Below are positions 1-64,000 of a stretch of 64,000 nt of DNA, piece by piece. The DNA is from Ruegeria sp. ANG-S4 (GTDB lineage: Bacteria; Pseudomonadota; Alphaproteobacteria; Rhodobacterales; Rhodobacteraceae), in the NCBI RefSeq assembly GCF_000814005.1, contig NZ_JWLK01000005.1:372001-436000 (forward strand), read 5' to 3'. Each line of letters starts with the position of its first letter. Position 1 is the stretch's first letter. A program made the position numbers and the translations under genes. A model generated the notes under the pieces. The model worked only from the letters and a program-made list of their open reading frames with translations, did not search any database and had not been told where the DNA came from.

Positions 1-173
1 GTGAATTGCCGGGTGCAAACGCGCTGGTCGATCTGATGGCGCAAGACAAAAAGGTGATCGACGGGCAGTTGCGCTTTGTTCTGGCGCACGGCATCGGACA
101 TGCGTTTGTAACTTCGGACGTCCCGCGCGAAGCGGTCCTGTCCGTGATCGAAGACGCATTGGCCGTCTGTTGA
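1..173 (+). CDS. aroB: 3-dehydroquinate synthase, C-terminal end (partial)
   Basis: The frame opening at position 3 reads through to a TGA at 171-173 and gives 56 residues. They include a QDKKVIDGQLRFVLAHGIG-type stretch, which matches the C-terminal region of AroB, the shikimate-pathway enzyme that cyclises DAHP to 3-dehydroquinate. The 5' part, with the NAD and metal-binding residues, lies outside the window. The gene is convergent with the protease gene that follows, with only 7 bases between the stop codons. The family call rests on the short conserved C-terminal motif, so it is good but not absolute. Confidence 0.8.
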   Translation, partial: ELPGANALVDLMAQDKKVIDGQLRFVLAHGIGHAFVTSDVPREAVLSVIEDALAVC

Positions 174-180
174 TTAGGAC

Positions 181-1251
181 TCAACGCCCCTGAATGACCA
201 TCAACTCGCCGATGTGTTCGCGGGTGATGTAACCCACCATTTGACCGGCTTTGGTGCAAACGGCTACGGCTGGGGCGCCTTTGTGCAGGCCTTCCAGCAC
301 TTTGTTCAGACTGCTGGTCAACGTGACCGTTGGAACGTCGGTTTCCATCAGAGACAGCGCTGAGTCCGAACGAGGGTGTTCGCTGGCAAGGGCTGCCAAA
401 AGCCGGTTGCGTGTCACGAAGCCCATCAGACCGCCATTTTGATCCAGCACCGGAAACTCGTGCTGAGTCGTGTGAATGACCGCCTGCGCGGCGGTGTTCA
501 GTGTATCGTTGGGCGACAGGGCGCGATACTCGGTTATCATCGCGTCGCGGGCCTGGAACTTTCTGGAGGCCGCGCGCAAAGCGACATCCTGACTTTCGGC
601 ATTGGCTGCGATGAACACAAACACCGCGATCAGCACCAGAATCGGATTGCCCGACGTCAGACCCAGGAATCCAAGACCCACGGCGACGATCTGGCCGCTG
701 ATAGCGGCCAGCCGTGTGGCTTTGACGCGATCCATTTTCAAGCACAACAAGGCCCGAAACACCCGACCACCATCCATCGGAAAGGCAGGGATCATGTTGA
801 ACGCGGCCAGCAACAGGTTCACATAAGCCAACCGACCAAGAAGGTCCGCGCGCGCCGAGTCCAGTTGCGCGAAGGCATCCAACTGCGTGCCTGCGCCCAG
901 AAGCAAAAGGATCAACCAGATCACGATATTCACTGCCGGACCGGCCAGCGCGACCCAGACCTCCTGCATCGGTTTCTGGGGCATTCGTTCCAACCGGGCC
1001 AGCCCACCGATGGGCAGCAAGGTAATGTCCGGCGTGCGAATGCCATAGCGCCGCGCCATCAGCGCGTGACTGTATTCATGGGCCACGACACATGCGAACA
1101 GCGCCAGAACGAAAAACAGATTCTCAACTGCTGCGGTCCAGCCGCCATCGGCGTAAGCAGCAAAGCCAACCCAGGCCAACAGAAGAAAGAAGGTGACATG
1201 GACCCGCAGCTCTGAGCCGAATAGCCGACCGAGCGGGTAGGACCATGCCAT
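181..1251 (-). CDS. Site-2 protease family (M50) membrane metalloprotease with CBS domains
   Basis: A 356-residue integral membrane protein of the M50 family, which cleaves substrates inside the membrane. The zinc motif HEYSH is at residues 58-62 and the second metal site NMIPAFPMDGG is at about 152-162 (Asp-160), each in a hydrophobic helix. About six membrane segments occupy residues 15-220. The C-terminal part (about 235-350) contains a pair of CBS-like repeats, which in this family are thought to bind adenine nucleotides and adjust activity. The architecture is that of the S2P/CBS group (Rip3-like) rather than RseP, because no PDZ domain is seen. It is transcribed away from the large five-gene operon and faces aroB. 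The substrate cannot be inferred from context. Confidence 0.88.
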   Translation of the reverse strand: MAWSYPLGRLFGSELRVHVTFFLLLAWVGFAAYADGGWTAAVENLFFVLALFACVVAHEYSHALMARRYGIRTPDITLLPIGGLARLERMPQKPMQEVWVALAGPAVNIVIWLILLLLGAGTQLDAFAQLDSARADLLGRLAYVNLLLAAFNMIPAFPMDGGRVFRALLCLKMDRVKATRLAAISGQIVAVGLGFLGLTSGNPILVLIAVFVFIAANAESQDVALRAASRKFQARDAMITEYRALSPNDTLNTAAQAVIHTTQHEFPVLDQNGGLMGFVTRNRLLAALASEHPRSDSALSLMETDVPTVTLTSSLNKVLEGLHKGAPAVAVCTKAGQMVGYITREHIGELMVIQGR

Positions 1252-1422
1252 GAGAAACCTCCGGAGTATTGGGTGAGTTCAGGGTAACATTAACCCGCGG
1301 CGATTGCTTGCGGGAATAGGCATTCAGTTCGGTAAGGCAGAGGAGATTTGCCTTTGTCGCGGTGCTTGGCGCTAAGGCGATCACTGGCGTATGTCCGGCC
1401 AAAAGCGATCTAAAGGTCGCCA

Positions 1423-1435
1423 CTTTGGGTCAAAG
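1423..1435. promoter_or_regulatory. Dyad CTTTGGGTCAAAG, copy 1
   Basis: A 13-base imperfect palindrome (CTTTG, GGT spacer, CAAAG). It is repeated identically 57 bases downstream in the same orientation. The pair sits between two divergent genes, 173-241 bases upstream of the protease start and 280-349 upstream of the S8 peptidase start. Repeated dyads in such a place are the usual form of operator sites. No regulator is known for it and neither target gene is proven. Confidence 0.4.
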
Positions 1436-1479
1436 AACCAGTCTCATCAAACGGTCGTTTTTTGCCGTATGGAGCTTGC

Positions 1480-1492
1480 CTTTGGGTCAAAG
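1480..1492. promoter_or_regulatory. Dyad CTTTGGGTCAAAG, copy 2
   Basis: Exact second copy of the 13-base dyad at 1423-1435, in the same orientation. The start-to-start distance is 57 bases, a little over five helical turns, which puts the two on roughly similar faces of the DNA. The flanking bases differ between copies, so the match is limited to the dyad itself. Confidence 0.4.
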
Positions 1493-1771
1493 CGTGGGGC
1501 CTCTTACGCGTCCTTTCGAAGATTAAGGTCAGACAATTTGGTGCTTGGTTTATTGCTGTAAAGCGCGCCGGGTGACGTGAACGCACCCATTGCGAGCCAT
1601 GATGCGGTTTTTCAGTGCACAACCAGTCCGACAACGCCGCTTCGCGAATTGCGCAATTTGTGGTAATACTGGGAAACATTTTTTCTCGTTTGAAGTTCTT
1701 ACCAGTAAACAGGCTCACCTTGTTCGACCGGGCCGCACAACAGTTTTCTATTTCGATTTTCGCGGTACGAC

Positions 1772-4486
1772 ATGGAAAAGATAGACGAAAGGCTGCATGC
1801 CCGACTGGATGAGTTTCTCAGGGCTCAGGCCGGGGAAGATGTGGTCGGGGACCCCGGCGCATTTGTTCTGGATGTCAGGATTCGATATGAAGGCGACCCC
1901 GCCGCAATTCTTGCAGCCGGTGTCATGCGCGCAAGCGTCTATCCCCAGACAGTTTATGGCGAGATCAGGGTTTCTGACCTTCCCGCGATAGTGGAAATTC
2001 CAAACGTTATCCGGGTTACGCGACCGCTGGAGATGCGTGACTTTCTGGATGAGAGCGTTCCTGATGCCAAAGTCCCGGCTGTCTGGACCGGCTCGCCGGG
2101 TTTTACCGGGGCAGGCGTTGTTGTCGGCATCATCGATTCCGGGATCGACATCACGCATAACTGCTTTCGCAGACCCAATGACGGTGCTACTCGGATCGAG
2201 GCGATATGGGATCAGACCGTCAATGTCGGACCAAACCCATCAAACTTTTCGTACGGAACCGAATACACCGAAAGCGATATCAACGATGCGTTGAACGCGG
2301 ACGACGACCTGCCATCGAACACTTTCAAACATATCGACAGCAGCGGGCACGGCACACATGTGGCTGGGATCGCGGCCGGAGATGGTTCGCAATCGGGAAA
2401 CTGTCATCTCGAGGATCATTATCGCGGCGTCGCATTTGACGCCGATATCATAGTGGTCAAGCGCGGCAGCCAATCCTCGGCGATCCCGGATGCTGTCCAA
2501 TACGTCTTCGATCTGGCGGGTAGCCGACCGGCCGTCGTCAATATGAGCTTTGGCGGGCAGGGGTCGGGACATGATGGCACTGACGACGACGAAATAGCCA
2601 TCGACGCGCTGCTCAATCCCAATACCGGCATTCCGCAGGGACGGGTTGCCGTTGCATCTGCCGGAAACGAGGCCGACGATGGCCAGCACGCGCATAAAAC
2701 GCTCGCGGCGCAAAGTACCGAAGAGATGCGCTTTACCATCTTGCCCGGTGATCGTTTCACCTTCGATGGGTTTGTCTGGTACGGCACATCGCAGCCGCCG
2801 GGGCAGAGTAATCCGGGCGATGGCTCTCAGGCGGATATCAGTCTGACGCTGCATGCGCCGGACGGCTCAACGGCTTCGGTAACGTCGACGGGCACAGAAA
2901 CCACAACGCTGTCTGGAATGAGAGTTCGCCTCGCCGGGCGCCGGAACGATGGGCGCCCTGACAGACATCGAATTCGCGTCTTCATCGAGCCTGCGATCGG
3001 GAGCACGTTGATGGCCGGTGAATGGCGGGTCGAACTGGAAGAAACCGGCAATGGCACCGCTGGCGGCGAAGCAACCGAGGTCGATTTCTGGATAGACCCC
3101 TGGCATCAATGGCGCGGGCGCGACACCATTTCGGCCAGCGGCAGTCGTACGCTCAGTTTCAAGGTCGGTGAAAACGTGACCGGCACCGGAAACTGTAGGA
3201 TCAGCTATACCGGCAGCGGGCGCCTTTCGGTCAGCCTCACGACGCCGGACCCCGACAGCACACCTACGGTGACCGCAAATGCAGGGGCAGTGACGCATGA
3301 TGCAGGCGACGATCACAAAGTCGAATTCAACTGCCAGACAAACGCGCCCTCGAACGGAAATCACCGCATCGAGTTTTCGATTGCCGCCAAGGGCGCCGGT
3401 AAGACCGTCGACAAAGGGGACTGGACGGTGACTCTGACCGAAACCGCGGGTCATAGCGTCGATTTCACCGCAGTTTTTCCCGAGGACAGGCCGCATACCA
3501 CTGTTGAGGACGATGACGGGAACTCGGAAACCGTCGAAAATACACCCAGATTCATCGAAGCGGATCGTGATCCGGGTCGAACTGTCGGCTCGCCAGGCAC
3601 AGGCAACAGCGTAATAACTGTTGGGGCCTATGAAACCGGCACGGATAACCTCGCAGGCTTCTCATCGCGTGGTCCTACGATTGACGGGCGCCAGAAACCC
3701 GAGCTTTCAGCGCCGGGTGTTGCAATCACCGCGCCCAAAACACGGGTCAAGGACGCCTGCTGCGTCTCGGATTGTTGTGAGACGTTTTACACCAACAAAC
3801 AGGGCACCAGCATGTCAGCGCCCCACGTGGCCGGCGTTGTTGCGTTGATGCTTGAACGAAACGGCGCGCTGACTTTCGAGCAGGCGCGAACGGCTCTCAT
3901 GGACACGGCGGACGCCGTGGCCGGTGCCAATTCCGACCACTGGGGCAACGGCAAACTGAACGCCGAAAACGCCGTCGGTCATGCGCTTGTTTCTGCTGGT
4001 GGCGGGGGCGGAGGCGGAGGTGGCTCCATCGCGCTTTCGGACGAAAACGACCCGGTGTTTTTGCCTGGGCGCGCCACATGGCCGCTTCAGGTGCCGACGA
4101 CCGAACGCATTGATGCGCTGACACGCATTCTGGCCAGCAGCACCAGCGGCTCGGCTGTTGCGATGCTTGTCAGCACCCATTTCGATGAGGTCAAAGCGAT
4201 CATCGACAACTCGAAAAGGGCCGCAGTGGCCTGGCATCGCATGCATGGGCCAGAGCTTATGCGCATTGCATTAAGCTGGCAGGGTAATCGCCGACCGATC
4301 ATTCCCGAGGCGATCAACGGAAACCCGGTCCGAAACGGAATCGAGCGGCTGCTGTCCGCCGTTCGACCGGGTGCCACGCCGGAGCTACGCGCGGCAATGG
4401 TGCGATACGCGCCTGTTCTTCTGGCGCTGCCGGGTTCCACGCAGAGCGAAATCGAAGCCCTGTTGGGGGTCACAGATGGCAGATGA
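1772..4486 (+). CDS. S8 (subtilisin-like) serine peptidase, first gene of the giant-protein operon
   Basis: A 904-residue subtilase. The triad is complete: Asp-122 in GIIDSGID, His-193 in SGHGTHVAG and Ser-680 in GTSMSAPHVAG, with the oxyanion Asn-299 in ASAGNE. A large beta-rich insertion (about 310-600) lies between Asn and Ser, so the catalytic domain is split. A cysteine-dense patch (Cys-663, 664, 668, 669) sits just before the Ser motif. A run of nine glycines (743-751) links a helical C-terminal region of about 150 residues that I do not recognise. The N-terminus has no signal peptide and may be a short propeptide-like domain (1-100). The ATG at 1772 has only a weak ribosome binding site. 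The last 11 bases overlap the start of the next gene. It probably processes or is controlled by a partner from the same operon; that is inference. Confidence 0.9.
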   Translation: MEKIDERLHARLDEFLRAQAGEDVVGDPGAFVLDVRIRYEGDPAAILAAGVMRASVYPQTVYGEIRVSDLPAIVEIPNVIRVTRPLEMRDFLDESVPDAKVPAVWTGSPGFTGAGVVVGIIDSGIDITHNCFRRPNDGATRIEAIWDQTVNVGPNPSNFSYGTEYTESDINDALNADDDLPSNTFKHIDSSGHGTHVAGIAAGDGSQSGNCHLEDHYRGVAFDADIIVVKRGSQSSAIPDAVQYVFDLAGSRPAVVNMSFGGQGSGHDGTDDDEIAIDALLNPNTGIPQGRVAVASAGNEADDGQHAHKTLAAQSTEEMRFTILPGDRFTFDGFVWYGTSQPPGQSNPGDGSQADISLTLHAPDGSTASVTSTGTETTTLSGMRVRLAGRRNDGRPDRHRIRVFIEPAIGSTLMAGEWRVELEETGNGTAGGEATEVDFWIDPWHQWRGRDTISASGSRTLSFKVGENVTGTGNCRISYTGSGRLSVSLTTPDPDSTPTVTANAGAVTHDAGDDHKVEFNCQTNAPSNGNHRIEFSIAAKGAGKTVDKGDWTVTLTETAGHSVDFTAVFPEDRPHTTVEDDDGNSETVENTPRFIEADRDPGRTVGSPGTGNSVITVGAYETGTDNLAGFSSRGPTIDGRQKPELSAPGVAITAPKTRVKDACCVSDCCETFYTNKQGTSMSAPHVAGVVALMLERNGALTFEQARTALMDTADAVAGANSDHWGNGKLNAENAVGHALVSAGGGGGGGGGSIALSDENDPVFLPGRATWPLQVPTTERIDALTRILASSTSGSAVAMLVSTHFDEVKAIIDNSKRAAVAWHRMHGPELMRIALSWQGNRRPIIPEAINGNPVRNGIERLLSAVRPGATPELRAAMVRYAPVLLALPGSTQSEIEALLGVTDGR

Positions 4487-7400
4487 AGGCACACTCGAAG
4501 CGCTGGGTCGCAACCTTGCATTTGCATTCGAACCGTTGGTGGATCGTCTGTCAGACGGCAATCTTGAGGGTTTCTTTTCAGAGCTGGGCCTTGCACCACC
4601 CGCAGCGGTCGCGAACGCGCAGCCGGTCGGGAACGCAGCCGCAACAATCGCGGGTGCGATATCCGCGATGCCGTCCGCGATCGCGGCCTTAGAAGCGGCG
4701 GTTCAGTCCGAGGATGCCGGTCAGATCGCCAGTGCCGGTGCGGATCTGTTGCGCGCGGTTCTGGATGCGGTCCGAGGGATAACGGATCTGGGCAATGCCG
4801 TGGATCAGGCGGCCGGTGGGTTGAGCGCAGCCGAGCGGGCCGCAGTTCAGGCGTTCGCGGCGGAATTGCCGGGGCGGATCTTTGACTATGTGATCATCGA
4901 GTTTATTCGCAGGGCGCATTCCGGCAGTCTTGATGTCTTGCGATTGATCGGCCTCGTCGATGATCAGGTTACATTGCCAGCCGACAGCGCACCGCTTGCA
5001 AGACCAGCGCGTCAACGACGCCTGTCGCCCGAGCGTTTGCTGACGATGCTGACAGACCCCGAGCAATACTTGCGCGACCTCTTCCAATGGGGTGAGGCGG
5101 GCTTTGACGGCTCCAGGATTTTTCCGCGTATTCAGACACTGCTGGAAAACTATGACACGCCAACAGTTCTGTTGACCGAGCCCGGTTCGCCGCCGGTGTT
5201 AGAAGCGTTTATTGCCCGGTTACAGGCAGATAACGGTAATCCGCCGGGCCTGAATATTCGGCTGCGCGTGCCTGCCATTGCAGACTTTGAGCGCCAGTAC
5301 CGTATTTCGTCGACCATCTCGTTTCTGATGTCCACCAGCGCGCGGTTCGACGCGGGAATGGGCATAACGCTTCGACCACCGCTCGACGTGTCCTTGGAAC
5401 CGATATCCGGGGACGCGACGTTGGATTTGCTTGCCGGGCTTGAGATTGGCCGTGAAGACGGCGCGATGGAAATCATCGGTCAAACGGGCGGCAGTGGCCT
5501 GTTTCTGGAAAGCTTCTCCGGCAGTTTCGGCGTCAGCGGATCGTGGAGTGTGGGCTCAGGTCCGCAGATCGAACCGGCAATCCGGGCGGCGCTGAATGGT
5601 GGGCGGCTCAAGATCGACTTTTCCGAGGCGGATGGGTTCTTGAAAACCATCGCGGGCGGTGTCCAAATCGACAGCGAATTCAATTCGGGCCTGTCCTGGA
5701 CACCATCGAATGGGGTCAGTTTCGAAGGATCGTCAGCCATCGAAGTGGCGATCCCGCTGCATCAGACCTTGGGGCCCTTGAACCTGCAGACGCTTTACCT
5801 GATCGGCGGCATTGGCAGCGGTGGGTCTGTCACGCTTGAAATGTCCAGCGGCTTCTCTGTCGAACTGGGGCCGCTTCAAGCGGTCGTGGATCGGTTCGGG
5901 GCACAGGTTGAATTGACCTTCCCGTCAGATGGCGAAGGTAACCTTGGGAAGGCCGATCTGGGCTTTAAACTGAAGCTCCCGACGGCGGTTGGGATGTCGA
6001 TTGATGCAGGTGCCGTTCGGGGTGGCGGATTTCTGAGCATCGATCAGGACCGTGGTGAATACGCCGGTATTCTTGAGCTGAGCATTCTCGAACTTGTCAG
6101 TGTCACGGCCATCGCGGTCATATCGACAAAACTGCCCGATGGCGAAGATGGGTTTGCCTTCGTGGCCATCATAAGTGTCGAGTTCAATCCCGGCATCCAG
6201 CTTGGGTTCGGCTTCACTCTGGTCGGCGTCGGCGGGATTGTCGGTCTGAACCGCGAAGCGGATATGGAGGCGATTGCCCAAGGGGCCACGTCCGGTTCGG
6301 TCGACTCGGTGTTGTTCCCCAAGGATGTGATTGCCAATGCGCCAAAAATAATCAATGACATCAGAACCTTCTTCCCACCGGATCAGGGCACGTTCCTGAT
6401 TGGGCCGATGATGAAATTCGGATGGGGTACGCCAACGTTGATATCCCTGTCCGTCGGGGTGATCATCGAAATCCCGGGCGCGATCGGGATTGTGGGCAAA
6501 CTGACCATCGCCATCCCGGACGAACGCGTGCCTCTGATTATTATCAACGTGGCCGTACTGGGCGAGATTGATTTCGACAAAAAGCATCTGTGGTTTCTGG
6601 CGGTTCTTTATGAAAGCCGCGTCATCTTCATGCCCTTGCAAGGGGGAATGGGCGTGTATGCGTCCTGGGGCAGCAATTCGCAGTTCATCATAAGCGTCGG
6701 CGGGTTCCATCCGCGATACGATGTTCCCGTTTTGCCATTCGGAGACATCCCGCGGCTGGCGATCAATATCCTCGATACGCCCGTGGCAAAGGTGCGGGTG
6801 CTTTGCTATTTCGCGGTGACATCCAACACCGTTCAATTCGGTGCGCGGGCCGAGCTGTATTTCGGCATCTCAATTGCCAAGATCGAGGGACACATCGCGT
6901 TTGACGCGCTGTTCCAGTTTTCGCCCTTCTATTTTGTCATCACGATCTCTGCATCGCTGAGCGTAAAGCTGTTCGGGGCAGGGCTGTTTTCGGTCCGCTT
7001 CCGGGGCGAACTGGAAGGACCGACGCCTTGGCATATCGAAGGCACCGGTTCGATTTCAGTGCTGTTCTGGGATGTCGATGTCGATTTCTCGCACACCTGG
7101 GGAGAGGACGAGGATACCCGACTCCCGCCGATCTCGGTCATGCCGATGTTGGTCGAGGAGTTTTCGAAGGATGAGAACTGGACCGCAGAACTGGCCAATG
7201 CAAATCAATTGCTGGTCACGCTGCGTCCAGTTGATGCCACGACCGAACTTGTTCTGCACCCAATCGGATCGCTCCGGATCACGCAACGCGCCGTTCCGCT
7301 GGAGCTTACGCTGGACAAGATCGGCAGTCAGCGCCCCGATGACGCAAACCGGTTCAGCGTGGATGCGGTCTCGGCCGGTGTTGAAAAACGCGCGACGGTC

Positions 7401-7886
7401 AAAGAGCAGTTCGCCATCGGGCAGTTCCAGGATCTGGGTGACGGCGATCGGCTGAGCGCGTCCGATTACGAGCAGGAAGAGGCAGGGCTGGACTTGTCCG
7501 TTACGGGCAATCAGACCGCCACGAGCTATGCGACCAAGCGCGTCGTGCGCTATGAAACCATCATCATCGACAGCGCGTTGCGGCAAGTGTTCCTGTTCTT
7601 CGAGGCGTTTACCAACCTGTTTTTGCACCTTCTTTTGGGAAATTCAGCAGCGCGCAACGTATTGTCGGCGCAGACGCAGGCGCACAAACACCTCTATGAC
7701 GAGAAGATCAAGGTTGACCCGAACGCATTTGTTGTCGTCAACCTAGCGGACAACACCGCTGTGGCGGATGCCCCGGTCAGCTTTGCCTCCAGAGCGCAGG
7801 CCCGCGAGTACATGGCGGAACAAGGTCCGGCTTTCGCGAAACAAGCCCATATCGTGCGTCCGCACGAAATGCGCGAAGCAGCATGA
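4476..7886 (+). CDS. DUF6603-type large beta-rich protein
   Basis: A 1136-residue protein. The open frame extends upstream to 4371, but the ATG at 4476, preceded by a GGGGGT element, overlaps the S8 gene end by 11 bases and begins the natural sequence. Residues 1-170 are alanine-rich and helical; the rest is dominated by alternating hydrophobic strands. A GFTLVGVGGIVGLNR segment near residue 583 is the hallmark I recall for DUF6603, a domain of unknown function in large bacterial proteins. The C-terminal 60 residues form a small separate alpha/beta-looking module containing NAFVVVNLADNT and PAFAKQAHIV. No signal peptide is seen. The repeating strands suggest an elongated beta structure, possibly a shell, tube or channel wall; this is inference only. 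Confidence 0.75.
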   Translation: MADEGTLEALGRNLAFAFEPLVDRLSDGNLEGFFSELGLAPPAAVANAQPVGNAAATIAGAISAMPSAIAALEAAVQSEDAGQIASAGADLLRAVLDAVRGITDLGNAVDQAAGGLSAAERAAVQAFAAELPGRIFDYVIIEFIRRAHSGSLDVLRLIGLVDDQVTLPADSAPLARPARQRRLSPERLLTMLTDPEQYLRDLFQWGEAGFDGSRIFPRIQTLLENYDTPTVLLTEPGSPPVLEAFIARLQADNGNPPGLNIRLRVPAIADFERQYRISSTISFLMSTSARFDAGMGITLRPPLDVSLEPISGDATLDLLAGLEIGREDGAMEIIGQTGGSGLFLESFSGSFGVSGSWSVGSGPQIEPAIRAALNGGRLKIDFSEADGFLKTIAGGVQIDSEFNSGLSWTPSNGVSFEGSSAIEVAIPLHQTLGPLNLQTLYLIGGIGSGGSVTLEMSSGFSVELGPLQAVVDRFGAQVELTFPSDGEGNLGKADLGFKLKLPTAVGMSIDAGAVRGGGFLSIDQDRGEYAGILELSILELVSVTAIAVISTKLPDGEDGFAFVAIISVEFNPGIQLGFGFTLVGVGGIVGLNREADMEAIAQGATSGSVDSVLFPKDVIANAPKIINDIRTFFPPDQGTFLIGPMMKFGWGTPTLISLSVGVIIEIPGAIGIVGKLTIAIPDERVPLIIINVAVLGEIDFDKKHLWFLAVLYESRVIFMPLQGGMGVYASWGSNSQFIISVGGFHPRYDVPVLPFGDIPRLAINILDTPVAKVRVLCYFAVTSNTVQFGARAELYFGISIAKIEGHIAFDALFQFSPFYFVITISASLSVKLFGAGLFSVRFRGELEGPTPWHIEGTGSISVLFWDVDVDFSHTWGEDEDTRLPPISVMPMLVEEFSKDENWTAELANANQLLVTLRPVDATTELVLHPIGSLRITQRAVPLELTLDKIGSQRPDDANRFSVDAVSAGVEKRATVKEQFAIGQFQDLGDGDRLSASDYEQEEAGLDLSVTGNQTATSYATKRVVRYETIIIDSALRQVFLFFEAFTNLFLHLLLGNSAARNVLSAQTQAHKHLYDEKIKVDPNAFVVVNLADNTAVADAPVSFASRAQAREYMAEQGPAFAKQAHIVRPHEMREAA

Positions 7887-7899
7887 GGAAGGCCCGCAG

Positions 7900-10800
7900 A
7901 TGAGCGATACGATCGGCACCTATTCCTTCCTTCCCTGGCTGCGGTTGGGCATCGCGAACTCAATCACCGCTGCGGATGGGGATGCTTCGGTCACGCTGCG
8001 TGCAACGATCCCGGTCGACCTTGAAATTACCGGCAAACCGGTCGAAGGCGAAACGGATTTGACGGCCACGGTCAGTCGCAATGTCCAGATGTACGGACCC
8101 GGAGATATTGTCGGTATAGACGCGCGGTCCATCGTCAAAAATGAACCTAAAGACTGGATCACCAACTTCGAGCCGAACTACCTGCCGTATATCGAGTTTT
8201 ACGAAGAGGATTTTCCCTGGCGCTATACGCCTGCGGCACCGGACACAAACCTGCACAGGTTGCGCCCATGGATGGCTTTGATCGTTCTGAAAGAGGATGA
8301 ATTCGGCGATCTTCCACCTATCGGTTCCCGCCCCTTGCCCGCGATCGAAGTGACGGGCGATCCGGCGCTTGCCTTTCCGCCTTCTGATCAGCTTTGGGCG
8401 TGGGCCCATGTTCACGTGAACCGCGACCTGATCCGGCAGGATGGCGTTGTATCCGCCGACACGCCGGCAGCTGTTGATGCTGCAAGATCGCGGTTTGAAA
8501 ACGTCCTGTCCGCCAATCCGGACAACGCTTATTCTCGCATCGTGGCACCCCGTCGGCTTGAGGCAGATACCGGGTATCACGCCTTTCTGATCCCGTCTTT
8601 TGAAACAGGGCGTTTGTCCGGGCTTGGTCTGACCGACGATCTGTCCAATGCTGCGCTTTTTGCGACGCTATCTGCGTGGGAAGATTATGCCGGGCGTCCG
8701 GCGGGGAACCAACATCCCTATTACCATCGCTGGTATTTCCGGACCGGCGCTGTTGGGGATTTCGAGTATCTGGTGCGCCTGCTGGAGCCCCGGCCGCCAG
8801 ACCCGCGCCTTGGCCGCAGGGACATGGATACCCAAAATCCGGGATCAAACCTGCCCGCTATTGCGATACCCGAACTCGATGGTGTTCTGCGATTGGGCGG
8901 CGCGTTGAAAGTTCCAAAGGAACGACTGAACGATGATCAGGAACAGGAAGCCGAGGATTATGAGTTCTGGGCTGACGGCAGGTTCCCCGAAGACTTTACC
9001 GACGCAATGGCGCGTCGGATCAATCTGGCAGATGATTATGTGCGCGAAGGTGACCCGGACCCGATCATCACGATGCCGCTCTATGGTCGTTGGCCATCGC
9101 TGCATGACCGCCTGAGGTTCGAACCCGACGACTCTCCGGTGCCGCAAGGCGACAATTGGGTTCATGAACTGAACCTCGACCCTCAGAACAGGGTTCCCGC
9201 CGGTTTCGGCGGGGATGTCGTGCGCAAAAACCAGGAAGACTATATGGACGCTGCCTGGGAACAGGTCGGTGACATAATCGAGGCCAACAAGCGTGTGCGA
9301 TTGGCAGCGCTGGCACAAGCCAGTTCCGCCGTTTGGCACAAAACGCATCTGAGCGGCACAAATACACTGTCCTCTGAACGGTTCCTGAGCATCGCGGCCC
9401 CGGTTCAGCGAAGAGTCGTGTCGGCGGGATTGAACCTGCAGCACCAGATCGCGACAAGCGCAGTGCCGCGCGCGGTGATGACGGCGCCGTTTCGCAGAAT
9501 GCTGCGGCCCCGCGATCACGTCGCCGTGCAGGCCGGTTTCGGTGATCCCAAGGGCCCGGACCAATTGATCGACCGCATTAACTCGGGCGAGGTCAGCCCG
9601 GCTCCGCCGCGCCAGACGCCTGAGGATCTGCCGACAAAAGAAGAAGCGGCCGAGGGCGTGGAAACGCCGGGCATCCCGAACTGGCTTGCCGATCTGGTGA
9701 ACCGGCATCCTTGGCTGCGTTTGGTTCTGACCCTTCTGTTCGCTTTGCTTGGCCTGATGCTTTTGGTGATCATTCCAGCGCTGGGGATCGTTGTCCTCGT
9801 CTTCGCGGCTGCCGTTTTCGAATTGCTTAGAAGGGCGGAAGCCGCCGGTGAACTGATTGATGCAGCTGGTGAAGAAGGCAACAGGCCCGAAGTCATTGAC
9901 GCCCTGCCCAATTTCCCGGATTTTGAGATCAGGTTCCCGGACGACGGCAAACCTGACCCGGTTCCAGCGCCCGGCGCTGACAGTGCCGAAGCGACACGTT
10001 TCAAGCTGGCACTGAAAGACACTTATACGTTGACGAGCTTCAGCGCGGACCTGGGCACGCTGCCGCCCCGGCCACCTATCAGTATATCGGGAATTGCGAC
10101 GGCCACGTTTGACGCGATCAACCCAGAAATCACCATTCCGGCATTCACTTTCGGGGGGATCACGATCCCTGGCTTCCTGGCCGACATTCAGTTTGAACTG
10201 TTTCGCGAGGCGATGGCTTATCCGGTTTTGGACATCCCGATGTACGAACCTCTGGTCGGATTGTCGGATGAGCATTTCCTGCCCAACATCGACAAGATAC
10301 CGCCCAATACGATCACGCTGCTGGAGACAAACCAGAAGTTCATCGAAGCGTATATGGTGGGCGCGAACCACGAAATGGCACGAGAGCTACTGTGGCGCGA
10401 GTACCCGACGGATCAAAGGGGAACGCCGTTCCGGCAATTCTGGGATCCCACTGGTGCTGTCGTGCGTGATGAGGGTCTGATAGGATCTTTGTCGGCCTCG
10501 AACACTCTGACAACCGGGACGCCCGAAGACCGTCGCGAGAAACTGCGCGACATCCCACCGCTGCATTTGTGGTCGAGGTTCTCGAACTTGGGTGAACATG
10601 ACCACCGCGAAGAAAACCCCGGCGAATCCGAGGAAGAGGCAGTTTTGGTGATCAAGGGCGAGCTGCTCAAACGTTATCCCAACACTGTCATTTACGCGCA
10701 GCGCGCCCGGTGGCAACTGACGGACGGGGAAATTGATGCAACACTGCCGCGCCTGCTTGAGGACGAAGGGTCAGAAGCCGAAATTCTGCGTACACCCCTG

Positions 10801-11253
10801 TACGAGGCGCGGGTCGATCCGGATGTGACCTTTATCGGGTTTGATCTTACAACAGCCGAGGCACAAGGCGGCACCGGTGAGGATGGCGATGATGATCCGG
10901 GTTGGTTCTTTGTAATCAAGGAACGCCCGGGGGAACCCCGTTTCGGCTTGGATATCGAGCGCGAAGGGTCGTTGAACCTGTGGAACGATCTGGCATGGCC
11001 GGACGTTCATGACCCAGTCACCGACAGCGGGTTCCTGCAGATCACCGGCGCGTCGCCCACGCTGGTTTTGCCTGCGGAATTGCCCGAAGAACTTGCCGGC
11101 AGCGAGGACGAGACCACGCCTGCCGAAATTCAACATGCCGAGGATGTTGGCCTTCGGTGGCATCCGAACACCAACGCGGCGGAACTTGCCTACATCCTGT
11201 ATCAGGTGCCAGTACTGGTCGCCGTTCACGCGCGCGAAATGCTACCGAACTGA
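7900..11253 (+). CDS. Giant conserved protein of unknown function with an internal membrane segment (1117 aa)
   Basis: I do not know a function for this protein. The start ATG at 7900 has a GAGGAAGG ribosome binding site and lies 13 bases after the DUF6603 gene; the frame further upstream overlaps that gene and is rejected. The N-terminus reads TYSFLPWLRLGIAN and there is a conserved-looking block LRPWMALIVLKEDEF near residue 125. A strongly hydrophobic stretch at about 605-650 could form two membrane helices, followed by an acidic, proline-rich linker. A second block, NHEMARELLWREYP near residue 824, resembles a motif I recall from unnamed proteins of other bacteria. No enzyme motif or signal peptide is visible. 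The central hydrophobic region suggests that the product, and perhaps the whole complex, is anchored in the inner membrane. Confidence 0.7.
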   Translation: MSDTIGTYSFLPWLRLGIANSITAADGDASVTLRATIPVDLEITGKPVEGETDLTATVSRNVQMYGPGDIVGIDARSIVKNEPKDWITNFEPNYLPYIEFYEEDFPWRYTPAAPDTNLHRLRPWMALIVLKEDEFGDLPPIGSRPLPAIEVTGDPALAFPPSDQLWAWAHVHVNRDLIRQDGVVSADTPAAVDAARSRFENVLSANPDNAYSRIVAPRRLEADTGYHAFLIPSFETGRLSGLGLTDDLSNAALFATLSAWEDYAGRPAGNQHPYYHRWYFRTGAVGDFEYLVRLLEPRPPDPRLGRRDMDTQNPGSNLPAIAIPELDGVLRLGGALKVPKERLNDDQEQEAEDYEFWADGRFPEDFTDAMARRINLADDYVREGDPDPIITMPLYGRWPSLHDRLRFEPDDSPVPQGDNWVHELNLDPQNRVPAGFGGDVVRKNQEDYMDAAWEQVGDIIEANKRVRLAALAQASSAVWHKTHLSGTNTLSSERFLSIAAPVQRRVVSAGLNLQHQIATSAVPRAVMTAPFRRMLRPRDHVAVQAGFGDPKGPDQLIDRINSGEVSPAPPRQTPEDLPTKEEAAEGVETPGIPNWLADLVNRHPWLRLVLTLLFALLGLMLLVIIPALGIVVLVFAAAVFELLRRAEAAGELIDAAGEEGNRPEVIDALPNFPDFEIRFPDDGKPDPVPAPGADSAEATRFKLALKDTYTLTSFSADLGTLPPRPPISISGIATATFDAINPEITIPAFTFGGITIPGFLADIQFELFREAMAYPVLDIPMYEPLVGLSDEHFLPNIDKIPPNTITLLETNQKFIEAYMVGANHEMARELLWREYPTDQRGTPFRQFWDPTGAVVRDEGLIGSLSASNTLTTGTPEDRREKLRDIPPLHLWSRFSNLGEHDHREENPGESEEEAVLVIKGELLKRYPNTVIYAQRARWQLTDGEIDATLPRLLEDEGSEAEILRTPLYEARVDPDVTFIGFDLTTAEAQGGTGEDGDDDPGWFFVIKERPGEPRFGLDIEREGSLNLWNDLAWPDVHDPVTDSGFLQITGASPTLVLPAELPEELAGSEDETTPAEIQHAEDVGLRWHPNTNAAELAYILYQVPVLVAVHAREMLPN

Positions 11254-11263
11254 GGAGGGACAG

Positions 11264-14200
11264 ATGGCTGAATTTGACGATATCCGCCTTGACCTGTCCG
11301 AGGCCCGCGCCAGCACGCATTTGGCAGGCCGCGAGTTGTTCCGCATCAAGCAACGCCGCAAGCGGTTGGAAGAAAACCGCAGCCGCCAAGCACGGGTCGC
11401 GCGCGAAGGTCAGACAAGCCCTGAACTGGCTGAATTGGATGCTCAGATTTCGGACCTTGAAGGCAGAATTGAAGCAGGTCGTGCGAGGTTGGATCAGGCC
11501 AAACTGGCTGAGGCGGACATCTATGGCCGGTTCGAGATATTTACCGACCCGCGCGAACGGATCGAGTTGCTGAACGACAGAACGCCGATCCTGTTGATGC
11601 CATTAAGGATTGAGACCCGGTTCAAGCGTGCCGACGAGCACGACGGGGACAGCGATGAAATGTGGGTGCGGGTCTATCCCGATGACATCGCGGTTGACGT
11701 CTTCGAGGACACGCTATCCGTCACCGAAGCACAGCAAGCCCGATCCTTTTGGGCCGATCTGTGGTCGGCAGGGGGCGCAGAGGCGGCCGAACGGGCGGCA
11801 TGGTCGACGCTGTTGGGCGGGCAGGGGTCCGGACGCTCTCATTTCGTGACCGAGACGTATCGCCCACTGAACGAGGCGGAAAAACCCGTCCCGCCAGAGG
11901 ACACCCCGTGGATCATTCTGAGCGTTGTTTCACAGCCGGCTCTGATCGAACCGGAAAGAACGGCTGTGGGCGATTTTTGGTCGGCGATCTGGTTGGCTGG
12001 CGACGATGTCGCGGCTCAGACCGCAGCCTATGATGCATTGCGCCTGACGTTGGGTGACGATCGCGCCGAAGAGATTCAGCGCGACTATCGGCCACGCAAC
12101 CTGACGACTTTGCCCCCCGATGGTACTGAACGGGGTGACACGACGGTCATCGTCTCGTTCCTCGACTTTCCGACCGATGACGAAATTGATCTGCGTCTGG
12201 AAGGTTGGACCCAGGCACCGCAGGTTCATTGCATGCCTGAACGGCTGGTCCTTCTGGGTTACAACAACGGCCAGTTGGACCTAGAGCGCATCGGCAACCG
12301 CATTCCGACACCGTTGGCCACCGGGCCCGATCCGTCGGCGGAAGAGGACGTGCAACTGAAGGCCGACGAAGTTGGCAACATACGTCCCGATCCAGAGTTT
12401 GAGTGGGTCACGGATTTCGGAAAGGCGATCGAAGTCGGAATGGGATGGCGCGTGCCACTGGACCCGGTGGCCTTTCGTACCGGGTTCGATCGTCTGCTGG
12501 TGATTGGCGTTCGCATGCGCTCGGATCAGGCGGACGGTCAGGAGTGCCTTGAGACACTGTTGGACCACCATCACCGATCCAAAGGCGGGCTTTCCATTCT
12601 GCCGCAGGGGCGTCCGACGAACAATGTCGAGACCGAAGGCGCAGCCTATAGTTGGCGCGAAGATCCAAATGTAAGCTTTGATCACTATTTCGGCGATGCG
12701 CCAGACGACCCAACCAGCTGGACTCAGAAGACGGACGGGCGCTGGTTGGCCGAAATGCTTGGTCTCTCGCCCGCGGCGCTTCGGGCTGTTCCTTTCTATG
12801 GCCATACGGACATCTGCGATGCAATGGCGATGAACACCGCGTTGTGGCCTGCCACACTGGGGCACTTCATGGAAAGCGCGATGCACCCGGTGTTTGACGA
12901 AGACACGGTCGAGGACACGCGCGAGTTTTTTGTCCGCCATGTGCGGGCCCGTGGGCAATTGCCCGCCATTCGCGTCGGGCAGCAACCTTACGGTATTCTG
13001 CCCGCAACCGTCCGGTCGCGTATCGGCTGGCTCAGAGGTGCGCGGGATCCAATTGGGTCGGCACCAACCGCAGCGCCTTTGCAATCAAACTTCCTGCTGC
13101 GTCTTTATGGATTGCTTCGAAGGGTCGAAACGGACCTTGAGCCCCAGCTGGAAAAGGTTTCGTTTGTTGGCAAAGGCGGCGTCGACCGGCATCAGGCGTT
13201 GCTGGATGTGCTGGGTCTGCATGCAAACTCGGTCGAGTTCCAGCAGCGCTATGGCGAAACCTTTGCGCAATTCTACAATCGCATGTCCCTGATGGGACCA
13301 ACCGGGGCATTGTTGGCGTTGGCTGTTTTCAACGGCTTCCGCGCGTCGGGCATCGGGTTGCTCGCGTCGCTGGGGTTCACGTTTGATGAACAGGAAGACA
13401 TCCCCGATTTGCTCGAGAAGATTTTCTTCGACCGTGTGAATCAGCTTAAGGGCCCGTTGATCGACGATCAGGACCTATCAGAAACCGACCCAATCAGAGC
13501 GTACACGGAAGGCGGTGAAAACTATCTGGATTGGTTGCGCATGGCAGCCGCGTCCTCGCATGACACACTGCGCAAACAGGAAGGGTTTGCCGATGGCCCG
13601 CCAAATGCGCTGCTCTACCTGATGCTGCGCCACGCGCTTGACCTAAGTTATGTTGAGATCAGTGCCCGCTTGTTCCGAAACGCCGGGATCATTTCGGCAC
13701 AGGATCACATGGCGTTTCGGCGCGAGCCCGCATTTGTCGGCATCCAGGACGAACTATTAGCTCAGCCTCAGTCTGCTGGCGGCAGCCGCTGGCAGTACCT
13801 GTACCGCAACGACATTTCCATAACCGGAAACGCGCAGCGCACAGTGGGCACGTTCATTCCGACGGTTCTGAATACGATGGTGGCGACGCAATATCTTGGA
13901 CGCCAGCTTGACGCCATCGATCACCTTGCCTCTCGCCCAACGGCCGCGCTGGAGCGTGCCTTTGTTGAGCATCTTGATCTGTGCACGTATCGGCTGGACG
14001 CGTGGTATGGGGGTCTGCTGAGCAAACAGCTTGAAGACTTGCGCTATGGTCAGTTCGTAGAAAACGAAGCCACGCCAGGGCTTTACCTGGGGGCTTATGG
14101 CTATCTGGAAGAGGTCAAGCCCGAGTTCAAGTCGTTGACCCCGGTGGATCTGCCCGATGAGCTGCAAGAGATATTCGGCCCCGGTCGCGACTTGACCACC

Positions 14201-16909
14201 GACAGTACGAACCAGGGCTACATTCACGCACCTTCGCTGAACCATGCGGTGACCGCTGCCGTGCTCAGAAACGGCTACATTTCGAATGCGACGCCAGAGA
14301 ACCCCGACAGCCTCAAGGTCAACCTGACGTCCGAGCGTGTGCGACTTGCGCTGTCAGTTATTGATGGAATGAAATCGAACCAATCTCTGTGTGCGTTGCT
14401 GGGTTATCATTTTGAACGTGGTTTGCACGACCGCCATGATGTTGAGGTCGATGAATACATCCTCGACCTGCGCAAAGTGTTTCCGTTGTCGGGTGAGCGC
14501 CTGAAACCCACGCGCACGCCACGCCTTGACGGGATCGGGCGAAGAATTCGCATGAACCGGGTTGAGGCCAAAAACGTGATCGATGGACTGGCGCTGGTCG
14601 AGCAAATGGCAAGCCCCACGACGAATGAATACCCGTTCGGCAAGTCTGAGGACCTGCCCGAAGTGCCAGACATCCCGCAAACTGCCGTGAATGCAATCAA
14701 TGAAGAAGCGCGCCGGATTGCAGACATTGCGGACGCGGTGGCCGACCTTGCGATGGCGGAAAGCGTACATCAGGTCGTTCAGGGCAACTATGACCGCGCG
14801 GGTGCTGTGCTGGATACCTACTCCAAAGGAAAATTCCCCGACACACCGGATGTCATAAAAACCCCCAGGTCAGGCGTTGTTTTGACCCATCGAGTTGCGC
14901 TGCATCTCAGAACGGGGCTGGATCCCAATGATGCTGCGCTGACATCGCCTCGCGCGCAGGCTGAACCGGGTTTGAATGACTGGTTGTCCGGACAGTTGCC
15001 CGATCCGGCCCGGATCGCGGCAGAAGTGACATTGACGGATCCGTTGGATCAGAGTGAATCGGTCGTGAGCGTCACGGCGGGTGACCTTGGCCTTTTACCG
15101 CTTGATCTTCTTTACCTGCTTGACCCTACAGCCGAACGCGCCGCGCGCACGCTGGATGATTTGATAGAAACCTTCGTCATCACGACCCAGGCACCGCGCC
15201 CGGATGTGGCGATCAGTATTTCTTACCGCAGGCGGATCGGAACGATCCCGGATCATGTGCCCTTCTTTGAACTTGCCGCGCTGACCCGTGCGCAACGTAA
15301 ACTACTCTTGCGCACCCGGCCTCTGCGTGTGAGCGACATGAGCATGGTTGCCGACACTGTACGCGATGCCGATCTCGCGCCGATTCTGAACCGGGACCGC
15401 ATTGCGCGTCCACGCGCGGTTCTGAACGGGGAAATATTGTCGCTGGTTGCGGTTCGCGACCCCCTGCAGGCGCGCGTTGATGCAGAGGAACGCGATCAGA
15501 TCATTTCGGAAATTGATCAGACAATTGCGGATTTCGCTGCGCGAATGGTCCCTCTGACGGTCTTTGACAATCAGGGGACCGGAACCGCAGCGGTGTTTGC
15601 AGACCGACGCTCTATCGCGACCGAGGTTAAGGAAAAACTAACCACGACGATCGAACGGCTGGATACGGCGCTTGCCAGTTTCGACCAACTCATTGCCGAT
15701 TTTGACGGCGATCCGGGCGCCGATCCCGCAGACCGTTTAACGCTGTTACACAACGCGCGACGTTTGATTATGACGGATCGCTCGGCAATACCTCCCGCCG
15801 ACCCCGAAGATTTCAGCAATGATCTGGCCGGGCCTGCACGCACAGCATTTGTCGCGCATCGCGATGCATTGGAAACGCTGCACAACACCGCGCCGAACCT
15901 ATCCGCTCTGTTTGATGGGGCGGTAGTGCTGGCAACGGCGAATACGGCGTTTGATCTGGAACCTGTGGACCTGACCGATGCCGGGAACAGGATCGTTGCA
16001 CTGGCCGAAGATATGGCTGTCCGCGCGACGGCGCTGATTGACGACCTGACCCGCAGGCGGGATGCGGTTGACGCACAGCTTGCGGCACATGACGCCGCAG
16101 CCACTGGCGATCAGCGGGTCGAGGCGTTGGATAAGGCCGCAAAGATATTGTTTGGTGACGAGTTCAAGATGGTTCCGGAGTTTGCGCTGCCGCAGTCTCA
16201 GGGTGATGAATGGGCGAACGCGTGGGGCTTGGGGCCACAAGCCGACACATCCATTCTGGATCACCAGCGCACAACGTTGGGCAATCCGTTTCCCGTTGAT
16301 GACTGGTTCCTGGGCGTCGCGCGTGTCCATGAGCGCCTGCATGATCTCGAGGCAGCAGGTCAACTTGCCGAGGCTTTGGCTGGTGCCGAAATCGAATTGC
16401 AACCTGTACAGTTCCCGCATCGTCCCGACGTACCCTGGCTGGCCGTGGCGTATCCAAGGGAAAACCCTGATGGGTCCGAATTCATAATTGATGAAGACAA
16501 GCTGCTTTACACGGGGCACTTCCGCGATCCGTTCAATGCGTCAGCACCGCAGGCCGGTCTTCTGATCGAAGAATGGACCGAGACAATTCCCAGCCCGAGC
16601 GAGGACACTGGCCTGGCCTTCCATTATGACCGCCCCAACAGCGAGCCGCCGCAGACCATGCTGCTTGCGTTGACACCGCAATACACCGGTGAATGGCGAT
16701 GGCAGGATCTGGTAGATACGGTGCATGAAACGATGGATCTGGCCAAGAAGCGGGCAATTGAACCAGACCATATCGACACGACGGCATATGCCCGCTTCCT
16801 GCCTGCATTGCTTTCAACGGTTACGCTTTATCCGATTACCGCGCAGTTGAACTTTTCGTTCAACAACAATCTGGCATCCACGTTGAATACCGGAGGATCA
16901 GATGAATGA
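11264..16909 (+). CDS. Giant conserved protein of unknown function with N-terminal coiled coil (1881 aa)
   Basis: At 1881 residues this is the largest gene of the window, and I do not recognise its function. The ATG at 11264 follows the previous stop by 10 bases with a GAGGAGGGA ribosome binding site. Residues 20-85 are charged heptad-like helix (coiled coil). Motifs that look family-wide are WVRVYPDD (134-141) and RVGQQPYGILP (ending near 579). A second heptad-like helical region lies near residues 1400-1650, rich in Asp, Ala and Arg. There is no signal peptide and no clear membrane segment. The last 8 bases overlap the next gene, and that gene's ribosome binding site (GGAGG at 16892-16896) lies inside this one, indicating translational coupling. 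Size and coiled coils suit a scaffold or fibre; this is inference. Confidence 0.7.
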   Translation: MAEFDDIRLDLSEARASTHLAGRELFRIKQRRKRLEENRSRQARVAREGQTSPELAELDAQISDLEGRIEAGRARLDQAKLAEADIYGRFEIFTDPRERIELLNDRTPILLMPLRIETRFKRADEHDGDSDEMWVRVYPDDIAVDVFEDTLSVTEAQQARSFWADLWSAGGAEAAERAAWSTLLGGQGSGRSHFVTETYRPLNEAEKPVPPEDTPWIILSVVSQPALIEPERTAVGDFWSAIWLAGDDVAAQTAAYDALRLTLGDDRAEEIQRDYRPRNLTTLPPDGTERGDTTVIVSFLDFPTDDEIDLRLEGWTQAPQVHCMPERLVLLGYNNGQLDLERIGNRIPTPLATGPDPSAEEDVQLKADEVGNIRPDPEFEWVTDFGKAIEVGMGWRVPLDPVAFRTGFDRLLVIGVRMRSDQADGQECLETLLDHHHRSKGGLSILPQGRPTNNVETEGAAYSWREDPNVSFDHYFGDAPDDPTSWTQKTDGRWLAEMLGLSPAALRAVPFYGHTDICDAMAMNTALWPATLGHFMESAMHPVFDEDTVEDTREFFVRHVRARGQLPAIRVGQQPYGILPATVRSRIGWLRGARDPIGSAPTAAPLQSNFLLRLYGLLRRVETDLEPQLEKVSFVGKGGVDRHQALLDVLGLHANSVEFQQRYGETFAQFYNRMSLMGPTGALLALAVFNGFRASGIGLLASLGFTFDEQEDIPDLLEKIFFDRVNQLKGPLIDDQDLSETDPIRAYTEGGENYLDWLRMAAASSHDTLRKQEGFADGPPNALLYLMLRHALDLSYVEISARLFRNAGIISAQDHMAFRREPAFVGIQDELLAQPQSAGGSRWQYLYRNDISITGNAQRTVGTFIPTVLNTMVATQYLGRQLDAIDHLASRPTAALERAFVEHLDLCTYRLDAWYGGLLSKQLEDLRYGQFVENEATPGLYLGAYGYLEEVKPEFKSLTPVDLPDELQEIFGPGRDLTTDSTNQGYIHAPSLNHAVTAAVLRNGYISNATPENPDSLKVNLTSERVRLALSVIDGMKSNQSLCALLGYHFERGLHDRHDVEVDEYILDLRKVFPLSGERLKPTRTPRLDGIGRRIRMNRVEAKNVIDGLALVEQMASPTTNEYPFGKSEDLPEVPDIPQTAVNAINEEARRIADIADAVADLAMAESVHQVVQGNYDRAGAVLDTYSKGKFPDTPDVIKTPRSGVVLTHRVALHLRTGLDPNDAALTSPRAQAEPGLNDWLSGQLPDPARIAAEVTLTDPLDQSESVVSVTAGDLGLLPLDLLYLLDPTAERAARTLDDLIETFVITTQAPRPDVAISISYRRRIGTIPDHVPFFELAALTRAQRKLLLRTRPLRVSDMSMVADTVRDADLAPILNRDRIARPRAVLNGEILSLVAVRDPLQARVDAEERDQIISEIDQTIADFAARMVPLTVFDNQGTGTAAVFADRRSIATEVKEKLTTTIERLDTALASFDQLIADFDGDPGADPADRLTLLHNARRLIMTDRSAIPPADPEDFSNDLAGPARTAFVAHRDALETLHNTAPNLSALFDGAVVLATANTAFDLEPVDLTDAGNRIVALAEDMAVRATALIDDLTRRRDAVDAQLAAHDAAATGDQRVEALDKAAKILFGDEFKMVPEFALPQSQGDEWANAWGLGPQADTSILDHQRTTLGNPFPVDDWFLGVARVHERLHDLEAAGQLAEALAGAEIELQPVQFPHRPDVPWLAVAYPRENPDGSEFIIDEDKLLYTGHFRDPFNASAPQAGLLIEEWTETIPSPSEDTGLAFHYDRPNSEPPQTMLLALTPQYTGEWRWQDLVDTVHETMDLAKKRAIEPDHIDTTAYARFLPALLSTVTLYPITAQLNFSFNNNLASTLNTGGSDE

Positions 16910-18779
16910 GTTTGTTGCCGTTTCTGACCTGAGGGCCGTCTTTGACAAAAAGCGCGTATTGCCCACAATCGTGCTTTGGAACCGTCTGGAAGGACGCCCG
17001 CGCACCCACGATTTTGATCGTGCGCTGAAGGCGGAAATACGCGATCCGCTTTGGATGCTGTGCAAACAGTGGCAGATGGGAGAGTTCAGGGGCGATGATG
17101 CCGGGTCTCCGGTGACGGCAAAGATACATGCCGAAACAACTGAACTTACCAAATACAAGGCCGCAAATGATCCGGTCGAAGCGTTCCCCGATGATGTACC
17201 GCTTGAGGCGCGGGTCGAACGTCGCCCGGTGCGCTTTTCACGCGCGGGCGGGCCGATCGCGTTCGACTTGCGCGTGGCACTGGGTAAGCGATGGCTTCGA
17301 TTGATTGCCGGTATCGAGGCCGGATTGGAGCAGCAGTTTCGCGACGCGTTGAGCATCGCTGAGCCGGACCCGGACTCGCCGGACGACGCCGCAATCGCAG
17401 CGCATCTGGCGGCATGGCAGCATGTCGCGGCTCTTGCCGGTCGCGCGCTCGACGGTGGCGCGCTGATCGAACATCTGGCCGTTCCCGGAAACAGGGCCGT
17501 CGATTTGGTGACCTTGGCGGATGCCACAAACGAAGCCGCCGTGGATGCCGCAGAGGCCGCTTTTCTGGCGGATTACGCGCGCAATTTCTACCAACCACCC
17601 CCGGATGCGGGCACTGCATGGTTGCCAGAAAGAATGGAATACGCTTTTGAGGTTTCCGCGCCAAAGGGTGGGACCGAAAAACACCTGGTGGCCGACGGGT
17701 ATCATCACGGGCACCTGGATTGGTACAATCTCGACATTGACCCGCGCGGGCAGGGGATCGGTGATGTTCCTGATGCGCCACTGCCAGAAGATGTCGAACG
17801 CACGCATACTTTCGGTTTTCTGCCCGGTCCGATTCAGTTCGATGGCATGCCGCATACCCGTTGGTGGCGGTTCGAAGATGGCCGCACCAATTTTGGCGAC
17901 ATTGACCCGGACACAACGGATATCAACAAACTGCTGCTCATGGAGTTTGGCTTGGTTTACGCCAATGATTGGTTCTTGTTGCCGATCACCCTTCCGGCAG
18001 GCACGATATCCAACATCGCGGGTGTCAGCGTGACAAACGTGTTCGGTGAGCGCACGTGGATTGAGGCAGCCGGTCGCGGAAACGACGAAGACTGGCAACG
18101 CTGGGCGATGTATGGTCTGGCGACCGCAGGCGACGCGAATGTCCCTGCCGATCAAAGCTTGCTGCTGTTGCCGTCCGTGTCGAAAATTCAGGAAGGTCCG
18201 GCGCGCGAAGCGGTGCAGCTTACGCGGGACGAGATGGCAAACATGGTGTGGGGTATCGAAACCAAGGTCCCGATGGCCGATGGCTCGGCCAGACGGGGTA
18301 TCATCGCCGCCCGCGAGACCCGACGTTATCACAAGCGCATTATTGAGGCCGCAATCCCTGACGAGCCTCCGGCCCTGCCTTTGGAAAACGAGGCCAACAT
18401 CCGCTACCGCGCGATGACGCGGGTGCCGGAAAACTGGATCCCATTTGTTCCCGTTCACATCGAGGGTTCGACCCGTGAAGTCCAACTGCGCCGCTCTGCG
18501 CTTTTGCGCGTCATCGAGGACGATCCAAACCCTGCTTTGCCAGTCAGGCCCCGCACAGATCTTTTGCGGCACAACCTCGATCTGCCCGTTCCAGAAGGCT
18601 ATGATGTTTTCGAAGAAGAGGTTCCGCGTGCAGGTGCCAAGGTGACCGAGAGCTTTCAGCGGTGTCGCTGGTATGGCGGCGAGGTTTTCCTTTGGATTGG
18701 TCGACGCAAAACGACGGGACGCGGCGAACGTTCAAGCAACCTTGCCTTTGACAGAATACGCCGCAAATCCCGCAGATAG
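16902..18779 (+). CDS. Conserved protein of unknown function, last gene of the giant-protein operon (625 aa)
   Basis: A 625-residue protein whose ATG overlaps the preceding stop by 8 bases, which ties its translation to the 1881-residue partner. The N-terminal block DPLWMLCKQWQMGEFRGDD (48-66) is the most distinctive part; I recall similar blocks in unnamed proteins of actinobacteria and other phyla but know no assigned function. The middle is rich in Trp and Asp and looks mixed alpha/beta. There is no signal peptide, membrane segment or catalytic motif. The C-terminus is basic (RIRRKSRR). Being the shortest and last of the five, it could be a cap or adaptor subunit; nothing in the sequence proves this. 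Confidence 0.7.
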   Translation: MNEFVAVSDLRAVFDKKRVLPTIVLWNRLEGRPRTHDFDRALKAEIRDPLWMLCKQWQMGEFRGDDAGSPVTAKIHAETTELTKYKAANDPVEAFPDDVPLEARVERRPVRFSRAGGPIAFDLRVALGKRWLRLIAGIEAGLEQQFRDALSIAEPDPDSPDDAAIAAHLAAWQHVAALAGRALDGGALIEHLAVPGNRAVDLVTLADATNEAAVDAAEAAFLADYARNFYQPPPDAGTAWLPERMEYAFEVSAPKGGTEKHLVADGYHHGHLDWYNLDIDPRGQGIGDVPDAPLPEDVERTHTFGFLPGPIQFDGMPHTRWWRFEDGRTNFGDIDPDTTDINKLLLMEFGLVYANDWFLLPITLPAGTISNIAGVSVTNVFGERTWIEAAGRGNDEDWQRWAMYGLATAGDANVPADQSLLLLPSVSKIQEGPAREAVQLTRDEMANMVWGIETKVPMADGSARRGIIAARETRRYHKRIIEAAIPDEPPALPLENEANIRYRAMTRVPENWIPFVPVHIEGSTREVQLRRSALLRVIEDDPNPALPVRPRTDLLRHNLDLPVPEGYDVFEEEVPRAGAKVTESFQRCRWYGGEVFLWIGRRKTTGRGERSSNLAFDRIRRKSRR

Positions 18780-18946
18780 CCGCGGCACCTTCGTTGTCGG
18801 GGCAGGGCTTCCACGAAATCCTGCTACTGTTTGGCAGGTTTCTTACATCTCAAGCCTTGAACGCGCGTATCAATGCGCAGGTCGATGTATCATTGCAACG
18901 CGCCGAATCGCGGTACCCGCAGATCGATCAGTCCACCGCGCTCTGA

Positions 18947-18978
18947 TGAAAATCCCCGGAAATATGGTTCCGGGGATT
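18947..18978 (-). terminator. Rho-independent terminator downstream of ssb
   Basis: A perfect 11-bp inverted repeat (AATCCCCGGAA at 18951-18961 with its complement at 18968-18978) and a 6-base loop. Read on the minus strand, the stem runs into TTTTC, so it fits as the terminator of ssb, whose stop codon is 54 bases before it. It may also limit read-through from the plus-strand five-gene operon, although there is no T-run in that direction. Confidence 0.65.
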
Positions 18979-19031
18979 CACTTCAACAAACGATTCTGCG
19001 CGCTGGACAGCCAGCCCGAACACGGGCACTG

Positions 19032-19511
19032 CTAGAACGGAATCTCGTCGTCGTCGATTCCGCCTGAGGCAGGGGCGGGCGCGCTGGACTGACCGCTGTA
19101 TGGATCGTCATAACCGCCGCCAGCCTGACCGCCGCCGTATCCACCGCCGCCGCCTTCGCCGCGGGCATCCAACATGACTAGAGTTGAGCCGAAACCCTGC
19201 AACACGACCTCGGTCGAGTATCGATCCTGACCCGATTGATCCTGCCATTTACGCGTCTGCAACTGGCCTTCCAAATAGACCTTGGATCCTTTGCGGAGAT
19301 ATTGTTCAGCGACCCGCACGAGGCCTTCATTGAAAATCGCGACCGAGTGCCACTCTGTCCGTTCGCGTCGTTCGCCAGTATTTCTGTCTTTCCATGTCTC
19401 GGATGTGGCGACGCGTAGGTTGCAGACCTTTCCGCCGTTCTGGAACGTGCGCACTTCGGGGTCGCGACCCAAGTTTCCGACCAGAATGACTTTGTTGACT
19501 GACCCTGCCAT
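19032..19511 (-). CDS. ssb: Single-stranded DNA-binding protein
   Basis: A 159-residue SSB. The OB-fold occupies about residues 4-110, beginning [17 protein letters not shown] flexible Gly-rich linker (about 118-145) follows, and the acidic tip DDDEIPF is the conserved peptide that recruits replication and repair proteins. Length and layout are normal for alphaproteobacterial SSB, which binds ssDNA as a tetramer during replication, recombination and repair. It is transcribed alone, with a hairpin terminator after it, and diverges from the transglycosylase gene. Confidence 0.97.
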
Positions 19512-19719
19512 GAATTCCCTCGTTCTTGCATATGGTGTTTAGCGCCCGAATCTTGCGCGATACTCTGCTGCCGACCCTATACGTCCTGCGTCATGGTTAA
19601 AACATGGTTGATAGCGCAACGGTGGGCATGAAAATCTTACTGCCACGTTTACCAACCTTTCATTTTTGCTGTTAATACCTATAATCCGTCTGGTTGTTGA
19701 GCGAGCGGGATTGCTTTTA

Positions 19720-20298
19720 ATGCGTGTTCTGGTTTGTGGGATTGCGGCTTTGTGTCTTTGCCTGACGTCTTTACCGGCGCAGTCACAAGCATTGTCATCC
19801 AAGAACCGCAAGGCGATATTCCTCAAGCAGGCCAAAGTCTTGGACAACCGCGCCTCAACGCAATACCGCGATTCCGAACGCTTGAAGCCAAAGACGAAAA
19901 GCAAGGGCTTTTCAAAACGTTACACAGGTAACTACAAGGGTCAGTTCTTGACCCATGCCCGCAACGCAGCACGCCAGCACAATGTTCCGGAGGAAATGTT
20001 CTTGCGGCTGGTCCAGCAGGAAAGCGGATGGAATCCCCATGCCGTCTCTCACAAAGGGGCCTTGGGATTGGCGCAGTTGATGCCGCAGACGGCGCGATTG
20101 CTGGGCGTGGACCCCCACGACCCGATCCAGAATCTGGAAGGCGGCGCGCGCTATTTGTCATGGCAATATCGCAAGTTCAAATCATGGCGCCTGGCACTGG
20201 CTGCCTATAATGCGGGTCCCAAAGCGGTCGAAAAGTACGATGGCGTCCCGCCATACGCCGAGACGCAGAATTACGTGAAAGTGATCTGGGGCGGCTGA
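19720..20298 (+). CDS. Lytic murein transglycosylase, SLT (GH23) domain
   Basis: A 192-residue exported protein. I chose the ATG at 19720 because it gives a clean signal peptide ([20 protein letters not shown], cleavage near SQA) and has GCGGGA about 9 bases upstream; a longer frame starts at 19666. The mature part is a basic linker followed by an SLT domain: catalytic Glu-101 in VQQESGWNP, then ALGLAQLMP and AYNAGPKAV, the three usual GH23 motifs. It cleaves the MurNAc-GlcNAc bond of peptidoglycan to form 1,6-anhydro ends, in the periplasm. The small size suggests a local wall-opening role rather than bulk turnover. Neighbours give no partner. Confidence 0.92.
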
Positions 20299-20499
20299 TT
20301 TAGTCCGGCAAATTTTGGGTAGGCACACCCTGTACACCCATGCTGGGGACGAAGACCATCGGTTAGTCCCCTATGAGGGCAAATGGCGGGTCACCTACAG
20401 GCCGACCGAATTGCCTTCATGCCCAAGCTGCAAAACCTCATTGGCCGGGCGTGACAAGGGCGCCGGAAAAACCGACGCCCCTTGATCATTCAAGCCGGG

Positions 20500-22587
20500 T
20501 CATTCTGCAGCGATCTTGATGACCGGCTCCATCCGGGCCAGAACGTCCTCGGCCAGATGGCATTTGACCTGATGCCCATCCGCGAGCGTTTGTACGGGCG
20601 GCACGTGCGATTCACAGCGCCCATCCGGCACTTCGGACTTCCAGCGACAGCGTGTCTGGAACGGGCAGCCCGGAGGCGGGTTCATGGCCGAAGGAATGTC
20701 GCCTTCAAGCACGATATGCTGTTTCTCGATTGAGGTGTCAGCAATAGGAACCGCGCTCAGCAACGCCTCGGTATATGGATGGTAGGGCGGGCTAAAGACC
20801 TGATCCGTTGTTCCCAGTTCAACGACATGGCCCAGATACATAACCATCACCCGGTCACTGAGGTAGCGCACAATGGACAGATCGTGGCTGATGAACAAAA
20901 GGGTCGTCTTTTGCTCGCGCTGGATTTCCATCAACAGATCGGTCACAGCAGCCTGAACCGACACGTCCAGAGCGGATACCGGCTCGTCCGCAACAACGAT
21001 CCGGGCATCCCCGGCAAAGGCACGCGCGATACCGACGCGCTGTTTTTGTCCACCCGACAGCTGACGTGGCATGCGATCCGCAAAGGCGCGCGGCAGTTTC
21101 ACCAGGTCCAGCAGTTCCAGCATGCGTTTCTTGCGCTCAGCCTCAGAGTTGCCGATGCCGAATATCTCCAACGCACGAATGATCTGACGACCAACCGTCA
21201 TCGACGGGTTAAGCGTATCGAACGGGTTCTGGAACACCATCTGAACTTCGCCGACAGTCTTGGCATCCCGTTCCTCAATCGGAACATCCTCGATGTTGCG
21301 ATTGTCCAACAGGATCTGCCCGTCTGTTGCGGTCTCAAGCCCCATGAGGACCTTGGCGAAAGTAGACTTTCCGCACCCGGATTCGCCAACGATCGCAAGG
21401 GTTTCGGACTCGTGCGCCTCGAAACTCAATGTCTCGTTGGCCTTCACGACCTTGGTATCGCCGCCACCAAACAAGGCGTTTGCGGCAACCTCATAATATT
21501 TCTTGAGGTTGTCCATTTTCAGAACGGTTCGGCCAATCTCGGCTTTCTCTTTCTGCTCGCCAACGGTAATCGGCGCGTTCCAATCGATCTCCTGGAACTT
21601 GAGGCACCGTGTGTGGTGACGGTCGTTTCCGGGAACGGCTTCCATCAGGATGTCCTTGGCGTCACAGCGACCCTCTTCGAAATAGTCGCAGCGCGGGCCA
21701 AAGTTACAGCCCGGAGGGCGCTCGTGCGGCAGAGGAAAGTTCCCCGGAATGGCAACCAACGGGCGCGAGTTCTTGTCGGCCCCCGGCAATGGGATCGAAC
21801 GGAACAGCGCCTGCGTGTAGGGGTGCTGCATCTCGTCGAACACATCCTCGATTGAACCGCGCTCGACGGCCTCTCCGGAATACATGACGCACAGCCGGTC
21901 ACAGGTTTCCAACACCAGCCCAAGGTTGTGCGAGATGAACAGCATCGAGGTGCCGTATTTCTTGCCCAGATCCTTGACCAGTTCGACGACTGCGGCCTCA
22001 ACAGTCACGTCCAACGCTGTCGTCGGCTCATCCAAAATCAACAGCGCAGGTTTTGACATCAGCGCCATCGCAATCACGATCCGCTGCTGCTGACCGCCAG
22101 ACAATTGGTGCGGGAAGGAATTCAGCATGCGTTCGGGGTCGGGCAGGCGCACATCGGTGACAACCTCCAACGCGCGGGCGTAAGCTTCTTCCGACCCAAC
22201 GCCCTCGTGGATCATCGGCACTTCCATCAACTGTTTGCCAATCTTCATCGCCGGATTCAGCGATGCCATCGGCTCCTGATAGATCATCGCGATTTCATTG
22301 CCGCGAATGTCGCGCAGTTCTTCGGTGGTCATCTCACCCAGATCGCGCCCCTTGAACTTGATCGAGCCACCGACAATACGCCCGTTCTTACCAAGATCCT
22401 GCATAACGCCCAGCGCCACGGTGGATTTACCGCACCCCGATTCACCCACCAGCCCCACGGCTTCGCCGGGCTGCACGCTGACCGAGAAATCCATAACGGC
22501 CGGAATTTCTCTCAATCGCGTGAAAAACGAAATCGACAGCTTGTCGATCTCCAGAATTGGCCCGTCATAATCCGCCAGTTTGTTCAT
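20500..22587 (-). CDS. Peptide-type ABC transporter, fused double ATPase (DppD-DppF)
   Basis: A 695-residue protein with two complete ABC ATPase halves in tandem. The first has Walker A GESGCGKST (48-56) and signature LSGGQQQR; the second has a Walker A near 393-400 and signature LSGGQKQR. Each half ends with the oligopeptide-transporter C-terminal domain carrying conserved Cys (GCNFGPRCDYF and GCPFQTRCRW), which in DppD/OppD binds an iron-sulphur cluster or is disulphide-like. Start: the ATG at 22587 has AGGAG 8 bases upstream; the frame extends 24 codons further, but that part is the intergenic palindrome. It energises the two permeases encoded upstream. In E. coli the two halves are separate proteins. 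Confidence 0.93.
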   Translation of the reverse strand: MNKLADYDGPILEIDKLSISFFTRLREIPAVMDFSVSVQPGEAVGLVGESGCGKSTVALGVMQDLGKNGRIVGGSIKFKGRDLGEMTTEELRDIRGNEIAMIYQEPMASLNPAMKIGKQLMEVPMIHEGVGSEEAYARALEVVTDVRLPDPERMLNSFPHQLSGGQQQRIVIAMALMSKPALLILDEPTTALDVTVEAAVVELVKDLGKKYGTSMLFISHNLGLVLETCDRLCVMYSGEAVERGSIEDVFDEMQHPYTQALFRSIPLPGADKNSRPLVAIPGNFPLPHERPPGCNFGPRCDYFEEGRCDAKDILMEAVPGNDRHHTRCLKFQEIDWNAPITVGEQKEKAEIGRTVLKMDNLKKYYEVAANALFGGGDTKVVKANETLSFEAHESETLAIVGESGCGKSTFAKVLMGLETATDGQILLDNRNIEDVPIEERDAKTVGEVQMVFQNPFDTLNPSMTVGRQIIRALEIFGIGNSEAERKKRMLELLDLVKLPRAFADRMPRQLSGGQKQRVGIARAFAGDARIVVADEPVSALDVSVQAAVTDLLMEIQREQKTTLLFISHDLSIVRYLSDRVMVMYLGHVVELGTTDQVFSPPYHPYTEALLSAVPIADTSIEKQHIVLEGDIPSAMNPPPGCPFQTRCRWKSEVPDGRCESHVPPVQTLADGHQVKCHLAEDVLARMEPVIKIAAE

Positions 22588-22640
22588 CTTGTTACTCCTC
22601 GCGAGAGTCCGGGGGATCCCCTTCATCTGGCTAAAAATAT

Positions 22641-22668
22641 CCTGGGGGTCTGGGGGCAACGCCCCCAG
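22641..22668 (-). repeat. Intercistronic GC palindrome of roseobacter type
   Basis: An 8-bp perfect stem CTGGGGGC (22650-22657) and GCCCCCAG (22661-22668) around a 3-base loop, lying between the permease and ATPase genes. On the minus strand it continues as ACCCCCAGG and then ATATTTTTAGCCAG. Very similar spacers recur in roseobacter genomes as I remember them, so this is probably a dispersed palindromic repeat. In an operon it may stabilise the upstream message or act as a partial terminator. Confidence 0.55.
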
Positions 22669-22679
22669 CCACTGTCACA

Positions 22680-24143
22680 TCAGTCCTTCAGACTTTCTTC
22701 GCGCAGACCATCGGCCAGAAGGTTCAAACCAAGAACCAGCGACAACAAGGCCAGCGCAGGCGGAAGGGCGGGGTGCAGGTAGATCGACAAGAGCTTGCGC
22801 CCTTCGTTGATCGTAGATCCCCAATCCGGGCTTTCCGGCGGCAGTCCCAGTCCAAAGAAGCCCAGGGTTCCCAAAAGGATCGTGGTATAGCCGATGCGCA
22901 GACAGAAATCGACGATCAGCGGGCCGCGCGCGTTGGGCAATATCTCCCACAGCATGATGTACCACGGACCTTCGCCACGGGTCTGAGCCGCGGCAACATA
23001 GTCCCGCGTTTTGATATCCAGCGCCAGTCCGCGCACGATGCGGAACACGGTGGGCGAGTTCACGAAAACCACCGAGACGAACACCACCAGAATACCGCCT
23101 GGAATGTCGAACAGGTCCAGATAGGTCGGCAGACCCCAGATGCGATAGCTGTCCGTGTTGATGATGTAGCCACCGGTCGAGATCAGCGACAAGTAGAACC
23201 ACAACGCAACACCCAGAACCCCGATCAGCAGAGGGGTGCGGAAATTCGGACGCGTGTAGAAGCGCGAATTCAGCAAGACCGCAAGGAAGATGATCGGGAA
23301 AATGAACAATACCGCCGCCATATAGTTCGGCACGCCGGTTGCCACGATCTCGGGCGTGACCAGCAGGTAGAACAGCAGGATGACCGGGAAGGCGAGGATC
23401 AGGTTGGCGAGGAACGACAGCAGTGTATCAAGACGACCACCATAGTATCCTGCCGGCAAGCCCAGCGTGATACCCACCATAAAGGCAAACATCGTCGCCA
23501 GCGGGGCGATCTGGACCACGATCCACGCGCCTTTGACCATACGGCTGAACACGTCGCGGGCAAGGTTGTCACCGCCGAGCAGGTACCAGGCGTATTCCCC
23601 GTCCTCGATACTGGGCAGCGGGGTGCCCGGCACTTTGTTCTTCATCCCCGACACCTGATCCAGCGGATCATGGGTGACGATCAGGTCAAGAGCGCCGAAG
23701 ACGCCGGTGAAGACCCAGAACATCACAAGGCCAAAGCCGATCATACCGATGGGGCTGTCAAACAGTTTGCCATAAAGGCCCAGCTTGCGTTTGAACGCGA
23801 TCGACATGGCGTAGAGTATGATGAGCGACAGCCAAACAGGCAGAAATTGCTGGGACATCGCGCCGATGATCCCGGCACTTGTGCCCATGAGGATGCCCAG
23901 AACGATGTAGGCCACGGCCAAGGCCACACTGGCCAGAAAGCTGTAGCGCAGCGTCGATTGGATCAGATTGCGAACGCCCGAGGTCGAACTCAGCGTGCCG
24001 TCCGCGTTCACCGTCATCTGGGGCTCTGGCAAAACGATGCTGGCCAGTATCCAGACGAGGATCGACAAGGCCATCAATGCCAGCGCGATCATCAAAAGCG
24101 GGTTCAGAAAGGCGATAGAGCCGGTCCAGGTAAGAGGTTCCAT
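22680..24143 (-). CDS. Peptide-type ABC transporter permease (DppC-like) with long N-terminal extension
   Basis: A 487-residue inner-membrane permease. The C-terminal 290 residues carry the BPD_transp_1 fold with the coupling-loop EAA-like segment (AAAQTRGEGPWYIMLWEILP). Ordinary DppC proteins are about 300 residues; here about 190 extra residues at the N-terminus add about four membrane helices and a soluble loop. The ATG at 24143 has a good AGGGAGG site. It follows the DppB-like gene after 13 bases and precedes the ATPase gene. Together these form the membrane channel for the solute delivered by the binding protein encoded at 25323-26993. Confidence 0.9.
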   Translation of the reverse strand: MEPLTWTGSIAFLNPLLMIALALMALSILVWILASIVLPEPQMTVNADGTLSSTSGVRNLIQSTLRYSFLASVALAVAYIVLGILMGTSAGIIGAMSQQFLPVWLSLIILYAMSIAFKRKLGLYGKLFDSPIGMIGFGLVMFWVFTGVFGALDLIVTHDPLDQVSGMKNKVPGTPLPSIEDGEYAWYLLGGDNLARDVFSRMVKGAWIVVQIAPLATMFAFMVGITLGLPAGYYGGRLDTLLSFLANLILAFPVILLFYLLVTPEIVATGVPNYMAAVLFIFPIIFLAVLLNSRFYTRPNFRTPLLIGVLGVALWFYLSLISTGGYIINTDSYRIWGLPTYLDLFDIPGGILVVFVSVVFVNSPTVFRIVRGLALDIKTRDYVAAAQTRGEGPWYIMLWEILPNARGPLIVDFCLRIGYTTILLGTLGFFGLGLPPESPDWGSTINEGRKLLSIYLHPALPPALALLSLVLGLNLLADGLREESLKD

Positions 24144-24156
24144 GTCCTATCCTCCC

Positions 24157-25203
24157 TTATGAAATGCGGATGCGCGGGTTGAGGTAGACATAGCCGATAT
24201 CCGATATCAGCTGAGTCACCAGCACCACAAAGACGGACACGACCGAGATCGCCAACAACAACTGGATGTCGTTATTGCCCGCCGCCTGCACCAGCGCCCA
24301 TCCGAAACCTTTGTAGTTGAACAAGGTCTCGACGATCACCACGCCATTCAGCAGCCATGGGAACTGCAACATGATGACGGTGAAAGGCGCAATCAGCGCA
24401 TTGCGCAGCGCGTGTTTCATGACGATGTTGGGAAAAGACACACCCTTTAGTCGCGCCGTCCGGATGTACTGCGCGGTCATGACCTCGGTCATTGAGGCGC
24501 GTGTCATCCGGGCAATATAGCCCATCCCGTAAAGCGCGATTGTCAGCACCGGTAAGAAGAAATTCTCGAAGGTCGGGTTCTCCATCGCCTGGGTCGCCGT
24601 CCCCTTGAACCATTTCAATCCCACCGCTGAGGATGTGAATATCGCGATGAAGATAACGCCCGACACGTATTCGGGGGTTGCCGTCGTCGTAATAGCAAAG
24701 GTGGACAGGGTCCGGTCCGTGGCCGAGCCTTCTTTCATCCCCGCAAGAATGCCCAAGATCAGCGCCGACGGGACCATAAGAAGCATGACCCAGAACATCA
24801 GCCGGCCGGTCAAGGCAAGTCTTGTTCCAACAACGGTCGAAACTTCTTCCTTGAAGACTGTGGAATAGCCCCAGTACCCTTGCAGCAGGCCGCAGAATCT
24901 GGGCGCTTCTTCCGCAGATTGCCCCGGAAGAATACATCTGCCCTGAACGGTTCCGTCTTCGTTTTCGTACCGGAACGACGGCAGGACACCCAGCCATTCG
25001 CCGTATTTTATGGGCGTTGCCTGAAGGTAACCGTTTTTTTCAAGATAGCTGCTGACCTGCTCGTCCGACATTCTGAAGTTGCCCTGCGTCTTCGCGAGCT
25101 TTTCGAGGTTCGGGTAGAGGTTGGTCAGGAAAAAGACCAGAAACGTCAGACATAATGCTGTCAACAGCATGATGCCGACGCGCCTAAGAATAAATAGTCC
25201 CAT
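24157..25203 (-). CDS. Peptide-type ABC transporter permease (DppB-like)
   Basis: A 348-residue permease beginning with the typical DppB helix MGLFILRRVGIMLLTALCL. Membrane helices and the EAA-type loop (RTARLKGVSFPNIVMKHALR) near residue 245-265 identify the BPD_transp_1 fold. A soluble segment at about 30-105, with two cysteines, replaces the shorter periplasmic loop of E. coli DppB. It ends just before the second permease gene and is probably cotranscribed with it. The upstream spacer holds a strong hairpin that separates it from the binding-protein gene. Confidence 0.9.
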   Translation of the reverse strand: MGLFILRRVGIMLLTALCLTFLVFFLTNLYPNLEKLAKTQGNFRMSDEQVSSYLEKNGYLQATPIKYGEWLGVLPSFRYENEDGTVQGRCILPGQSAEEAPRFCGLLQGYWGYSTVFKEEVSTVVGTRLALTGRLMFWVMLLMVPSALILGILAGMKEGSATDRTLSTFAITTTATPEYVSGVIFIAIFTSSAVGLKWFKGTATQAMENPTFENFFLPVLTIALYGMGYIARMTRASMTEVMTAQYIRTARLKGVSFPNIVMKHALRNALIAPFTVIMLQFPWLLNGVVIVETLFNYKGFGWALVQAAGNNDIQLLLAISVVSVFVVLVTQLISDIGYVYLNPRIRIS

Positions 25204-25283
25204 GTTAGCCCCTGTTGGTAGGCTAGCGTAAATGCCGAGAAGCCCTACGCTTCGCTGTTTTTATGGTCGCCTCACTATAGGCG

Positions 25284-25319
25284 AAAAGGCCGCGCCTTTC
25301 TGGCGCGGCCTGTTTTTTT
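25284..25319. terminator. Strong hairpin between binding-protein and permease genes
   Basis: A 10-bp perfect stem AGGCCGCGCC (25287-25296) and GGCGCGGCCT (25302-25311) with a 5-base loop. The plus strand continues with G and seven T; on the minus strand (the gene direction) the stem is followed by TTTTCGCC. It lies 8 bases after the binding-protein stop. This is the usual attenuator or mRNA-stabilising hairpin that leaves more binding protein than membrane subunits. Confidence 0.7.
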
Positions 25320-25322
25320 GGC

Positions 25323-26993
25323 TTAGGAGATGAGGCCGAACTTATAAATCTGCGGCAGGTCCGCGATGTGCTTTTCGACACCCACCATATTGTCGCGGTG
25401 GTGGCGCATCGCCGTCCGCCAATACGGCTGGATGACAACACCCTCTTCGATCATGATGGCCTGAAGCTTGGCCATTACCTCGCGACGCTGGTCCACGTCG
25501 GCGATCGAGTTCGCCTCGGCAAGCAGAGTGTCGAACTCTTCGTTCGAGAATCCGGACTCGTTCCAAGCAACACCTGACTTATACGCCAGTGCCAGGATTT
25601 GCGTGCCAAGCGGACGGTGGTTCCAGTTCGTGGACGAGTACGGGTACTTGGTCCAGTCGTTCCAGAAGGTCGATCCGGGAAGAACCGTGTGCTTGGCCTT
25701 GATGCCTGCATCGTTCAATTGAGCAACAACAGCCGCTGTTGTGTTGCGGCGCCAGTCGTCGTCGATTGATTGCACTTCGTGCTCGAAGTCACCCATGCCC
25801 GCTTCGTCCATGAGGGCTTTTGCGCCAGCCGGATCATACGGGATACGTACAATTGACGAGTCATACTCGGGGTGCATCGGGCCAACGTGGCTGTTCTCAG
25901 CAGGGATGCCGTAGCCGGACATGCCGAGTTCCAGACATACTTCGTTGTCGACCGCCATGGCCAATGCCTGACGCACACGCTTGTCGGCGTAGATTTTGTT
26001 GCCATCTGCGTCTTCGGCCAGCTGGTTTGGGCGAATAACGATCGTAAAGCCCGACGGGATTTCCGAGCGGACAAGACCGATACCATCAAAGATGTCGACA
26101 AATTCGCCAACCGACTCCCAGTTCATATCGATCTCTTCGGCCTCGTACGCAGCAAGGAAGGCCGCAGGGTCAGTACCGTAGTCGATGAACTCGATGCGGT
26201 CGATATAGCCGCCCTTGCCGGCTTCATAACCCCACCAGTCGAAGTCTTCGTTGCGAACCAGAACGCCTTTAACACCGACCTCGTGGCTTTCGGGTTTCAT
26301 GAACCCTGTGCCGATCGGGTTGCCGAGCATGTCATTGGCGTCAAAGCTGCTGTGCACGATTGCTGCCGGATAGTCGGCCATGCCCGGAATGATGGTGATG
26401 TCCGGCGCGTTGCACTTGAGCTTGACAGTATGGCTGTCGACAACGGTGATCGCGCCATCCGACGCCATCTGCGTGCCTTCATCGATCAGCGATGCCATGC
26501 GCGACGCCATCGAGTTCCCTTCGAGCGTGGCGTCACACCAGCCGGTGATGTTGCGCGCAACGTCTTCGGCGGTGAAATCATCGCCATTGTTCCACTTGAC
26601 GCCTTTGCGCACGTTCAGAGTGTACTCTGTCGCGTCGTCGTTGGCTTCCCAGCTTTCCAACAGCATGGGCTTGAACGAACCGTCATTGTTGTACTCGACC
26701 AGATATTCCAGCCAACCTGCGGTGAAGGTTGCGATCTGGGTCCAGTCATATGTACGCGGGTCTTTCAGTGCGCGTACTTCCATCTGGTAACGGATTGTGC
26801 CACCGCGCTGGGCTTCCTGCGCCGCAGCGGGGGATTGAAGTCCGATCAATCCGTACGCGGTCGGAACGGCCACACCCAGTGCCGTTGCGCGCGCAATGAA
26901 TTCACGTCGGCTCAGATGGCCGTCGCGATATTCCTGCGCGTGCATCTCAGCCGCCCAGTGCACCTTTTCTTCGGTGGATAGTTGATTACTCAT
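25323..26993 (-). CDS. ABC transporter substrate-binding protein, family 5, Tat signal
   Basis: A 556-residue periplasmic solute-binding protein of the peptide/nickel/opine family (SBP_bac_5). The N-terminus has a twin-arginine signal: SRREFIARA with Arg-29 and Arg-30, a hydrophobic core and AAAQ near 56-59. Typical family blocks follow, such as the [20 protein letters not shown] stretch near 105-125. It is the first gene of the transporter operon, with the sequence AGGGAGA before the start. The substrate cannot be read from the sequence; peptides, opines or other small polar compounds are possible. Tat export means the protein folds before leaving the cytoplasm. Confidence 0.92.
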
Positions 26994-27310
26994 AGATGTC
27001 TCCCTGTGACACTGATTTTTTGATTAACTTTTGCGCTACGCGACCCGGGTCGAGCCGGTCGGTAGGGCGAAGGGTTCTGACTTTCGGATTCTTTGCATCC
27101 CCATGTCGGTATTCGGCACCACTTTTTCGGCAACGTCAATGTTCGGAATCGTCATCAATTGTACAAAAGCGACATTCTCCGGGAAAGTCACAGCGGATCA
27201 CCCTAAAGCCATTGTGATCAGGTAAAGGGCGCCAATCCGGAAATGTGTCTCTGATCGCGGCCCTTCGAAGGGAAAATAAGTATTTGTAAATTAACAAAAA
27301 GGACGGATCT
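26994..27310. other. Intergenic region upstream of the ABC transporter operon
   Basis: These 317 bases lie between the start of the binding-protein gene and the stop of miaA, both on the minus strand, and should contain the transporter promoter. A perfect 12-base palindrome CGACCCGGGTCG is at 27041-27052, 48 bases upstream of the start codon. The segment near 27272-27302 is AT-rich. I see no convincing gene. Confidence 0.5.
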
Positions 27311-28192
27311 CTACGCCGCCTGCACCGAATGCCAAAGCTTCATTCGTGCCCGAAACCACGTTCGTTGCCGCTTGGCGAACTGCCGGGTCGCGATTGTCGC
27401 CCTTTCGCGGGCCTGATCAAGCGTCATCTGGCCCCTCAGATAGGCCGACAGTTCTGGCACGCCGATCGCCTTGAACGCTGGCAAAATTGGATCATACCGA
27501 TCCTGCATCGCGGCCACCTCGTCCAAGGCGCCCATGTCGAGCATGAGGTCAAATCGGCGATTGATGCGATCCGACAACCAATCCTTGTCGGTTTCAAAAA
27601 CAATGGGGACTGCATCGGCAAGATCCAGAACGGGCGCGGGCGTTTCGTCCTGCCAATCAGCCAGCGGGCGCCCGGTCGCTGTCAGAACCTCCCAGGCGCG
27701 TTGAACACGCGCCCGATTGTTGAGGTCCAGCCTTTCCAATGTGCGCGCATCGACGTCTCTTATCAACTCGGCCAGAGGGATCTGATCGGCCTTCGCCCGA
27801 ACTTCGGGCGGGATTGCCGGAATGTCGGCCATGCCTTCGGTCAGCGTGGTGAAATAAAGCCCCGTGCCGCCGACGATGATCGGACGTTGGCGGCCAGTCA
27901 ACAAAGGCGTGACTTCCCGCAACCAGTGACCCGCCGAATATGTCTGATCGAACGGAACGTGTCCGTAAAGAAGATGGTTCGCGCGGGCTTCTTCCTGGGG
28001 CGATGGACGGGCTGAGATGATGCGCCAACAGTCGTAGACCTGGCTGGCATCGGCATTGACGATCACACCGCCAAGACGTTCTGCGATCTGCAATGCTAGC
28101 TCGGATTTACCAGAGGCTGTTGGGCCTGCGATCAGCACCGGTTTGTCGTCAGGTATGGGGGGCAGGCGATCCCAAAGCCGGGTCTTTGACAT
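27311..28192 (-). CDS. miaA: tRNA dimethylallyltransferase
   Basis: A 293-residue MiaA, which transfers a dimethylallyl group to N6 of A37 in tRNAs that read UNN codons. The P-loop GPTASGKS (23-30), the Asp-rich [14 protein letters not shown] segment and the later RRFDLML and [13 protein letters not shown] blocks are family marks. An ATG three codons further upstream (28201) is possible, but the AGGA element is then only 1 base away; for the ATG at 28192 the spacing is 10, so I prefer it. It diverges from pyrH. Confidence 0.94.
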
Positions 28193-28297
28193 GTCGGCCA
28201 TTTCCTGGTGCCTTATTCCTTACCATCCGCATTGAACCTGCGGAGGTTTTGCTTCATTTTGCGCCGGAAATAAACCCGTGCCAGCCCGGAGCGCAAC

Positions 28298-29050
28298 ATG
28301 ACCCTTCCCCCCGCCATTGAAACCACCGAGATGCCGAAAACAAAGTACAATCGCGTGATGCTGAAAATCTCGGGCGAGGCGCTGATGGGCGATCAGGGAT
28401 TCGGACTGCACCCGCCGACCGTTCAGCGCATCGCGCAAGAGGTCAAATCGGTTCACGATTTGGGCGTGGAAATTTGCATGGTGATTGGCGGCGGCAACAT
28501 CTTTCGCGGATTGTCAGGTTCGGCGCAGGGGATGGAGCGGACCACAGCAGACTATATGGGGATGTTGGCCACGGTGATGAACGCGCTGGCCATGCAGTCC
28601 GCGCTGGAAGGCGTTGGCGTCTTCACGCGGGTGATCTCGGCAATTCGGATGGACGAAGTGTGCGAGCCCTATATCCGCCGCCGCGCCGTGCGCCACCTGG
28701 AAAAGAAACGTGTCTGCATTTTCGCTGCCGGAACGGGGAACCCTTATTTCACAACAGATACTGCTGCGACGCTACGTGCCAATGAAATGGCATGCGAAGC
28801 CATCTTCATGGGCAAAAACGGTGTTGATGGCGTCTATGACAAAGATCCTAAAACGCATGACGATGCCGTAAGGTACAAAACCGTCAGCTATGACGACGTT
28901 CTGGCCAAGCGATTGCGGGTTATGGATGCGTCGGCGATTGCGTTGGCGCGCGACAACAATTTGCCGCTGATCGTCTTCGGGCTGGATGAACCCGGTGGAT
29001 TCCGCGGCATATTGGCCGGCGAGGGGACTTACACCAAGGTTCAGGGATAG
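28298..29050 (+). CDS. pyrH: Uridylate (UMP) kinase
   Basis: A 250-residue UMP kinase of the amino acid kinase fold, making UDP from UMP and [13 protein letters not shown] (22-31) and GGGNIFRG are the nucleotide-binding motifs, and a [12 protein letters not shown] block follows. The ATG at 28298 with CGGAG upstream is chosen; the ATG at 28331 would remove an 11-residue tail and is also possible. In most alphaproteobacteria frr (ribosome recycling factor) follows; here the next gene encodes a class V aminotransferase. Confidence 0.95.
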
Positions 29051-29106
29051 CGCTTTCGACCGCAGCCAGACATTAGAATAGCTGAGAAACAAACAAGAGC
29101 CGAGGC

Positions 29107-30333
29107 ATGCGCACACTGGATATCGACTTCGTTCGGGCACAATTCCCCGCATTCTCGGAACCAAGCTTGCAAGGACAGGCATTTTTCCAGAATGCCGGCG
29201 GATCATACACCTGCAAGCCCGTCATTGACCGGCTTTATCGTTTTTACACGCAGCGCAAAGTTCAGCCTAATTCTCCTTTCGAGGCCAGCCGGTTGGGCGG
29301 CGAGGAAATGGATGAGGCCCGCGAACGCCTTGCTGCGTTGCTGGGTGTGGAAACGGACGAACTGAGCTTCGGTCCATCAACCACACAAAACACCTACGTT
29401 TTGGCGCAGGCTTTCCGGCAATGGTTGAACCCGGGTGACGCTGTCGTTGTAACGGATCAGGATCATGAGGCGAATTCCGGACCATGGCGCAGGCTTTCCG
29501 AAGACGGCATTGAGATCCGCGAATGGCGGATCGACCCTGAAACCGGCACGCTAGATCCGCAAGACCTTGAAAACCTGCTGGACGAACGTGTGCGCCTGGT
29601 TTGCTTTCCACATTGCTCAAACGTTGTGGGTGACATCAATCCGGTCACGGAAATAACCGCAATCGCCCACGCAGCCGGAGCGTTTGTGTGTGTCGACGGG
29701 GTATCGTACGTCCCGCACGGGTTCCCGAATGTAGGTGAATTGGGGCCGGATATCTATTTGTTTTCGGCCTACAAAACCTACGGCCCGCATCAGGGTTGCA
29801 TGGTCATTCGGCGCGCGCTTGGTCAGATGCTTCCCAATCAGGGGCATTATTTCAACGGCGATGTTCTCTACAAGCGTTTTACGCCAGCAGGCCCCGACCA
29901 CGCCCAGATCGCCGCAAGTGCCGGAATGGCTGACTATGTTGATCTTCTGTGTGACCATCACCAAGGTCCGCAAGCTGGCGCAGCGCAGCGCGGTGGCTTT
30001 GCGCATGATCTGATGCGTCGACACGAGACTGGGTTGCTTCAGCCGCTGTTGGATTCGGTCAAGAACCGAAACGCTGTCCGGCTGCTGGGCCCAGCAGAGG
30101 CTGTGCGCCGCGCGCCGACCGTTTCACTGGCCCTGAACCGGGCATCTTTGCCGGTGGCGGCTGAATTGGCGGAACACGGCGTCATGGCGGATGGCGGTGA
30201 CTTTTACGCAATGCGTACCCTGCAGGCGATGGGCATTGACCCCGATCAGGGTGTGCTTCGCCTTAGTTTCACGCATTACACTTCGCAACAGGAAATCAAC
30301 CAGTTGCTCGAGGCGCTTGACCGGGTTTTGTGA
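29107..30333 (+). CDS. Class V aminotransferase (cysteine desulfurase-like fold)
   Basis: A 408-residue PLP enzyme. Lys-223 in FSAYKTYGPHQG is the predicted Schiff-base lysine, Asp-197 in VDGVSYVPHG pairs with the pyridine nitrogen, and His-120 in DQDHEAN should stack on the ring. These fit the class V fold used by cysteine desulfurases, isopenicillin epimerases and relatives. I do not see a clear desulfurase active-site Cys loop, so the substrate is left open. The stop overlaps a possible GTG of the photolyase frame, and the genes to cysK run in the same direction. Confidence 0.85.
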   Translation: MRTLDIDFVRAQFPAFSEPSLQGQAFFQNAGGSYTCKPVIDRLYRFYTQRKVQPNSPFEASRLGGEEMDEARERLAALLGVETDELSFGPSTTQNTYVLAQAFRQWLNPGDAVVVTDQDHEANSGPWRRLSEDGIEIREWRIDPETGTLDPQDLENLLDERVRLVCFPHCSNVVGDINPVTEITAIAHAAGAFVCVDGVSYVPHGFPNVGELGPDIYLFSAYKTYGPHQGCMVIRRALGQMLPNQGHYFNGDVLYKRFTPAGPDHAQIAASAGMADYVDLLCDHHQGPQAGAAQRGGFAHDLMRRHETGLLQPLLDSVKNRNAVRLLGPAEAVRRAPTVSLALNRASLPVAAELAEHGVMADGGDFYAMRTLQAMGIDPDQGVLRLSFTHYTSQQEINQLLEALDRVL

Positions 30334-30380
30334 TCCGGGTTCAATCCTGTTTCGTACCCCTTGAAAAAACAGGGAAATGT

Positions 30381-31814
30381 ATGGAACCCGAGCACCCTCC
30401 GATCATCATGTGGTTCAGGCGCGATCTGCGCTTTTCTGATCATCCCGCTTTGCATCATGCTACGGCATCCGGGCGTCCCATCCTGCCGCTGTACATACTG
30501 GATGACCAGGTTGATGCGTTGGGTGCGGCACCAAAATGGCGGCTGGAATTGGGGCTGGAGGGTTTTGGCGAGGCTCTGAAAGACCTTGGCAGTCGGTTGA
30601 CCCTGCGGCGCGGACCGGCCTTGGACGTTTTGCTGCAGTTGATAAAGGAAACCGGCGCGACATCCGTTTTCTGGACCAGAGCCTATGATCCCGGTTCCAT
30701 CGAACGGGATACCCGGATCAAGGCCGAACTGACGCGTCAAGGGATTGAGGCACGATCCTTTGCCGGTCATCTGCTGTTCGAGCCTTGGGACGTGGCGACA
30801 AAATCGGGGCACCCATTCCGGGTTTTCACACCGATGTGGCGCGCCGTAAGCAATCGGGACATCAGCACCCCAGCCGCTGCGCCGTCCGCTTTGACGCCGC
30901 CGACTGTATGGCCGCTGTCGGACCACCTTTCACAGTGGCGGCTGGGTTATGCCATGCATCGGGGCGCCGCAGTTGTTCAGCCCTATGTACAATCGGGCGA
31001 AGCCGCGGCGCTGGCGCGGCTGGACGGCTTTCTAAGCCGTATTGGCAACTACGCAGGGGACCGGGACACATTGGATAAGGACGGAACCTCGGATCTGTCC
31101 GAATACCTGTCCTTGGGAGAAATTGGCCCGCGAACGATCTGGCACAGGGTGCAGACCGCCGCTGCATTGGGCGCGACCGGCACGGATGCCTACCTGCGGC
31201 AACTGGTCTGGCGCGAGTTCGCCTATCATTTGATGTATCACACGCCACATATGCTGACCGACAACTGGCGGCCGGAGTGGGAAGGCTTTCCCTGGAGCGA
31301 CGACGCCACCACCGAAACGGCCCAGGCCTGGATTCAGGCGCGGACGGGCATTCCAGTGGTCGATGCAGGGCTGCGGCAGATGTATGTCACGGGGCGTATG
31401 CATAACCGCGCCCGGATGATTGTCGCCAGCTACCTGACCAAGCATATGTTGGTTCATTGGAAAGTCGGGATGAATTGGTTCGCGGACTGTCTGATTGATT
31501 GGGACCCTGCCGCCAATGCGATGGGCTGGCAGTGGGTCGCCGGATCAGGGCCGGATGCAGCGCCGTTTTTTCGGATTTTCAACCCGGAAACCCAGCGCGA
31601 AAGGTTCGACCCGAACGGGGACTATGTCAGGCGTTGGATTGCGGAACTTCAACCCAACCCATGCGCCGAGGCGTTGGCCTATTTCGACGCCGTGCCGCAG
31701 TCTTGGGCGGTGTCACCGGATACGCCGTACCCGGAACCAATTGTAAGCTTGCGGGATGGACGCGCGCACGCGCTCGCGGCGTACGAAAGCAGAAAATCAC
31801 CAGTAAGGAATTGA
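30381..31814 (+). CDS. phrB: Deoxyribodipyrimidine photo-lyase
   Basis: A 477-residue photolyase starting at the ATG 30381 with AGGGA 5 bases upstream; the frame extends to a GTG at 30330, but those residues do not belong to the family. The N-terminus MWFRRDLRFSDHPAL is the antenna domain, and the C-terminal FAD region has GRMHNRARM, HWKVGMNWFADCLID and NPETQRERFDPNG. It is a class I CPD photolyase, repairing UV pyrimidine dimers with blue light through FADH. It is followed after 61 bases by a cyclopropane synthase gene, probably in one unit. Confidence 0.95.
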   Translation: MEPEHPPIIMWFRRDLRFSDHPALHHATASGRPILPLYILDDQVDALGAAPKWRLELGLEGFGEALKDLGSRLTLRRGPALDVLLQLIKETGATSVFWTRAYDPGSIERDTRIKAELTRQGIEARSFAGHLLFEPWDVATKSGHPFRVFTPMWRAVSNRDISTPAAAPSALTPPTVWPLSDHLSQWRLGYAMHRGAAVVQPYVQSGEAAALARLDGFLSRIGNYAGDRDTLDKDGTSDLSEYLSLGEIGPRTIWHRVQTAAALGATGTDAYLRQLVWREFAYHLMYHTPHMLTDNWRPEWEGFPWSDDATTETAQAWIQARTGIPVVDAGLRQMYVTGRMHNRARMIVASYLTKHMLVHWKVGMNWFADCLIDWDPAANAMGWQWVAGSGPDAAPFFRIFNPETQRERFDPNGDYVRRWIAELQPNPCAEALAYFDAVPQSWAVSPDTPYPEPIVSLRDGRAHALAAYESRKSPVRN

Positions 31815-31875
31815 AAACTTGCCAGAAACGAAATCCCGCCCTAGCCTTGCAACGCAACCGCAGAGGGGAGAGCGG

Positions 31876-33084
31876 ATGTTCCTGACGACCACACAAGGGC
31901 AGGAAAACCTGCCAAGGTATTTTGCACAAGTCTTCAAGATGCTGGGCAGTATGAATGCCGGTCGTCTTGACATTGCGCTGCCGGATGGGCGCGTTTTCCG
32001 CGCCGATGGGCGAGAGCCCGGCCCTGTGGCGCGCGTCGACATCCATGATCCGGACATTTTTGCGCGTCTGGTCCGCGAAGGCGAACTTGGGTTCTCGGAT
32101 GGTTACCTGGAAGGTGATTGGAGCACACCCGATTTGCGTGCCTTCATGGATCTTGTCCACCTTGGAACGGAAACCGTCTATGACGATTTTACCGGCAAGT
32201 TCCTTGTTCGGGCATACGAGCGGCTTCGGTTCTGGTTGCACCGGAACAACAGGTCGCAAGCCAAAAGGAACATTTCTTACCACTATGACTTGGGCAACGC
32301 GTTCTATGGGTTGTGGCTGGACGATACCATGACCTATTCAAGTGCGATTTTTGAAACCGGGCAGGAAAGTCTGGAAAAGGCACAGACCGCCAAATACGCG
32401 AGCCTTGTGGATGAAATGGGTGCGAAACCCGGCGACCATATCCTTGAAATTGGTTGCGGATGGGGTGGTTTTGCCGAATACGCCGCAAAAGAAAGGGGTC
32501 TGCGCGTCACCGGCCTGACGATCAGTCAAGAGCAGTTGAAGTTCGCAACGGAGCGTATTGAAAACGCAGGGCTTTCTGACTTGGTTGACTTCAAGCTGCA
32601 GGATTATCGTGACGAGCGCGGGCTTTACGATGGCATCGCTTCGATCGAGATGTTCGAGGCCGTGGGACAAAAGTATTGGCCGGTCTATTTCGAAACGGTG
32701 CGAGAGCGTTTGAAACCGGGCGCGCAAGCGACTTTACAGATCATCACTGTGGCCGATCATCGCTGGGAAGTTTACAAGAACGGCATTGATTTCATTCAGA
32801 AGTACATCTTTCCGGGTGGGATGCTGCCGGCCCCAAAGATCCTCAAGGAACAAATCGGTATGGCTGGTCTGGAAGTGGTCCGATCGAAGGAATTTGGCAA
32901 AAGCTATGATCTGACCCTGCGGCGCTGGTACGAGACGTTCAACGCGAAGTGGGACCAGATATCCGACTTGGGTTTTGATGAGCGTTTTCGCCGCATGTGG
33001 AATTATTATTTGACCGCCTGCGGCGCAGCCTTTGACACGGGTAATTGCGATGTGACACAGATCACGATAGCAAAACCCAGTTAA
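31876..33084 (+). CDS. cfa: Cyclopropane-fatty-acyl-phospholipid synthase family
   Basis: A 402-residue SAM-dependent enzyme. I place the start at the ATG 31876 with GAGGGGAG upstream; a TTG at 31819 would add 19 residues without a good site. The SAM motif HILEIGCGWGGFAEYAA and the later SIEMFEAVGQKYW and HRWEVYKNGIDFIQKYIFPGG blocks are standard for Cfa. It adds a methylene bridge to unsaturated chains of membrane phospholipids, a change linked with acid and oxidative stress. It sits between a photolyase gene and the tellurite-resistance pair. Confidence 0.93.
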   Translation: MFLTTTQGQENLPRYFAQVFKMLGSMNAGRLDIALPDGRVFRADGREPGPVARVDIHDPDIFARLVREGELGFSDGYLEGDWSTPDLRAFMDLVHLGTETVYDDFTGKFLVRAYERLRFWLHRNNRSQAKRNISYHYDLGNAFYGLWLDDTMTYSSAIFETGQESLEKAQTAKYASLVDEMGAKPGDHILEIGCGWGGFAEYAAKERGLRVTGLTISQEQLKFATERIENAGLSDLVDFKLQDYRDERGLYDGIASIEMFEAVGQKYWPVYFETVRERLKPGAQATLQIITVADHRWEVYKNGIDFIQKYIFPGGMLPAPKILKEQIGMAGLEVVRSKEFGKSYDLTLRRWYETFNAKWDQISDLGFDERFRRMWNYYLTACGAAFDTGNCDVTQITIAKPS

Positions 33085-33100
33085 AGGACGGACTTAACGA

Positions 33101-33541
33101 ATGCCTACTGCCGCACGCCTTGTCGCCTCAACCTGTTTGTTGGTGGTGGCGTTCTTGGTTTCGTCAATGATCATGGCAAACGGGGAAGAAGGTAAGTCCT
33201 ACGGGTATTTTCCGTTCGTCAACATGGCGCTTGGCGTTGCCTGCGGATGGGTCATCATGGGTAAACGGGCAGGTCGCGGCTGGACCGCGGGTCTGAACAA
33301 CGGCCTGACCGGGGTTGCGGCGCTTGTGTTCTGGGGCCTTTTTGTTCAAGGCACCTATGAGATGGTCCAACAAGCCATGCGCAACCGGTATGGTGGTCCG
33401 TTTGAGGCTGTCATCGCCATCTTCGAACTGGGTGTCGGGTTCGCAAGTCAATTGGCGGCGTCCGAAATTATCCTCACACTGATCGTCGGAGCGATCGTGA
33501 CGGGGTTGCTAACCGAAATCGCCGCGCGGCGCTGGAATTAA
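33101..33541 (+). CDS. trgA: TrgA family membrane protein (tellurite resistance)
   Basis: A 146-residue protein with about four membrane helices. GYFPFVNMALGVACGWVIMG and VFWGLFVQGTYEM are recognisable TrgA blocks. TrgA of Rhodobacter sphaeroides contributes to high-level tellurite resistance, though its biochemical action is unclear. It is followed by trgB and cysK as in R. sphaeroides, which strongly supports the name. The start has only a weak ribosome binding site (AAAGGACGG, about 10 bases upstream). Confidence 0.88.
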   Translation: MPTAARLVASTCLLVVAFLVSSMIMANGEEGKSYGYFPFVNMALGVACGWVIMGKRAGRGWTAGLNNGLTGVAALVFWGLFVQGTYEMVQQAMRNRYGGPFEAVIAIFELGVGFASQLAASEIILTLIVGAIVTGLLTEIAARRWN

Positions 33542-33574
33542 CCGGCATACGCGCTGCACAAGGAACTTCAAAAA

Positions 33575-34690
33575 GTGTCTGATCTGTTTTTTTATGGGAC
33601 GCTGCGGCACAAGCCGTTGCTTGAACTGGTTATGGGACGCCCGATTGGCGAGTTGTCCGTAACGGAAACCGTGTTGCCTGATCACGCGGTCTATTCCGTC
33701 AAGGATCACTTTTTTCCTATGATTGTGGCCGAGCCCGGCAGCACCGCGCAAGGCATCATCGCTCATGGGCTTGACGAAAATGATCTGAACCGTCTGGCCT
33801 TTTATGAGGGTGGCTTTGACTACGCGTTGGAACCTCGCGACCTGTTGACTACTGACGGTCGAGTTTTGCAGGCCGAGGTGTTCTTTCCGGCACCGGGCGT
33901 TTGGACACCGGGTAAGCCATGGTCTTTGGATGAATGGGCCAGCGTATGGGGGCCCGTGACGGTTTGTGCTGCGGATGAGGTTATGGCCCACTACGGTCGG
34001 GTGGAAAGCCAGGTTATCGCGCGCAGTTTTCCCGCAATTCGGTCCCGCGCCTGGGCGCGTTTGGCCGCGCAGGAACGCCAAAAAGGCCCTTCGCAAACCT
34101 CTGACGCGGACATTGTCGTCCATCAGCGTCAACGGGCGTATATCAACTACTTTGCGATGGAAGAGGTCGATTTGCAGTACCGCCGCTATGACGGTTCAAT
34201 GGGCCCCACGCTTAGCCGCAACGCTCTGATGCAGGGCAGTGTCGTCGTTGTGCTGCCATACGATCCGGTGCGAGATGTCGTTATGATTGTGGAACAATTC
34301 CGCGCGCCGGTGTTCATGATCGACGATCCGGAACCGTGGATGTGGGAAGCTGTTGCCGGAATGATTGATCCCGGAGAAACACCGGAACAGGCCGCAATCC
34401 GCGAATCCCGCGAAGAGGCACATATCGATCTTTCAGCGCTGGAGTATGCGGGCGGGGCCTATTCATCCAGCGGCTCTTCGACAGAATTCGCCCATCTGTA
34501 TGTGGGACTGGCCGAGTTGACCGAGACGACCGACAGCGGCGGCGTCGCCGATGAAGGCGAGGATATTCGAAGCAAAATTCTGCCATTTGACGAGTTTATG
34601 GATTTGGTGGATCGCAATGCTTTCAAAAATCTCCAGCTTTTGACACTGGCGAATTGGCTCGCGCGTCATCGCGAACGTTTGCGGACCTGA
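33575..34690 (+). CDS. trgB: TrgB: gamma-glutamylcyclotransferase-like and Nudix fusion
   Basis: A 371-residue two-domain protein starting with GTG at 33575. The N-terminal domain (about 1-150) is of the AIG2/GGCT type, with FYGTLR at 6-11. The C-terminal domain (about 190-365) is a Nudix hydrolase like ADP-ribose pyrophosphatases. Its box (262-284) reads GMIDPGE...RESREEAHI, so the late conserved Gly is replaced by His, while the metal-binding REXXEE glutamates are present. It probably hydrolyses an ADP-sugar. Its place between trgA and cysK supports the trgB name. Confidence 0.88.
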   Translation: MSDLFFYGTLRHKPLLELVMGRPIGELSVTETVLPDHAVYSVKDHFFPMIVAEPGSTAQGIIAHGLDENDLNRLAFYEGGFDYALEPRDLLTTDGRVLQAEVFFPAPGVWTPGKPWSLDEWASVWGPVTVCAADEVMAHYGRVESQVIARSFPAIRSRAWARLAAQERQKGPSQTSDADIVVHQRQRAYINYFAMEEVDLQYRRYDGSMGPTLSRNALMQGSVVVVLPYDPVRDVVMIVEQFRAPVFMIDDPEPWMWEAVAGMIDPGETPEQAAIRESREEAHIDLSALEYAGGAYSSSGSSTEFAHLYVGLAELTETTDSGGVADEGEDIRSKILPFDEFMDLVDRNAFKNLQLLTLANWLARHRERLRT

Positions 34691-34759
34691 CTATCCCCGC
34701 TTGTGGTCGGGGCGGGGCACCTGTAAATCTTCAGCGATACCAAATGACAAGAGGGCGCC

Positions 34760-35794
34760 ATGCGCATTGCACGAGACCTTGCCGACGCAGTCGGAAAAAC
34801 GCCGTTGATCCGCCTGCGCCGCATCAGCGAAGAGACCGGCTGCGAAATTCTCGGCAAGGCCGAGTTCATGAACCCGGGACAATCGGTCAAAGACCGTGCC
34901 GCGCTGTATATTATTCGCGACGCGGTGGCGCGTGGTGAATTGAAACCGGGTGGCACGATTGTCGAAGGGACGGCAGGCAACACCGGTATCGGTTTGGCCC
35001 TCGTCGGTGCGTCGATGGGCTTTAAAACAGTAATCGTGATCCCCGAGACGCAGTCGGAAGAAAAGAAGGACATGTTGCGGCTTGCCGGTGCGCAACTTGT
35101 GCAAGTCCCGGCCGCGCCGTACCGCAATCCCAACAACTTCGTTCACTACTCCCGTCGTCTGGCCGAAGAATTGGCGCAGACGGAACCCAATGGCGCGATT
35201 TGGGCCAATCAGTTCGACAACGTGGCGAACCGTCAAGCGCATGTCGAGACGACCGGGCCGGAAATCTGGGAACAGACCGAGGGCAAAGTGGATGGTTTCG
35301 TGTGTGCCGTAGGCTCGGGTGGGACATTGGCGGGCGTGGCCGACGCGTTGCAGCCAAAAGGCGTAAAGGTGGCTCTTGTCGACCCGATGGGCGCTGGTCT
35401 CTATTCCTACTACACGACGGGCGAAATTGCGATGGAGGGCGGCTCGATCGCCGAGGGCATCGGGCAGGTCCGCATCACCAAGAACCTCGAAGGCTTCAAA
35501 CCTGACTTTGCGTACCAGATGACGGACAATGAGGCGCTGCCATACATCTTTGACCTTCTGCGCGAAGAGGGATTGGTCATGGGCGGCTCGACCGCGATAA
35601 ACATGGCGGGGGCCGTTCGCCTGGCCAAGGACCTGGGACCCGGGCACACAATCGTGACGATCCTGTGCGATTATGGCACGCGCTATCAGTCGAAACTGTT
35701 CAACCCCGAGTTCCTGCGCGAAAAAGACCTGCCGGTACCAGATTGGATGACCGAGGCCCCCCGCAGTATTCCCGGCGTGTTTGAGGACGTGTGA
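34760..35794 (+). CDS. cysK: Cysteine synthase A family (O-acetylserine sulfhydrylase)
   Basis: A 344-residue PLP enzyme. Lys-44 in GQSVKDRAA is the PLP lysine; EGTAGNTGIGLA binds the substrate carboxylate and GSGGTLAG the phosphate. It makes cysteine from O-acetylserine and sulfide. It is the third gene of the trgA-trgB-cysK set; in R. sphaeroides the cysK next to trgAB also affects tellurite resistance, perhaps through thiol supply. The stop TGA shares one base with the start of the channel gene. Confidence 0.94.
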   Translation: MRIARDLADAVGKTPLIRLRRISEETGCEILGKAEFMNPGQSVKDRAALYIIRDAVARGELKPGGTIVEGTAGNTGIGLALVGASMGFKTVIVIPETQSEEKKDMLRLAGAQLVQVPAAPYRNPNNFVHYSRRLAEELAQTEPNGAIWANQFDNVANRQAHVETTGPEIWEQTEGKVDGFVCAVGSGGTLAGVADALQPKGVKVALVDPMGAGLYSYYTTGEIAMEGGSIAEGIGQVRITKNLEGFKPDFAYQMTDNEALPYIFDLLREEGLVMGGSTAINMAGAVRLAKDLGPGHTIVTILCDYGTRYQSKLFNPEFLREKDLPVPDWMTEAPRSIPGVFEDV

Positions 35795-38223
35795 TGCCGC
35801 GCCAGGTCCGCCTGTTTCTTGCGCTGATCGCGGTTTGCCTGATCAGCCTTGCGGGTGCGGCCTCGGCGCAACTTACCGATCGCCAAAGCGACTACTACCA
35901 GGGGTGGCTCAGCACGGCGGACCGCGCCGAGTCGGTGATCGAGGCCAATCGGGCTTCGGATGCCGCCTTGGAAAATCTGCGTTCGGAAATAAACGATTAC
36001 CGCGAAGACTTTAACGTCGCCCGCAGCGCCAATACCGACAGAATCCAAACCTTGGAAGGGCAGCTGAAGGCGCTGGGCCCAAAACCCGAAGAAGGGTCAT
36101 CCGAGCCTGAAGATATCGCGCAGTTGCGCTCGCATCTGAACGAACAACTCAACAGTCTTCGCGTTCCCCGGATCATCTCGGAAGAGGCATACAGCCGCGC
36201 CAACGGTCTGATCAGCGAAATCGACAGGATCATTCGGGACCGCCAAAAGAAAGAGTTGTTGGAGCGCGGTCCGTCTCCACTTAACCCAGTCTATTGGAAA
36301 CCTGCATGGGTCGACGTGCAGGAAGCTGTTCGGGCGCTGGCCAACGAGACGATCAAGAACCTGCAGACAGACGTGGCACGAGAGCAATTGCACCAGCGCG
36401 GCTTGGGCATTTTGCTTTTGGTCGTGATCGCCGGTGTGCTGCTGGTTTACGGACGTCGCTGGTCCGAGGTCGGTGGGGATTATCTTCGCAAGCTTGGCGG
36501 TCGTGGCAGCGGCGTATGGACCTTTGTGATCTCGCTGTTTCGCATTTTACTGCCGTGGCTGGGCGTGTGGGTTCTGGTGCAGGCCATTATCATGACAGGC
36601 GTTCCGGGCCTGCGCGGAACGCTCTTGATCCAGAACATTCCCTATTGGGCTGCGATTGTCTTTTTCTATGACTGGATCGGTCGGCAGATCTACCTGATGG
36701 GGGCCGCGCAGAATTTCAATCGTTTGTCTGCCGCCAAGATCACGGAACTGCGCGTCTACATCGACCTGCTGGCGATGATGTTGATCTTGCACGAACTGGC
36801 GATCTTGTTTGAGCAGATCGAGAACATTTCGGACGCGACCCGTGCCGTTGTCTCGTTCCCGGTGATCGTCGCTACGGCGCTGCTGCTGCTTCGGGTCAGG
36901 CAGGTCAGGCAACCCGCCCGTCTGGCCGAACAAGCAGATGTGGAATCGAATGCACGCGCCGCCAGCATCTATCAGGTCATAGAGTTCCTGCGTCGCGCTT
37001 TGTTCCTGTTGGGTATCGTGTCGCCGATCCTTGCGGCGTTTGGCTATATCAACGCAGCGGAAGCAATCGTTTTCCCAACGGTTAAAACTTTGGTCCTTAT
37101 CGCTGCGCTGGTGATCCTGCAACGCTTCTTCAGCATGCTGTACGGCTGGATCACGGGGCAGGGCGAGGCTGCGCGGGACTCTCTGTTTTCGGTCCTGATT
37201 GGGTTTGCGCTGGCGATCCTTTCTATCCCTGTTTTGGCCCTGTATTGGGGCGCACGGGAAACCGACCTGCTTGAGGCGTGGTCGCGGCTGCTTTTGGGCT
37301 TTAACGTCGGCGGCGTAACAATCTCGCCCAGTAATTTTCTGACCTTCGTTGCGGTCTTTGTCATCGGTTACACGCTCACGCGGCTGTTGCAGGGCGGATT
37401 GCGGAACTCGCTGCTGCCCAAGACCAGCATCGATCCCGGCGGTCAGAACGCAATTGTTGCGGGCACTGGCTATGTCGGTATTTTTCTAGCCGCGCTTTGC
37501 GCGATCATGGTGGCCGGGTTTGATTTGTCCTCGCTCGCCATCGTGGCGGGTGCCTTGTCTGTTGGTATCGGTTTCGGGCTGCAAACCATCGTTTCGAATT
37601 TTGTCTCTGGCATCATATTGCTGGTCGAAAGGCCAATCTCGAAAGGGGACTGGATCGATGTGAATGGCATGATGGGATACGTGCGCGACATCTCGGTCAG
37701 GTCAACGCGGATTGAAACCTTTGACCGATCGGATGTCATTGTTCCCAACTCAGACCTGATAAGCGGCGTGGTGACCAACTATACGCGGGGTAACACGATC
37801 GGGCGCGTGATCGTTCCGGTTGGGGTGGCGTACGGCACCGACACCCGCAAGGTCGAGACCATCTTGGGCGAGATTGCAAACGGGCATCCCATGGTTTTGG
37901 CCAACCCAGCCCCTAGCGTGGTTTTCCAGGGGTTCGGAGCAGATTCCTTGGATTTTGAAATTCGTGCCATCCTGCGCGACGTAAATTGGGTGCTGTCGGT
38001 CAAGTCCGACATGAACCACGAGATCAACCGCCGCTTTGTCGAAGAAGGTATCGAAATCCCGTTTGCGCAGCGGGACATCTGGTTGCGAAACGCCGAAGTT
38101 CTACGCGAGGGCAGAACGCCAAAGCCTGCGGGCACTCTGGATACCACGCCTGATCAAACGCAATCCGACCCGGTTCAAATGACGGAAACGGACCTGGATT
38201 CCGGTGACGGCGACGAGCTGTAA
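35794..38223 (+). CDS. MscS-type mechanosensitive channel with DUF3772-like periplasmic domain
   Basis: A 809-residue inner-membrane protein. It opens with a signal peptide (MPRQVRLFLALIAVCLISLAGAASA); a GTG one codon upstream is also possible. A helical periplasmic domain with coiled-coil character (about 25-200) is followed by about ten membrane helices. The C-terminal third is MscS: the pore helix AIVAGALSVGIGFGLQTIVSN is followed by FVSGIILLVERPISKGDW and the soluble vestibule. It releases solutes upon osmotic down-shock. This is the large MscK-like class rather than the small MscS. It is the last gene of the run that includes cysK, with a one-base overlap. Confidence 0.92.
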   Translation: MPRQVRLFLALIAVCLISLAGAASAQLTDRQSDYYQGWLSTADRAESVIEANRASDAALENLRSEINDYREDFNVARSANTDRIQTLEGQLKALGPKPEEGSSEPEDIAQLRSHLNEQLNSLRVPRIISEEAYSRANGLISEIDRIIRDRQKKELLERGPSPLNPVYWKPAWVDVQEAVRALANETIKNLQTDVAREQLHQRGLGILLLVVIAGVLLVYGRRWSEVGGDYLRKLGGRGSGVWTFVISLFRILLPWLGVWVLVQAIIMTGVPGLRGTLLIQNIPYWAAIVFFYDWIGRQIYLMGAAQNFNRLSAAKITELRVYIDLLAMMLILHELAILFEQIENISDATRAVVSFPVIVATALLLLRVRQVRQPARLAEQADVESNARAASIYQVIEFLRRALFLLGIVSPILAAFGYINAAEAIVFPTVKTLVLIAALVILQRFFSMLYGWITGQGEAARDSLFSVLIGFALAILSIPVLALYWGARETDLLEAWSRLLLGFNVGGVTISPSNFLTFVAVFVIGYTLTRLLQGGLRNSLLPKTSIDPGGQNAIVAGTGYVGIFLAALCAIMVAGFDLSSLAIVAGALSVGIGFGLQTIVSNFVSGIILLVERPISKGDWIDVNGMMGYVRDISVRSTRIETFDRSDVIVPNSDLISGVVTNYTRGNTIGRVIVPVGVAYGTDTRKVETILGEIANGHPMVLANPAPSVVFQGFGADSLDFEIRAILRDVNWVLSVKSDMNHEINRRFVEEGIEIPFAQRDIWLRNAEVLREGRTPKPAGTLDTTPDQTQSDPVQMTETDLDSGDGDEL

Positions 38224-38280
38224 CTCTGCTGCATTCGGGCCTTGCAAATCCCGTTTCGATGGTCCAAATATCGCCGGCAC

Positions 38281-38370
38281 GGAGAGGTGGCCGAGTGGTC
38301 GAAGGCGCACGCCTGGAAAGTGTGTAGGCGGGAAACCGTCTCCAGGGTTCGAATCCCTGTCTCTCCGCCA
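38281..38370 (+). tRNA. tRNA-Ser (anticodon GGA)
   Basis: A 90-base tRNA including the encoded CCA (38368-38370). The acceptor stem GGAGAGG pairs with the 3' CTCTCC arm. The anticodon loop CTGGAAA gives GGA, which reads UCC and UCU. The long variable arm (GTGTAGGCGGGAAACCGTCTC region) is a class II feature of tRNA-Ser. GGTTCGAATCCC is the T arm. The 3' end forms part of a duplicated attachment-like repeat (see 38360 and 41279). Confidence 0.97.
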
Positions 38371-38372
38371 CA
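38360..38372 (+). repeat. attL-like repeat: 3' end of tRNA-Ser
   Basis: The 13 bases TCTCTCCGCCACA cover the last 11 bases of tRNA-Ser and 2 beyond. The same 13 bases recur at 41279-41291. A tRNA 3'-end duplication flanking an AT-rich segment is the classical trace of tyrosine-recombinase integration. No integrase gene is left within the segment. Confidence 0.6.
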
Positions 38373-38787
38373 AAATACCTGTAAGATACTGTTTTTATAT
38401 GATTATTGTATTCACTATCGGCGGGTATCCCCCAATTAGCCCGCCATAACGCAATTGTCTGGAGTGCATTCACTTAAGCGATTGCCAAGTGTGAGCCGAT
38501 TGCGATCATTGAAGAATAGAGGAATTTCTTTACAGCTTTGAACTGAGAAATTTCTTGGCTTTGATCATGTAATGTGATTAGCGCTGCTTTGGATAGGTTG
38601 AGTCAAAAGGCGTAGATATGGTGTTGAAAACTTTTCAAAACAAGTCACCGACAACCTCTGTAGAAAAGCCGCCAGAAGAGACACACACCGTAGAGAGGCC
38701 AAAAGTCATTTCGCTATCTGACCCATTGGCAGAACGAGTGACCTGTAATGACAGTTTGGTTCTGCCTCACCTGACAGTGGTATAAAT
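38373..38787. other. AT-rich spacer after tRNA-Ser
   Basis: This stretch is clearly poorer in GC than the chromosome around it and forms the left part of the putative insert. It contains a weak GGCGGG/CCCGCC hairpin (38420-38445) without a T-run, the sequence AATTTCTTTACAGCTT (38523-38538) that nearly recurs at 41229-41244, and a possible 55-codon gene (listed separately). I see no integrase, transposase or phage gene. Confidence 0.6.
38618..38785 (+). CDS. Possible small protein upstream of the acyltransferase (55 aa)
   Basis: An ATG-to-TAA frame of 55 codons, ending 2 bases before the TTG start of the acyltransferase gene. The product is polar, Pro- and Glu-rich, with no membrane segment, and I recognise no family. 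A weak purine-rich site (AAAGGCG) lies about 7 bases upstream. Support comes only from the position and tight spacing. It may instead be the remnant of a longer gene cut by integration, or chance. Confidence 0.3.
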   Translation: MVLKTFQNKSPTTSVEKPPEETHTVERPKVISLSDPLAERVTCNDSLVLPHLTVV

Positions 38788-40821
38788 TTGATCCACTATC
38801 GAAAAGAAATAGACGGATTACGTGCAGTTGCCGTTGTCTCCGTCATTTTGTACCACGCAAAGTTGGAGCTCTTTGGCCGACCGCTGTTTGGTGGCGGCTT
38901 CTTTGGAGTGGACGTATTCTTCGTGATCAGCGGATATCTGATCTCAAAGATCCTTTTCGTTGAACTTCATGAAAACGGGCGGATTGACCTTGCAGCCTTC
39001 TATGCTCGACGGGCTCGCAGGATTTTACCCGCGTTGATTGCTGTTAGTATAGCCACGTTGTGCATTGGCTGGTTTTTTCTTCTACCTGCCGACTATGTGG
39101 ATCTAAGTTCAAGTGTATTAGCGACGTTCCTGTTCATTTCGAATTTTTTCTTCTATTTTGAAACCACGGAGTACGGAGCCGATGACGCGCTCCTGGAACC
39201 GTTCCTCCACACTTGGAGTTTGGCTGTTGAAGAACAGTTTTACCTTGTTTTTCCAGTGCTACTTCTTGTTCTATTTATGTGGCAACGTAAGTTACTTTTT
39301 ACTTGGCTAATTGGGCTTTTGATCGCCAGTTTTGTCTCGGCGATCTACTTTACAAGAACTGATCCAGACCTGAGTTTTTTTCTTCCATTCACCAGAGGTT
39401 GGGAACTTCTGGCGGGTTCGATTGTGGCTTATAGTGAAAAATTGAATGTTTCGCGTAAACTAAGATTTCAAGCAAAATGGTATGATGCTTTCGCCGCCCT
39501 TGGAGCAGGGATGATCATTTTGCCGCTCTTTTTGGTCCATTCGATCGCTCAACATCCAGGCTTTATCACAGTCTCGTCAGTGATAGGCACATCCTTGATT
39601 TTGGCATTTGGTTCGGAGCGCGGTATTTTAGGGCGGTTGATGTCATCACGCCCCGCGATTGCAATCGGTCTAATCAGCTATTCCCTCTATCTGTGGCATT
39701 TCCCGGTTTTTTCTTTCGGGCGAATGCTCAGCGGTCAGCAGGACCTAGTGGATAAGTTAGTATGGGTCGCCATTACGGTTGTGTTCTCAATCTTAAGCTA
39801 TCGGTATGTTGAAAGACCGTTTAGAAATCGCGATCTCATTCCCCGTCGCGTATTTGCACGATGTCTCAGTTTTGGCCTTGCGTTAGTGCTAAGCTTTAGC
39901 GTTATGACGGTCTACTTTGGAGGTTTTGCTTTTCGTGTACCTCAAGCTTTGAGGCCATATGCAGGAGAAGTTGGCTACCGAACACTAGAGAATGACGGCA
40001 AACGATGCCATAATCACCCTAAAGACGTTTGCACTTTTGATATTGACCCGAGTAAGCCCGTGTCTGTGATGATTGTTGGAGACAGTCACGCAGATAGCTT
40101 ATCGAGCGATCTTTATACCAAGCTTTTGTCTCGCGACATCGGAAAATTCATTCAAATCACCACTAGTGGCTGTCCAATAATACTTGGGTTTTCTATTAAG
40201 GGGCGAAAAACATGTACCTTTGAGCGTGTTCAAGAACGTCTTAAAACCGTTGAGTATATGGGGGGAAGAGAACGTTTAATTGTGATATATTTTGCCCGAA
40301 CACCCGTGTATTTATCCGGTGTCCGTTACGATGGCGGACCAGGCAGAATTGAAGAAGGGCCACCTTTCAAGCACGTTATCTCGGGTAGCCGTGAACAGAA
40401 TCTCATTCGTACGTTGGACCGCATTTCGCAGGTCTCTGAGTTGATAATTGTCTATCCTATGCCAGAGTTGGGCGTTCATGCTCAACGATATTTTTTGGAC
40501 CGAATTCGTCCTGTGTTCCCCGGGAAACTGGAGCGCGTAATGGAGAACGAACCGCTAAAAGTATCCGAACAAGTGTTTCGGGAACGAGCGGCCAAATCGT
40601 TCGAGGTACTGGATCAAATCACTATTCCAGAAGGGCAAAGAATCTACCCCCATGAGTTTGTTTGTAAGTATGAGTTGGAGGGTTGGTGCTACGCCCATGA
40701 CAGCGAGCAACTGTTTTACACCGATAGCAACCACCCAAATTGGATACTAGCCGACCAAATAAATAACAGAATTGTTGATCAGATCGACAAGATGATTTCG
40801 GTGGGATCAGTTACTAATTAG
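38788..40821 (+). CDS. Acyltransferase 3 (OafA/YrhL type) with C-terminal SGNH domain
   Basis: A 677-residue membrane enzyme starting with TTG at 38788 (MIHYRKEIDGLRAVAV, the usual N-terminus). About ten membrane helices (to about 385) carry the acyltransferase-3 motifs, including GVDVFFVISGYLI and FYARRARRILPA. The C-terminal domain is SGNH hydrolase-like: GDSHADS near 431 and the terminal DSNHPN near 646, giving Ser, Asp and His. Such fusions O-acetylate lipopolysaccharide or exopolysaccharide at the cell surface. The gene is visibly AT-richer, with many TTA, AGA and ATA codons, unlike its neighbours, consistent with horizontal gain. It is the only sizeable cargo of the putative insert. Confidence 0.9.
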   Translation: MIHYRKEIDGLRAVAVVSVILYHAKLELFGRPLFGGGFFGVDVFFVISGYLISKILFVELHENGRIDLAAFYARRARRILPALIAVSIATLCIGWFFLLPADYVDLSSSVLATFLFISNFFFYFETTEYGADDALLEPFLHTWSLAVEEQFYLVFPVLLLVLFMWQRKLLFTWLIGLLIASFVSAIYFTRTDPDLSFFLPFTRGWELLAGSIVAYSEKLNVSRKLRFQAKWYDAFAALGAGMIILPLFLVHSIAQHPGFITVSSVIGTSLILAFGSERGILGRLMSSRPAIAIGLISYSLYLWHFPVFSFGRMLSGQQDLVDKLVWVAITVVFSILSYRYVERPFRNRDLIPRRVFARCLSFGLALVLSFSVMTVYFGGFAFRVPQALRPYAGEVGYRTLENDGKRCHNHPKDVCTFDIDPSKPVSVMIVGDSHADSLSSDLYTKLLSRDIGKFIQITTSGCPIILGFSIKGRKTCTFERVQERLKTVEYMGGRERLIVIYFARTPVYLSGVRYDGGPGRIEEGPPFKHVISGSREQNLIRTLDRISQVSELIIVYPMPELGVHAQRYFLDRIRPVFPGKLERVMENEPLKVSEQVFRERAAKSFEVLDQITIPEGQRIYPHEFVCKYELEGWCYAHDSEQLFYTDSNHPNWILADQINNRIVDQIDKMISVGSVTN

Positions 40822-40860
40822 TCTAGCAGGAATCAGAAAGTCTCATGTTTTCTCGTAGTC

Positions 40861-40926
40861 GACAAAACCGACACAACCGGCAAAACCTGTCCGCAAGTGA
40901 GTTCTGTCAGTTTTGTCGGTTTTGTC
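40861..40926. repeat. 26-base imperfect inverted repeat
   Basis: The left arm 40861-40886 begins GACAAAACCGACA and the right arm 40901-40926 ends TGTCGGTTTTGTC. The outer 13 bp are perfect and the next 13 have four mismatches; the loop is 14 bases. It lies 40 bases after the acyltransferase stop. It could be a large transcription terminator or a binding site of a lost mobile element. Each arm itself contains a near-repeat of a CAAAACCGA-like unit. Confidence 0.6.
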
Positions 40927-41278
40927 ATCGGGCTGGTCACGGTGGTGCCTGGTGGATCATCGGATTGGCAATGTAAAGACGCGACCGCCGCCCGCCATTG
41001 ACGCAAATTAGGTGCTATTCAATCGGGTGAGATCGCTTTTTTCTAGGGACTTGAGGGCCGCAGGTAACTTTATGACGACGGGACTCTGAACAAAGTCGAC
41101 CGGGCGGCTCCCTGAACCAGATACTGCTCACCGGTTTGTTGCGGAGAATAGGCGCAATTGCAGGAACGACCACGACATGCTGCATTGTCGTCAACTCAGC
41201 GCTTACACTATGAGAACGGTTTCTAGAAATTTCTTTATAGCTTAATGCCGTTCTGCCAATGCAAAATCGGAGCCTACT

Positions 41279-41291
41279 CTCTCCGCCACAT
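41279..41291 (+). repeat. attR-like repeat: second copy of tRNA-Ser 3' end
   Basis: TCTCTCCGCCACA, identical to 38360-38372, in direct orientation, 2,919 bases apart start to start. No tRNA gene is attached to it. Chromosome-like GC content resumes just to its right with the MATE gene. This defines the right edge of the putative insert. Confidence 0.6.
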
Positions 41292-41387
41292 CATCTACTG
41301 TTCAGCCCAACCGTGATGACCCCTTGCCGCGTTTATGGCTCTGCATGCAGGGTGTTTTGAGAGCTATCGGCAAGGAATCACAAACGC

Positions 41388-42791
41388 ATGGGTGAAAAGT
41401 CTGAAAACACAGCCGTGTTTTTGAACGGCAGCCTGATGCGGCATGTGGTTCGGATGTCTTTGACGACCAGCATTGGTTTGATGGCGATCTTCGCCGTCGA
41501 TTTCGTTGACATGGTTTTCATTTCGATGCTTGGCAACGATGCCTTGGCCGCGGCTGTCGGTTATGCCGGTACGCTTTTGTTTTTCACCAACGCCATAAAC
41601 ATCGGACTGTCCATCGCGGCAGGGGCACTGGTTGCCCGGTCGCTTGGCGCAGGGCGGCCTGACGAGGCAAGGCAATTTGCGTCCAGCGTGGGTGTCTTGG
41701 GGATTTGCATAGGTGTTCTCGTATCCTTAGCCGTTCTTGCAAATGTCGATTTCCTGTTGTCCATGTTGGGTGCACAGGACGAGGTTCTGCGCCTTGCGAG
41801 CAGGTATGTGACGATAATCCTGCCAACGATGTGGGTCATGTCGGCCGCTATGACGTCGATGGCAGTTCTCAGGGCGCATGGCGACGCACGCCGGTCGATG
41901 ATGGCCACGATTTATGGTGGCGTAGTCAATGCCGTCCTGGATCCGGTTTTGATTTTTGCCGTGGGACTGGGGCTGGACGGGGCCGCCATCGCCTCGGTCA
42001 TTGCGCGCGTCACCATGCTGGCCGCGGCGCTTTTGCCCGCGTTGCGTGTGCACAAAGGGTTTTCACGCCCGTCGGTTCGGAAAGTTGCGCAGGATTTCCG
42101 AGCGGTAAGAACGATTGCGATCCCTGCGATCCTGACAAATATCGCCACGCCCATCGGCAACGCAATCGTCGTGCGCGAGATTGCCGAATATGGCACGGAC
42201 GCTGTTGCGGGAATGGCGGTGATCGGGCGGCTTTTGCCTGTGGCATTCTCGGTGATCTTCGCGCTGTCCGGGGCAATCGGGCCGATCATTGGCCAGAATT
42301 TTGGCGCCGGACAAAATGACAGGGTCCGCGCCGCATTCCTGGCAGGAATCAAATTCACCGGCACCTATGTTCTGGCCATGGCGGCTGTGCTGTTCCTTCT
42401 GCGCGCGCCCATAGCAGACCTGTTCGATGCACAGGGGGAAACACGGGTTCTGATCTACCTGTTCTGCGGGCCGCTGGCATTGGCCTCATTCTTTAACGGT
42501 GTGATCTTTGTGACAAATGCCAGTTTCAACAATCTGGGCCATCCCGTTTATTCGACTTGGATCAATTGGGGACGACACACGATTGGAACGTGGTTGTTTG
42601 TCGTGATCGGTTCGCACCTTGCAGGCGCGCCGGGTGTTCTATTGGGGCAGGCATTTGGTGGCGTCATCTTTGCCGGGATCGCATGGCTTCTGGTGAACCG
42701 TGTTGTATCGAACTTGTCGCGCCCGCGCCCGGCTGAACCATTCTCGGACCAGGGACGCATACACTCGCTCTTTGGCCGTCGCGGCTGGTAG
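41388..42791 (+). CDS. MATE family efflux transporter
   Basis: A 467-residue protein with about twelve membrane helices in two similar halves, the MATE (MatE/NorM/DinF) layout. The N-terminal ISMLGNDALAAAVGYAGTL block and the second-half IGPIIGQNFGAGQNDRVRAA block are typical. It exports organic cations or drugs using Na+ or H+. It is outside the tRNA-associated insert and has the GC and codon use of the chromosome. The ATG at 41388 has AAGGAA about 12 bases upstream, a rather distant site. Confidence 0.93.
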   Translation: MGEKSENTAVFLNGSLMRHVVRMSLTTSIGLMAIFAVDFVDMVFISMLGNDALAAAVGYAGTLLFFTNAINIGLSIAAGALVARSLGAGRPDEARQFASSVGVLGICIGVLVSLAVLANVDFLLSMLGAQDEVLRLASRYVTIILPTMWVMSAAMTSMAVLRAHGDARRSMMATIYGGVVNAVLDPVLIFAVGLGLDGAAIASVIARVTMLAAALLPALRVHKGFSRPSVRKVAQDFRAVRTIAIPAILTNIATPIGNAIVVREIAEYGTDAVAGMAVIGRLLPVAFSVIFALSGAIGPIIGQNFGAGQNDRVRAAFLAGIKFTGTYVLAMAAVLFLLRAPIADLFDAQGETRVLIYLFCGPLALASFFNGVIFVTNASFNNLGHPVYSTWINWGRHTIGTWLFVVIGSHLAGAPGVLLGQAFGGVIFAGIAWLLVNRVVSNLSRPRPAEPFSDQGRIHSLFGRRGW

Positions 42792-42901
42792 AGAGGGTCG
42801 CTGACACGCAGCTTGCAACGTATTGGTTCAAAACCGTTAACAAAACTCGCAATTTGATATAACCTTCCAGTGTTATTGCAATTTGCGGTCCGGTTAGTGT
42901 T

Positions 42902-43270
42902 GTGAGTCAAACGATCTACGAAAAGTACGGCGGGTTCAAAACCATCAGTCGTATCGTGATGACCTTCTACGAGATGGCGTTGGAGTCCGATGAGATCGGG
43001 TTTCACTTTGAAGATATAGACCTGCCCCGATTGATCGATCACCAAACCAAGTTTGTCTCTTCCTTGGTCGGCGGGCCTGCAGCGTTCAGTGACGATCGGA
43101 TCGAAGCTGTACATCGGAACCTGAATATTTCGCACGCGCATTTCGACGAGATGGCGGCGCTGTTCAGCGAAGCGTTGGAGATGCACGGCATGGCGGTTCA
43201 CGATATCGAGGTTGCGCTGAGTGCCATCGAGTCGAAACGTTCGATTATCGTCGCGCGGGATGCTGCATGA
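42902..43270 (+). CDS. Truncated haemoglobin, group I-like
   Basis: A 122-residue globin of the 2-on-2 fold, starting with GTG. YEKYGGFKTISRIVMTFYEMAL is the A-B region with Tyr-23 at the likely B10 position, and NISHAHFDEM holds the proximal His (78 or 80). Family members bind O2, NO or CO, and some detoxify NO. The last 4 bases overlap the start of the cyclase gene (ATGA), so the globin is probably made in a fixed ratio with the cyclase and may serve as its haem sensor. Confidence 0.85.
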   Translation: MSQTIYEKYGGFKTISRIVMTFYEMALESDEIGFHFEDIDLPRLIDHQTKFVSSLVGGPAAFSDDRIEAVHRNLNISHAHFDEMAALFSEALEMHGMAVHDIEVALSAIESKRSIIVARDAA

Positions 43271-44325
43271 GTATTCTGGCAATCAACGAACACCTGCTTC
43301 GGGCCATCGGAGTAGGGGTTGCAGTTTTGCGGGCCTCGGACCTGACGTTCGTGTTTCACAACGGCCCGTTTGCCGAATGGTTCGGAACCCCGGCGGAAGG
43401 GCAGACGTTGCTGGACCTGTTGCCTGATCTGGACGCAAAGGAACTGGATGACGTCAAACAATCCGGCCTGCGTTACTCAGTGGAGTTGCAGATCAAACCA
43501 AAGCGTCGGACGCTGATTTTCGCGACTTCGGTTTCCCTGGCGAATGGGCTGGAAGAGCAGGTGTTGGTTGTCGAATGCCAGAACATCACCCGAATCCGCG
43601 AACTTGAAAGCATGATCGACAGTTACTCGACCATGGTTGAACGCAATACACGCGAGTTGGAACGCGAAAAGGAACGGGTCGAGCGTCTGCTGCTGAACGT
43701 CATGCCGCGCGCCGTATATGAAGAGTTCAAGACCTTCGGCGTCGTCACACCGCAACTGTTCGAACAGGTTTCGGTCGTGATGCTGGACTTTGTCGGCTTC
43801 ACGGATTTTGCCGCCAAAACTGACCCGACGGTTACGCTGAGCGAGTTGAACGACATATTTACAGCTTTCGACCGGATCGTCGAACAATTCGGTTGTGAGC
43901 GGATCAAAACCATTGGAGATGCTTATCTTGCTGTGTCCGGAATGCCGGATGCTACGCCGGATCATGCGACCGCTGTCGCCCACTGCGCGGTTAGATTTCT
44001 GCGGTATCTGGAACGGCGCAATGAAAGCCATCCACATAAATGGCAGGCTCGGGTTGGACTTGGCATGGGGGCCGCCGTCGGTTCGGTCGTTGGAATTCAG
44101 AAATACGTCTATGACGTCTTTGGGCCTGCAGTGAACACTGCTGCGCGTCTACAGGTTTTCGCAAACCCGATGAACATTGTGGCCCCGGCAGAGATGAAGT
44201 TTGCCTTAATCGATGAGTTTCAGATCACGGATATTGGCCCTGTGGATATCAAAGGTATGGGGCTAATGGAGTTGATCAACGTCACCTCTCGCCTGAATAC
44301 GCCCAAACCCAGTCGGGTTTTGTGA
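43267..44325 (+). CDS. Class III adenylate cyclase with PAS-like N-terminal domain
   Basis: A 352-residue cyclase. Residues 1-110 look like a PAS domain, 113-145 form a coiled-coil linker and 160-345 the cyclase domain. The metal-binding Asp-174 (LDFVGFT) and Asp-218 (IGDAYL) are present, the base-selecting Lys-214 and Asp-283 indicate ATP rather than GTP, and Asn-290 and Arg-294 complete the active site. The linker LLLNVMPRAVYEEFK resembles that of haem-regulated soluble guanylyl cyclases. It probably makes cAMP in the cytoplasm in response to a signal from the PAS domain or the overlapping globin gene. No membrane helix is seen. Confidence 0.9.
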   Translation: MSILAINEHLLRAIGVGVAVLRASDLTFVFHNGPFAEWFGTPAEGQTLLDLLPDLDAKELDDVKQSGLRYSVELQIKPKRRTLIFATSVSLANGLEEQVLVVECQNITRIRELESMIDSYSTMVERNTRELEREKERVERLLLNVMPRAVYEEFKTFGVVTPQLFEQVSVVMLDFVGFTDFAAKTDPTVTLSELNDIFTAFDRIVEQFGCERIKTIGDAYLAVSGMPDATPDHATAVAHCAVRFLRYLERRNESHPHKWQARVGLGMGAAVGSVVGIQKYVYDVFGPAVNTAARLQVFANPMNIVAPAEMKFALIDEFQITDIGPVDIKGMGLMELINVTSRLNTPKPSRVL

Positions 44326-44330
44326 CCCGG

Positions 44331-44945
44331 TCATTCGTCCGGTGCGACCAAGCCCAAGCCACGCAAATAGATTCCGATGCCCGATTCCAGCAGGTCTTCC
44401 GGAGGGAAAGGTGACGTCGCCCCGGTATTTCGCGCATAAAGTTCGACGACCCCATGACTCATGGCCCAAATATGGGCGCTGAACATCGACGCAGGCGGGC
44501 GTTTCTCGGGCGGGATATGGCGCGACAGGTCGGCGGCGGCCTTTTCCAGAACGTCCTTGGCGCGGTTTGCCGCCATCGCCAGTTCGGGCGTGCGGTTCAG
44601 GGAAATGCCGCTTTCGAACATCGCGATGTAGTGACCGGGGTGCTTGCGAGCAAACGCCAGATAGGCGCGCCCGGTCGCCTCGAACGCCGAAAGCGCCGAT
44701 GGTTGCCCCTTGTCATAAGCATGCTGCATCAGGTCCGAAAACATCTCGAACCCCTGGCGCGCCGCCTCGGCGATCAGATCCTCGCGCCCGTGGTAATGGC
44801 GGTAAACGGCTGCGGGGGTGACGCCAGCTGTCTTGGCGGCCTCGGACAGGGTGAACCCGGTGGGACCTTTTTCTTCGATCAAGGAAAGCGCAGCCTCAAT
44901 CAGGGCCTGTTTCAGATTCCCGTGATGATACCCGCGTTTTGTCAT
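44331..44945 (-). CDS. TetR/AcrR family transcriptional regulator
   Basis: A 204-residue repressor. The N-terminal helix-turn-helix is at about residues 30-50 (FTLSEAAKTAGVTPAAVYRHY), preceded by YHHGNLKQALIEAAL, a common N-terminus of this branch. The C-terminal part is of the WHG type (AFARKHPGHYIAMFESG). It is convergent with the cyclase gene, with 5 bases between stops. The target is unknown. Confidence 0.9.
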   Translation of the reverse strand: MTKRGYHHGNLKQALIEAALSLIEEKGPTGFTLSEAAKTAGVTPAAVYRHYHGREDLIAEAARQGFEMFSDLMQHAYDKGQPSALSAFEATGRAYLAFARKHPGHYIAMFESGISLNRTPELAMAANRAKDVLEKAAADLSRHIPPEKRPPASMFSAHIWAMSHGVVELYARNTGATSPFPPEDLLESGIGIYLRGLGLVAPDE

Positions 44946-45035
44946 TCTGGCGTCAGCTACCTTTTACTAGAGGCCAACAGATAGACCAACATGAAGGCAC
45001 GTCCAACCTGTGAAAAACGGTTTGCCGTCAAGGCG

Positions 45036-45905
45036 CTATGCCTCCCAGATTTCCGGACCGCCACTGATTGAAGGATCCGGTTCGCCAAGGGCTTTTTCGT
45101 TCTTTTCGTCATAGTCGAGCTGGGTCAGCACTGTTCGAATGGCGGCCAGCCGTGCGCGTTTCTTGTCATCGGACCGCACGATCGTCCAGGGGCAGTTCTC
45201 TGTGTGGCTGCGCGTCAGCGTTTCCGAAATCGACTGTGTGTAGTCGTCCCACTTTTCCAAACCCGCAATGTCAATCGGGCTGAGTTTCCATTGCTTCAAA
45301 GGATCGGTTTCGCGAGCCAGGAAGCGGTTCAACTGCTCTGCCCGGCCGACGTTCAGCCAGAACTTGAACAGATGGATGCCGTCGTTCACAATTCCCGTTT
45401 CAAGCGGCAGAACCTGCCGGAAAAACCGCTCACGCTCCTCGGGCGTGCAAAAACCGAAAACGTTTTCAACAACGCCCCGGTTGTACCAACTGCGGTCGAA
45501 AAAGACGATTTCTCCGGCAGAGGGGAGGTGTGGGATGTATCGCTGAAAATACCATTGGCTGCGTTCAGCGTCCGAGGGTTTGCTCAGCGCCACGTTGCGG
45601 GCGCCGCGCGGGTTCAGGTTTTCGCGAAACCGTTTGATCGTGCCGCCCTTGCCAGCCGCATCGCGGCCTTCGAACAGGATGGCAATCCGCTGGCCCGTCT
45701 CCTTGACCCAGGATTGCATCTTGACCAGTTCGATCTGCAAAGCATCCATCTGCTCGGCATAATCCTTGGTCTTCATCTTTTCCGGGTAAGGGTAGGTGGG
45801 ATTGACGATATCGCCTTTTTTCGAGTCCTCAATCGCCTTGCGGATATCTTTGGGCGCGTCGTCACGAAAGTACTTTTCGATTGCGCCTTTCTTTGAACGG
45901 GTCAT
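45036..45905 (-). CDS. ppk2: Polyphosphate kinase 2
   Basis: A 289-residue PPK2, which transfers phosphate between polyphosphate and nucleotides. Walker [10 protein letters not shown] (80-88) and the lid/Walker [11 protein letters not shown] (Asp-137, Arg-138) are clear. The length fits the single-domain class I enzymes that make GTP or ATP from polyphosphate. It is a single gene between the TetR regulator and the hydrolase, on the same strand as both. Confidence 0.94.
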
Positions 45906-45954
45906 GGGCGGCCTCGCGATAAAATCTATAACTTACTATGGATTACCGAACGGT

Positions 45955-46905
45955 TTAACGCAAACCTGCGCGCTCGGCCGCACGGTCAATGGCGGCGGCA
46001 ACTTCGGGTGCCGAAACGACTTGTGGCATGTGGCCCATGTTATCAAGTTCAACCAATTCTGCGCCGGGGATCTGCTCGATCAAACGTTCGGAGTGCCATT
46101 CCAGCCCAACTGTTGTGTCGGCAGTTCCGTGGACAATTTCCGTGGGTACGGAAATTTCACCGTAGCGGGGTTGAAGCTCGGTTATTTCGACCAGTAGATT
46201 TGCGCGCTGTTTGGCGTTCGCGTGCATTGACGCGCGACGGGTCGTCAGGCCCGGGCCGAAGTGTTCCGCATAGCCGTCCGGCGCCTTTTGCGGGGCGAAC
46301 ACGGCATCCAGCGCTTTGTCGACAAACCAGTCCGGCACGAAGGCGGAAACAAACGGCAGTACGATCGCATTACCAAGGCGCGTGGCCGCGATGGTATTGA
46401 ACGCATCCAGCGGCGTCTCCCACGGAATTGCAGCCGGTGCGATCAGGACAAGGCCCGAGATCGCTTGGGGGCGTGTCACGGCCCATGCCAGCGCGACCGA
46501 ACCGCCATAGCTTTGACCCGCGACAATCGGCTTGTCCGCACCGAGTTGCGCGGCGGCTGTTTGCAGGATTTCCGCTTGTTCGACAATGGTTTCACCGCTT
46601 GGGTTAAAGCTTTGTGAATAACCCAGACCGGGGCGGTCGAAAACGATGACACGATAAGACTTGGCCAGAATCGGTGCGAGCGCAAAGGTCATATCGCGGG
46701 TGTTCCCGCTGGAGCCGTGGATCAGTACCACATCCGGGCCATCCCCCATGACCACTGCATGAACCGCGATTCCGCCGACATCCAAGATCTGACCTTCGGG
46801 CGGAAATGCTGCTTCGGTCCTTGCTTCGTTTTTGGACGCCCGCCAAAAGGCCGTTACCCACGCTGCGGCCACCAAAATCAGAATAATGACAGCGACGCGC
46901 ATCAT
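45955..46905 (-). CDS. Alpha/beta hydrolase with N-terminal membrane anchor
   Basis: A 316-residue protein. An N-terminal hydrophobic helix (3-20) should anchor it in the inner membrane with the enzyme outside. The fold is shown by LIHGSSGNTRDM (oxyanion loop), the nucleophile Ser-132 in GQSYGG, and the C-terminal GTADTTVGLEWHS and DNMGHMP (acid and catalytic His). The substrate is unknown. It starts 6 bases after metA and is probably cotranscribed, though a link to methionine synthesis is not obvious. Confidence 0.88.
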   Translation of the reverse strand: MMRVAVIILILVAAAWVTAFWRASKNEARTEAAFPPEGQILDVGGIAVHAVVMGDGPDVVLIHGSSGNTRDMTFALAPILAKSYRVIVFDRPGLGYSQSFNPSGETIVEQAEILQTAAAQLGADKPIVAGQSYGGSVALAWAVTRPQAISGLVLIAPAAIPWETPLDAFNTIAATRLGNAIVLPFVSAFVPDWFVDKALDAVFAPQKAPDGYAEHFGPGLTTRRASMHANAKQRANLLVEITELQPRYGEISVPTEIVHGTADTTVGLEWHSERLIEQIPGAELVELDNMGHMPQVVSAPEVAAAIDRAAERAGLR

Positions 46906-46911
46906 GGTGGT

Positions 46912-47850
46912 TCAGGCCCTTAGATCGGTTGTGTCCACACCTATCCGGTCTATGTCGAACGGAGTGGTCTCGTAGATTTCGCTGATCCAGTTTCCATACA
47001 ACAGATGTGCATGGCTGCGCCATCGGTTCTGCGGCACCTGACTGGGATCATCATCCGGGTAATAGTTCATTGGCACGTTGATTGGCGTACCATTTGCAAC
47101 GTCCCGATCATATTCCTGCTTCAGCGTATCGCTGTCATATTCGAAATGGTTGAAAATATAGAGCGCGCGGTGCGCGGGATCTTCGATCAGGCACGGCCCC
47201 ACATCGTCGCTGCCCAGCAGGGTTGTCAGGTCATCGGTTGCGTCAATCTCGGCTTGTTTCATCTCGGTCCAGCGGCTGACCGGGATCACGCAGTCATCAG
47301 AAAATCCGCGTAAAAACGGGGACGCCGGGGCCAGGTTGCGGTGTCGGAAACACCCAAAGGCCTTTCCGTCAAGCATGTGCTTTTTGACGTTATGGAAATG
47401 ATTGATCATTGCCATACCGCCCCAACACACGCCAAAGGTCGAATGTACGTTGGTCTGCGTCCAATCGAACACTTCGCGGATTTCGTCCCAATACGTCACA
47501 TCCGGAAACTCCAGATGCTCGATCGGGGCCCCGGTGATGATCAACCCGTCGAACTTTTTGTCCTTCACGTCCTGAAAGGGACGGTAGAATTCGGCCATAT
47601 GTTCGGCGGCCGTGTTCTTGGTTTTGTGCTCGGTCATCCGGATCAGAGAAAGCTCGATCTGCAACGGGGTCGCGCCAATGAGACGCGCGAACTGGTTCTC
47701 GGTCTGGATTTTCTTGGGCATCAGGTTCAACAACCCGATCCGAAGCGGGCGAATGTCCTGCCGGGCCGCGTGATCCTCGGCCATGACCATGACGCCCTCT
47801 TGGGTCAGGACGTCAAAAGCGGGCAGGTCGGAAGGAATCTTGATAGGCAT
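46912..47850 (-). CDS. metA: Homoserine O-acyltransferase (predicted acetyl-CoA specific)
   Basis: A 312-residue Met[20 protein letters not shown], the nucleophile Cys-142 in FGVCWGGM, and a C-terminal HxE-type region are typical. It activates homoserine for methionine synthesis. Residue 111 is Glu (GAPIEHLEF), the residue reported to select acetyl-CoA, whereas the E. coli succinyl enzyme has Gly. It should thus be an O-acetyltransferase in spite of the usual 'succinyltransferase' label. Confidence 0.93.
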
Positions 47851-47888
47851 TGGGTCACACTGTTGAAGCTGTTGAGGAAATTCGGAAC

Positions 47889-48761
47889 TTATGCGCGGGC
47901 GGCGCGGTTCTCAAGGGCCCGTTCGATCACGTCATCGAAATCGCCGGAATCGCGGATTTGGCTGACGTCGCTGGCCGCGATGGTCAGGCCCCAGTTCGCG
48001 GCCATCGCCTGGTATCTGGGCCTGCGGTGCGCCAAAGCCCGTGCGTAGGTCCACCGGATGAACGCATCCGGGTTCACGTCAGTCTCGGTACAGCCCTGCT
48101 GTTCCAGGTAGTCCGACCAGACCTGATTCAGGAACTCGGCCTGGTACGACATCGGTTTAGGGGCTTTGTCGAACCGGCGGATCAGTTCCTGTGTGTGCGC
48201 CTCGTCGCCCTCGATCCAGATCATCAGGGTGTGGCGGGACAGTTCGGTCAGAATCTGGTCGTTGGGGTCATTTGGGTCCCCCCATTCGCAGATCGACCCG
48301 CCGGTATCGCAGATGAAATTGGGGTATTGGTACAAGCGCTCGGCGCGATCAATGAAGTACTTGGTGTCCAGCAGCGCATGTATTTCGGCAAGTCGGAACT
48401 GCTCCTGCCGCCGCCGATACTCGGACATCTCAAGCCCGCCCCGATCAGGATCGCCGGGCTTACCCAGATAGGTCGATACCGGAGTCAGATTGTCGAAAGA
48501 GATATTGGAGCCGATGTAAATTGAGTCCGACAGCAGAAGGTCCCGCAGAAACGGGACTTTCATCGCCTCGGTCTTGGCATTGTCCGTGATGTACTCGCCC
48601 ATGTACCGCGTACCGATGCGGTAGTCGATCGAATAGTGGAACCAGTCGCCTGCATCCCGAAGGATATTCGATACATAAGTCTTGCCCAGCCCGGACATGC
48701 CGAAAAACAACACTTTCTTGCGCGCTGCATCGCGCCAGTCCTGAGCTGAGGTATAGATCAT
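47889..48761 (-). CDS. P-loop ATPase of unknown function
   Basis: A 290-residue soluble protein with Walker A GMSGLGKT (21-28) right after a short helix. Later blocks include [15 protein letters not shown] and [19 protein letters not shown], the latter a possible Walker B region. I recall close relatives in roseobacters annotated only as 'ATPase'. A kinase-like role on a small molecule or protein is possible. It ends 38 bases before metA on the same strand, hinting at an operon. Confidence 0.7.
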
Positions 48762-48810
48762 GTCTCGCCGTCCCTTGTTTTGCCCTAGCTAGAACGGGCC
48801 GAACCCGGCG

Positions 48811-49707
48811 TCAATCTTGTCTGCTTGCCCGGTTGAGGATGAGGAGGCCAACGGCGAGAACTGCGAACCCCGCGAAAGCATTGGGGGGCAGAGATTCGTC
48901 GCGGATGACGCTGCCCAACAAAATTGCCACCGGTGGGATAATCAACGTCACGAGCATCAGATTGCCGCTGCCGGCAAGCGCAAGAACGCGGTAGTACAGC
49001 AAATACGCCCCGGCGGTTGCGATGACGGAATAGTACCCAATTGCAGTCCAGGTTTTCCACGGCAAGTTCAGGTCCGGCACACCATCGACGGTTACTGCAA
49101 GGGGCAGCATCAGAACGGTCGAGGCGGTCAACATGCCGGCGGCTGCGATTTGCGGCGGCAGGGCGCCAAGATAGAGGCGCGCCCAAACTGCGGCAAACGC
49201 ATAGCATAACGTGCCGGAGAGGATGGCCAACTGACCAAGGTTCGACGGGTTGAGACTGGTAAAATTCCCTAGGCCAATCGCAATTGCGACCCCCAAAAAC
49301 CCCAGACCTATGCCCAGAAACCGCATTTTGCTTAGTCGTTCATCCTGAAAAAACAGGGCGGCCAACAAAACGCCGAATACGGCGGTCGCGGCGTTCAGGA
49401 TCGAAGTCAGACCTGTCTCGACATAGAGTTGCCCCCATGCCATCAACGAAAAGGGCAGGACGTTGTTCAGCAGTCCCATGACCAGAAAAGCCGCACATAT
49501 GCGGGGATCTTTGGGAACGGGCAGGCGCCTTACAAAGATGTAGGCCCACAGCACCAAAGTGGCCCAGAACACCCGGTGCAGGACCGAGGTCATGAACGGG
49601 ACCGTGTCCAGTGCGATTCGAATGGATAGAAATGAGGCCCCCCAAATCACACCCAACAAGGTGAGTTCGGCCCAGGCCTGTGGCGTCAGTGTCTTTTGCG
49701 TCGTCAT
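48811..49707 (-). CDS. EamA/DMT family transporter
   Basis: A 298-residue protein with ten predicted membrane helices in two EamA repeats (the second begins near LGQLAILSGTLCYAFAAVWAR). The N-terminus ELTLLGVIWGASFLSIRIAL is typical of the family. DMT exporters move amino acids, purines or related metabolites out of the cell. A second, different EamA gene lies at 51147-52049, on the other side of the outer-membrane porin gene. Confidence 0.9.
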   Translation of the reverse strand: MTTQKTLTPQAWAELTLLGVIWGASFLSIRIALDTVPFMTSVLHRVFWATLVLWAYIFVRRLPVPKDPRICAAFLVMGLLNNVLPFSLMAWGQLYVETGLTSILNAATAVFGVLLAALFFQDERLSKMRFLGIGLGFLGVAIAIGLGNFTSLNPSNLGQLAILSGTLCYAFAAVWARLYLGALPPQIAAAGMLTASTVLMLPLAVTVDGVPDLNLPWKTWTAIGYYSVIATAGAYLLYYRVLALAGSGNLMLVTLIIPPVAILLGSVIRDESLPPNAFAGFAVLAVGLLILNRASRQD

Positions 49708-49755
49708 GACATTTGTCTGTCACGTCGATCCGCGCGGCGCGACCCGTTTTATGCG

Positions 49756-49783
49756 AAAAACCCCGCCGGTATGGCGGGGGTTT
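49756..49783 (-). terminator. Rho-independent terminator of the FadL-type porin gene
   Basis: Stem CCCCGCC (49761-49767) and GGCGGGG (49773-49779) with a 5-base loop, extended by AAA/TTT around one bulged G. On the minus strand the stem is followed by TTTTTCGC. It lies 25 bases after the porin stop and separates that gene from the downstream EamA gene. Confidence 0.75.
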
Positions 49784-49807
49784 CCCGAAATCAGAGTGGT
49801 TGCGAAA

Positions 49808-51028
49808 TCAGTCCAGGGCGTAGGTGACCTGAATGCCGACGCTCCACGCGCTGTTGCCGTCGAACGTGGCGCGGTTGTCCGGCCCGGTGCCGTTCGCTGT
49901 TGCATCGCCGATGTCGGTGTAGCGGATGCCACCCGAAACCTTCGCTCTTTCGAACGAATAGGTGCCGCCCAGGCCAATGCTCCAGAACCCGTCTGTCGGA
50001 CCAAGGTTCGAGACCGAGTTGCCTTGCGACGTTTCATAACCAAGGGTCACAGCGCCCGAAAACTCTTCGGTGAATTGGTAGCCAAGACCGAGGGAGTAGG
50101 TGAACGTATCCTCTTCGTAGTCGACAAGGTTGACACCGGTCAGCCCGACATAGACCGGGGGTGCATAGACGGTCTGCGGCCAGTCGACCCAGCGGATCGA
50201 ACCAAACAGCAGCGTTTTGGGTGCGACACCCGTCTGGAAATCAAGGTTGATCGACTGGGGCGAAACGATTTCGCTGGACGAATCCGCGCTGACGCGGCTT
50301 GCGGCCAGACCGGTTGGTGTAAAGCCAACCACATCGTTCGCTTCGGTCTGCGGCAGGTCGTGCGTGATCTTGGAGTTGTAGGTCAACGCGACCCGGGCCG
50401 CGATGTCAGGCCGTTCCCACGCGACACCAACAACATATCCAAAGTCGATTTCTGCGTCGGTTTCGACCCGATACCCGCCTTGCGGGAAGGGTGTCGACGA
50501 TCCGCCTGCGATCGGTACGGATACGCTCGCTTTCAATCGTTGCGCACGTACGCCGCCGATCACGCTGAAGCCGCCGTCAAACTTGTAGCGCAGCAACGCG
50601 GTGATCGACTCGGTTTCGGCCTTAGCGCGCAGAACGTCGGTTGTCGCGCCCGGAATTCCCGCCAGTCCGACAACGTTCTGCGACAGCGGGTACGCGGCTG
50701 AATAGTCGATATCGGCCCCGAACGGTTCGTCATAGACAAGGGCAAAGTCCAGCTCTTCGGTCAAAGCTGTCTTGTACGCCAGATGTGGTGTCCAGAAACT
50801 GTTGGTGACATTGCCCGAGTCGATGGTCTCGCCAAATGTCGGGCTGAGCGGTATCTGATCTTCCATCGAGCCTGTGACGTCTGGTCTGGTGTACGACAGA
50901 CGGAACTGCACGACCGAGCCTTCTTCGAACAGGATGTTCACACCCTGACCGCTTCGGTCCAGTCCACCGGCCTGTACGGCGGACGCCCCGACACACAATG
51001 CGCACGCTTGTATCAGCGCCTTTTTCAT
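49808..51028 (-). CDS. Outer membrane protein, OmpP1/FadL/TodX family
   Basis: A 406-residue outer-membrane beta-barrel. The signal peptide MKKALIQACALCVGASAVQA is followed by GGLDRSGQGVNILFEEG, the FadL-like N-terminal hatch. The C-terminus SVGIQVTYALD alternates polar and hydrophobic residues like a last barrel strand. FadL proteins admit long-chain fatty acids or other hydrophobic compounds. It is a single gene with its own terminator. Confidence 0.9.
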   Translation of the reverse strand: MKKALIQACALCVGASAVQAGGLDRSGQGVNILFEEGSVVQFRLSYTRPDVTGSMEDQIPLSPTFGETIDSGNVTNSFWTPHLAYKTALTEELDFALVYDEPFGADIDYSAAYPLSQNVVGLAGIPGATTDVLRAKAETESITALLRYKFDGGFSVIGGVRAQRLKASVSVPIAGGSSTPFPQGGYRVETDAEIDFGYVVGVAWERPDIAARVALTYNSKITHDLPQTEANDVVGFTPTGLAASRVSADSSSEIVSPQSINLDFQTGVAPKTLLFGSIRWVDWPQTVYAPPVYVGLTGVNLVDYEEDTFTYSLGLGYQFTEEFSGAVTLGYETSQGNSVSNLGPTDGFWSIGLGGTYSFERAKVSGGIRYTDIGDATANGTGPDNRATFDGNSAWSVGIQVTYALD

Positions 51029-51146
51029 TTATTCCTCCCTTTCACTGTCCGATTGCCTGTGATCCACGCTTTGTGCGTATTCCCGGCAAAGTTTCCGGGT
51101 ATTAACTCTCTTAAACCTTAATTTACCGTCAACCGGTGACGGAACG

Positions 51147-52049
51147 TTACTTGGAAAGGGTGTCCTGCCGAACTGTTGCGGAATGGATACGGTTTTCCGA
51201 GTGAACGTTGAGAAAGATGCCTGAGAAGATCACGAAGGCCCCAAAAAGCGTCCAGTGATCGATGGGCTCGTGGTACAAAATCATCCCCACAATCGCGATA
51301 GTCGGCAGACGCGCAAAGTCGAAAGGAACGACCACTGTTGCCGGGGCAATCGCCAGCGCGTTTGTGATGCAATAATGCGCCAGCAAACCCGCAAGCCCCA
51401 CAAGCAGCAGAAACGGCGCGGTTCTGGCCGTCGGCAAAGTGATCTGGCCGTCTAATCCTGCAGCAACCAAACCCAGCGCGGCCTGCATGACCGTCAGCCA
51501 GAACATGATGCATCCGATGCTTGCGATCCGGGTGAGGGATTTCGTGGAAATCGTTGTAAGCGCGAAGAAAATCGCTGACATTGCCGCCGTGATCATTCCG
51601 GCGCTTATCGGAACCGCCCCAGGTCTGGCGACGATAAGTATCCCCGCAAATCCGATCAGAGCCGAGGTCATTTTCAAGGCTGTCAGGCGTTCTTTCAGCA
51701 ACAATGGCGAAAGCAGAATAACCCAGATCGGTTGGGTAAATTCCAGTGCAAAAACCTGCGCCAGGGGGATCACGCTGACGGCATAAAACCACAGGTTCTG
51801 CCCGGTGAAATGAAGCACGTTCCTTACCCCGTGGAGGCCCAGTTTCCGGGTCGTTACCTGATGCCATTTTCGCGTCATCGTCAGGACCGTTGCGACGACG
51901 AAAATCCCCACCAAACTGCGGAAAAACATGATTTCGAACGTATCATGCGTAACACTAAGCTCGCGTCCGGCAACCGCCATCGACGAGAAGGACGCGATCG
52001 CGCCGGTCATCCACAGCGCAGCCTTACCGATTTGGGCCTTATCGCTCAT
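51147..52049 (-). CDS. EamA/DMT family transporter
   Basis: A 300-residue ten-helix DMT protein. The first repeat has SFSSMAVAGRELSVTHDTFEIMFFR and the family-typical LALEFTQPIWVILLSPLLLKERL-like block near 110-130. The second ends with a hydrophobic VIFSGIFLNV helix. It is unlike the EamA protein at 48811-49707 in sequence, so it is not a recent duplicate. The substrate is unknown. Confidence 0.9.
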   Translation of the reverse strand: MSDKAQIGKAALWMTGAIASFSSMAVAGRELSVTHDTFEIMFFRSLVGIFVVATVLTMTRKWHQVTTRKLGLHGVRNVLHFTGQNLWFYAVSVIPLAQVFALEFTQPIWVILLSPLLLKERLTALKMTSALIGFAGILIVARPGAVPISAGMITAAMSAIFFALTTISTKSLTRIASIGCIMFWLTVMQAALGLVAAGLDGQITLPTARTAPFLLLVGLAGLLAHYCITNALAIAPATVVVPFDFARLPTIAIVGMILYHEPIDHWTLFGAFVIFSGIFLNVHSENRIHSATVRQDTLSK

Positions 52050-52143
52050 GATCGATCCCGCTGAAGCTGTGTCTCAACATATTGAAATTTATAAGTTTTA
52101 GTAATTCAGAAGCGAAAGATGTCGGGGTGCATCACGGGATTTT

Positions 52144-53718
52144 TCATTCCCACTCTATCGTGCCGGGAGGCTTGGATGTGATGTCGTAAGTACATCTGTT
52201 GATGCCTTTGACCTCATTGATGATGCGCGTTGCGGTCTCGCCAAGGAATTCGTGGCTGAACGGGTAATAATCGGCCGTCATGCCGTCAACTGACGTCACG
52301 GCACGAAGTGCGCAGGCATAGTCATATGTGCGGCCATCACCCATGACACCGACGGTTTTGACCGGCAGAATCGCCACAAAAGCCTGCCAAATGTCATCGT
52401 ATAGGCCGTGTTTGCGAATCTGGTCGATATAGATCGCGTCGGCTTCGCGCAGGATATCCAGTTTCTCGCGCGTGATTTCACCGGGGCAGCGGATCGCAAG
52501 GCCGGGGCCGGGGAATGGATGGCGACCGATAAAGCTGGCCGGAAGACCCAGTTCGCGCCCCAGTGCACGTACCTCATCCTTGAACAATTCGCGCAGGGGT
52601 TCGACAAGCTTCAGGCCCATTTTCTCGGGCAGGCCGCCGACATTGTGGTGCGATTTGATCGTGACCGACGGACCGCCCGAGAAAGAGACGGACTCGATCA
52701 CATCGGGATAGAGTGTTCCCTGCGCCAGAAATTCGGCCCCGTCGATGGTGTCGGCGTATTTCTGAAAGACGTCGATGAACAGCTTGCCAATGATCTTGCG
52801 TTTGGTTTCGGGGTCGGACTGGCCTTCCAACTCGCCAAGAAACAACTCGGTTTCGTCGGCATGGATGACCTGCAGATTCATATTGTCGCGGAACATGCCA
52901 ACGACTTCCTGCGCTTCATTTTTGCGCAGCAGGCCGTGGTCGACAAATACGCAGGTGAGCTGATCGCCGATTGCTTCATGGATCAATGCGGCTGCGACCG
53001 AACTGTCGACACCGCCTGACAGGGCACAGATGACTTTTTTATCGCCGACCTGTTCCTTGATTTTTTCAACCATTTCGGCGCGGTATGCCCCCATGGTCCA
53101 GTCGCTTTTGAACCCGGCCAGTTTTACAAAGTTCTCGTAAAGCTTTGCACCCCTTGGGGTGTGGTGAACCTCGGGGTGGAACTGAACCGCGTAAAAGTGG
53201 CGATCGGGGTCTGCGGTAATGGCGTAGGGAGCGTTGGGGGAAGTGCCGAAGACCTTAAACCCCGGTGCGATTTTGCTGACGTGATCGCCATGGCTCATCC
53301 AGACCTGCTCGTCCCCTTCAGTGAACCAGCCGTCCAGAATATCCAACTTGGCGTTCGGGGTGACAAAGGCGCGGCCGAATTCGGCGGTGCCGCCGCCGCC
53401 CGAGATTTTGCCACCTTCGACGGTGCCGCCCAGTTGGTGCATCATCACTTGCTGACCATAGCAGATGCCAAGTATCGGCACGCCATAGTCAAAAATCTCT
53501 TGCGGTGCGCGCGGTGAGCCGTCGCGTGTCACGCTGTCCGGACCGCCCGAGAAAATGACAGCGCGGGGCGCCATCTTGCGGACAAAGTCCATCGTGACGT
53601 TCTGGTAAGGGTGAATTTCACAGTAGACGTTCAATTCACGCAGGCGTCGAGCGATCAGTTGCGTCACCTGGCTGCCGAAGTCGATGATCAGAAGGCGGTC
53701 ATGGGTGTCTTGGGTCAT
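52144..53718 (-). CDS. guaA: GMP synthase (glutamine-hydrolysing)
   Basis: A 524-residue GuaA, making GMP from XMP, ATP and glutamine. The N-terminal glutamine amidotransferase domain has Cys-86 (GICYGQQ) and the HPE motif (FHPEVHHT). The ATP pyrophosphatase P-loop is [10 protein letters not shown]. The C-terminal dimerisation domain ends with [13 protein letters not shown], the normal tail. Full length, single gene. Confidence 0.97.
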
Positions 53719-53809
53719 GCTTGGCTATTAGGTCGCAAGCCTTGCTTGTGCAAGCGCAATGACGTCAAATACGATGATCGCCTGAACATTGGCGCAAAGG
53801 GAATGCGAA

Positions 53810-54262
53810 ATGACAGGAATTTCGTACCGGGCCGCGTCGCCTGATGACACCGAGGCCATTCAAACCTGCATCGCGCGGGCCTATGCCGCCGCCTTGCGCG
53901 ACATTGCCGATCTGCCGGACGTGACCAGTGGCGTGCGCGAGGACATCGCAGCAAACACAGTCACTGTTGCGGAAGAGGTAAAGCGAATTTTGGGCGTCGT
54001 CATCTTTGGGGAAACCCCGGACGCGGTCATGATTTTCAATCTGGCCGTTATACCCGAGGCGCGGGGGCGCGGCGTTGCGCGTCAACTGCTTGACGTAGCC
54101 GAGGCGTCGGCGCGTGGCAGCAGCCATTCCTTCTTGCGTCTCCGCACACACAAATTGATGGAAGACACCCGTTCGATCTATGGCCACCTGGGCTGGTCCG
54201 AGGTCGAGGTATCCGGCAACACTGTGCTGCTTGAGAAATCCGTGGCCTCACCCGTAACCTGA
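53810..54262 (+). CDS. GNAT family N-acetyltransferase
   Basis: A 150-residue acetyltransferase starting at the ATG 53810 with AAAGGGAA 6 bases upstream; a TTG at 53789 is less likely. The acetyl-CoA motif is in IPEARGRGVARQLLD (about 82-96). It begins with ISYRAASPDDTEAIQTCI, the usual first strand and helix. The substrate is unknown. It diverges from guaA. Confidence 0.85.
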   Translation: MTGISYRAASPDDTEAIQTCIARAYAAALRDIADLPDVTSGVREDIAANTVTVAEEVKRILGVVIFGETPDAVMIFNLAVIPEARGRGVARQLLDVAEASARGSSHSFLRLRTHKLMEDTRSIYGHLGWSEVEVSGNTVLLEKSVASPVT

Positions 54263-54385
54263 CTTGATCGGGGCTGACACCGTTCATGTCGCTTTTTCCC
54301 CGATTACGCCGCTATGAACCTTCGGAACGAAACACTGATCTTGTAACTAACCAGTCAACAATGACCATTCAGACGGGATAATCTC

Positions 54386-55930
54386 ATGTCAGAGGCAAGC
54401 ACCCGCCGCAGGGCGCGAGGTGGCGGAGGCGCAGCGCGCCGGGCCGAACGTACCGCGGTTGTTATCGAAACGGCGAAGTATATCGAGCGTAACATTCCCA
54501 ATTTCGAGATTTTGAACGAAGAAGCCCTGGAACTGATCGAAGCCAATGCGGAAACGGTTCTGGCAGAGGTTGGCGTCAATTTCGTGGACAATCCCGGCGC
54601 CTTGGAGCTTTGGCGCGAGGCTGGTGCAGACATCGACGGAGAACGCGTCCGCATTCCGCGAGGATTGGCGCGTCAGCTGATCAAAAGCGCCCCATCCGAA
54701 TTTACCCAGCACGCACGCAACCCCGAGAAGTCGGTTGTGATCGGTGGGCGCAATCTTGTTCTGGCACCGGTCTATGGCCCGCCCTTCGTGCGCGATGCGC
54801 AGGGCGGTCGCCGCTATGCCACGATGGATGACTTCAATAAGTTCGTGAAGCTGGCCTATATGTCGAAATGGCTGCACCATTCCGGCGGTACCGTGTGCGA
54901 GCCTACGGATGTGCCCGTGAACAAGCGCCATCTGGATATGCTGATGGCGCACATGACCTTGTCGGACAAACCGTTCATGGGGTCGGTCACGGAACCCAGC
55001 CGGGCACAGGACTCGGTCGAGATGTGCGAGATCCTGTTCGGTAAAGAGTTCGTTCAGGAAAACACGGTGATGACCTCGCTGACCAACATCAACTCGCCGA
55101 TGACATTCGACGACGTCATGATGGGGTCACTGGAAGTCTACGCGCGCAACAATCAGGCCTGCATCATTTCGCCCTTTATTGTTGGCGGCGCGATGGCACC
55201 GGTCTCGGTGGCGGGAACGTTGACTCAGGTTCTGGCGGAAGTGCTGGCGGGCGTGGCCTACAGCCAACTCGTACGCCCCGGTGCGCCAGCCATCTTTGGC
55301 GCGTTCGTGTCTTCGATCGACATGAATTCGGGCGCGCCCACCTTCGGAACGCCCGAGGCGTCCCTGGTCACTTATGGTGCCGGTCAACTTGCCCGTCGCC
55401 TGAACCTGCCGTTCCGGTCGGCAGGTTCGTTCTGCGGTTCAAAACTGCCGGACGCGCAGGCGGCTTACGAGACGGCGAACTCTCTGAACATGGGGCTGAT
55501 GTCGGGCGTGAACTTCATGCTGCATTCCTGTGGATGGCTGGAGGGCGGCCTTGTTGCCGACTTTGAAAAATTCGTTATGGACGCCGATCAACTGGGTGTG
55601 CTCCACGGACTGGCCAAAGGCATAGCTTCGGACGAAAACGCGCTTGCGCTGGATGCGATCCGCGAGGTGGGGCCGGGTGGCCATTACCTTGGTTGCGAGC
55701 ACACGCAGGCGAACTTCAAAGACGCGTTCTGGAAGTCTGAGCTGTTGGATTACAAACCGTTTGAAACGTGGGAAGAAGAGGGCGGTCGCGATACCCGCAC
55801 TTTGGCTTCGTCGCGGGTCGAGCATTTGCTGGCGAATTACAAACAGCCGCAGATTGATCCCGATATTAAGGCGGCATTGGACGCTTATGTTGCCGAGAAA
55901 AAAGCGTCCATGCCGGATGCGTTTACCTGA
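54386..55930 (+). CDS. Trimethylamine methyltransferase family protein (MttB superfamily, non-pyrrolysine)
   Basis: A 514-residue protein of the MttB superfamily. The N-terminal Arg- and Gly-rich stretch precedes the TIM-barrel region (from about 35). The frame runs without an internal UAG, so it lacks pyrrolysine, like the MtgB glycine-betaine methyltransferases. Such enzymes pass a methyl group from a quaternary or tertiary amine to a cobalamin protein. No corrinoid protein gene lies next to it here, which is unusual for a working methyltransferase. The stop is immediately adjacent to that of the convergent DUF6477 gene. Confidence 0.88.
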   Translation: MSEASTRRRARGGGGAARRAERTAVVIETAKYIERNIPNFEILNEEALELIEANAETVLAEVGVNFVDNPGALELWREAGADIDGERVRIPRGLARQLIKSAPSEFTQHARNPEKSVVIGGRNLVLAPVYGPPFVRDAQGGRRYATMDDFNKFVKLAYMSKWLHHSGGTVCEPTDVPVNKRHLDMLMAHMTLSDKPFMGSVTEPSRAQDSVEMCEILFGKEFVQENTVMTSLTNINSPMTFDDVMMGSLEVYARNNQACIISPFIVGGAMAPVSVAGTLTQVLAEVLAGVAYSQLVRPGAPAIFGAFVSSIDMNSGAPTFGTPEASLVTYGAGQLARRLNLPFRSAGSFCGSKLPDAQAAYETANSLNMGLMSGVNFMLHSCGWLEGGLVADFEKFVMDADQLGVLHGLAKGIASDENALALDAIREVGPGGHYLGCEHTQANFKDAFWKSELLDYKPFETWEEEGGRDTRTLASSRVEHLLANYKQPQIDPDIKAALDAYVAEKKASMPDAFT

Positions 55931-56230
55931 TCACTGAAATTGCGCGGTGCGGCTGGAACAGTACAGCTGCGCCTCGCCAATCAGTGCAATCATAAGATCA
56001 AGATGACGCACCAAGGAATAGGCCGCGTCATCCTCTTGGCGTTGCGTGTTCACGTCCTTTTCGAGTTCCATCAGCTGAACGATCGCTGCGCCGGATCCCG
56101 GCAGTGATCCGTAACCCAAAAGCCGCTGCAGATGCCTGTCCCGGTCATAGTCCTGTGCCCCAATCTTGGCGGCGCGCGTCAAAAGGCGTGGTCGGCGAAG
56201 GGCGGAGATCATCGTCATCAAGTCCTGCAC
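55931..56230 (-). CDS. DUF6477 family small protein
   Basis: A 99-residue protein. I use the GTG at 56230 with AGGA 7 bases upstream; the ATG at 56302 would add 24 residues that do not resemble the family. The pattern ALRRPRLLTRAAKIG, then DYDRDRHLQRLLG, then LVRHLDLMIALIGEA, is the DUF6477 pattern as I remember it from roseobacters. All-helical, soluble, function unknown. Convergent with the MttB-type gene, with no base between the stops, and diverges from the DUF6456 gene. Confidence 0.72.
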   Translation of the reverse strand: MQDLMTMISALRRPRLLTRAAKIGAQDYDRDRHLQRLLGYGSLPGSGAAIVQLMELEKDVNTQRQEDDAAYSLVRHLDLMIALIGEAQLYCSSRTAQFQ

Positions 56231-56470
56231 GTGGGGGTCCTTTCCATTCCGGATTGCGGGGAAAGGTGTTGCACAACTTAAGCGGGTGTTGCTGTGTCCC
56301 ACTTCGCGCCGAACGATGGCTTCACAACTGTTTATCTTTTTGAATCAATTCTGCCGCTTGTCGTCAGCGATTAACGAACAAGTAACAAAACCGATTCTAG
56401 TTAGAATTGGTTAACTAAAATTCCGCCGACGAACGCACATGGTTTGGTTGGTCGACAAGGGCGAAGATCT

Positions 56471-57583
56471 ATGGAAAACAGCACGGCTTACACAGTTCCT
56501 GCATGGGTCCCTGAAGGGGCTCAGAGATATCTGGATCATACCGAGGCTGGCCGATCCATACGCGATATCGCCCGCTCGGCGGGATGCCATGCATCGACCA
56601 TCCTCAGGCAGATCAGGCGGATCGAAACACGCCGCGATGATCCACTGGTTGACGCCGCTTTGCAATCACTGGCGCAGACGCACTTCCTGTCAAATGACAT
56701 GCAAAGCACGCAGTTCGGGGCCGTTGCGGACCAAGAGTCGGCACAGGCAGTAGCAGATACGGAATTTGATCGTGAGGCGCTTCGCGTCCTGCGTCGTTTG
56801 TGTGAGACAGGCGCGGTTCTGGCCGTTGCCGAGGATATGGACAAAGCCGTCGTCGTAAGGGATGGCGGTGAGAATGGAACCGCGCGCACGGCTGTTGTTG
56901 ATTGTTCGGTCGCGCAGGCAATGGCTTTGAATGATTGGATTTCCTGCGACAATCCGGGCCGAATATCGCGTTACCGCATCTCGACACCGGGCCGCGCGGC
57001 GTTAAGTCAATTGGTTGCGAAGTCCGAAAATCAGGCCCGCACACGCAGTGAATTCGGCATGTCCGAGGCTCCCTCTGCGTTTCAACATCGCCCGGCGTCG
57101 CCCGATACACGCGCAGCGCAAGCTCAGGCGCAGCGGCGCATGCGCTACAGCGCCGCTGAAAGCCCGTTGATTGCGCTGTCCCGAAGACGCGACCGCCAAG
57201 GCCAGCCTTTTCTGGATGAAACGCTTGTCTCTGCCGGTGAACGGCTGCGCGAGGATTTTGAATTGGCCCAAATCGGCCCGCAGGTCACCCAGAACTGGGA
57301 ACGGTTTCTCTCCGGTGGCGTAGGTGAAGGAGCGTCGCGGGATGAATTTGCCGGGCAGGGTTCCTCAGACGCGCGCGACCGCGTGGCGCGCGCGCTTTCC
57401 GAGCTTGGACCGGGTTTGAGCGACATCACACTGCGATGCTGTTGTTACCTGGAAGGATTGGAACAAACAGAAAAGCGTATGGGCTGGTCGGCGCGTTCGG
57501 GAAAGATTGTCCTGCGCATCGCGCTGCAGCGTCTCAAGCGCCACTACGATGAACAAGCCGAACGGGACCGAATGATCGGCTAA
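56471..57583 (+). CDS. DUF6456 domain protein with N-terminal helix-turn-helix
   Basis: A 370-residue protein. The ATG at 56471 has a purine-rich AAGGG about 9 bases upstream; the frame extends nine codons further. A helix-turn-helix-like segment SIRDIARSAGCHASTILRQI (about 30-49) suggests DNA binding. The C-terminal 140 residues (from ESPLIALSRRRD) match the DUF6456 pattern, ending in an all-helical part with CCCYLEGLEQTEKRMGW. It may be a regulator of a roseobacter-specific function. Function not known to me. Confidence 0.75.
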   Translation: MENSTAYTVPAWVPEGAQRYLDHTEAGRSIRDIARSAGCHASTILRQIRRIETRRDDPLVDAALQSLAQTHFLSNDMQSTQFGAVADQESAQAVADTEFDREALRVLRRLCETGAVLAVAEDMDKAVVVRDGGENGTARTAVVDCSVAQAMALNDWISCDNPGRISRYRISTPGRAALSQLVAKSENQARTRSEFGMSEAPSAFQHRPASPDTRAAQAQAQRRMRYSAAESPLIALSRRRDRQGQPFLDETLVSAGERLREDFELAQIGPQVTQNWERFLSGGVGEGASRDEFAGQGSSDARDRVARALSELGPGLSDITLRCCCYLEGLEQTEKRMGWSARSGKIVLRIALQRLKRHYDEQAERDRMIG

Positions 57584-57645
57584 AGCGGCGGCTCACATCC
57601 ATAGTCATCTGTTGTGGATCGTACGAAAAATGATAATCAGAGGTT

Positions 57646-58569
57646 ATGAATTTTACGCTCAGGCAATTGCAGTACTTTCGCGCTGTCGCGGAACAACGGA
57701 ATTTCGGCCGAGCGGCGCAGGTCTGCCATGTGTCTCAACCGGCCTTGTCAGTTCAGATCAAGGCGTTGGAGGAGGTGATGGGTGGTCCGCTGTTCGAGCG
57801 GCAGGCCCGCGACATCCTGCTGACCCCTTTGGGTCGCGATGTTCTGGACCGCGCAAGGCAAGTCCTGAATGCGGCCAGTGCGCTTGAACGCTTTGCGCGG
57901 GATCACTCGGTCGGGCACAGGTCCTTGTCGATCGGAATGATTCCCACGGTCGCGCCTTATTTGCTGCCGGGAGTGTTGGCCGGGCTGCGCACAGGCGATG
58001 TTTCCTTGCGCGTTCAGATACGCGAGGCCAGAACCGAGCGGCTGTTGTCGCTATTGCGTGCGGGTGAAATTGATGCGGCCGTTCTCGCATTGCCATCAGG
58101 TGGTGGGGATCTTTTTGAGGAAACGCTTTTCGAAGATCGGTTTTTGCTGGCTGGCAGCCCGGATCGCGTGGCGCGGATGGGCCTGAACCCGGACGCGCTG
58201 CGCCCGGTCGATCTGGCATCGGCGCAATTGATGCTGCTCGAAGATGGCCATTGCCTGACGGATCAGGCCCTGGAAGTCTGCGGCAAGGATCGAACCAGTG
58301 GTCAGATCAATATGGGCGCATCGTCGTTGGCAACGTTGTCGCGCCTTGTGGCAGAGGGGTTCGGCCTGACGCTAATGCCCGAACTTGCCGCCCGATCCGA
58401 GACCGAAGCCGTGCCGGGCCTGCACCTTTTGCGCTTTGGCGCGCCGCAACCTTCGCGCACGATTGGTTTGGTGCGCAGGTCTTCGTCTGCTGACGAGGCC
58501 TGGTTCTCGGATTTGGCACAGGTCATTCGCGAGGTAGGCGAAGGGATCGTCAACGACGCTCGCGCCTGA
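57646..58569 (+). CDS. oxyR: LysR-type peroxide-sensing regulator, OxyR family
   Basis: A 307-residue LysR regulator. The HTH is at 15-45 (RNFGRAAQVCHVSQPALSVQI). In the sensor domain, LLEDGHCLTDQALEVC places Cys-203 and Cys-212 nine residues apart, exactly like the redox pair Cys-199/Cys-208 of E. coli OxyR. It should activate peroxide-defence genes after disulphide formation. It is convergent with a peroxiredoxin gene, a likely member of its regulon. Confidence 0.92.
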   Translation: MNFTLRQLQYFRAVAEQRNFGRAAQVCHVSQPALSVQIKALEEVMGGPLFERQARDILLTPLGRDVLDRARQVLNAASALERFARDHSVGHRSLSIGMIPTVAPYLLPGVLAGLRTGDVSLRVQIREARTERLLSLLRAGEIDAAVLALPSGGGDLFEETLFEDRFLLAGSPDRVARMGLNPDALRPVDLASAQLMLLEDGHCLTDQALEVCGKDRTSGQINMGASSLATLSRLVAEGFGLTLMPELAARSETEAVPGLHLLRFGAPQPSRTIGLVRRSSSADEAWFSDLAQVIREVGEGIVNDARA

Positions 58570-58612
58570 AAAAGGCCCGCCGCTTGCAGGCCTCTAACAC
58601 GGTATCTACAGA

Positions 58613-59161
58613 TCAGGCGAGCGCAGGTTCGCGCGCTTCGTCCAGATGCTTCATCAGGTTTTCTGGCGAGGACTCGCCATATGGGTCCTCAGGGCAGTTA
58701 TCCATCAGTCCGGGTTCTTCGAACCACGCCTCGACGACGCCGTGATTCACGATGGCCGCATAGCGCCAGGACCGCATTCCGAAACCCAGATTGTCCTTGT
58801 CGACCAACATACCCATCTTGCGGGTGAATTCCCCCGATCCATCCGGGATCACGCCGACGTTTTGCAGGCCCTGATCCTGGGCCCATTTGTTCATGACAAA
58901 GCTGTCATTGACCGACATGCAATAAATCGCGTCGATCCCCTTGGCGGCAAAACCGGCAAAACCCTTCTCAAAACCCGGCAGCTGATAGGTCGAGCATGTC
59001 GGAGTGAACGCACCCGGCAGCGAGAACAGGATAACACGCTTTCCGGCGAAGTAATCGGCGGTAGTCTTGTCTTCCCAGCGGAAGGGATTCGGACCGTCGA
59101 TTGTGTCATCGCGGACACGTGTGTGAAAGGTGACATGCGGAAGCGTCGTGCCGGCCTTCAT
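58613..59161 (-). CDS. Peroxiredoxin, Prx5-like
   Basis: A 182-residue peroxiredoxin starting at the ATG 59161 with CAGGAG 8 bases upstream; a frame start at 59182 is rejected. The peroxidatic Cys is in PGAFTPTCSTYQLPGF, which is the Prx5/hybrid type. It reduces hydrogen peroxide and organic peroxides in the cytoplasm. No fused glutaredoxin is seen. The upstream 240 bases to lipA hold its promoter; no clear OxyR box was identified by eye. Confidence 0.93.
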   Translation of the reverse strand: MKAGTTLPHVTFHTRVRDDTIDGPNPFRWEDKTTADYFAGKRVILFSLPGAFTPTCSTYQLPGFEKGFAGFAAKGIDAIYCMSVNDSFVMNKWAQDQGLQNVGVIPDGSGEFTRKMGMLVDKDNLGFGMRSWRYAAIVNHGVVEAWFEEPGLMDNCPEDPYGESSPENLMKHLDEAREPALA

Positions 59162-59422
59162 GATCAAACTCCTGTGATTCATGTGTTGGTCCGGAGTTAG
59201 TTAAAATGATTCTAAGACGCCTTCAATGACGGAATTTCTGCATATGCATATTCAGCTTTTCTGCTGTAAATTGCTAATTTAATGACACAAAATTAACCGC
59301 GCCGAAAAGGTTGCTGCGTGTGCAAAACAGCCAGGCATAGCGGCGTTGCGTCGCTGCTATGGTGGCCATGGGCAAACTATGTTAGGCACAGTTGAGTTGA
59401 CCCATAGTCAGGAAAGCCGCCC

Positions 59423-60373
59423 GTGCGTGATCTGAAAATTCCCGAGCAACGTCATCCTGAAAAGGCCCACCGCCCCGACAATGCGCAGCCTAAAAAGCCC
59501 AAGTGGATTCGGGTGAAGGCACCGGGCGGCAAAGGGTATGCCGAAACACATCGCATCATGCGTGAGAACAATCTGGTCACGGTCTGCGAAGAAGCGGGTT
59601 GTCCCAATGTTGGCGAATGCTGGAGCCAGGGCCACGCCACCATGATGATTATGGGCGAAATCTGTACTCGCGGCTGCACGTTCTGCAACATCGCGACGGG
59701 ACGGCCCGACACACTGGACGTGTTCGAACCGGGGCGCGTCGCGCATGCGGTCGAAAAGCTGGGATTGAATCACGTCGTGATCACTTCGGTCGACCGGGAT
59801 GATTTGAAGGACGGCGGGGCAGATCATTTCGCGCAGACCATTCGCGCTGTCCGTCATCGCTCGCCCAAAACGACGATCGAAATTCTGACGCCCGACTTTC
59901 TGAAGTGCGATCCATCGGTGCTGGAGACGGTGGTCGAGGCCCGACCGGATGTCTTCAATCACAATCTGGAGACGGTGCCGGGGCTGTACCCACAGGTTCG
60001 CCCAGGTGCACGTTATTTCCATTCGCTCCGCCTGTTGCAGCGGGTCAAGGAAATGGACCCGTCGATGTTCACCAAATCCGGCATCATGGTCGGGTTGGGC
60101 GAGAACGAACAAGAAGTCCGGCAGGTCATGGATGACATGCGCGCGGCGGATATCGACTTCCTGACGATTGGCCAGTATCTGCAACCCACGCCAAAGCATC
60201 ACGGTGTCGACCGGTTTGTGACCCCCGAAGAATTTGCGGCCTACGAGAAGGCGGCATTCGGCAAGGGTTTCTTGATGGTGTCCGCAACGCCTCTGACCCG
60301 GTCTTCTTACCATGCCGGAGATGACTTTGCCCGTTTGCGCGAAGCGCGGCAGAAAAAGCTGAACCAAAGGTGA
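59423..60373 (+). CDS. lipA: Lipoyl synthase
   Basis: A 316-residue radical SAM enzyme that inserts two sulphurs into octanoyl groups of lipoyl domains. The auxiliary cluster cysteines are 55, 60 and 66 ([13 protein letters not shown]), and the radical SAM CxxxCxxC is at 81, 85 and 88 (CTRGCTFC). The stop overlaps the GTG of the next gene by 4 bases (GTGA). Confidence 0.97.
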
Positions 60374-61527
60374 CACCGCAGGAACTGGCGTGGTTGACGG
60401 CGCGTCGACATGAACTGCACCAACACCCCGAGGTTTCCGGCGCCGAGCAGGACACTGCAGCAACCATCCGCAACCTGTTGAACGGCTGTGCCCCTGACCG
60501 TGTGCTGACAGGGATCGGAGGTCATGGCGTCGCGGCGGTATTCGACAGCGGGCGCGATGGTCCAACGGTCGCAATTCGGTGCGAATTGGACGGGCTGCCG
60601 ATCCAGGAAACCTCGGATCTTCCTTATGCCTCGACCCGTCCGGGTACGGGGCATCTTTGCGGCCATGATGGCCACATGGTCATGGTTCTTGGTGTTGCCC
60701 GTGCCTTGGCCAACGACCGGCCAGCGACCGGATCGGTCGTTCTGATTTTTCAACCGGCCGAAGAAACCGGGAAAGGCGCAGCGGCATATCGGGACGATTC
60801 TCAATTCCAGTCCATCGCGCCGGATTACGTGCTTTCGCTGCATAACCTGCCGGGGCTGGAGCTTGGCGCGGTCGAGCTGTGCAAGGGAGCGACCAATTGC
60901 GCCTCGCGCGGTATGCGGATCGGATTGACCGGTAAGACGTCACATGCCGCTGCGCCACAGGATGGCGTTTCCCCCGCGCAAGCCCTGGCCGGATTGATCC
61001 CGTCACTGGACGATCTGGGGCAGGGTGGTGCATTGGACGACACTTACGCGTTGACCACCGTGACACACGCCAGTCTGGGTGCCGCGACTTTTGGCGTCGC
61101 GCCCGGAGATGCGGAATTGTGGGTAACGCTTCGGGCTGTCACGGACGGGCGCATGGCCGAATTGGTTCGTTCTGCAGAAACGCTTGTTGAAAGTATAGCG
61201 AAGGATCAAAACCTTGACGTAACTATTGAATATGACGACATTTTCGAGGCTTGCGCCAATGATCCGTCAGCGGTCGCGGTCTTGGCGGGCGCGTGCGCGT
61301 CACAAAACGTGCCCTTGCGCATGTCGTCGCAGCCTCAGCGGTTCTCCGAAGATTTCGGGCAGTTCGCCAAAGGGGCAAAATCCGCGATGTTTTGGTTGGG
61401 TGCGGGGGTCGATCATCCGCAATTGCACAACCCGGATTATGATTTTCCCGATGCTTTGATCCCCGTGGGAACCGGCATTTTTATGGCTGCAATTACGCGC
61501 CTGCTGGGACCTGTCAGCCCTCGATAA
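60370..61527 (+). CDS. M20 family amidohydrolase (hippurate/IAA-amino acid hydrolase-like)
   Basis: A 385-residue zinc amidohydrolase beginning with [18 protein letters not shown] is the typical N-terminal block, [15 protein letters not shown] supplies metal ligands and [11 protein letters not shown] the catalytic Glu. The family cleaves N-acyl amino acids, hippurate and related amides; the substrate is not decidable. It overlaps lipA by 4 bases, so the two are translationally coupled; a shared function is not evident. Confidence 0.92.
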
Positions 61528-62056
61528 AACGGACTTTACCGATGAAGGGCAGGTTTCGATTGCGCTGCGCGTAGTCGATGCCGTAGCCGACCACAAACTC
61601 ATCCGGTATTTCGAAGCCAATCCAGTCTGACCGAAAATCGACCTCTCGGCGGCTGGGTTTGTCCAACAGTGCAATAGATTTCAACCGCTTGGGTTTGCGG
61701 CTGCGCAGCAGTTTCGTGACGTGGTTCAGCGTATGCCCCGTATCCACGATGTCTTCAACGACCAGAACATCGCGCCCTTCGATTGCGCCGCGTAAGTCTT
61801 TGAGAATACGCACTTCCCGACTGCTCTCCATCGCATCTCCGTAGGATGAAGCCTCAAGAAAATCCACCTCGATCGGCAAGTCCAATTCGCGCACCAGATC
61901 GGCAATAAAAACAAAACTGCCCCGAAGAAGGCCAACGACGACCAGCTTATCGGTCCCTTCGAATTCACGGGTTATTTCGCGGCAAAGTTCCTCTATTCGG
62001 GCGGCAATGGCCTTGGCCGAGATCATCTCATCTATCACATATGCGCGGTCGCTCAT
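61514..62056 (-). CDS. hpt: Hypoxanthine phosphoribosyltransferase
   Basis: A 180-residue HPRT, salvaging hypoxanthine (and guanine) with PRPP. The PRPP motif is [10 protein letters not shown] (100-109), and [17 protein letters not shown] is the first conserved block. I use the ATG at 62056, with AGGGGG upstream; the longer frame is antisense to the next gene. Its last 14 bases overlap the end of the convergent amidohydrolase gene. Confidence 0.95.
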
Positions 62057-62128
62057 CGCTGCCCCCTTGATCTTTGGCGCGCAACATACGACATGACGCG
62101 CCATTGTCACCTGCAAATGCCGAAAGCC

Positions 62129-62575
62129 ATGCCGACCCATTCCGAAACTCGAAACCTGCCGTACACCGCCCAGCAAATGTATGATCTGGTGGGTGATGTC
62201 GCGCGCTACCCGGAGTTTCTGCCATGGTGCGCTGCGGCCCGAATCCGGCGCACCTATGAGGCGGGTGAGGGCAGAGTGATGGAAGCCGATCTCGTGATTT
62301 CGTTCAAGGTCTTTCGCGAGCGGTTCGGCAGCCGTGTGACCCTGTTCGACGCGCAAAAACGGATCGATACGGAATATCTGGATGGTCCGTTCAAGTACAT
62401 GCGTTCGGATTGGCAGTTCGAGGATGCACCCGACGGGGGCTGCGCCGTGTCTTTTCACGTTGATTTCGAGTTCAAGAACGCGGTTTTACAGGGGATCATC
62501 GGCGTTGTTTTCAACGAGGCGATGCTTCGCATCGTCCGTGCCTTTGAAAAGCGGGCAGCCGACCTTTACGGCTGA
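62129..62575 (+). CDS. COQ10/RatA-type START domain protein
   Basis: A 148-residue protein with the START/Bet v1 helix-grip fold. [29 protein letters not shown] and [15 protein letters not shown] are the family marks. Homologues bind ubiquinone (Coq10) or, in E. coli RatA, act on ribosomes; in alphaproteobacteria the coenzyme Q role is more likely. Start at the ATG 62129; in-frame ATGs upstream at 62093 and 62117 add residues outside the family. Confidence 0.9.
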
Positions 62576-62613
62576 CGCTTTACCCGGCGCGCGCCCGCGC
62601 TAGACTGCGCCGT

Positions 62614-63909
62614 ATGACCGACTTTACCGCGACCCTAGCCGAGTTTGCTGCCGGCCCTGTTACAACAACGGCCCAGGCGCGTATCATCACCTCTCTGTCT
62701 GCATTGGATTGGCTGGCCGTGGGGCGGGCCGGAATTGATGAGCCAGTCTCGCGCATCATTCGTGAGATGATTTTGTCAGAAGGAGGGGCCGAACAAGCGC
62801 GTTTGTTCGGGGGCGGGGCCGCGCCGTTGCGCGCGGCGGCTTTGGTCAACGGCACGATTTCGCATGCGTTGGATTATGACGACACGCATTTTGCGCATAT
62901 AGGCCACCCATCTGTGGCGGTCTTTCCGGCCACGCTGGGTATTGCCGCTTTCGAGGACAGGCCGGTTGTCGACCTGCTTGAGGCCGCGTTGGTCGGAATG
63001 GAACTGTCCGTTCGCATCGGCCTTTGGTTGGGGCGCGATCACTATCAGGCCGGGTTTCACCAGACTGCGACAGCGGGCGCTTTTGGCGCGGCGGTTGCCG
63101 TAGGTCGCATCCTTGGTTTCGACGCGACCCAAATGCGTCAGGTTTTGGGGCTGGCGGCCACCCGCGCGGCGGGGCAAAAAACTCAGTTCGGTACGATGGG
63201 CAAACCCTATAACGCAGGGCTTGCAGCGGCAAACGGGATCGAGGTTGCGTTGCTCATCCAAAATGGATTTCAACCCAATGCACAGGCTCTGGAAGGTCCC
63301 TATGGATTCGGCGCGACCCATGCCGGAATGAACGATGTGGCGCGCGCAGTAGACGGTCTGGGTGACGAGTGGCTTTTTGAAAGCGTCAGCCACAAATTTC
63401 ACGCGTGCTGTCATGGTCTGCACGCAGCTCTGGAAGCGGCGCGCGATCTGGATATCGCCGAGCCCGAGGTGGCTGAAATCAAAATCCGAACCCATCCGCG
63501 ATGGATGAGTGTGTGCAATCAACTGGCGCCGACAACCGGTCTGGGGGCCAAGTTCTCGTACCGAACTGTCATAGCGATGCAGGCGGTAGGATACGATACG
63601 GCTTTGCCGGCAAGTTTCTCGGATAAGACATGCGCCGACCCGCGCCTGATATCGCTGCGCAACAGGATCACGGTCGAAGCTGATGATACCCTATCCGAAA
63701 CACAAGCCCGACTGGAGCTTTTGCGGCGGGACGGCGTTCGCCGAGAAGCCGAGCATGACCTTCTTGCGCCCTTGTCCTTGCCGGACCGAGAGGACCGGGT
63801 GCGCGAGAAGGCGTCAAAGCTGATCGGTGCAGACGAGGCTGACGCCATCTGGTCGATGCTGCGCACTGGCGGGCGTGCAGCGGACTTGGCAGACAGGTTG
63901 GACGATTAG
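62614..63909 (+). CDS. MmgE/PrpD family protein
   Basis: A 431-residue protein of the 2-methylcitrate dehydratase fold. Marks are [18 protein letters not shown], the [18 protein letters not shown] stretch and [15 protein letters not shown]. Members dehydrate methylcitrate or act on other small acids such as aconitate. No prp or mmg gene lies near it in the window, so the substrate is not known. Full length. Confidence 0.92.
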
Positions 63910-64000
63910 ACCACGCGCCAGTGCAGCGGGAATCCCGGATCGAACACTGTCACCGGGCCGTCACCCGAGTCGATTTTGGCCGGGTATTCGACCGGATCCC
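63906..64000 (-). CDS. 3' end of an unidentified gene (partial)
   Basis: A minus-strand frame open from the window edge to a TAA at 63906-63908. The end of the product reads [23 protein letters not shown]. The aa pattern looks natural, and no other good frame covers the last bases. I do not recognise the family from 30 residues. Its stop overlaps the stop of the PrpD gene (convergent). Confidence 0.5.

What the first reader, a model, noticed from the sequence alone, without database searches (positions are those of the whole stretch)
1772..18779. Five-gene operon of giant proteins with a built-in subtilase: candidate undescribed system
Seen: five collinear genes (904, 1136, 1117, 1881 and 625 aa) with overlaps or gaps of -11, 13, 10 and -8 bases, all with Shine-Dalgarno sites except the first. 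No signal peptides, no phage or transposon genes nearby, GC content like the chromosome. Known: only the S8 fold and DUF6603 are families I can name. Inference: about 5,660 residues from one operon suggest one large assembly with a protease. Possibilities include a membrane-anchored fibre or tube, a contractile or translocation machine unlike known ones, or a protease-triggered defence system. Motifs such as WVRVYPDD, QPYGILP and QWQMGEF look old and family-wide, so this is probably a conserved cassette.
Basis: partly seen in the sequence, partly recalled or inferred. Interest (0 to 1): 0.87.

Follow-up and report, generated by a model that had tools for sequence, protein, structure and literature searches.

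The report
Giant protein machine with swappable enzyme
Four very large proteins of unknown kind are encoded together, in the same order, in bacteria of many phyla and in archaea, and the gene in front of them keeps being replaced by a different enzyme, together with the part of the next protein that fits it; this looks like an unknown machine that carries exchangeable enzyme payloads.

Summary
The five genes are real, and "conserved cassette" is right for genes 2-5: DUF6603-P3-P4-P5 is complete, in that order on one strand, in 76 of 92 loci; 13 of the other 16 stop at a contig end. The 80 genome loci cover 10 named phyla plus one unranked; plasmids add haloarchaea and Gemmatimonadota. The subtilase is not a fixed part. 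The slot before DUF6603 holds S1, S8, M64 or M14 peptidases, PhoD- or PLD-type hydrolases or a galactose-oxidase-like protein (43 of 61 slots assigned), changing 25 times by parsimony on the P3 tree. S8 and S1 proteases share a C-terminal ~125-aa domain (hhalign E 6.5e-19) seen only at cassettes. Residues 1 to about 490 of the DUF6603 protein go with the enzyme: the nearest locus by that segment has the same docking type in 51 of 51 cases, against 32-34 of 51 for the other core parts. P3's confident model has no Foldseek match in the PDB. Reading: a scaffold with a plug-in enzyme, probably for conflict. The plug-in is well supported; the role is inference. My searches found no paper on it.

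The parts
1772..4486 (+). Gene 1 (P0001, 904 aa), slot-A enzyme: S8 subtilase, catalytic region about residues 109-723 with motifs DSG122, HGTH193, GTSM678
   Evidence: Pfam S8 E 2.5e-49; motifs; the meaning of the motifs is recalled
4097..4474 (+). C-terminal docking domain of gene 1 (residues 776-901), here named WHR from the motif VAWHRxxGP
   Evidence: hhalign S8 class against S1 class E 6.5e-19, Prob 99.1; alignment A10 with invariant E, W, R, G, P
4476..7886 (+). Gene 2 (P0002, 1136 aa), DUF6603 protein; Pfam domain at residues 428-988
   Evidence: Pfam PF20248 413 bits, cut-off 27; AlphaFold2 model pLDDT 82.3, pTM 0.49, about 45 long antiparallel strands after a helical N-terminus
4476..5945 (+). 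Exchangeable part of gene 2 (residues 1 to about 490), inferred cradle for the slot-A enzyme
   Evidence: follows the enzyme class; contrast falls between the windows 441-500 and 481-540; nearest-neighbour test; pair profiles
5946..7883 (+). Constant part of gene 2 (residues about 491-1136): long amphipathic antiparallel beta meander (to about residue 910) and C-terminal tail
   Evidence: strand faces differ in hydrophobicity by 3.3 against 1.6 in shuffles, 38 strands of the whole protein; unspecific matches to porins and ApoB100
7900..11253 (+). Gene 3 (P0003, 1117 aa): core protein without known family; strong hydrophobic segment near residue 616
   Evidence: A11: 68 sequences; model pLDDT 87.5, pTM 0.73; Foldseek PDB best E 1.0; hydrophobic segment in 32 of 87 orthologues
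11264..16909 (+). Gene 4 (P0004, 1881 aa): largest core protein, coiled-coil-like stretches near residues 1-90 and in the later third, motifs WVRVYPDD and QPYGILP
   Evidence: A1 and A7 alignments; 262 relatives in genome contigs; weak coiled-coil matches only in PDB sequences
16902..18779 (+). Gene 5 (P0005, 625 aa): core protein, motif RQWQxGEF
   Evidence: A2 and A6 alignments; no PDB sequence match
181..1251 (-). Left flank: site-2-protease-like gene (named by me from its sequence), directly next to the ssb gene in 14 of 15 congeners
   Evidence: coordinates
19032..19511 (-). Right flank: single-stranded-DNA-binding protein gene (named by me from its sequence)

Best explanation
A cassette that encodes one large cytoplasm-made scaffold (constant part of the DUF6603 protein P2, plus P3, P4, P5) that carries and controls one interchangeable enzyme encoded directly in front of it. 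SHOWN by sequence: the four core genes are inherited as a unit; the slot-A gene is replaced by unrelated enzymes; residues 1 to about 490 of P2 change with the enzyme class while the rest of P2, P3, P4 and P5 do not; S8 and S1 proteases share a cassette-specific C-terminal domain (WHR), and their P2 N-termini are also related. INFERRED: the P2 N-terminus is the socket that holds the enzyme, through WHR in the window; the amphipathic beta meander of P2 and, in one clade, the hydrophobic segment of P3 let the particle meet a membrane or lipid; the enzyme is kept harmless until the particle is triggered or delivered, and then cuts proteins, phosphodiesters or phospholipids or oxidises sugars of a target. 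The most likely setting is conflict with other organisms (an effector-carrying machine, exported or released, unrelated to phage tails).
For: Core order 2-3-4-5 on one strand in 76 of 92 loci. Slot A: a same-strand gene precedes P2 in 61 loci, 58 of them with -78 to +64 nt; 43 of the 61 fall in S1, S8, M64, M14, PhoD, PLD or galactose-oxidase-like groups by cluster membership or own Pfam hit. Catalytic-type motifs mostly kept: GDSG 19 of 19 S1, three S8 motifs 5 of 5, HExxH 8 of 10 M64, FDDHE 9 of 11 PhoD. Enzyme class changes 25 times by parsimony on an 80-row P3 tree. Shared WHR domain E 6.5e-19; 16 of 30 cassette genomes have it, 25 matches, all at or directly beside the cassette by my arithmetic; 1 of 289 genomes of the class, the window's own. 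P2 1-390 identity, same against different enzyme: 0.58/0.27 at core identity 0.62-1, 0.39/0.22 at 0.5-0.62; residual contrast 0.088, 0 of 2000 label shuffles as high, against -0.002, 0.000, 0.002 for P3, P4, P5. Nearest by P2 N-terminus: same enzyme class 48 of 50, P3/P4/P5/P2C 31/31/33/32 of 50, chance 8.8. A congener not used to find the pattern (G696): constant P2 75% identical to the window, P2 1-390 31%; it has two GDSG+WHR proteases in place of the subtilase, and its P2 N-terminus is nearer to L031 and L030 (0.37) than to the window (0.31). Extracellular-type domains in some core proteins: LTD in L011 P5, FG-GAP in L013 P3.
Against: No binding, export or activity was shown. No ATPase or secretion family was recognised in the core. 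No immunity gene was identified. At the lowest core identity (0.25-0.32) the P2 N-terminus shows no effect (0.17/0.17), and some same-class pairs have unrelated N-termini (L071/L074 0.28, L081/L089 0.27), so classes hold subtypes. Raw identity does not place the window's N-terminus nearer to WHR enzymes than to WHR-less S8 ones (0.27-0.32 against 0.23-0.28); only BLAST scores do. The 51 of 51 count uses docking types that I merged. 18 of 61 slot-A genes are unassigned, and 10 of 46 scanned in one call or 9 of 10 in another show that many have no Pfam family. In L059 and L060 the S1 genes lie behind P5, not in the slot. P4 and P5 were not folded. P2's pTM is only 0.49.
Confidence: 0.5

Rival explanations
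1. Intracellular defence: the giant core senses infection and releases an interchangeable effector enzyme that harms the infected cell or the invader.
For: Constant core with swapped effectors and patchy distribution (P4 in 3 of 289 genomes of the class including the window's; 1 of 15 congeners). Known conflict systems with trypsin- and caspase-type effectors are enriched in multicellular prokaryotes (PMC7159879, passages); many loci here are Chloroflexota, Actinomycetota, Cyanobacteriota, Myxococcota and Bacteroidota. No hydrophobic N-terminus in the window's five proteins.
Against: No NTPase, nuclease or nucleotide-signalling family in the core. PADLOC matches are only to the protease. Galactose-oxidase-like and M64 families are, from general knowledge, mostly secreted types. 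LTD and FG-GAP additions look extracellular. Pfam of 53 neighbours shows no common theme in the 25 of 69 families listed.
Confidence: 0.25
2. A surface or extracellular enzyme carrier for nutrition or matrix turnover, not for conflict.
For: Enzymes act on proteins, phosphoesters, phospholipids and sugars; LTD, FG-GAP, decapeptide-repeat additions; a slot-A protein annotated as peptidoglycan-binding in L013.
Against: A shared core with class-specific sockets is an elaborate way to secrete a hydrolase; no signal peptide seen in the window and only two slot-A proteins with a hydrophobic first segment (L048, L050) among 61.
Confidence: 0.15
3. A lipid-handling particle: P2 wraps or bridges lipid with its amphipathic sheet and the enzyme works on bound substrate.
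For: Best structural alignment of P2 is to the ApoB100 middle region (Z 14.0, rmsd 12.6, 302 aligned; porins within 1 Z unit); amphipathic strands; hydrophobic segment in 32 of 87 P3; PLD- and PhoD-type enzymes.
Against: rmsd above 10 and TM-scores of about 0.1 mean only a shared long meander; most slot-A enzymes are proteases, which a lipid role does not explain.
Confidence: 0.07
4. No common system: a chance array of large genes.
For: DUF6603 also occurs without P4 and P5; gene 1 is not conserved.
Against: 76 of 92 loci complete in order, across bacteria and archaea; insertion between two genes that adjoin in 14 of 15 congeners.
Confidence: 0.01

Closest known systems
MoxR-vWA ternary and related NTP-dependent biological conflict systems (Kaur et al. 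2020, PMC7159879; passages seen)
   Same: constant multi-gene core with exchangeable effectors, among them trypsin- and once subtilisin-type peptidases; frequent in multicellular prokaryotes
   Different: they rest on AAA+ and vWA or GTPase components; none was found in the five window proteins, and the core here consists of unrelated giant proteins
Type VI secretion and extracellular contractile injection systems with effector-specific adaptors or chaperones (recalled; listings only)
   Same: an effector travels with its own loading partner while the machine stays constant
   Different: no sheath, tube, spike or baseplate family in the core; P3's model has no Foldseek match in the PDB at E 0.001
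Polymorphic toxin systems (PMC3482391, listing only)
   Same: payload replacement by recombination in front of or behind a constant carrier
   Different: there the toxin is a C-terminal part of the carrier and comes with an immunity gene; here the enzyme is a separate gene and the exchange also covers the N-terminal 490 residues of the next gene; no immunity gene recognised
DUF6603 (PF20248)
   Same: P2 is a member, 413 bits against a cut-off of 27
   Different: no function known; other members sit in clusters without recognisable P4 and P5
Clostridial Csp germination proteases (NCBIfam CspBA, CspC)
   Same: closest NCBIfam models to the subtilase of gene 1
   Different: 135 bits against a cut-off of 1250; gene 1 has its own WHR domain

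Membership tests
Peptidase family S8 (gene 1) | Pfam S8 domain over cut-off | tested here: met
   168.6 bits, cut-off 21.8
Peptidase family S8 (gene 1) | Asp, His and Ser motifs of the catalytic triad | tested here: met
   DSG122, HGTH193, GTSM678; motif meaning recalled
DUF6603 (PF20248, gene 2) | match over the curated cut-off | tested here: met
   413.3 bits, cut-off 27, residues 428-988
Contractile injection systems (T6SS, eCIS, phage tails) | sheath, tube, spike or baseplate proteins among the cassette genes | tested here: not met
   no such match for the five window proteins in Pfam, PHROGs, NCBIfam; distant fold-level kinship of P4 and P5 not tested
Contractile injection systems (T6SS, eCIS, phage tails) | AAA+ ATPase of the machine | tested here: not met
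   none among the five proteins; neighbours of relatives only partly seen (25 of 69 families listed)
Tc (ABC) toxin complexes | TcA, TcB or TcC domains | tested here: not met
   no such Pfam or NCBIfam match in genes 2-5; fold level not tested for P4 and P5
MoxR-vWA ternary conflict systems | MoxR AAA+ and vWA pair | tested here: not met
   none in the five window proteins
Polymorphic toxin systems | immunity gene next to the toxin | tested here: inconclusive
   none recognised, but many neighbours have no family
Outer-membrane beta-barrel proteins (P2) | export signal and an outer membrane in the host | tested here: not met
   no hydrophobic N-terminus; P2 occurs in haloarchaea and Actinomycetota, which lack a Gram-negative outer membrane (recalled)
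Outer-membrane beta-barrel proteins (P2) | closed barrel | tested here: inconclusive
   meander aligns to porins at Z 11-13 but rmsd 10-12; closure cannot be read from the output
Apolipoprotein B / large lipid transfer proteins (P2) | same fold with lipid-facing sheet | tested here: inconclusive
   Z 14.0, rmsd 12.6, tied with porins within 1
PADLOC defence systems | defence-system components beyond the protease | tested here: not met
   only gene 1 matches, to subtilase and IetS models

The most novel reading that the evidence does not exclude
A so far undescribed class of effector-carrying machine, shared by bacteria and archaea and not derived from phage tails, whose payload is changed as a plug: enzyme gene plus the first ~490 codons of the DUF6603 gene are exchanged as one module, and several unrelated enzyme folds (S1 and S8 proteases) have converged on the same docking domain. 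The scaffold uses a giant amphipathic beta sheet instead of a contractile sheath or an ATPase.
Probability: 0.45. Interest if true: 0.93.

Novelty: categorically new. Interest (0 to 1): 0.85.

Why it matters
Constant machines with exchangeable payloads (phage-tail-like injectors, polymorphic toxins) have become important both for ecology and as protein-delivery tools. Here is a candidate whose core proteins belong to no known such machine, spread over more than ten phyla and two domains of life, with a clear, testable plug: a 125-residue docking domain and a ~490-residue socket. It also gives DUF6603 and three families without any name a first functional hypothesis.

Tried and rejected
Fixed protease role: rejected, the P1 profile hit only 5 ORFs in the 92 loci and slot A holds other enzymes. 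Viral origin: viral contigs gave 15 pattern matches, none a relative (pattern-limited); the single 'Bacteriophage sp.' record (L010) carries STAND/BTAD, AlkZ-like, zinc dehydrogenase, periplasmic-binding and acetyltransferase genes and looks like a bacterial chromosome fragment; on two of its core genes found nothing and was aimed at the wrong genes. Export by a recognisable secretion machine: none in Pfam, PHROGs or NCBIfam for the window proteins. Solved relatives by sequence: none for P3 and P5; for P2 and P4 only designed bundles and coiled coils on helical stretches. Fold of P3: best Foldseek E 1.0, best VIA Z 6.6 over 77 residues; with 1117 residues a single domain can be missed, so this is no proof of a new fold. 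BFVD for P2: best E 1.3e-5 with TM 0.14. A docking domain shared by all slot-A classes: not found; only S1-S8 (and M64 with L071, c14 with L018) matched by profile. WHR profile hits in L021, L022 and L029 are artefacts: their catalytic ends were in the training set, and A10 finds nothing in the genomes of L021 and L022. Link with SOS polymerase genes near L012, L024, L088: only three loci, not followed. Literature: searches found no paper on DUF6603, PF20248 or this enzyme set; PMC open-licence texts only.

Rows dropped before counts: one search used 53 loci with all four core proteins in a set size range and a label; one search dropped 6 singletons (47 left); one search used 52 named rows of 67 loci, 50 or 51 eligible; L016 was left out and relabelled S1 for (its two WHR proteins have GDSG); L057, L077, L084, L098 were given no label; L033, L044, L059, L060, L071, L079, L099 were labelled by hand from profile or Pfam hits. 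Only 80 of 262 genome contigs relatives were kept by the tool.
Full report
What is in the window. Five + strand ORFs at 1772-18779 code for 904, 1136, 1117, 1881 and 625 aa, with junctions of -11, +13, +10 and -8. Gene 1 is an S8 subtilase with intact motifs, gene 2 a DUF6603 protein; genes 3-5 match nothing of note in Pfam, PHROGs, NCBIfam or PADLOC. By coordinates, the genes on either side (site-2-protease-like and ssb, named by me from their sequences) adjoin with about 20 bases between them in 14 of 15 congeners; in the window they are 17.8 kb apart and in the fifteenth congener 6.4 kb apart with other genes. So the five genes sit as one insertion in an otherwise fixed place. P5 is found in only 1 of the 15 congeners.

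Distribution. P4 is rare in the class (3 of 289 genomes, the window's own included). tblastn found 12 plasmid records, from haloarchaea, Streptomyces, Gemmatirosa and Rhizobium, and one record labelled phage that looks like a bacterial chromosome fragment. A scan of 84,980 species genomes found 262 relatives of P4, of which the best 80 were kept: Bacteroidota 32, Chloroflexota 12, Actinomycetota 12, Pseudomonadota 9, Myxococcota 6, Verrucomicrobiota 3, Cyanobacteriota 2, Acidobacteriota, Ignavibacteriota and Bacillota 1 each, 1 unranked (Aminicenantes by title). A scan of viral contigs gave no relative.

Core. In 92 loci with core matches, P2-P3-P4-P5 is complete, in order and on one strand in 76; of the other 16, 13 run off a contig end, one looks degraded (L008: short P4, P5 in pieces, no P2 or P3), one has P2 behind P5 (L009) and one lacks P5 at the end of its record (L018). 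The DUF6603 domain is more widespread than the cassette: of 9 positive genomes among 398 of the phylum, only the window's has P4 and P5; the other eight carry the domain in proteins of about 1,500 or 3,250 aa, in L116 followed by a protein with a weak profile match to P3 (E 2.4e-5, Prob 75.6). In L121 the gene before DUF6603 has a metallo-beta-lactamase-type match just under the cut-off (21.6 against 22.7 bits).

The slot in front. In 61 loci a same-strand gene directly precedes P2, in 58 at -78 to +64 nt. Its family varies: trypsin-like S1, S8, M64, M14, PhoD, PLD, galactose-oxidase-like; 43 of 61 can be assigned by cluster or own Pfam hit, 18 cannot. The S1 assignment rests on blast linkage, one Pfam match over the cut-off (L030) and the GDSG motif in 19 of 19; M64, PhoD and PLD representatives score over their cut-offs, L071 does not but aligns to the M64 group. 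On a quick P3 tree of 80 rows (23 of 77 inner branches poorly supported) the labels change 25 times by parsimony; well-supported branches alone force at least 7 changes for S1, 9 for M64, 5 for PhoD and 5 for S8. The window's nearest row is L020 (58% identical P3), with an M64-type protein.

A shared docking domain. Profile comparison of the S8 and S1 groups aligns their last ~125 residues (E 6.5e-19, Prob 99.1), with the motif VAWHRxxGP. The domain is present in the window's and L052's S8 proteins and in the S1 group; three loci (L087, L090, L095) also have it as a separate protein of 138-140 aa. The other S8 proteins (L021, L022, L029, L079) lack it. In 30 cassette genomes it has 25 matches in 16 genomes, all at or directly beside the cassette by my arithmetic on the contig ranges; in 289 genomes of the class it is found only in the window's (at most 12 candidates scored per genome); in 11 further genomes only in congener G696, at its cassette.

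The socket. Comparing all pairs of 53 loci, identity of P2 residues 1-390 depends on whether the enzymes match: 0.58 against 0.27 at core identity 0.62-1 (12 and 4 pairs), 0.39 against 0.22 at 0.5-0.62 (23 and 102), 0.31 against 0.23 at 0.4-0.5, 0.27 against 0.20 at 0.32-0.4, and no difference at 0.25-0.32. After regression on core identity (47 loci, 193 and 853 pairs) the contrast is 0.088 for P2 1-390 with 0 of 2000 label shuffles as high, 0.015 (8 of 2000) for P2 430-900, and -0.003, -0.002, 0.000 and 0.002 for the P2 tail, P3, P4 and P5 (1765, 1768, 1004 and 392 of 2000). In sliding windows it falls from 0.079 (441-500) to 0.023 (481-540) and about zero beyond. Shuffling labels ignores kinship, so P3-P5 are the better control. 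By nearest neighbour, P2 residues 1-480 find the same enzyme class in 48 of 50 and, with docking types that I merged after seeing, 51 of 51; P3, P4, P5 and the rest of P2 give 31, 31, 33, 32 of 50 and 33, 32, 34, 33 of 51; chance is 8.8 of 50. By BLAST score the window's segment is nearest to L052 (S8+WHR) and then L073, L041, L031 (S1+WHR), not to the WHR-less S8 cassettes, though raw identity does not separate them.

A check outside the set. Congener G696 has the cassette elsewhere in its genome: P2 53%, P3 61%, P4 55%, P5 64% identical to the window, with two GDSG+WHR proteases in front. Its constant P2 part is 75% identical to the window's, its residues 1-390 only 31%, and these are nearer to L031 and L030 of Chloroflexota (0.37) than to the window's. 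So within one genus, enzyme and socket were replaced while the core stayed.

Structures. P2 (59 sequences): pLDDT 82.3, pTM 0.49, helical to about residue 225, then about 45 mostly long antiparallel strands, amphipathic (face difference 3.3 against 1.6 shuffled). Matches to porins, LptD, ushers and ApoB100 have TM about 0.1 or rmsd above 10 in nearly all rows: a shared long meander, not a fold identification. P3 (68 sequences): pLDDT 87.5, pTM 0.73, no PDB match at E 0.001, best E 1.0, best VIA Z 6.6. P4 and P5 were not folded.

Mechanism. Shown: unit inheritance of the core, replacement of the enzyme, co-replacement of P2 1 to ~490, a shared cassette-specific domain on two protease folds. Inferred: that this segment holds the enzyme; that the core forms one particle; that it acts on a target membrane or cell; that conflict is the purpose. 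The last rests on analogy: payload replacement on a constant carrier is typical of conflict systems (PMC7159879 passages; T6SS adaptors and polymorphic toxins from general knowledge and listings). Extracellular-type additions (LTD in L011 P5, FG-GAP in L013 P3) favour a role outside the cell over intracellular defence, weakly.

Novelty. Searches of the open PMC library for DUF6603, PF20248 and the enzyme set returned no paper on it. The principle (constant carrier, swapped payload with its own adaptor) is known; the carrier proteins are not those of any system that I could test against. I file it as categorically new on the parts, with the role open.

Noticed in passing
Possibly a second class of the same kind of system.
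   Followed up: partly
L140 (G690:C1:772000-783000): One congener has a different 6.4-kb insertion between the same two flanking genes where the window has the cassette: possibly a hotspot.
   Followed up: partly
L010 (MT835531.1): Record named 'Bacteriophage sp.' from human faeces holds the cassette but its other scanned genes are of bacterial chromosome type (STAND/BTAD, AlkZ-like, dehydrogenase).
   Followed up: yes
L087 1511-1927, L090 1313-1735, L095 1486-1902: Separate 138-140-aa proteins made of the WHR domain alone, directly before an S1 protease that also has it: perhaps a free adaptor or a competitor for the socket.
   Followed up: partly
L023, L043, L046, L054 (and weakly L075): A ~330-aa protein family (cluster c5) without Pfam match recurs before P2 in loci whose P2 N-termini are alike: maybe another docking partner.
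   Followed up: partly
L012, L024, L088: Error-prone DNA polymerase (and in L012 and L088 Y-family polymerase) genes lie near the cassette in three distant genomes; a hint of SOS control or chance.
   Followed up: no
L065 and L070: M64-type slot-A proteins without the HExxH motif: perhaps inactive or misassigned.
   Followed up: no
L012 12320-20208; L008: Rhizobium plasmid copy with P3 and P4 each split into two genes; L008 with a short P4 and P5 in three pieces.
   Followed up: no
window 9727-9867 (P3 about 610-656): Strong hydrophobic stretch in P3, present in 32 of 87 orthologues: a membrane anchor in one part of the family, or a core helix pair.
   Followed up: partly
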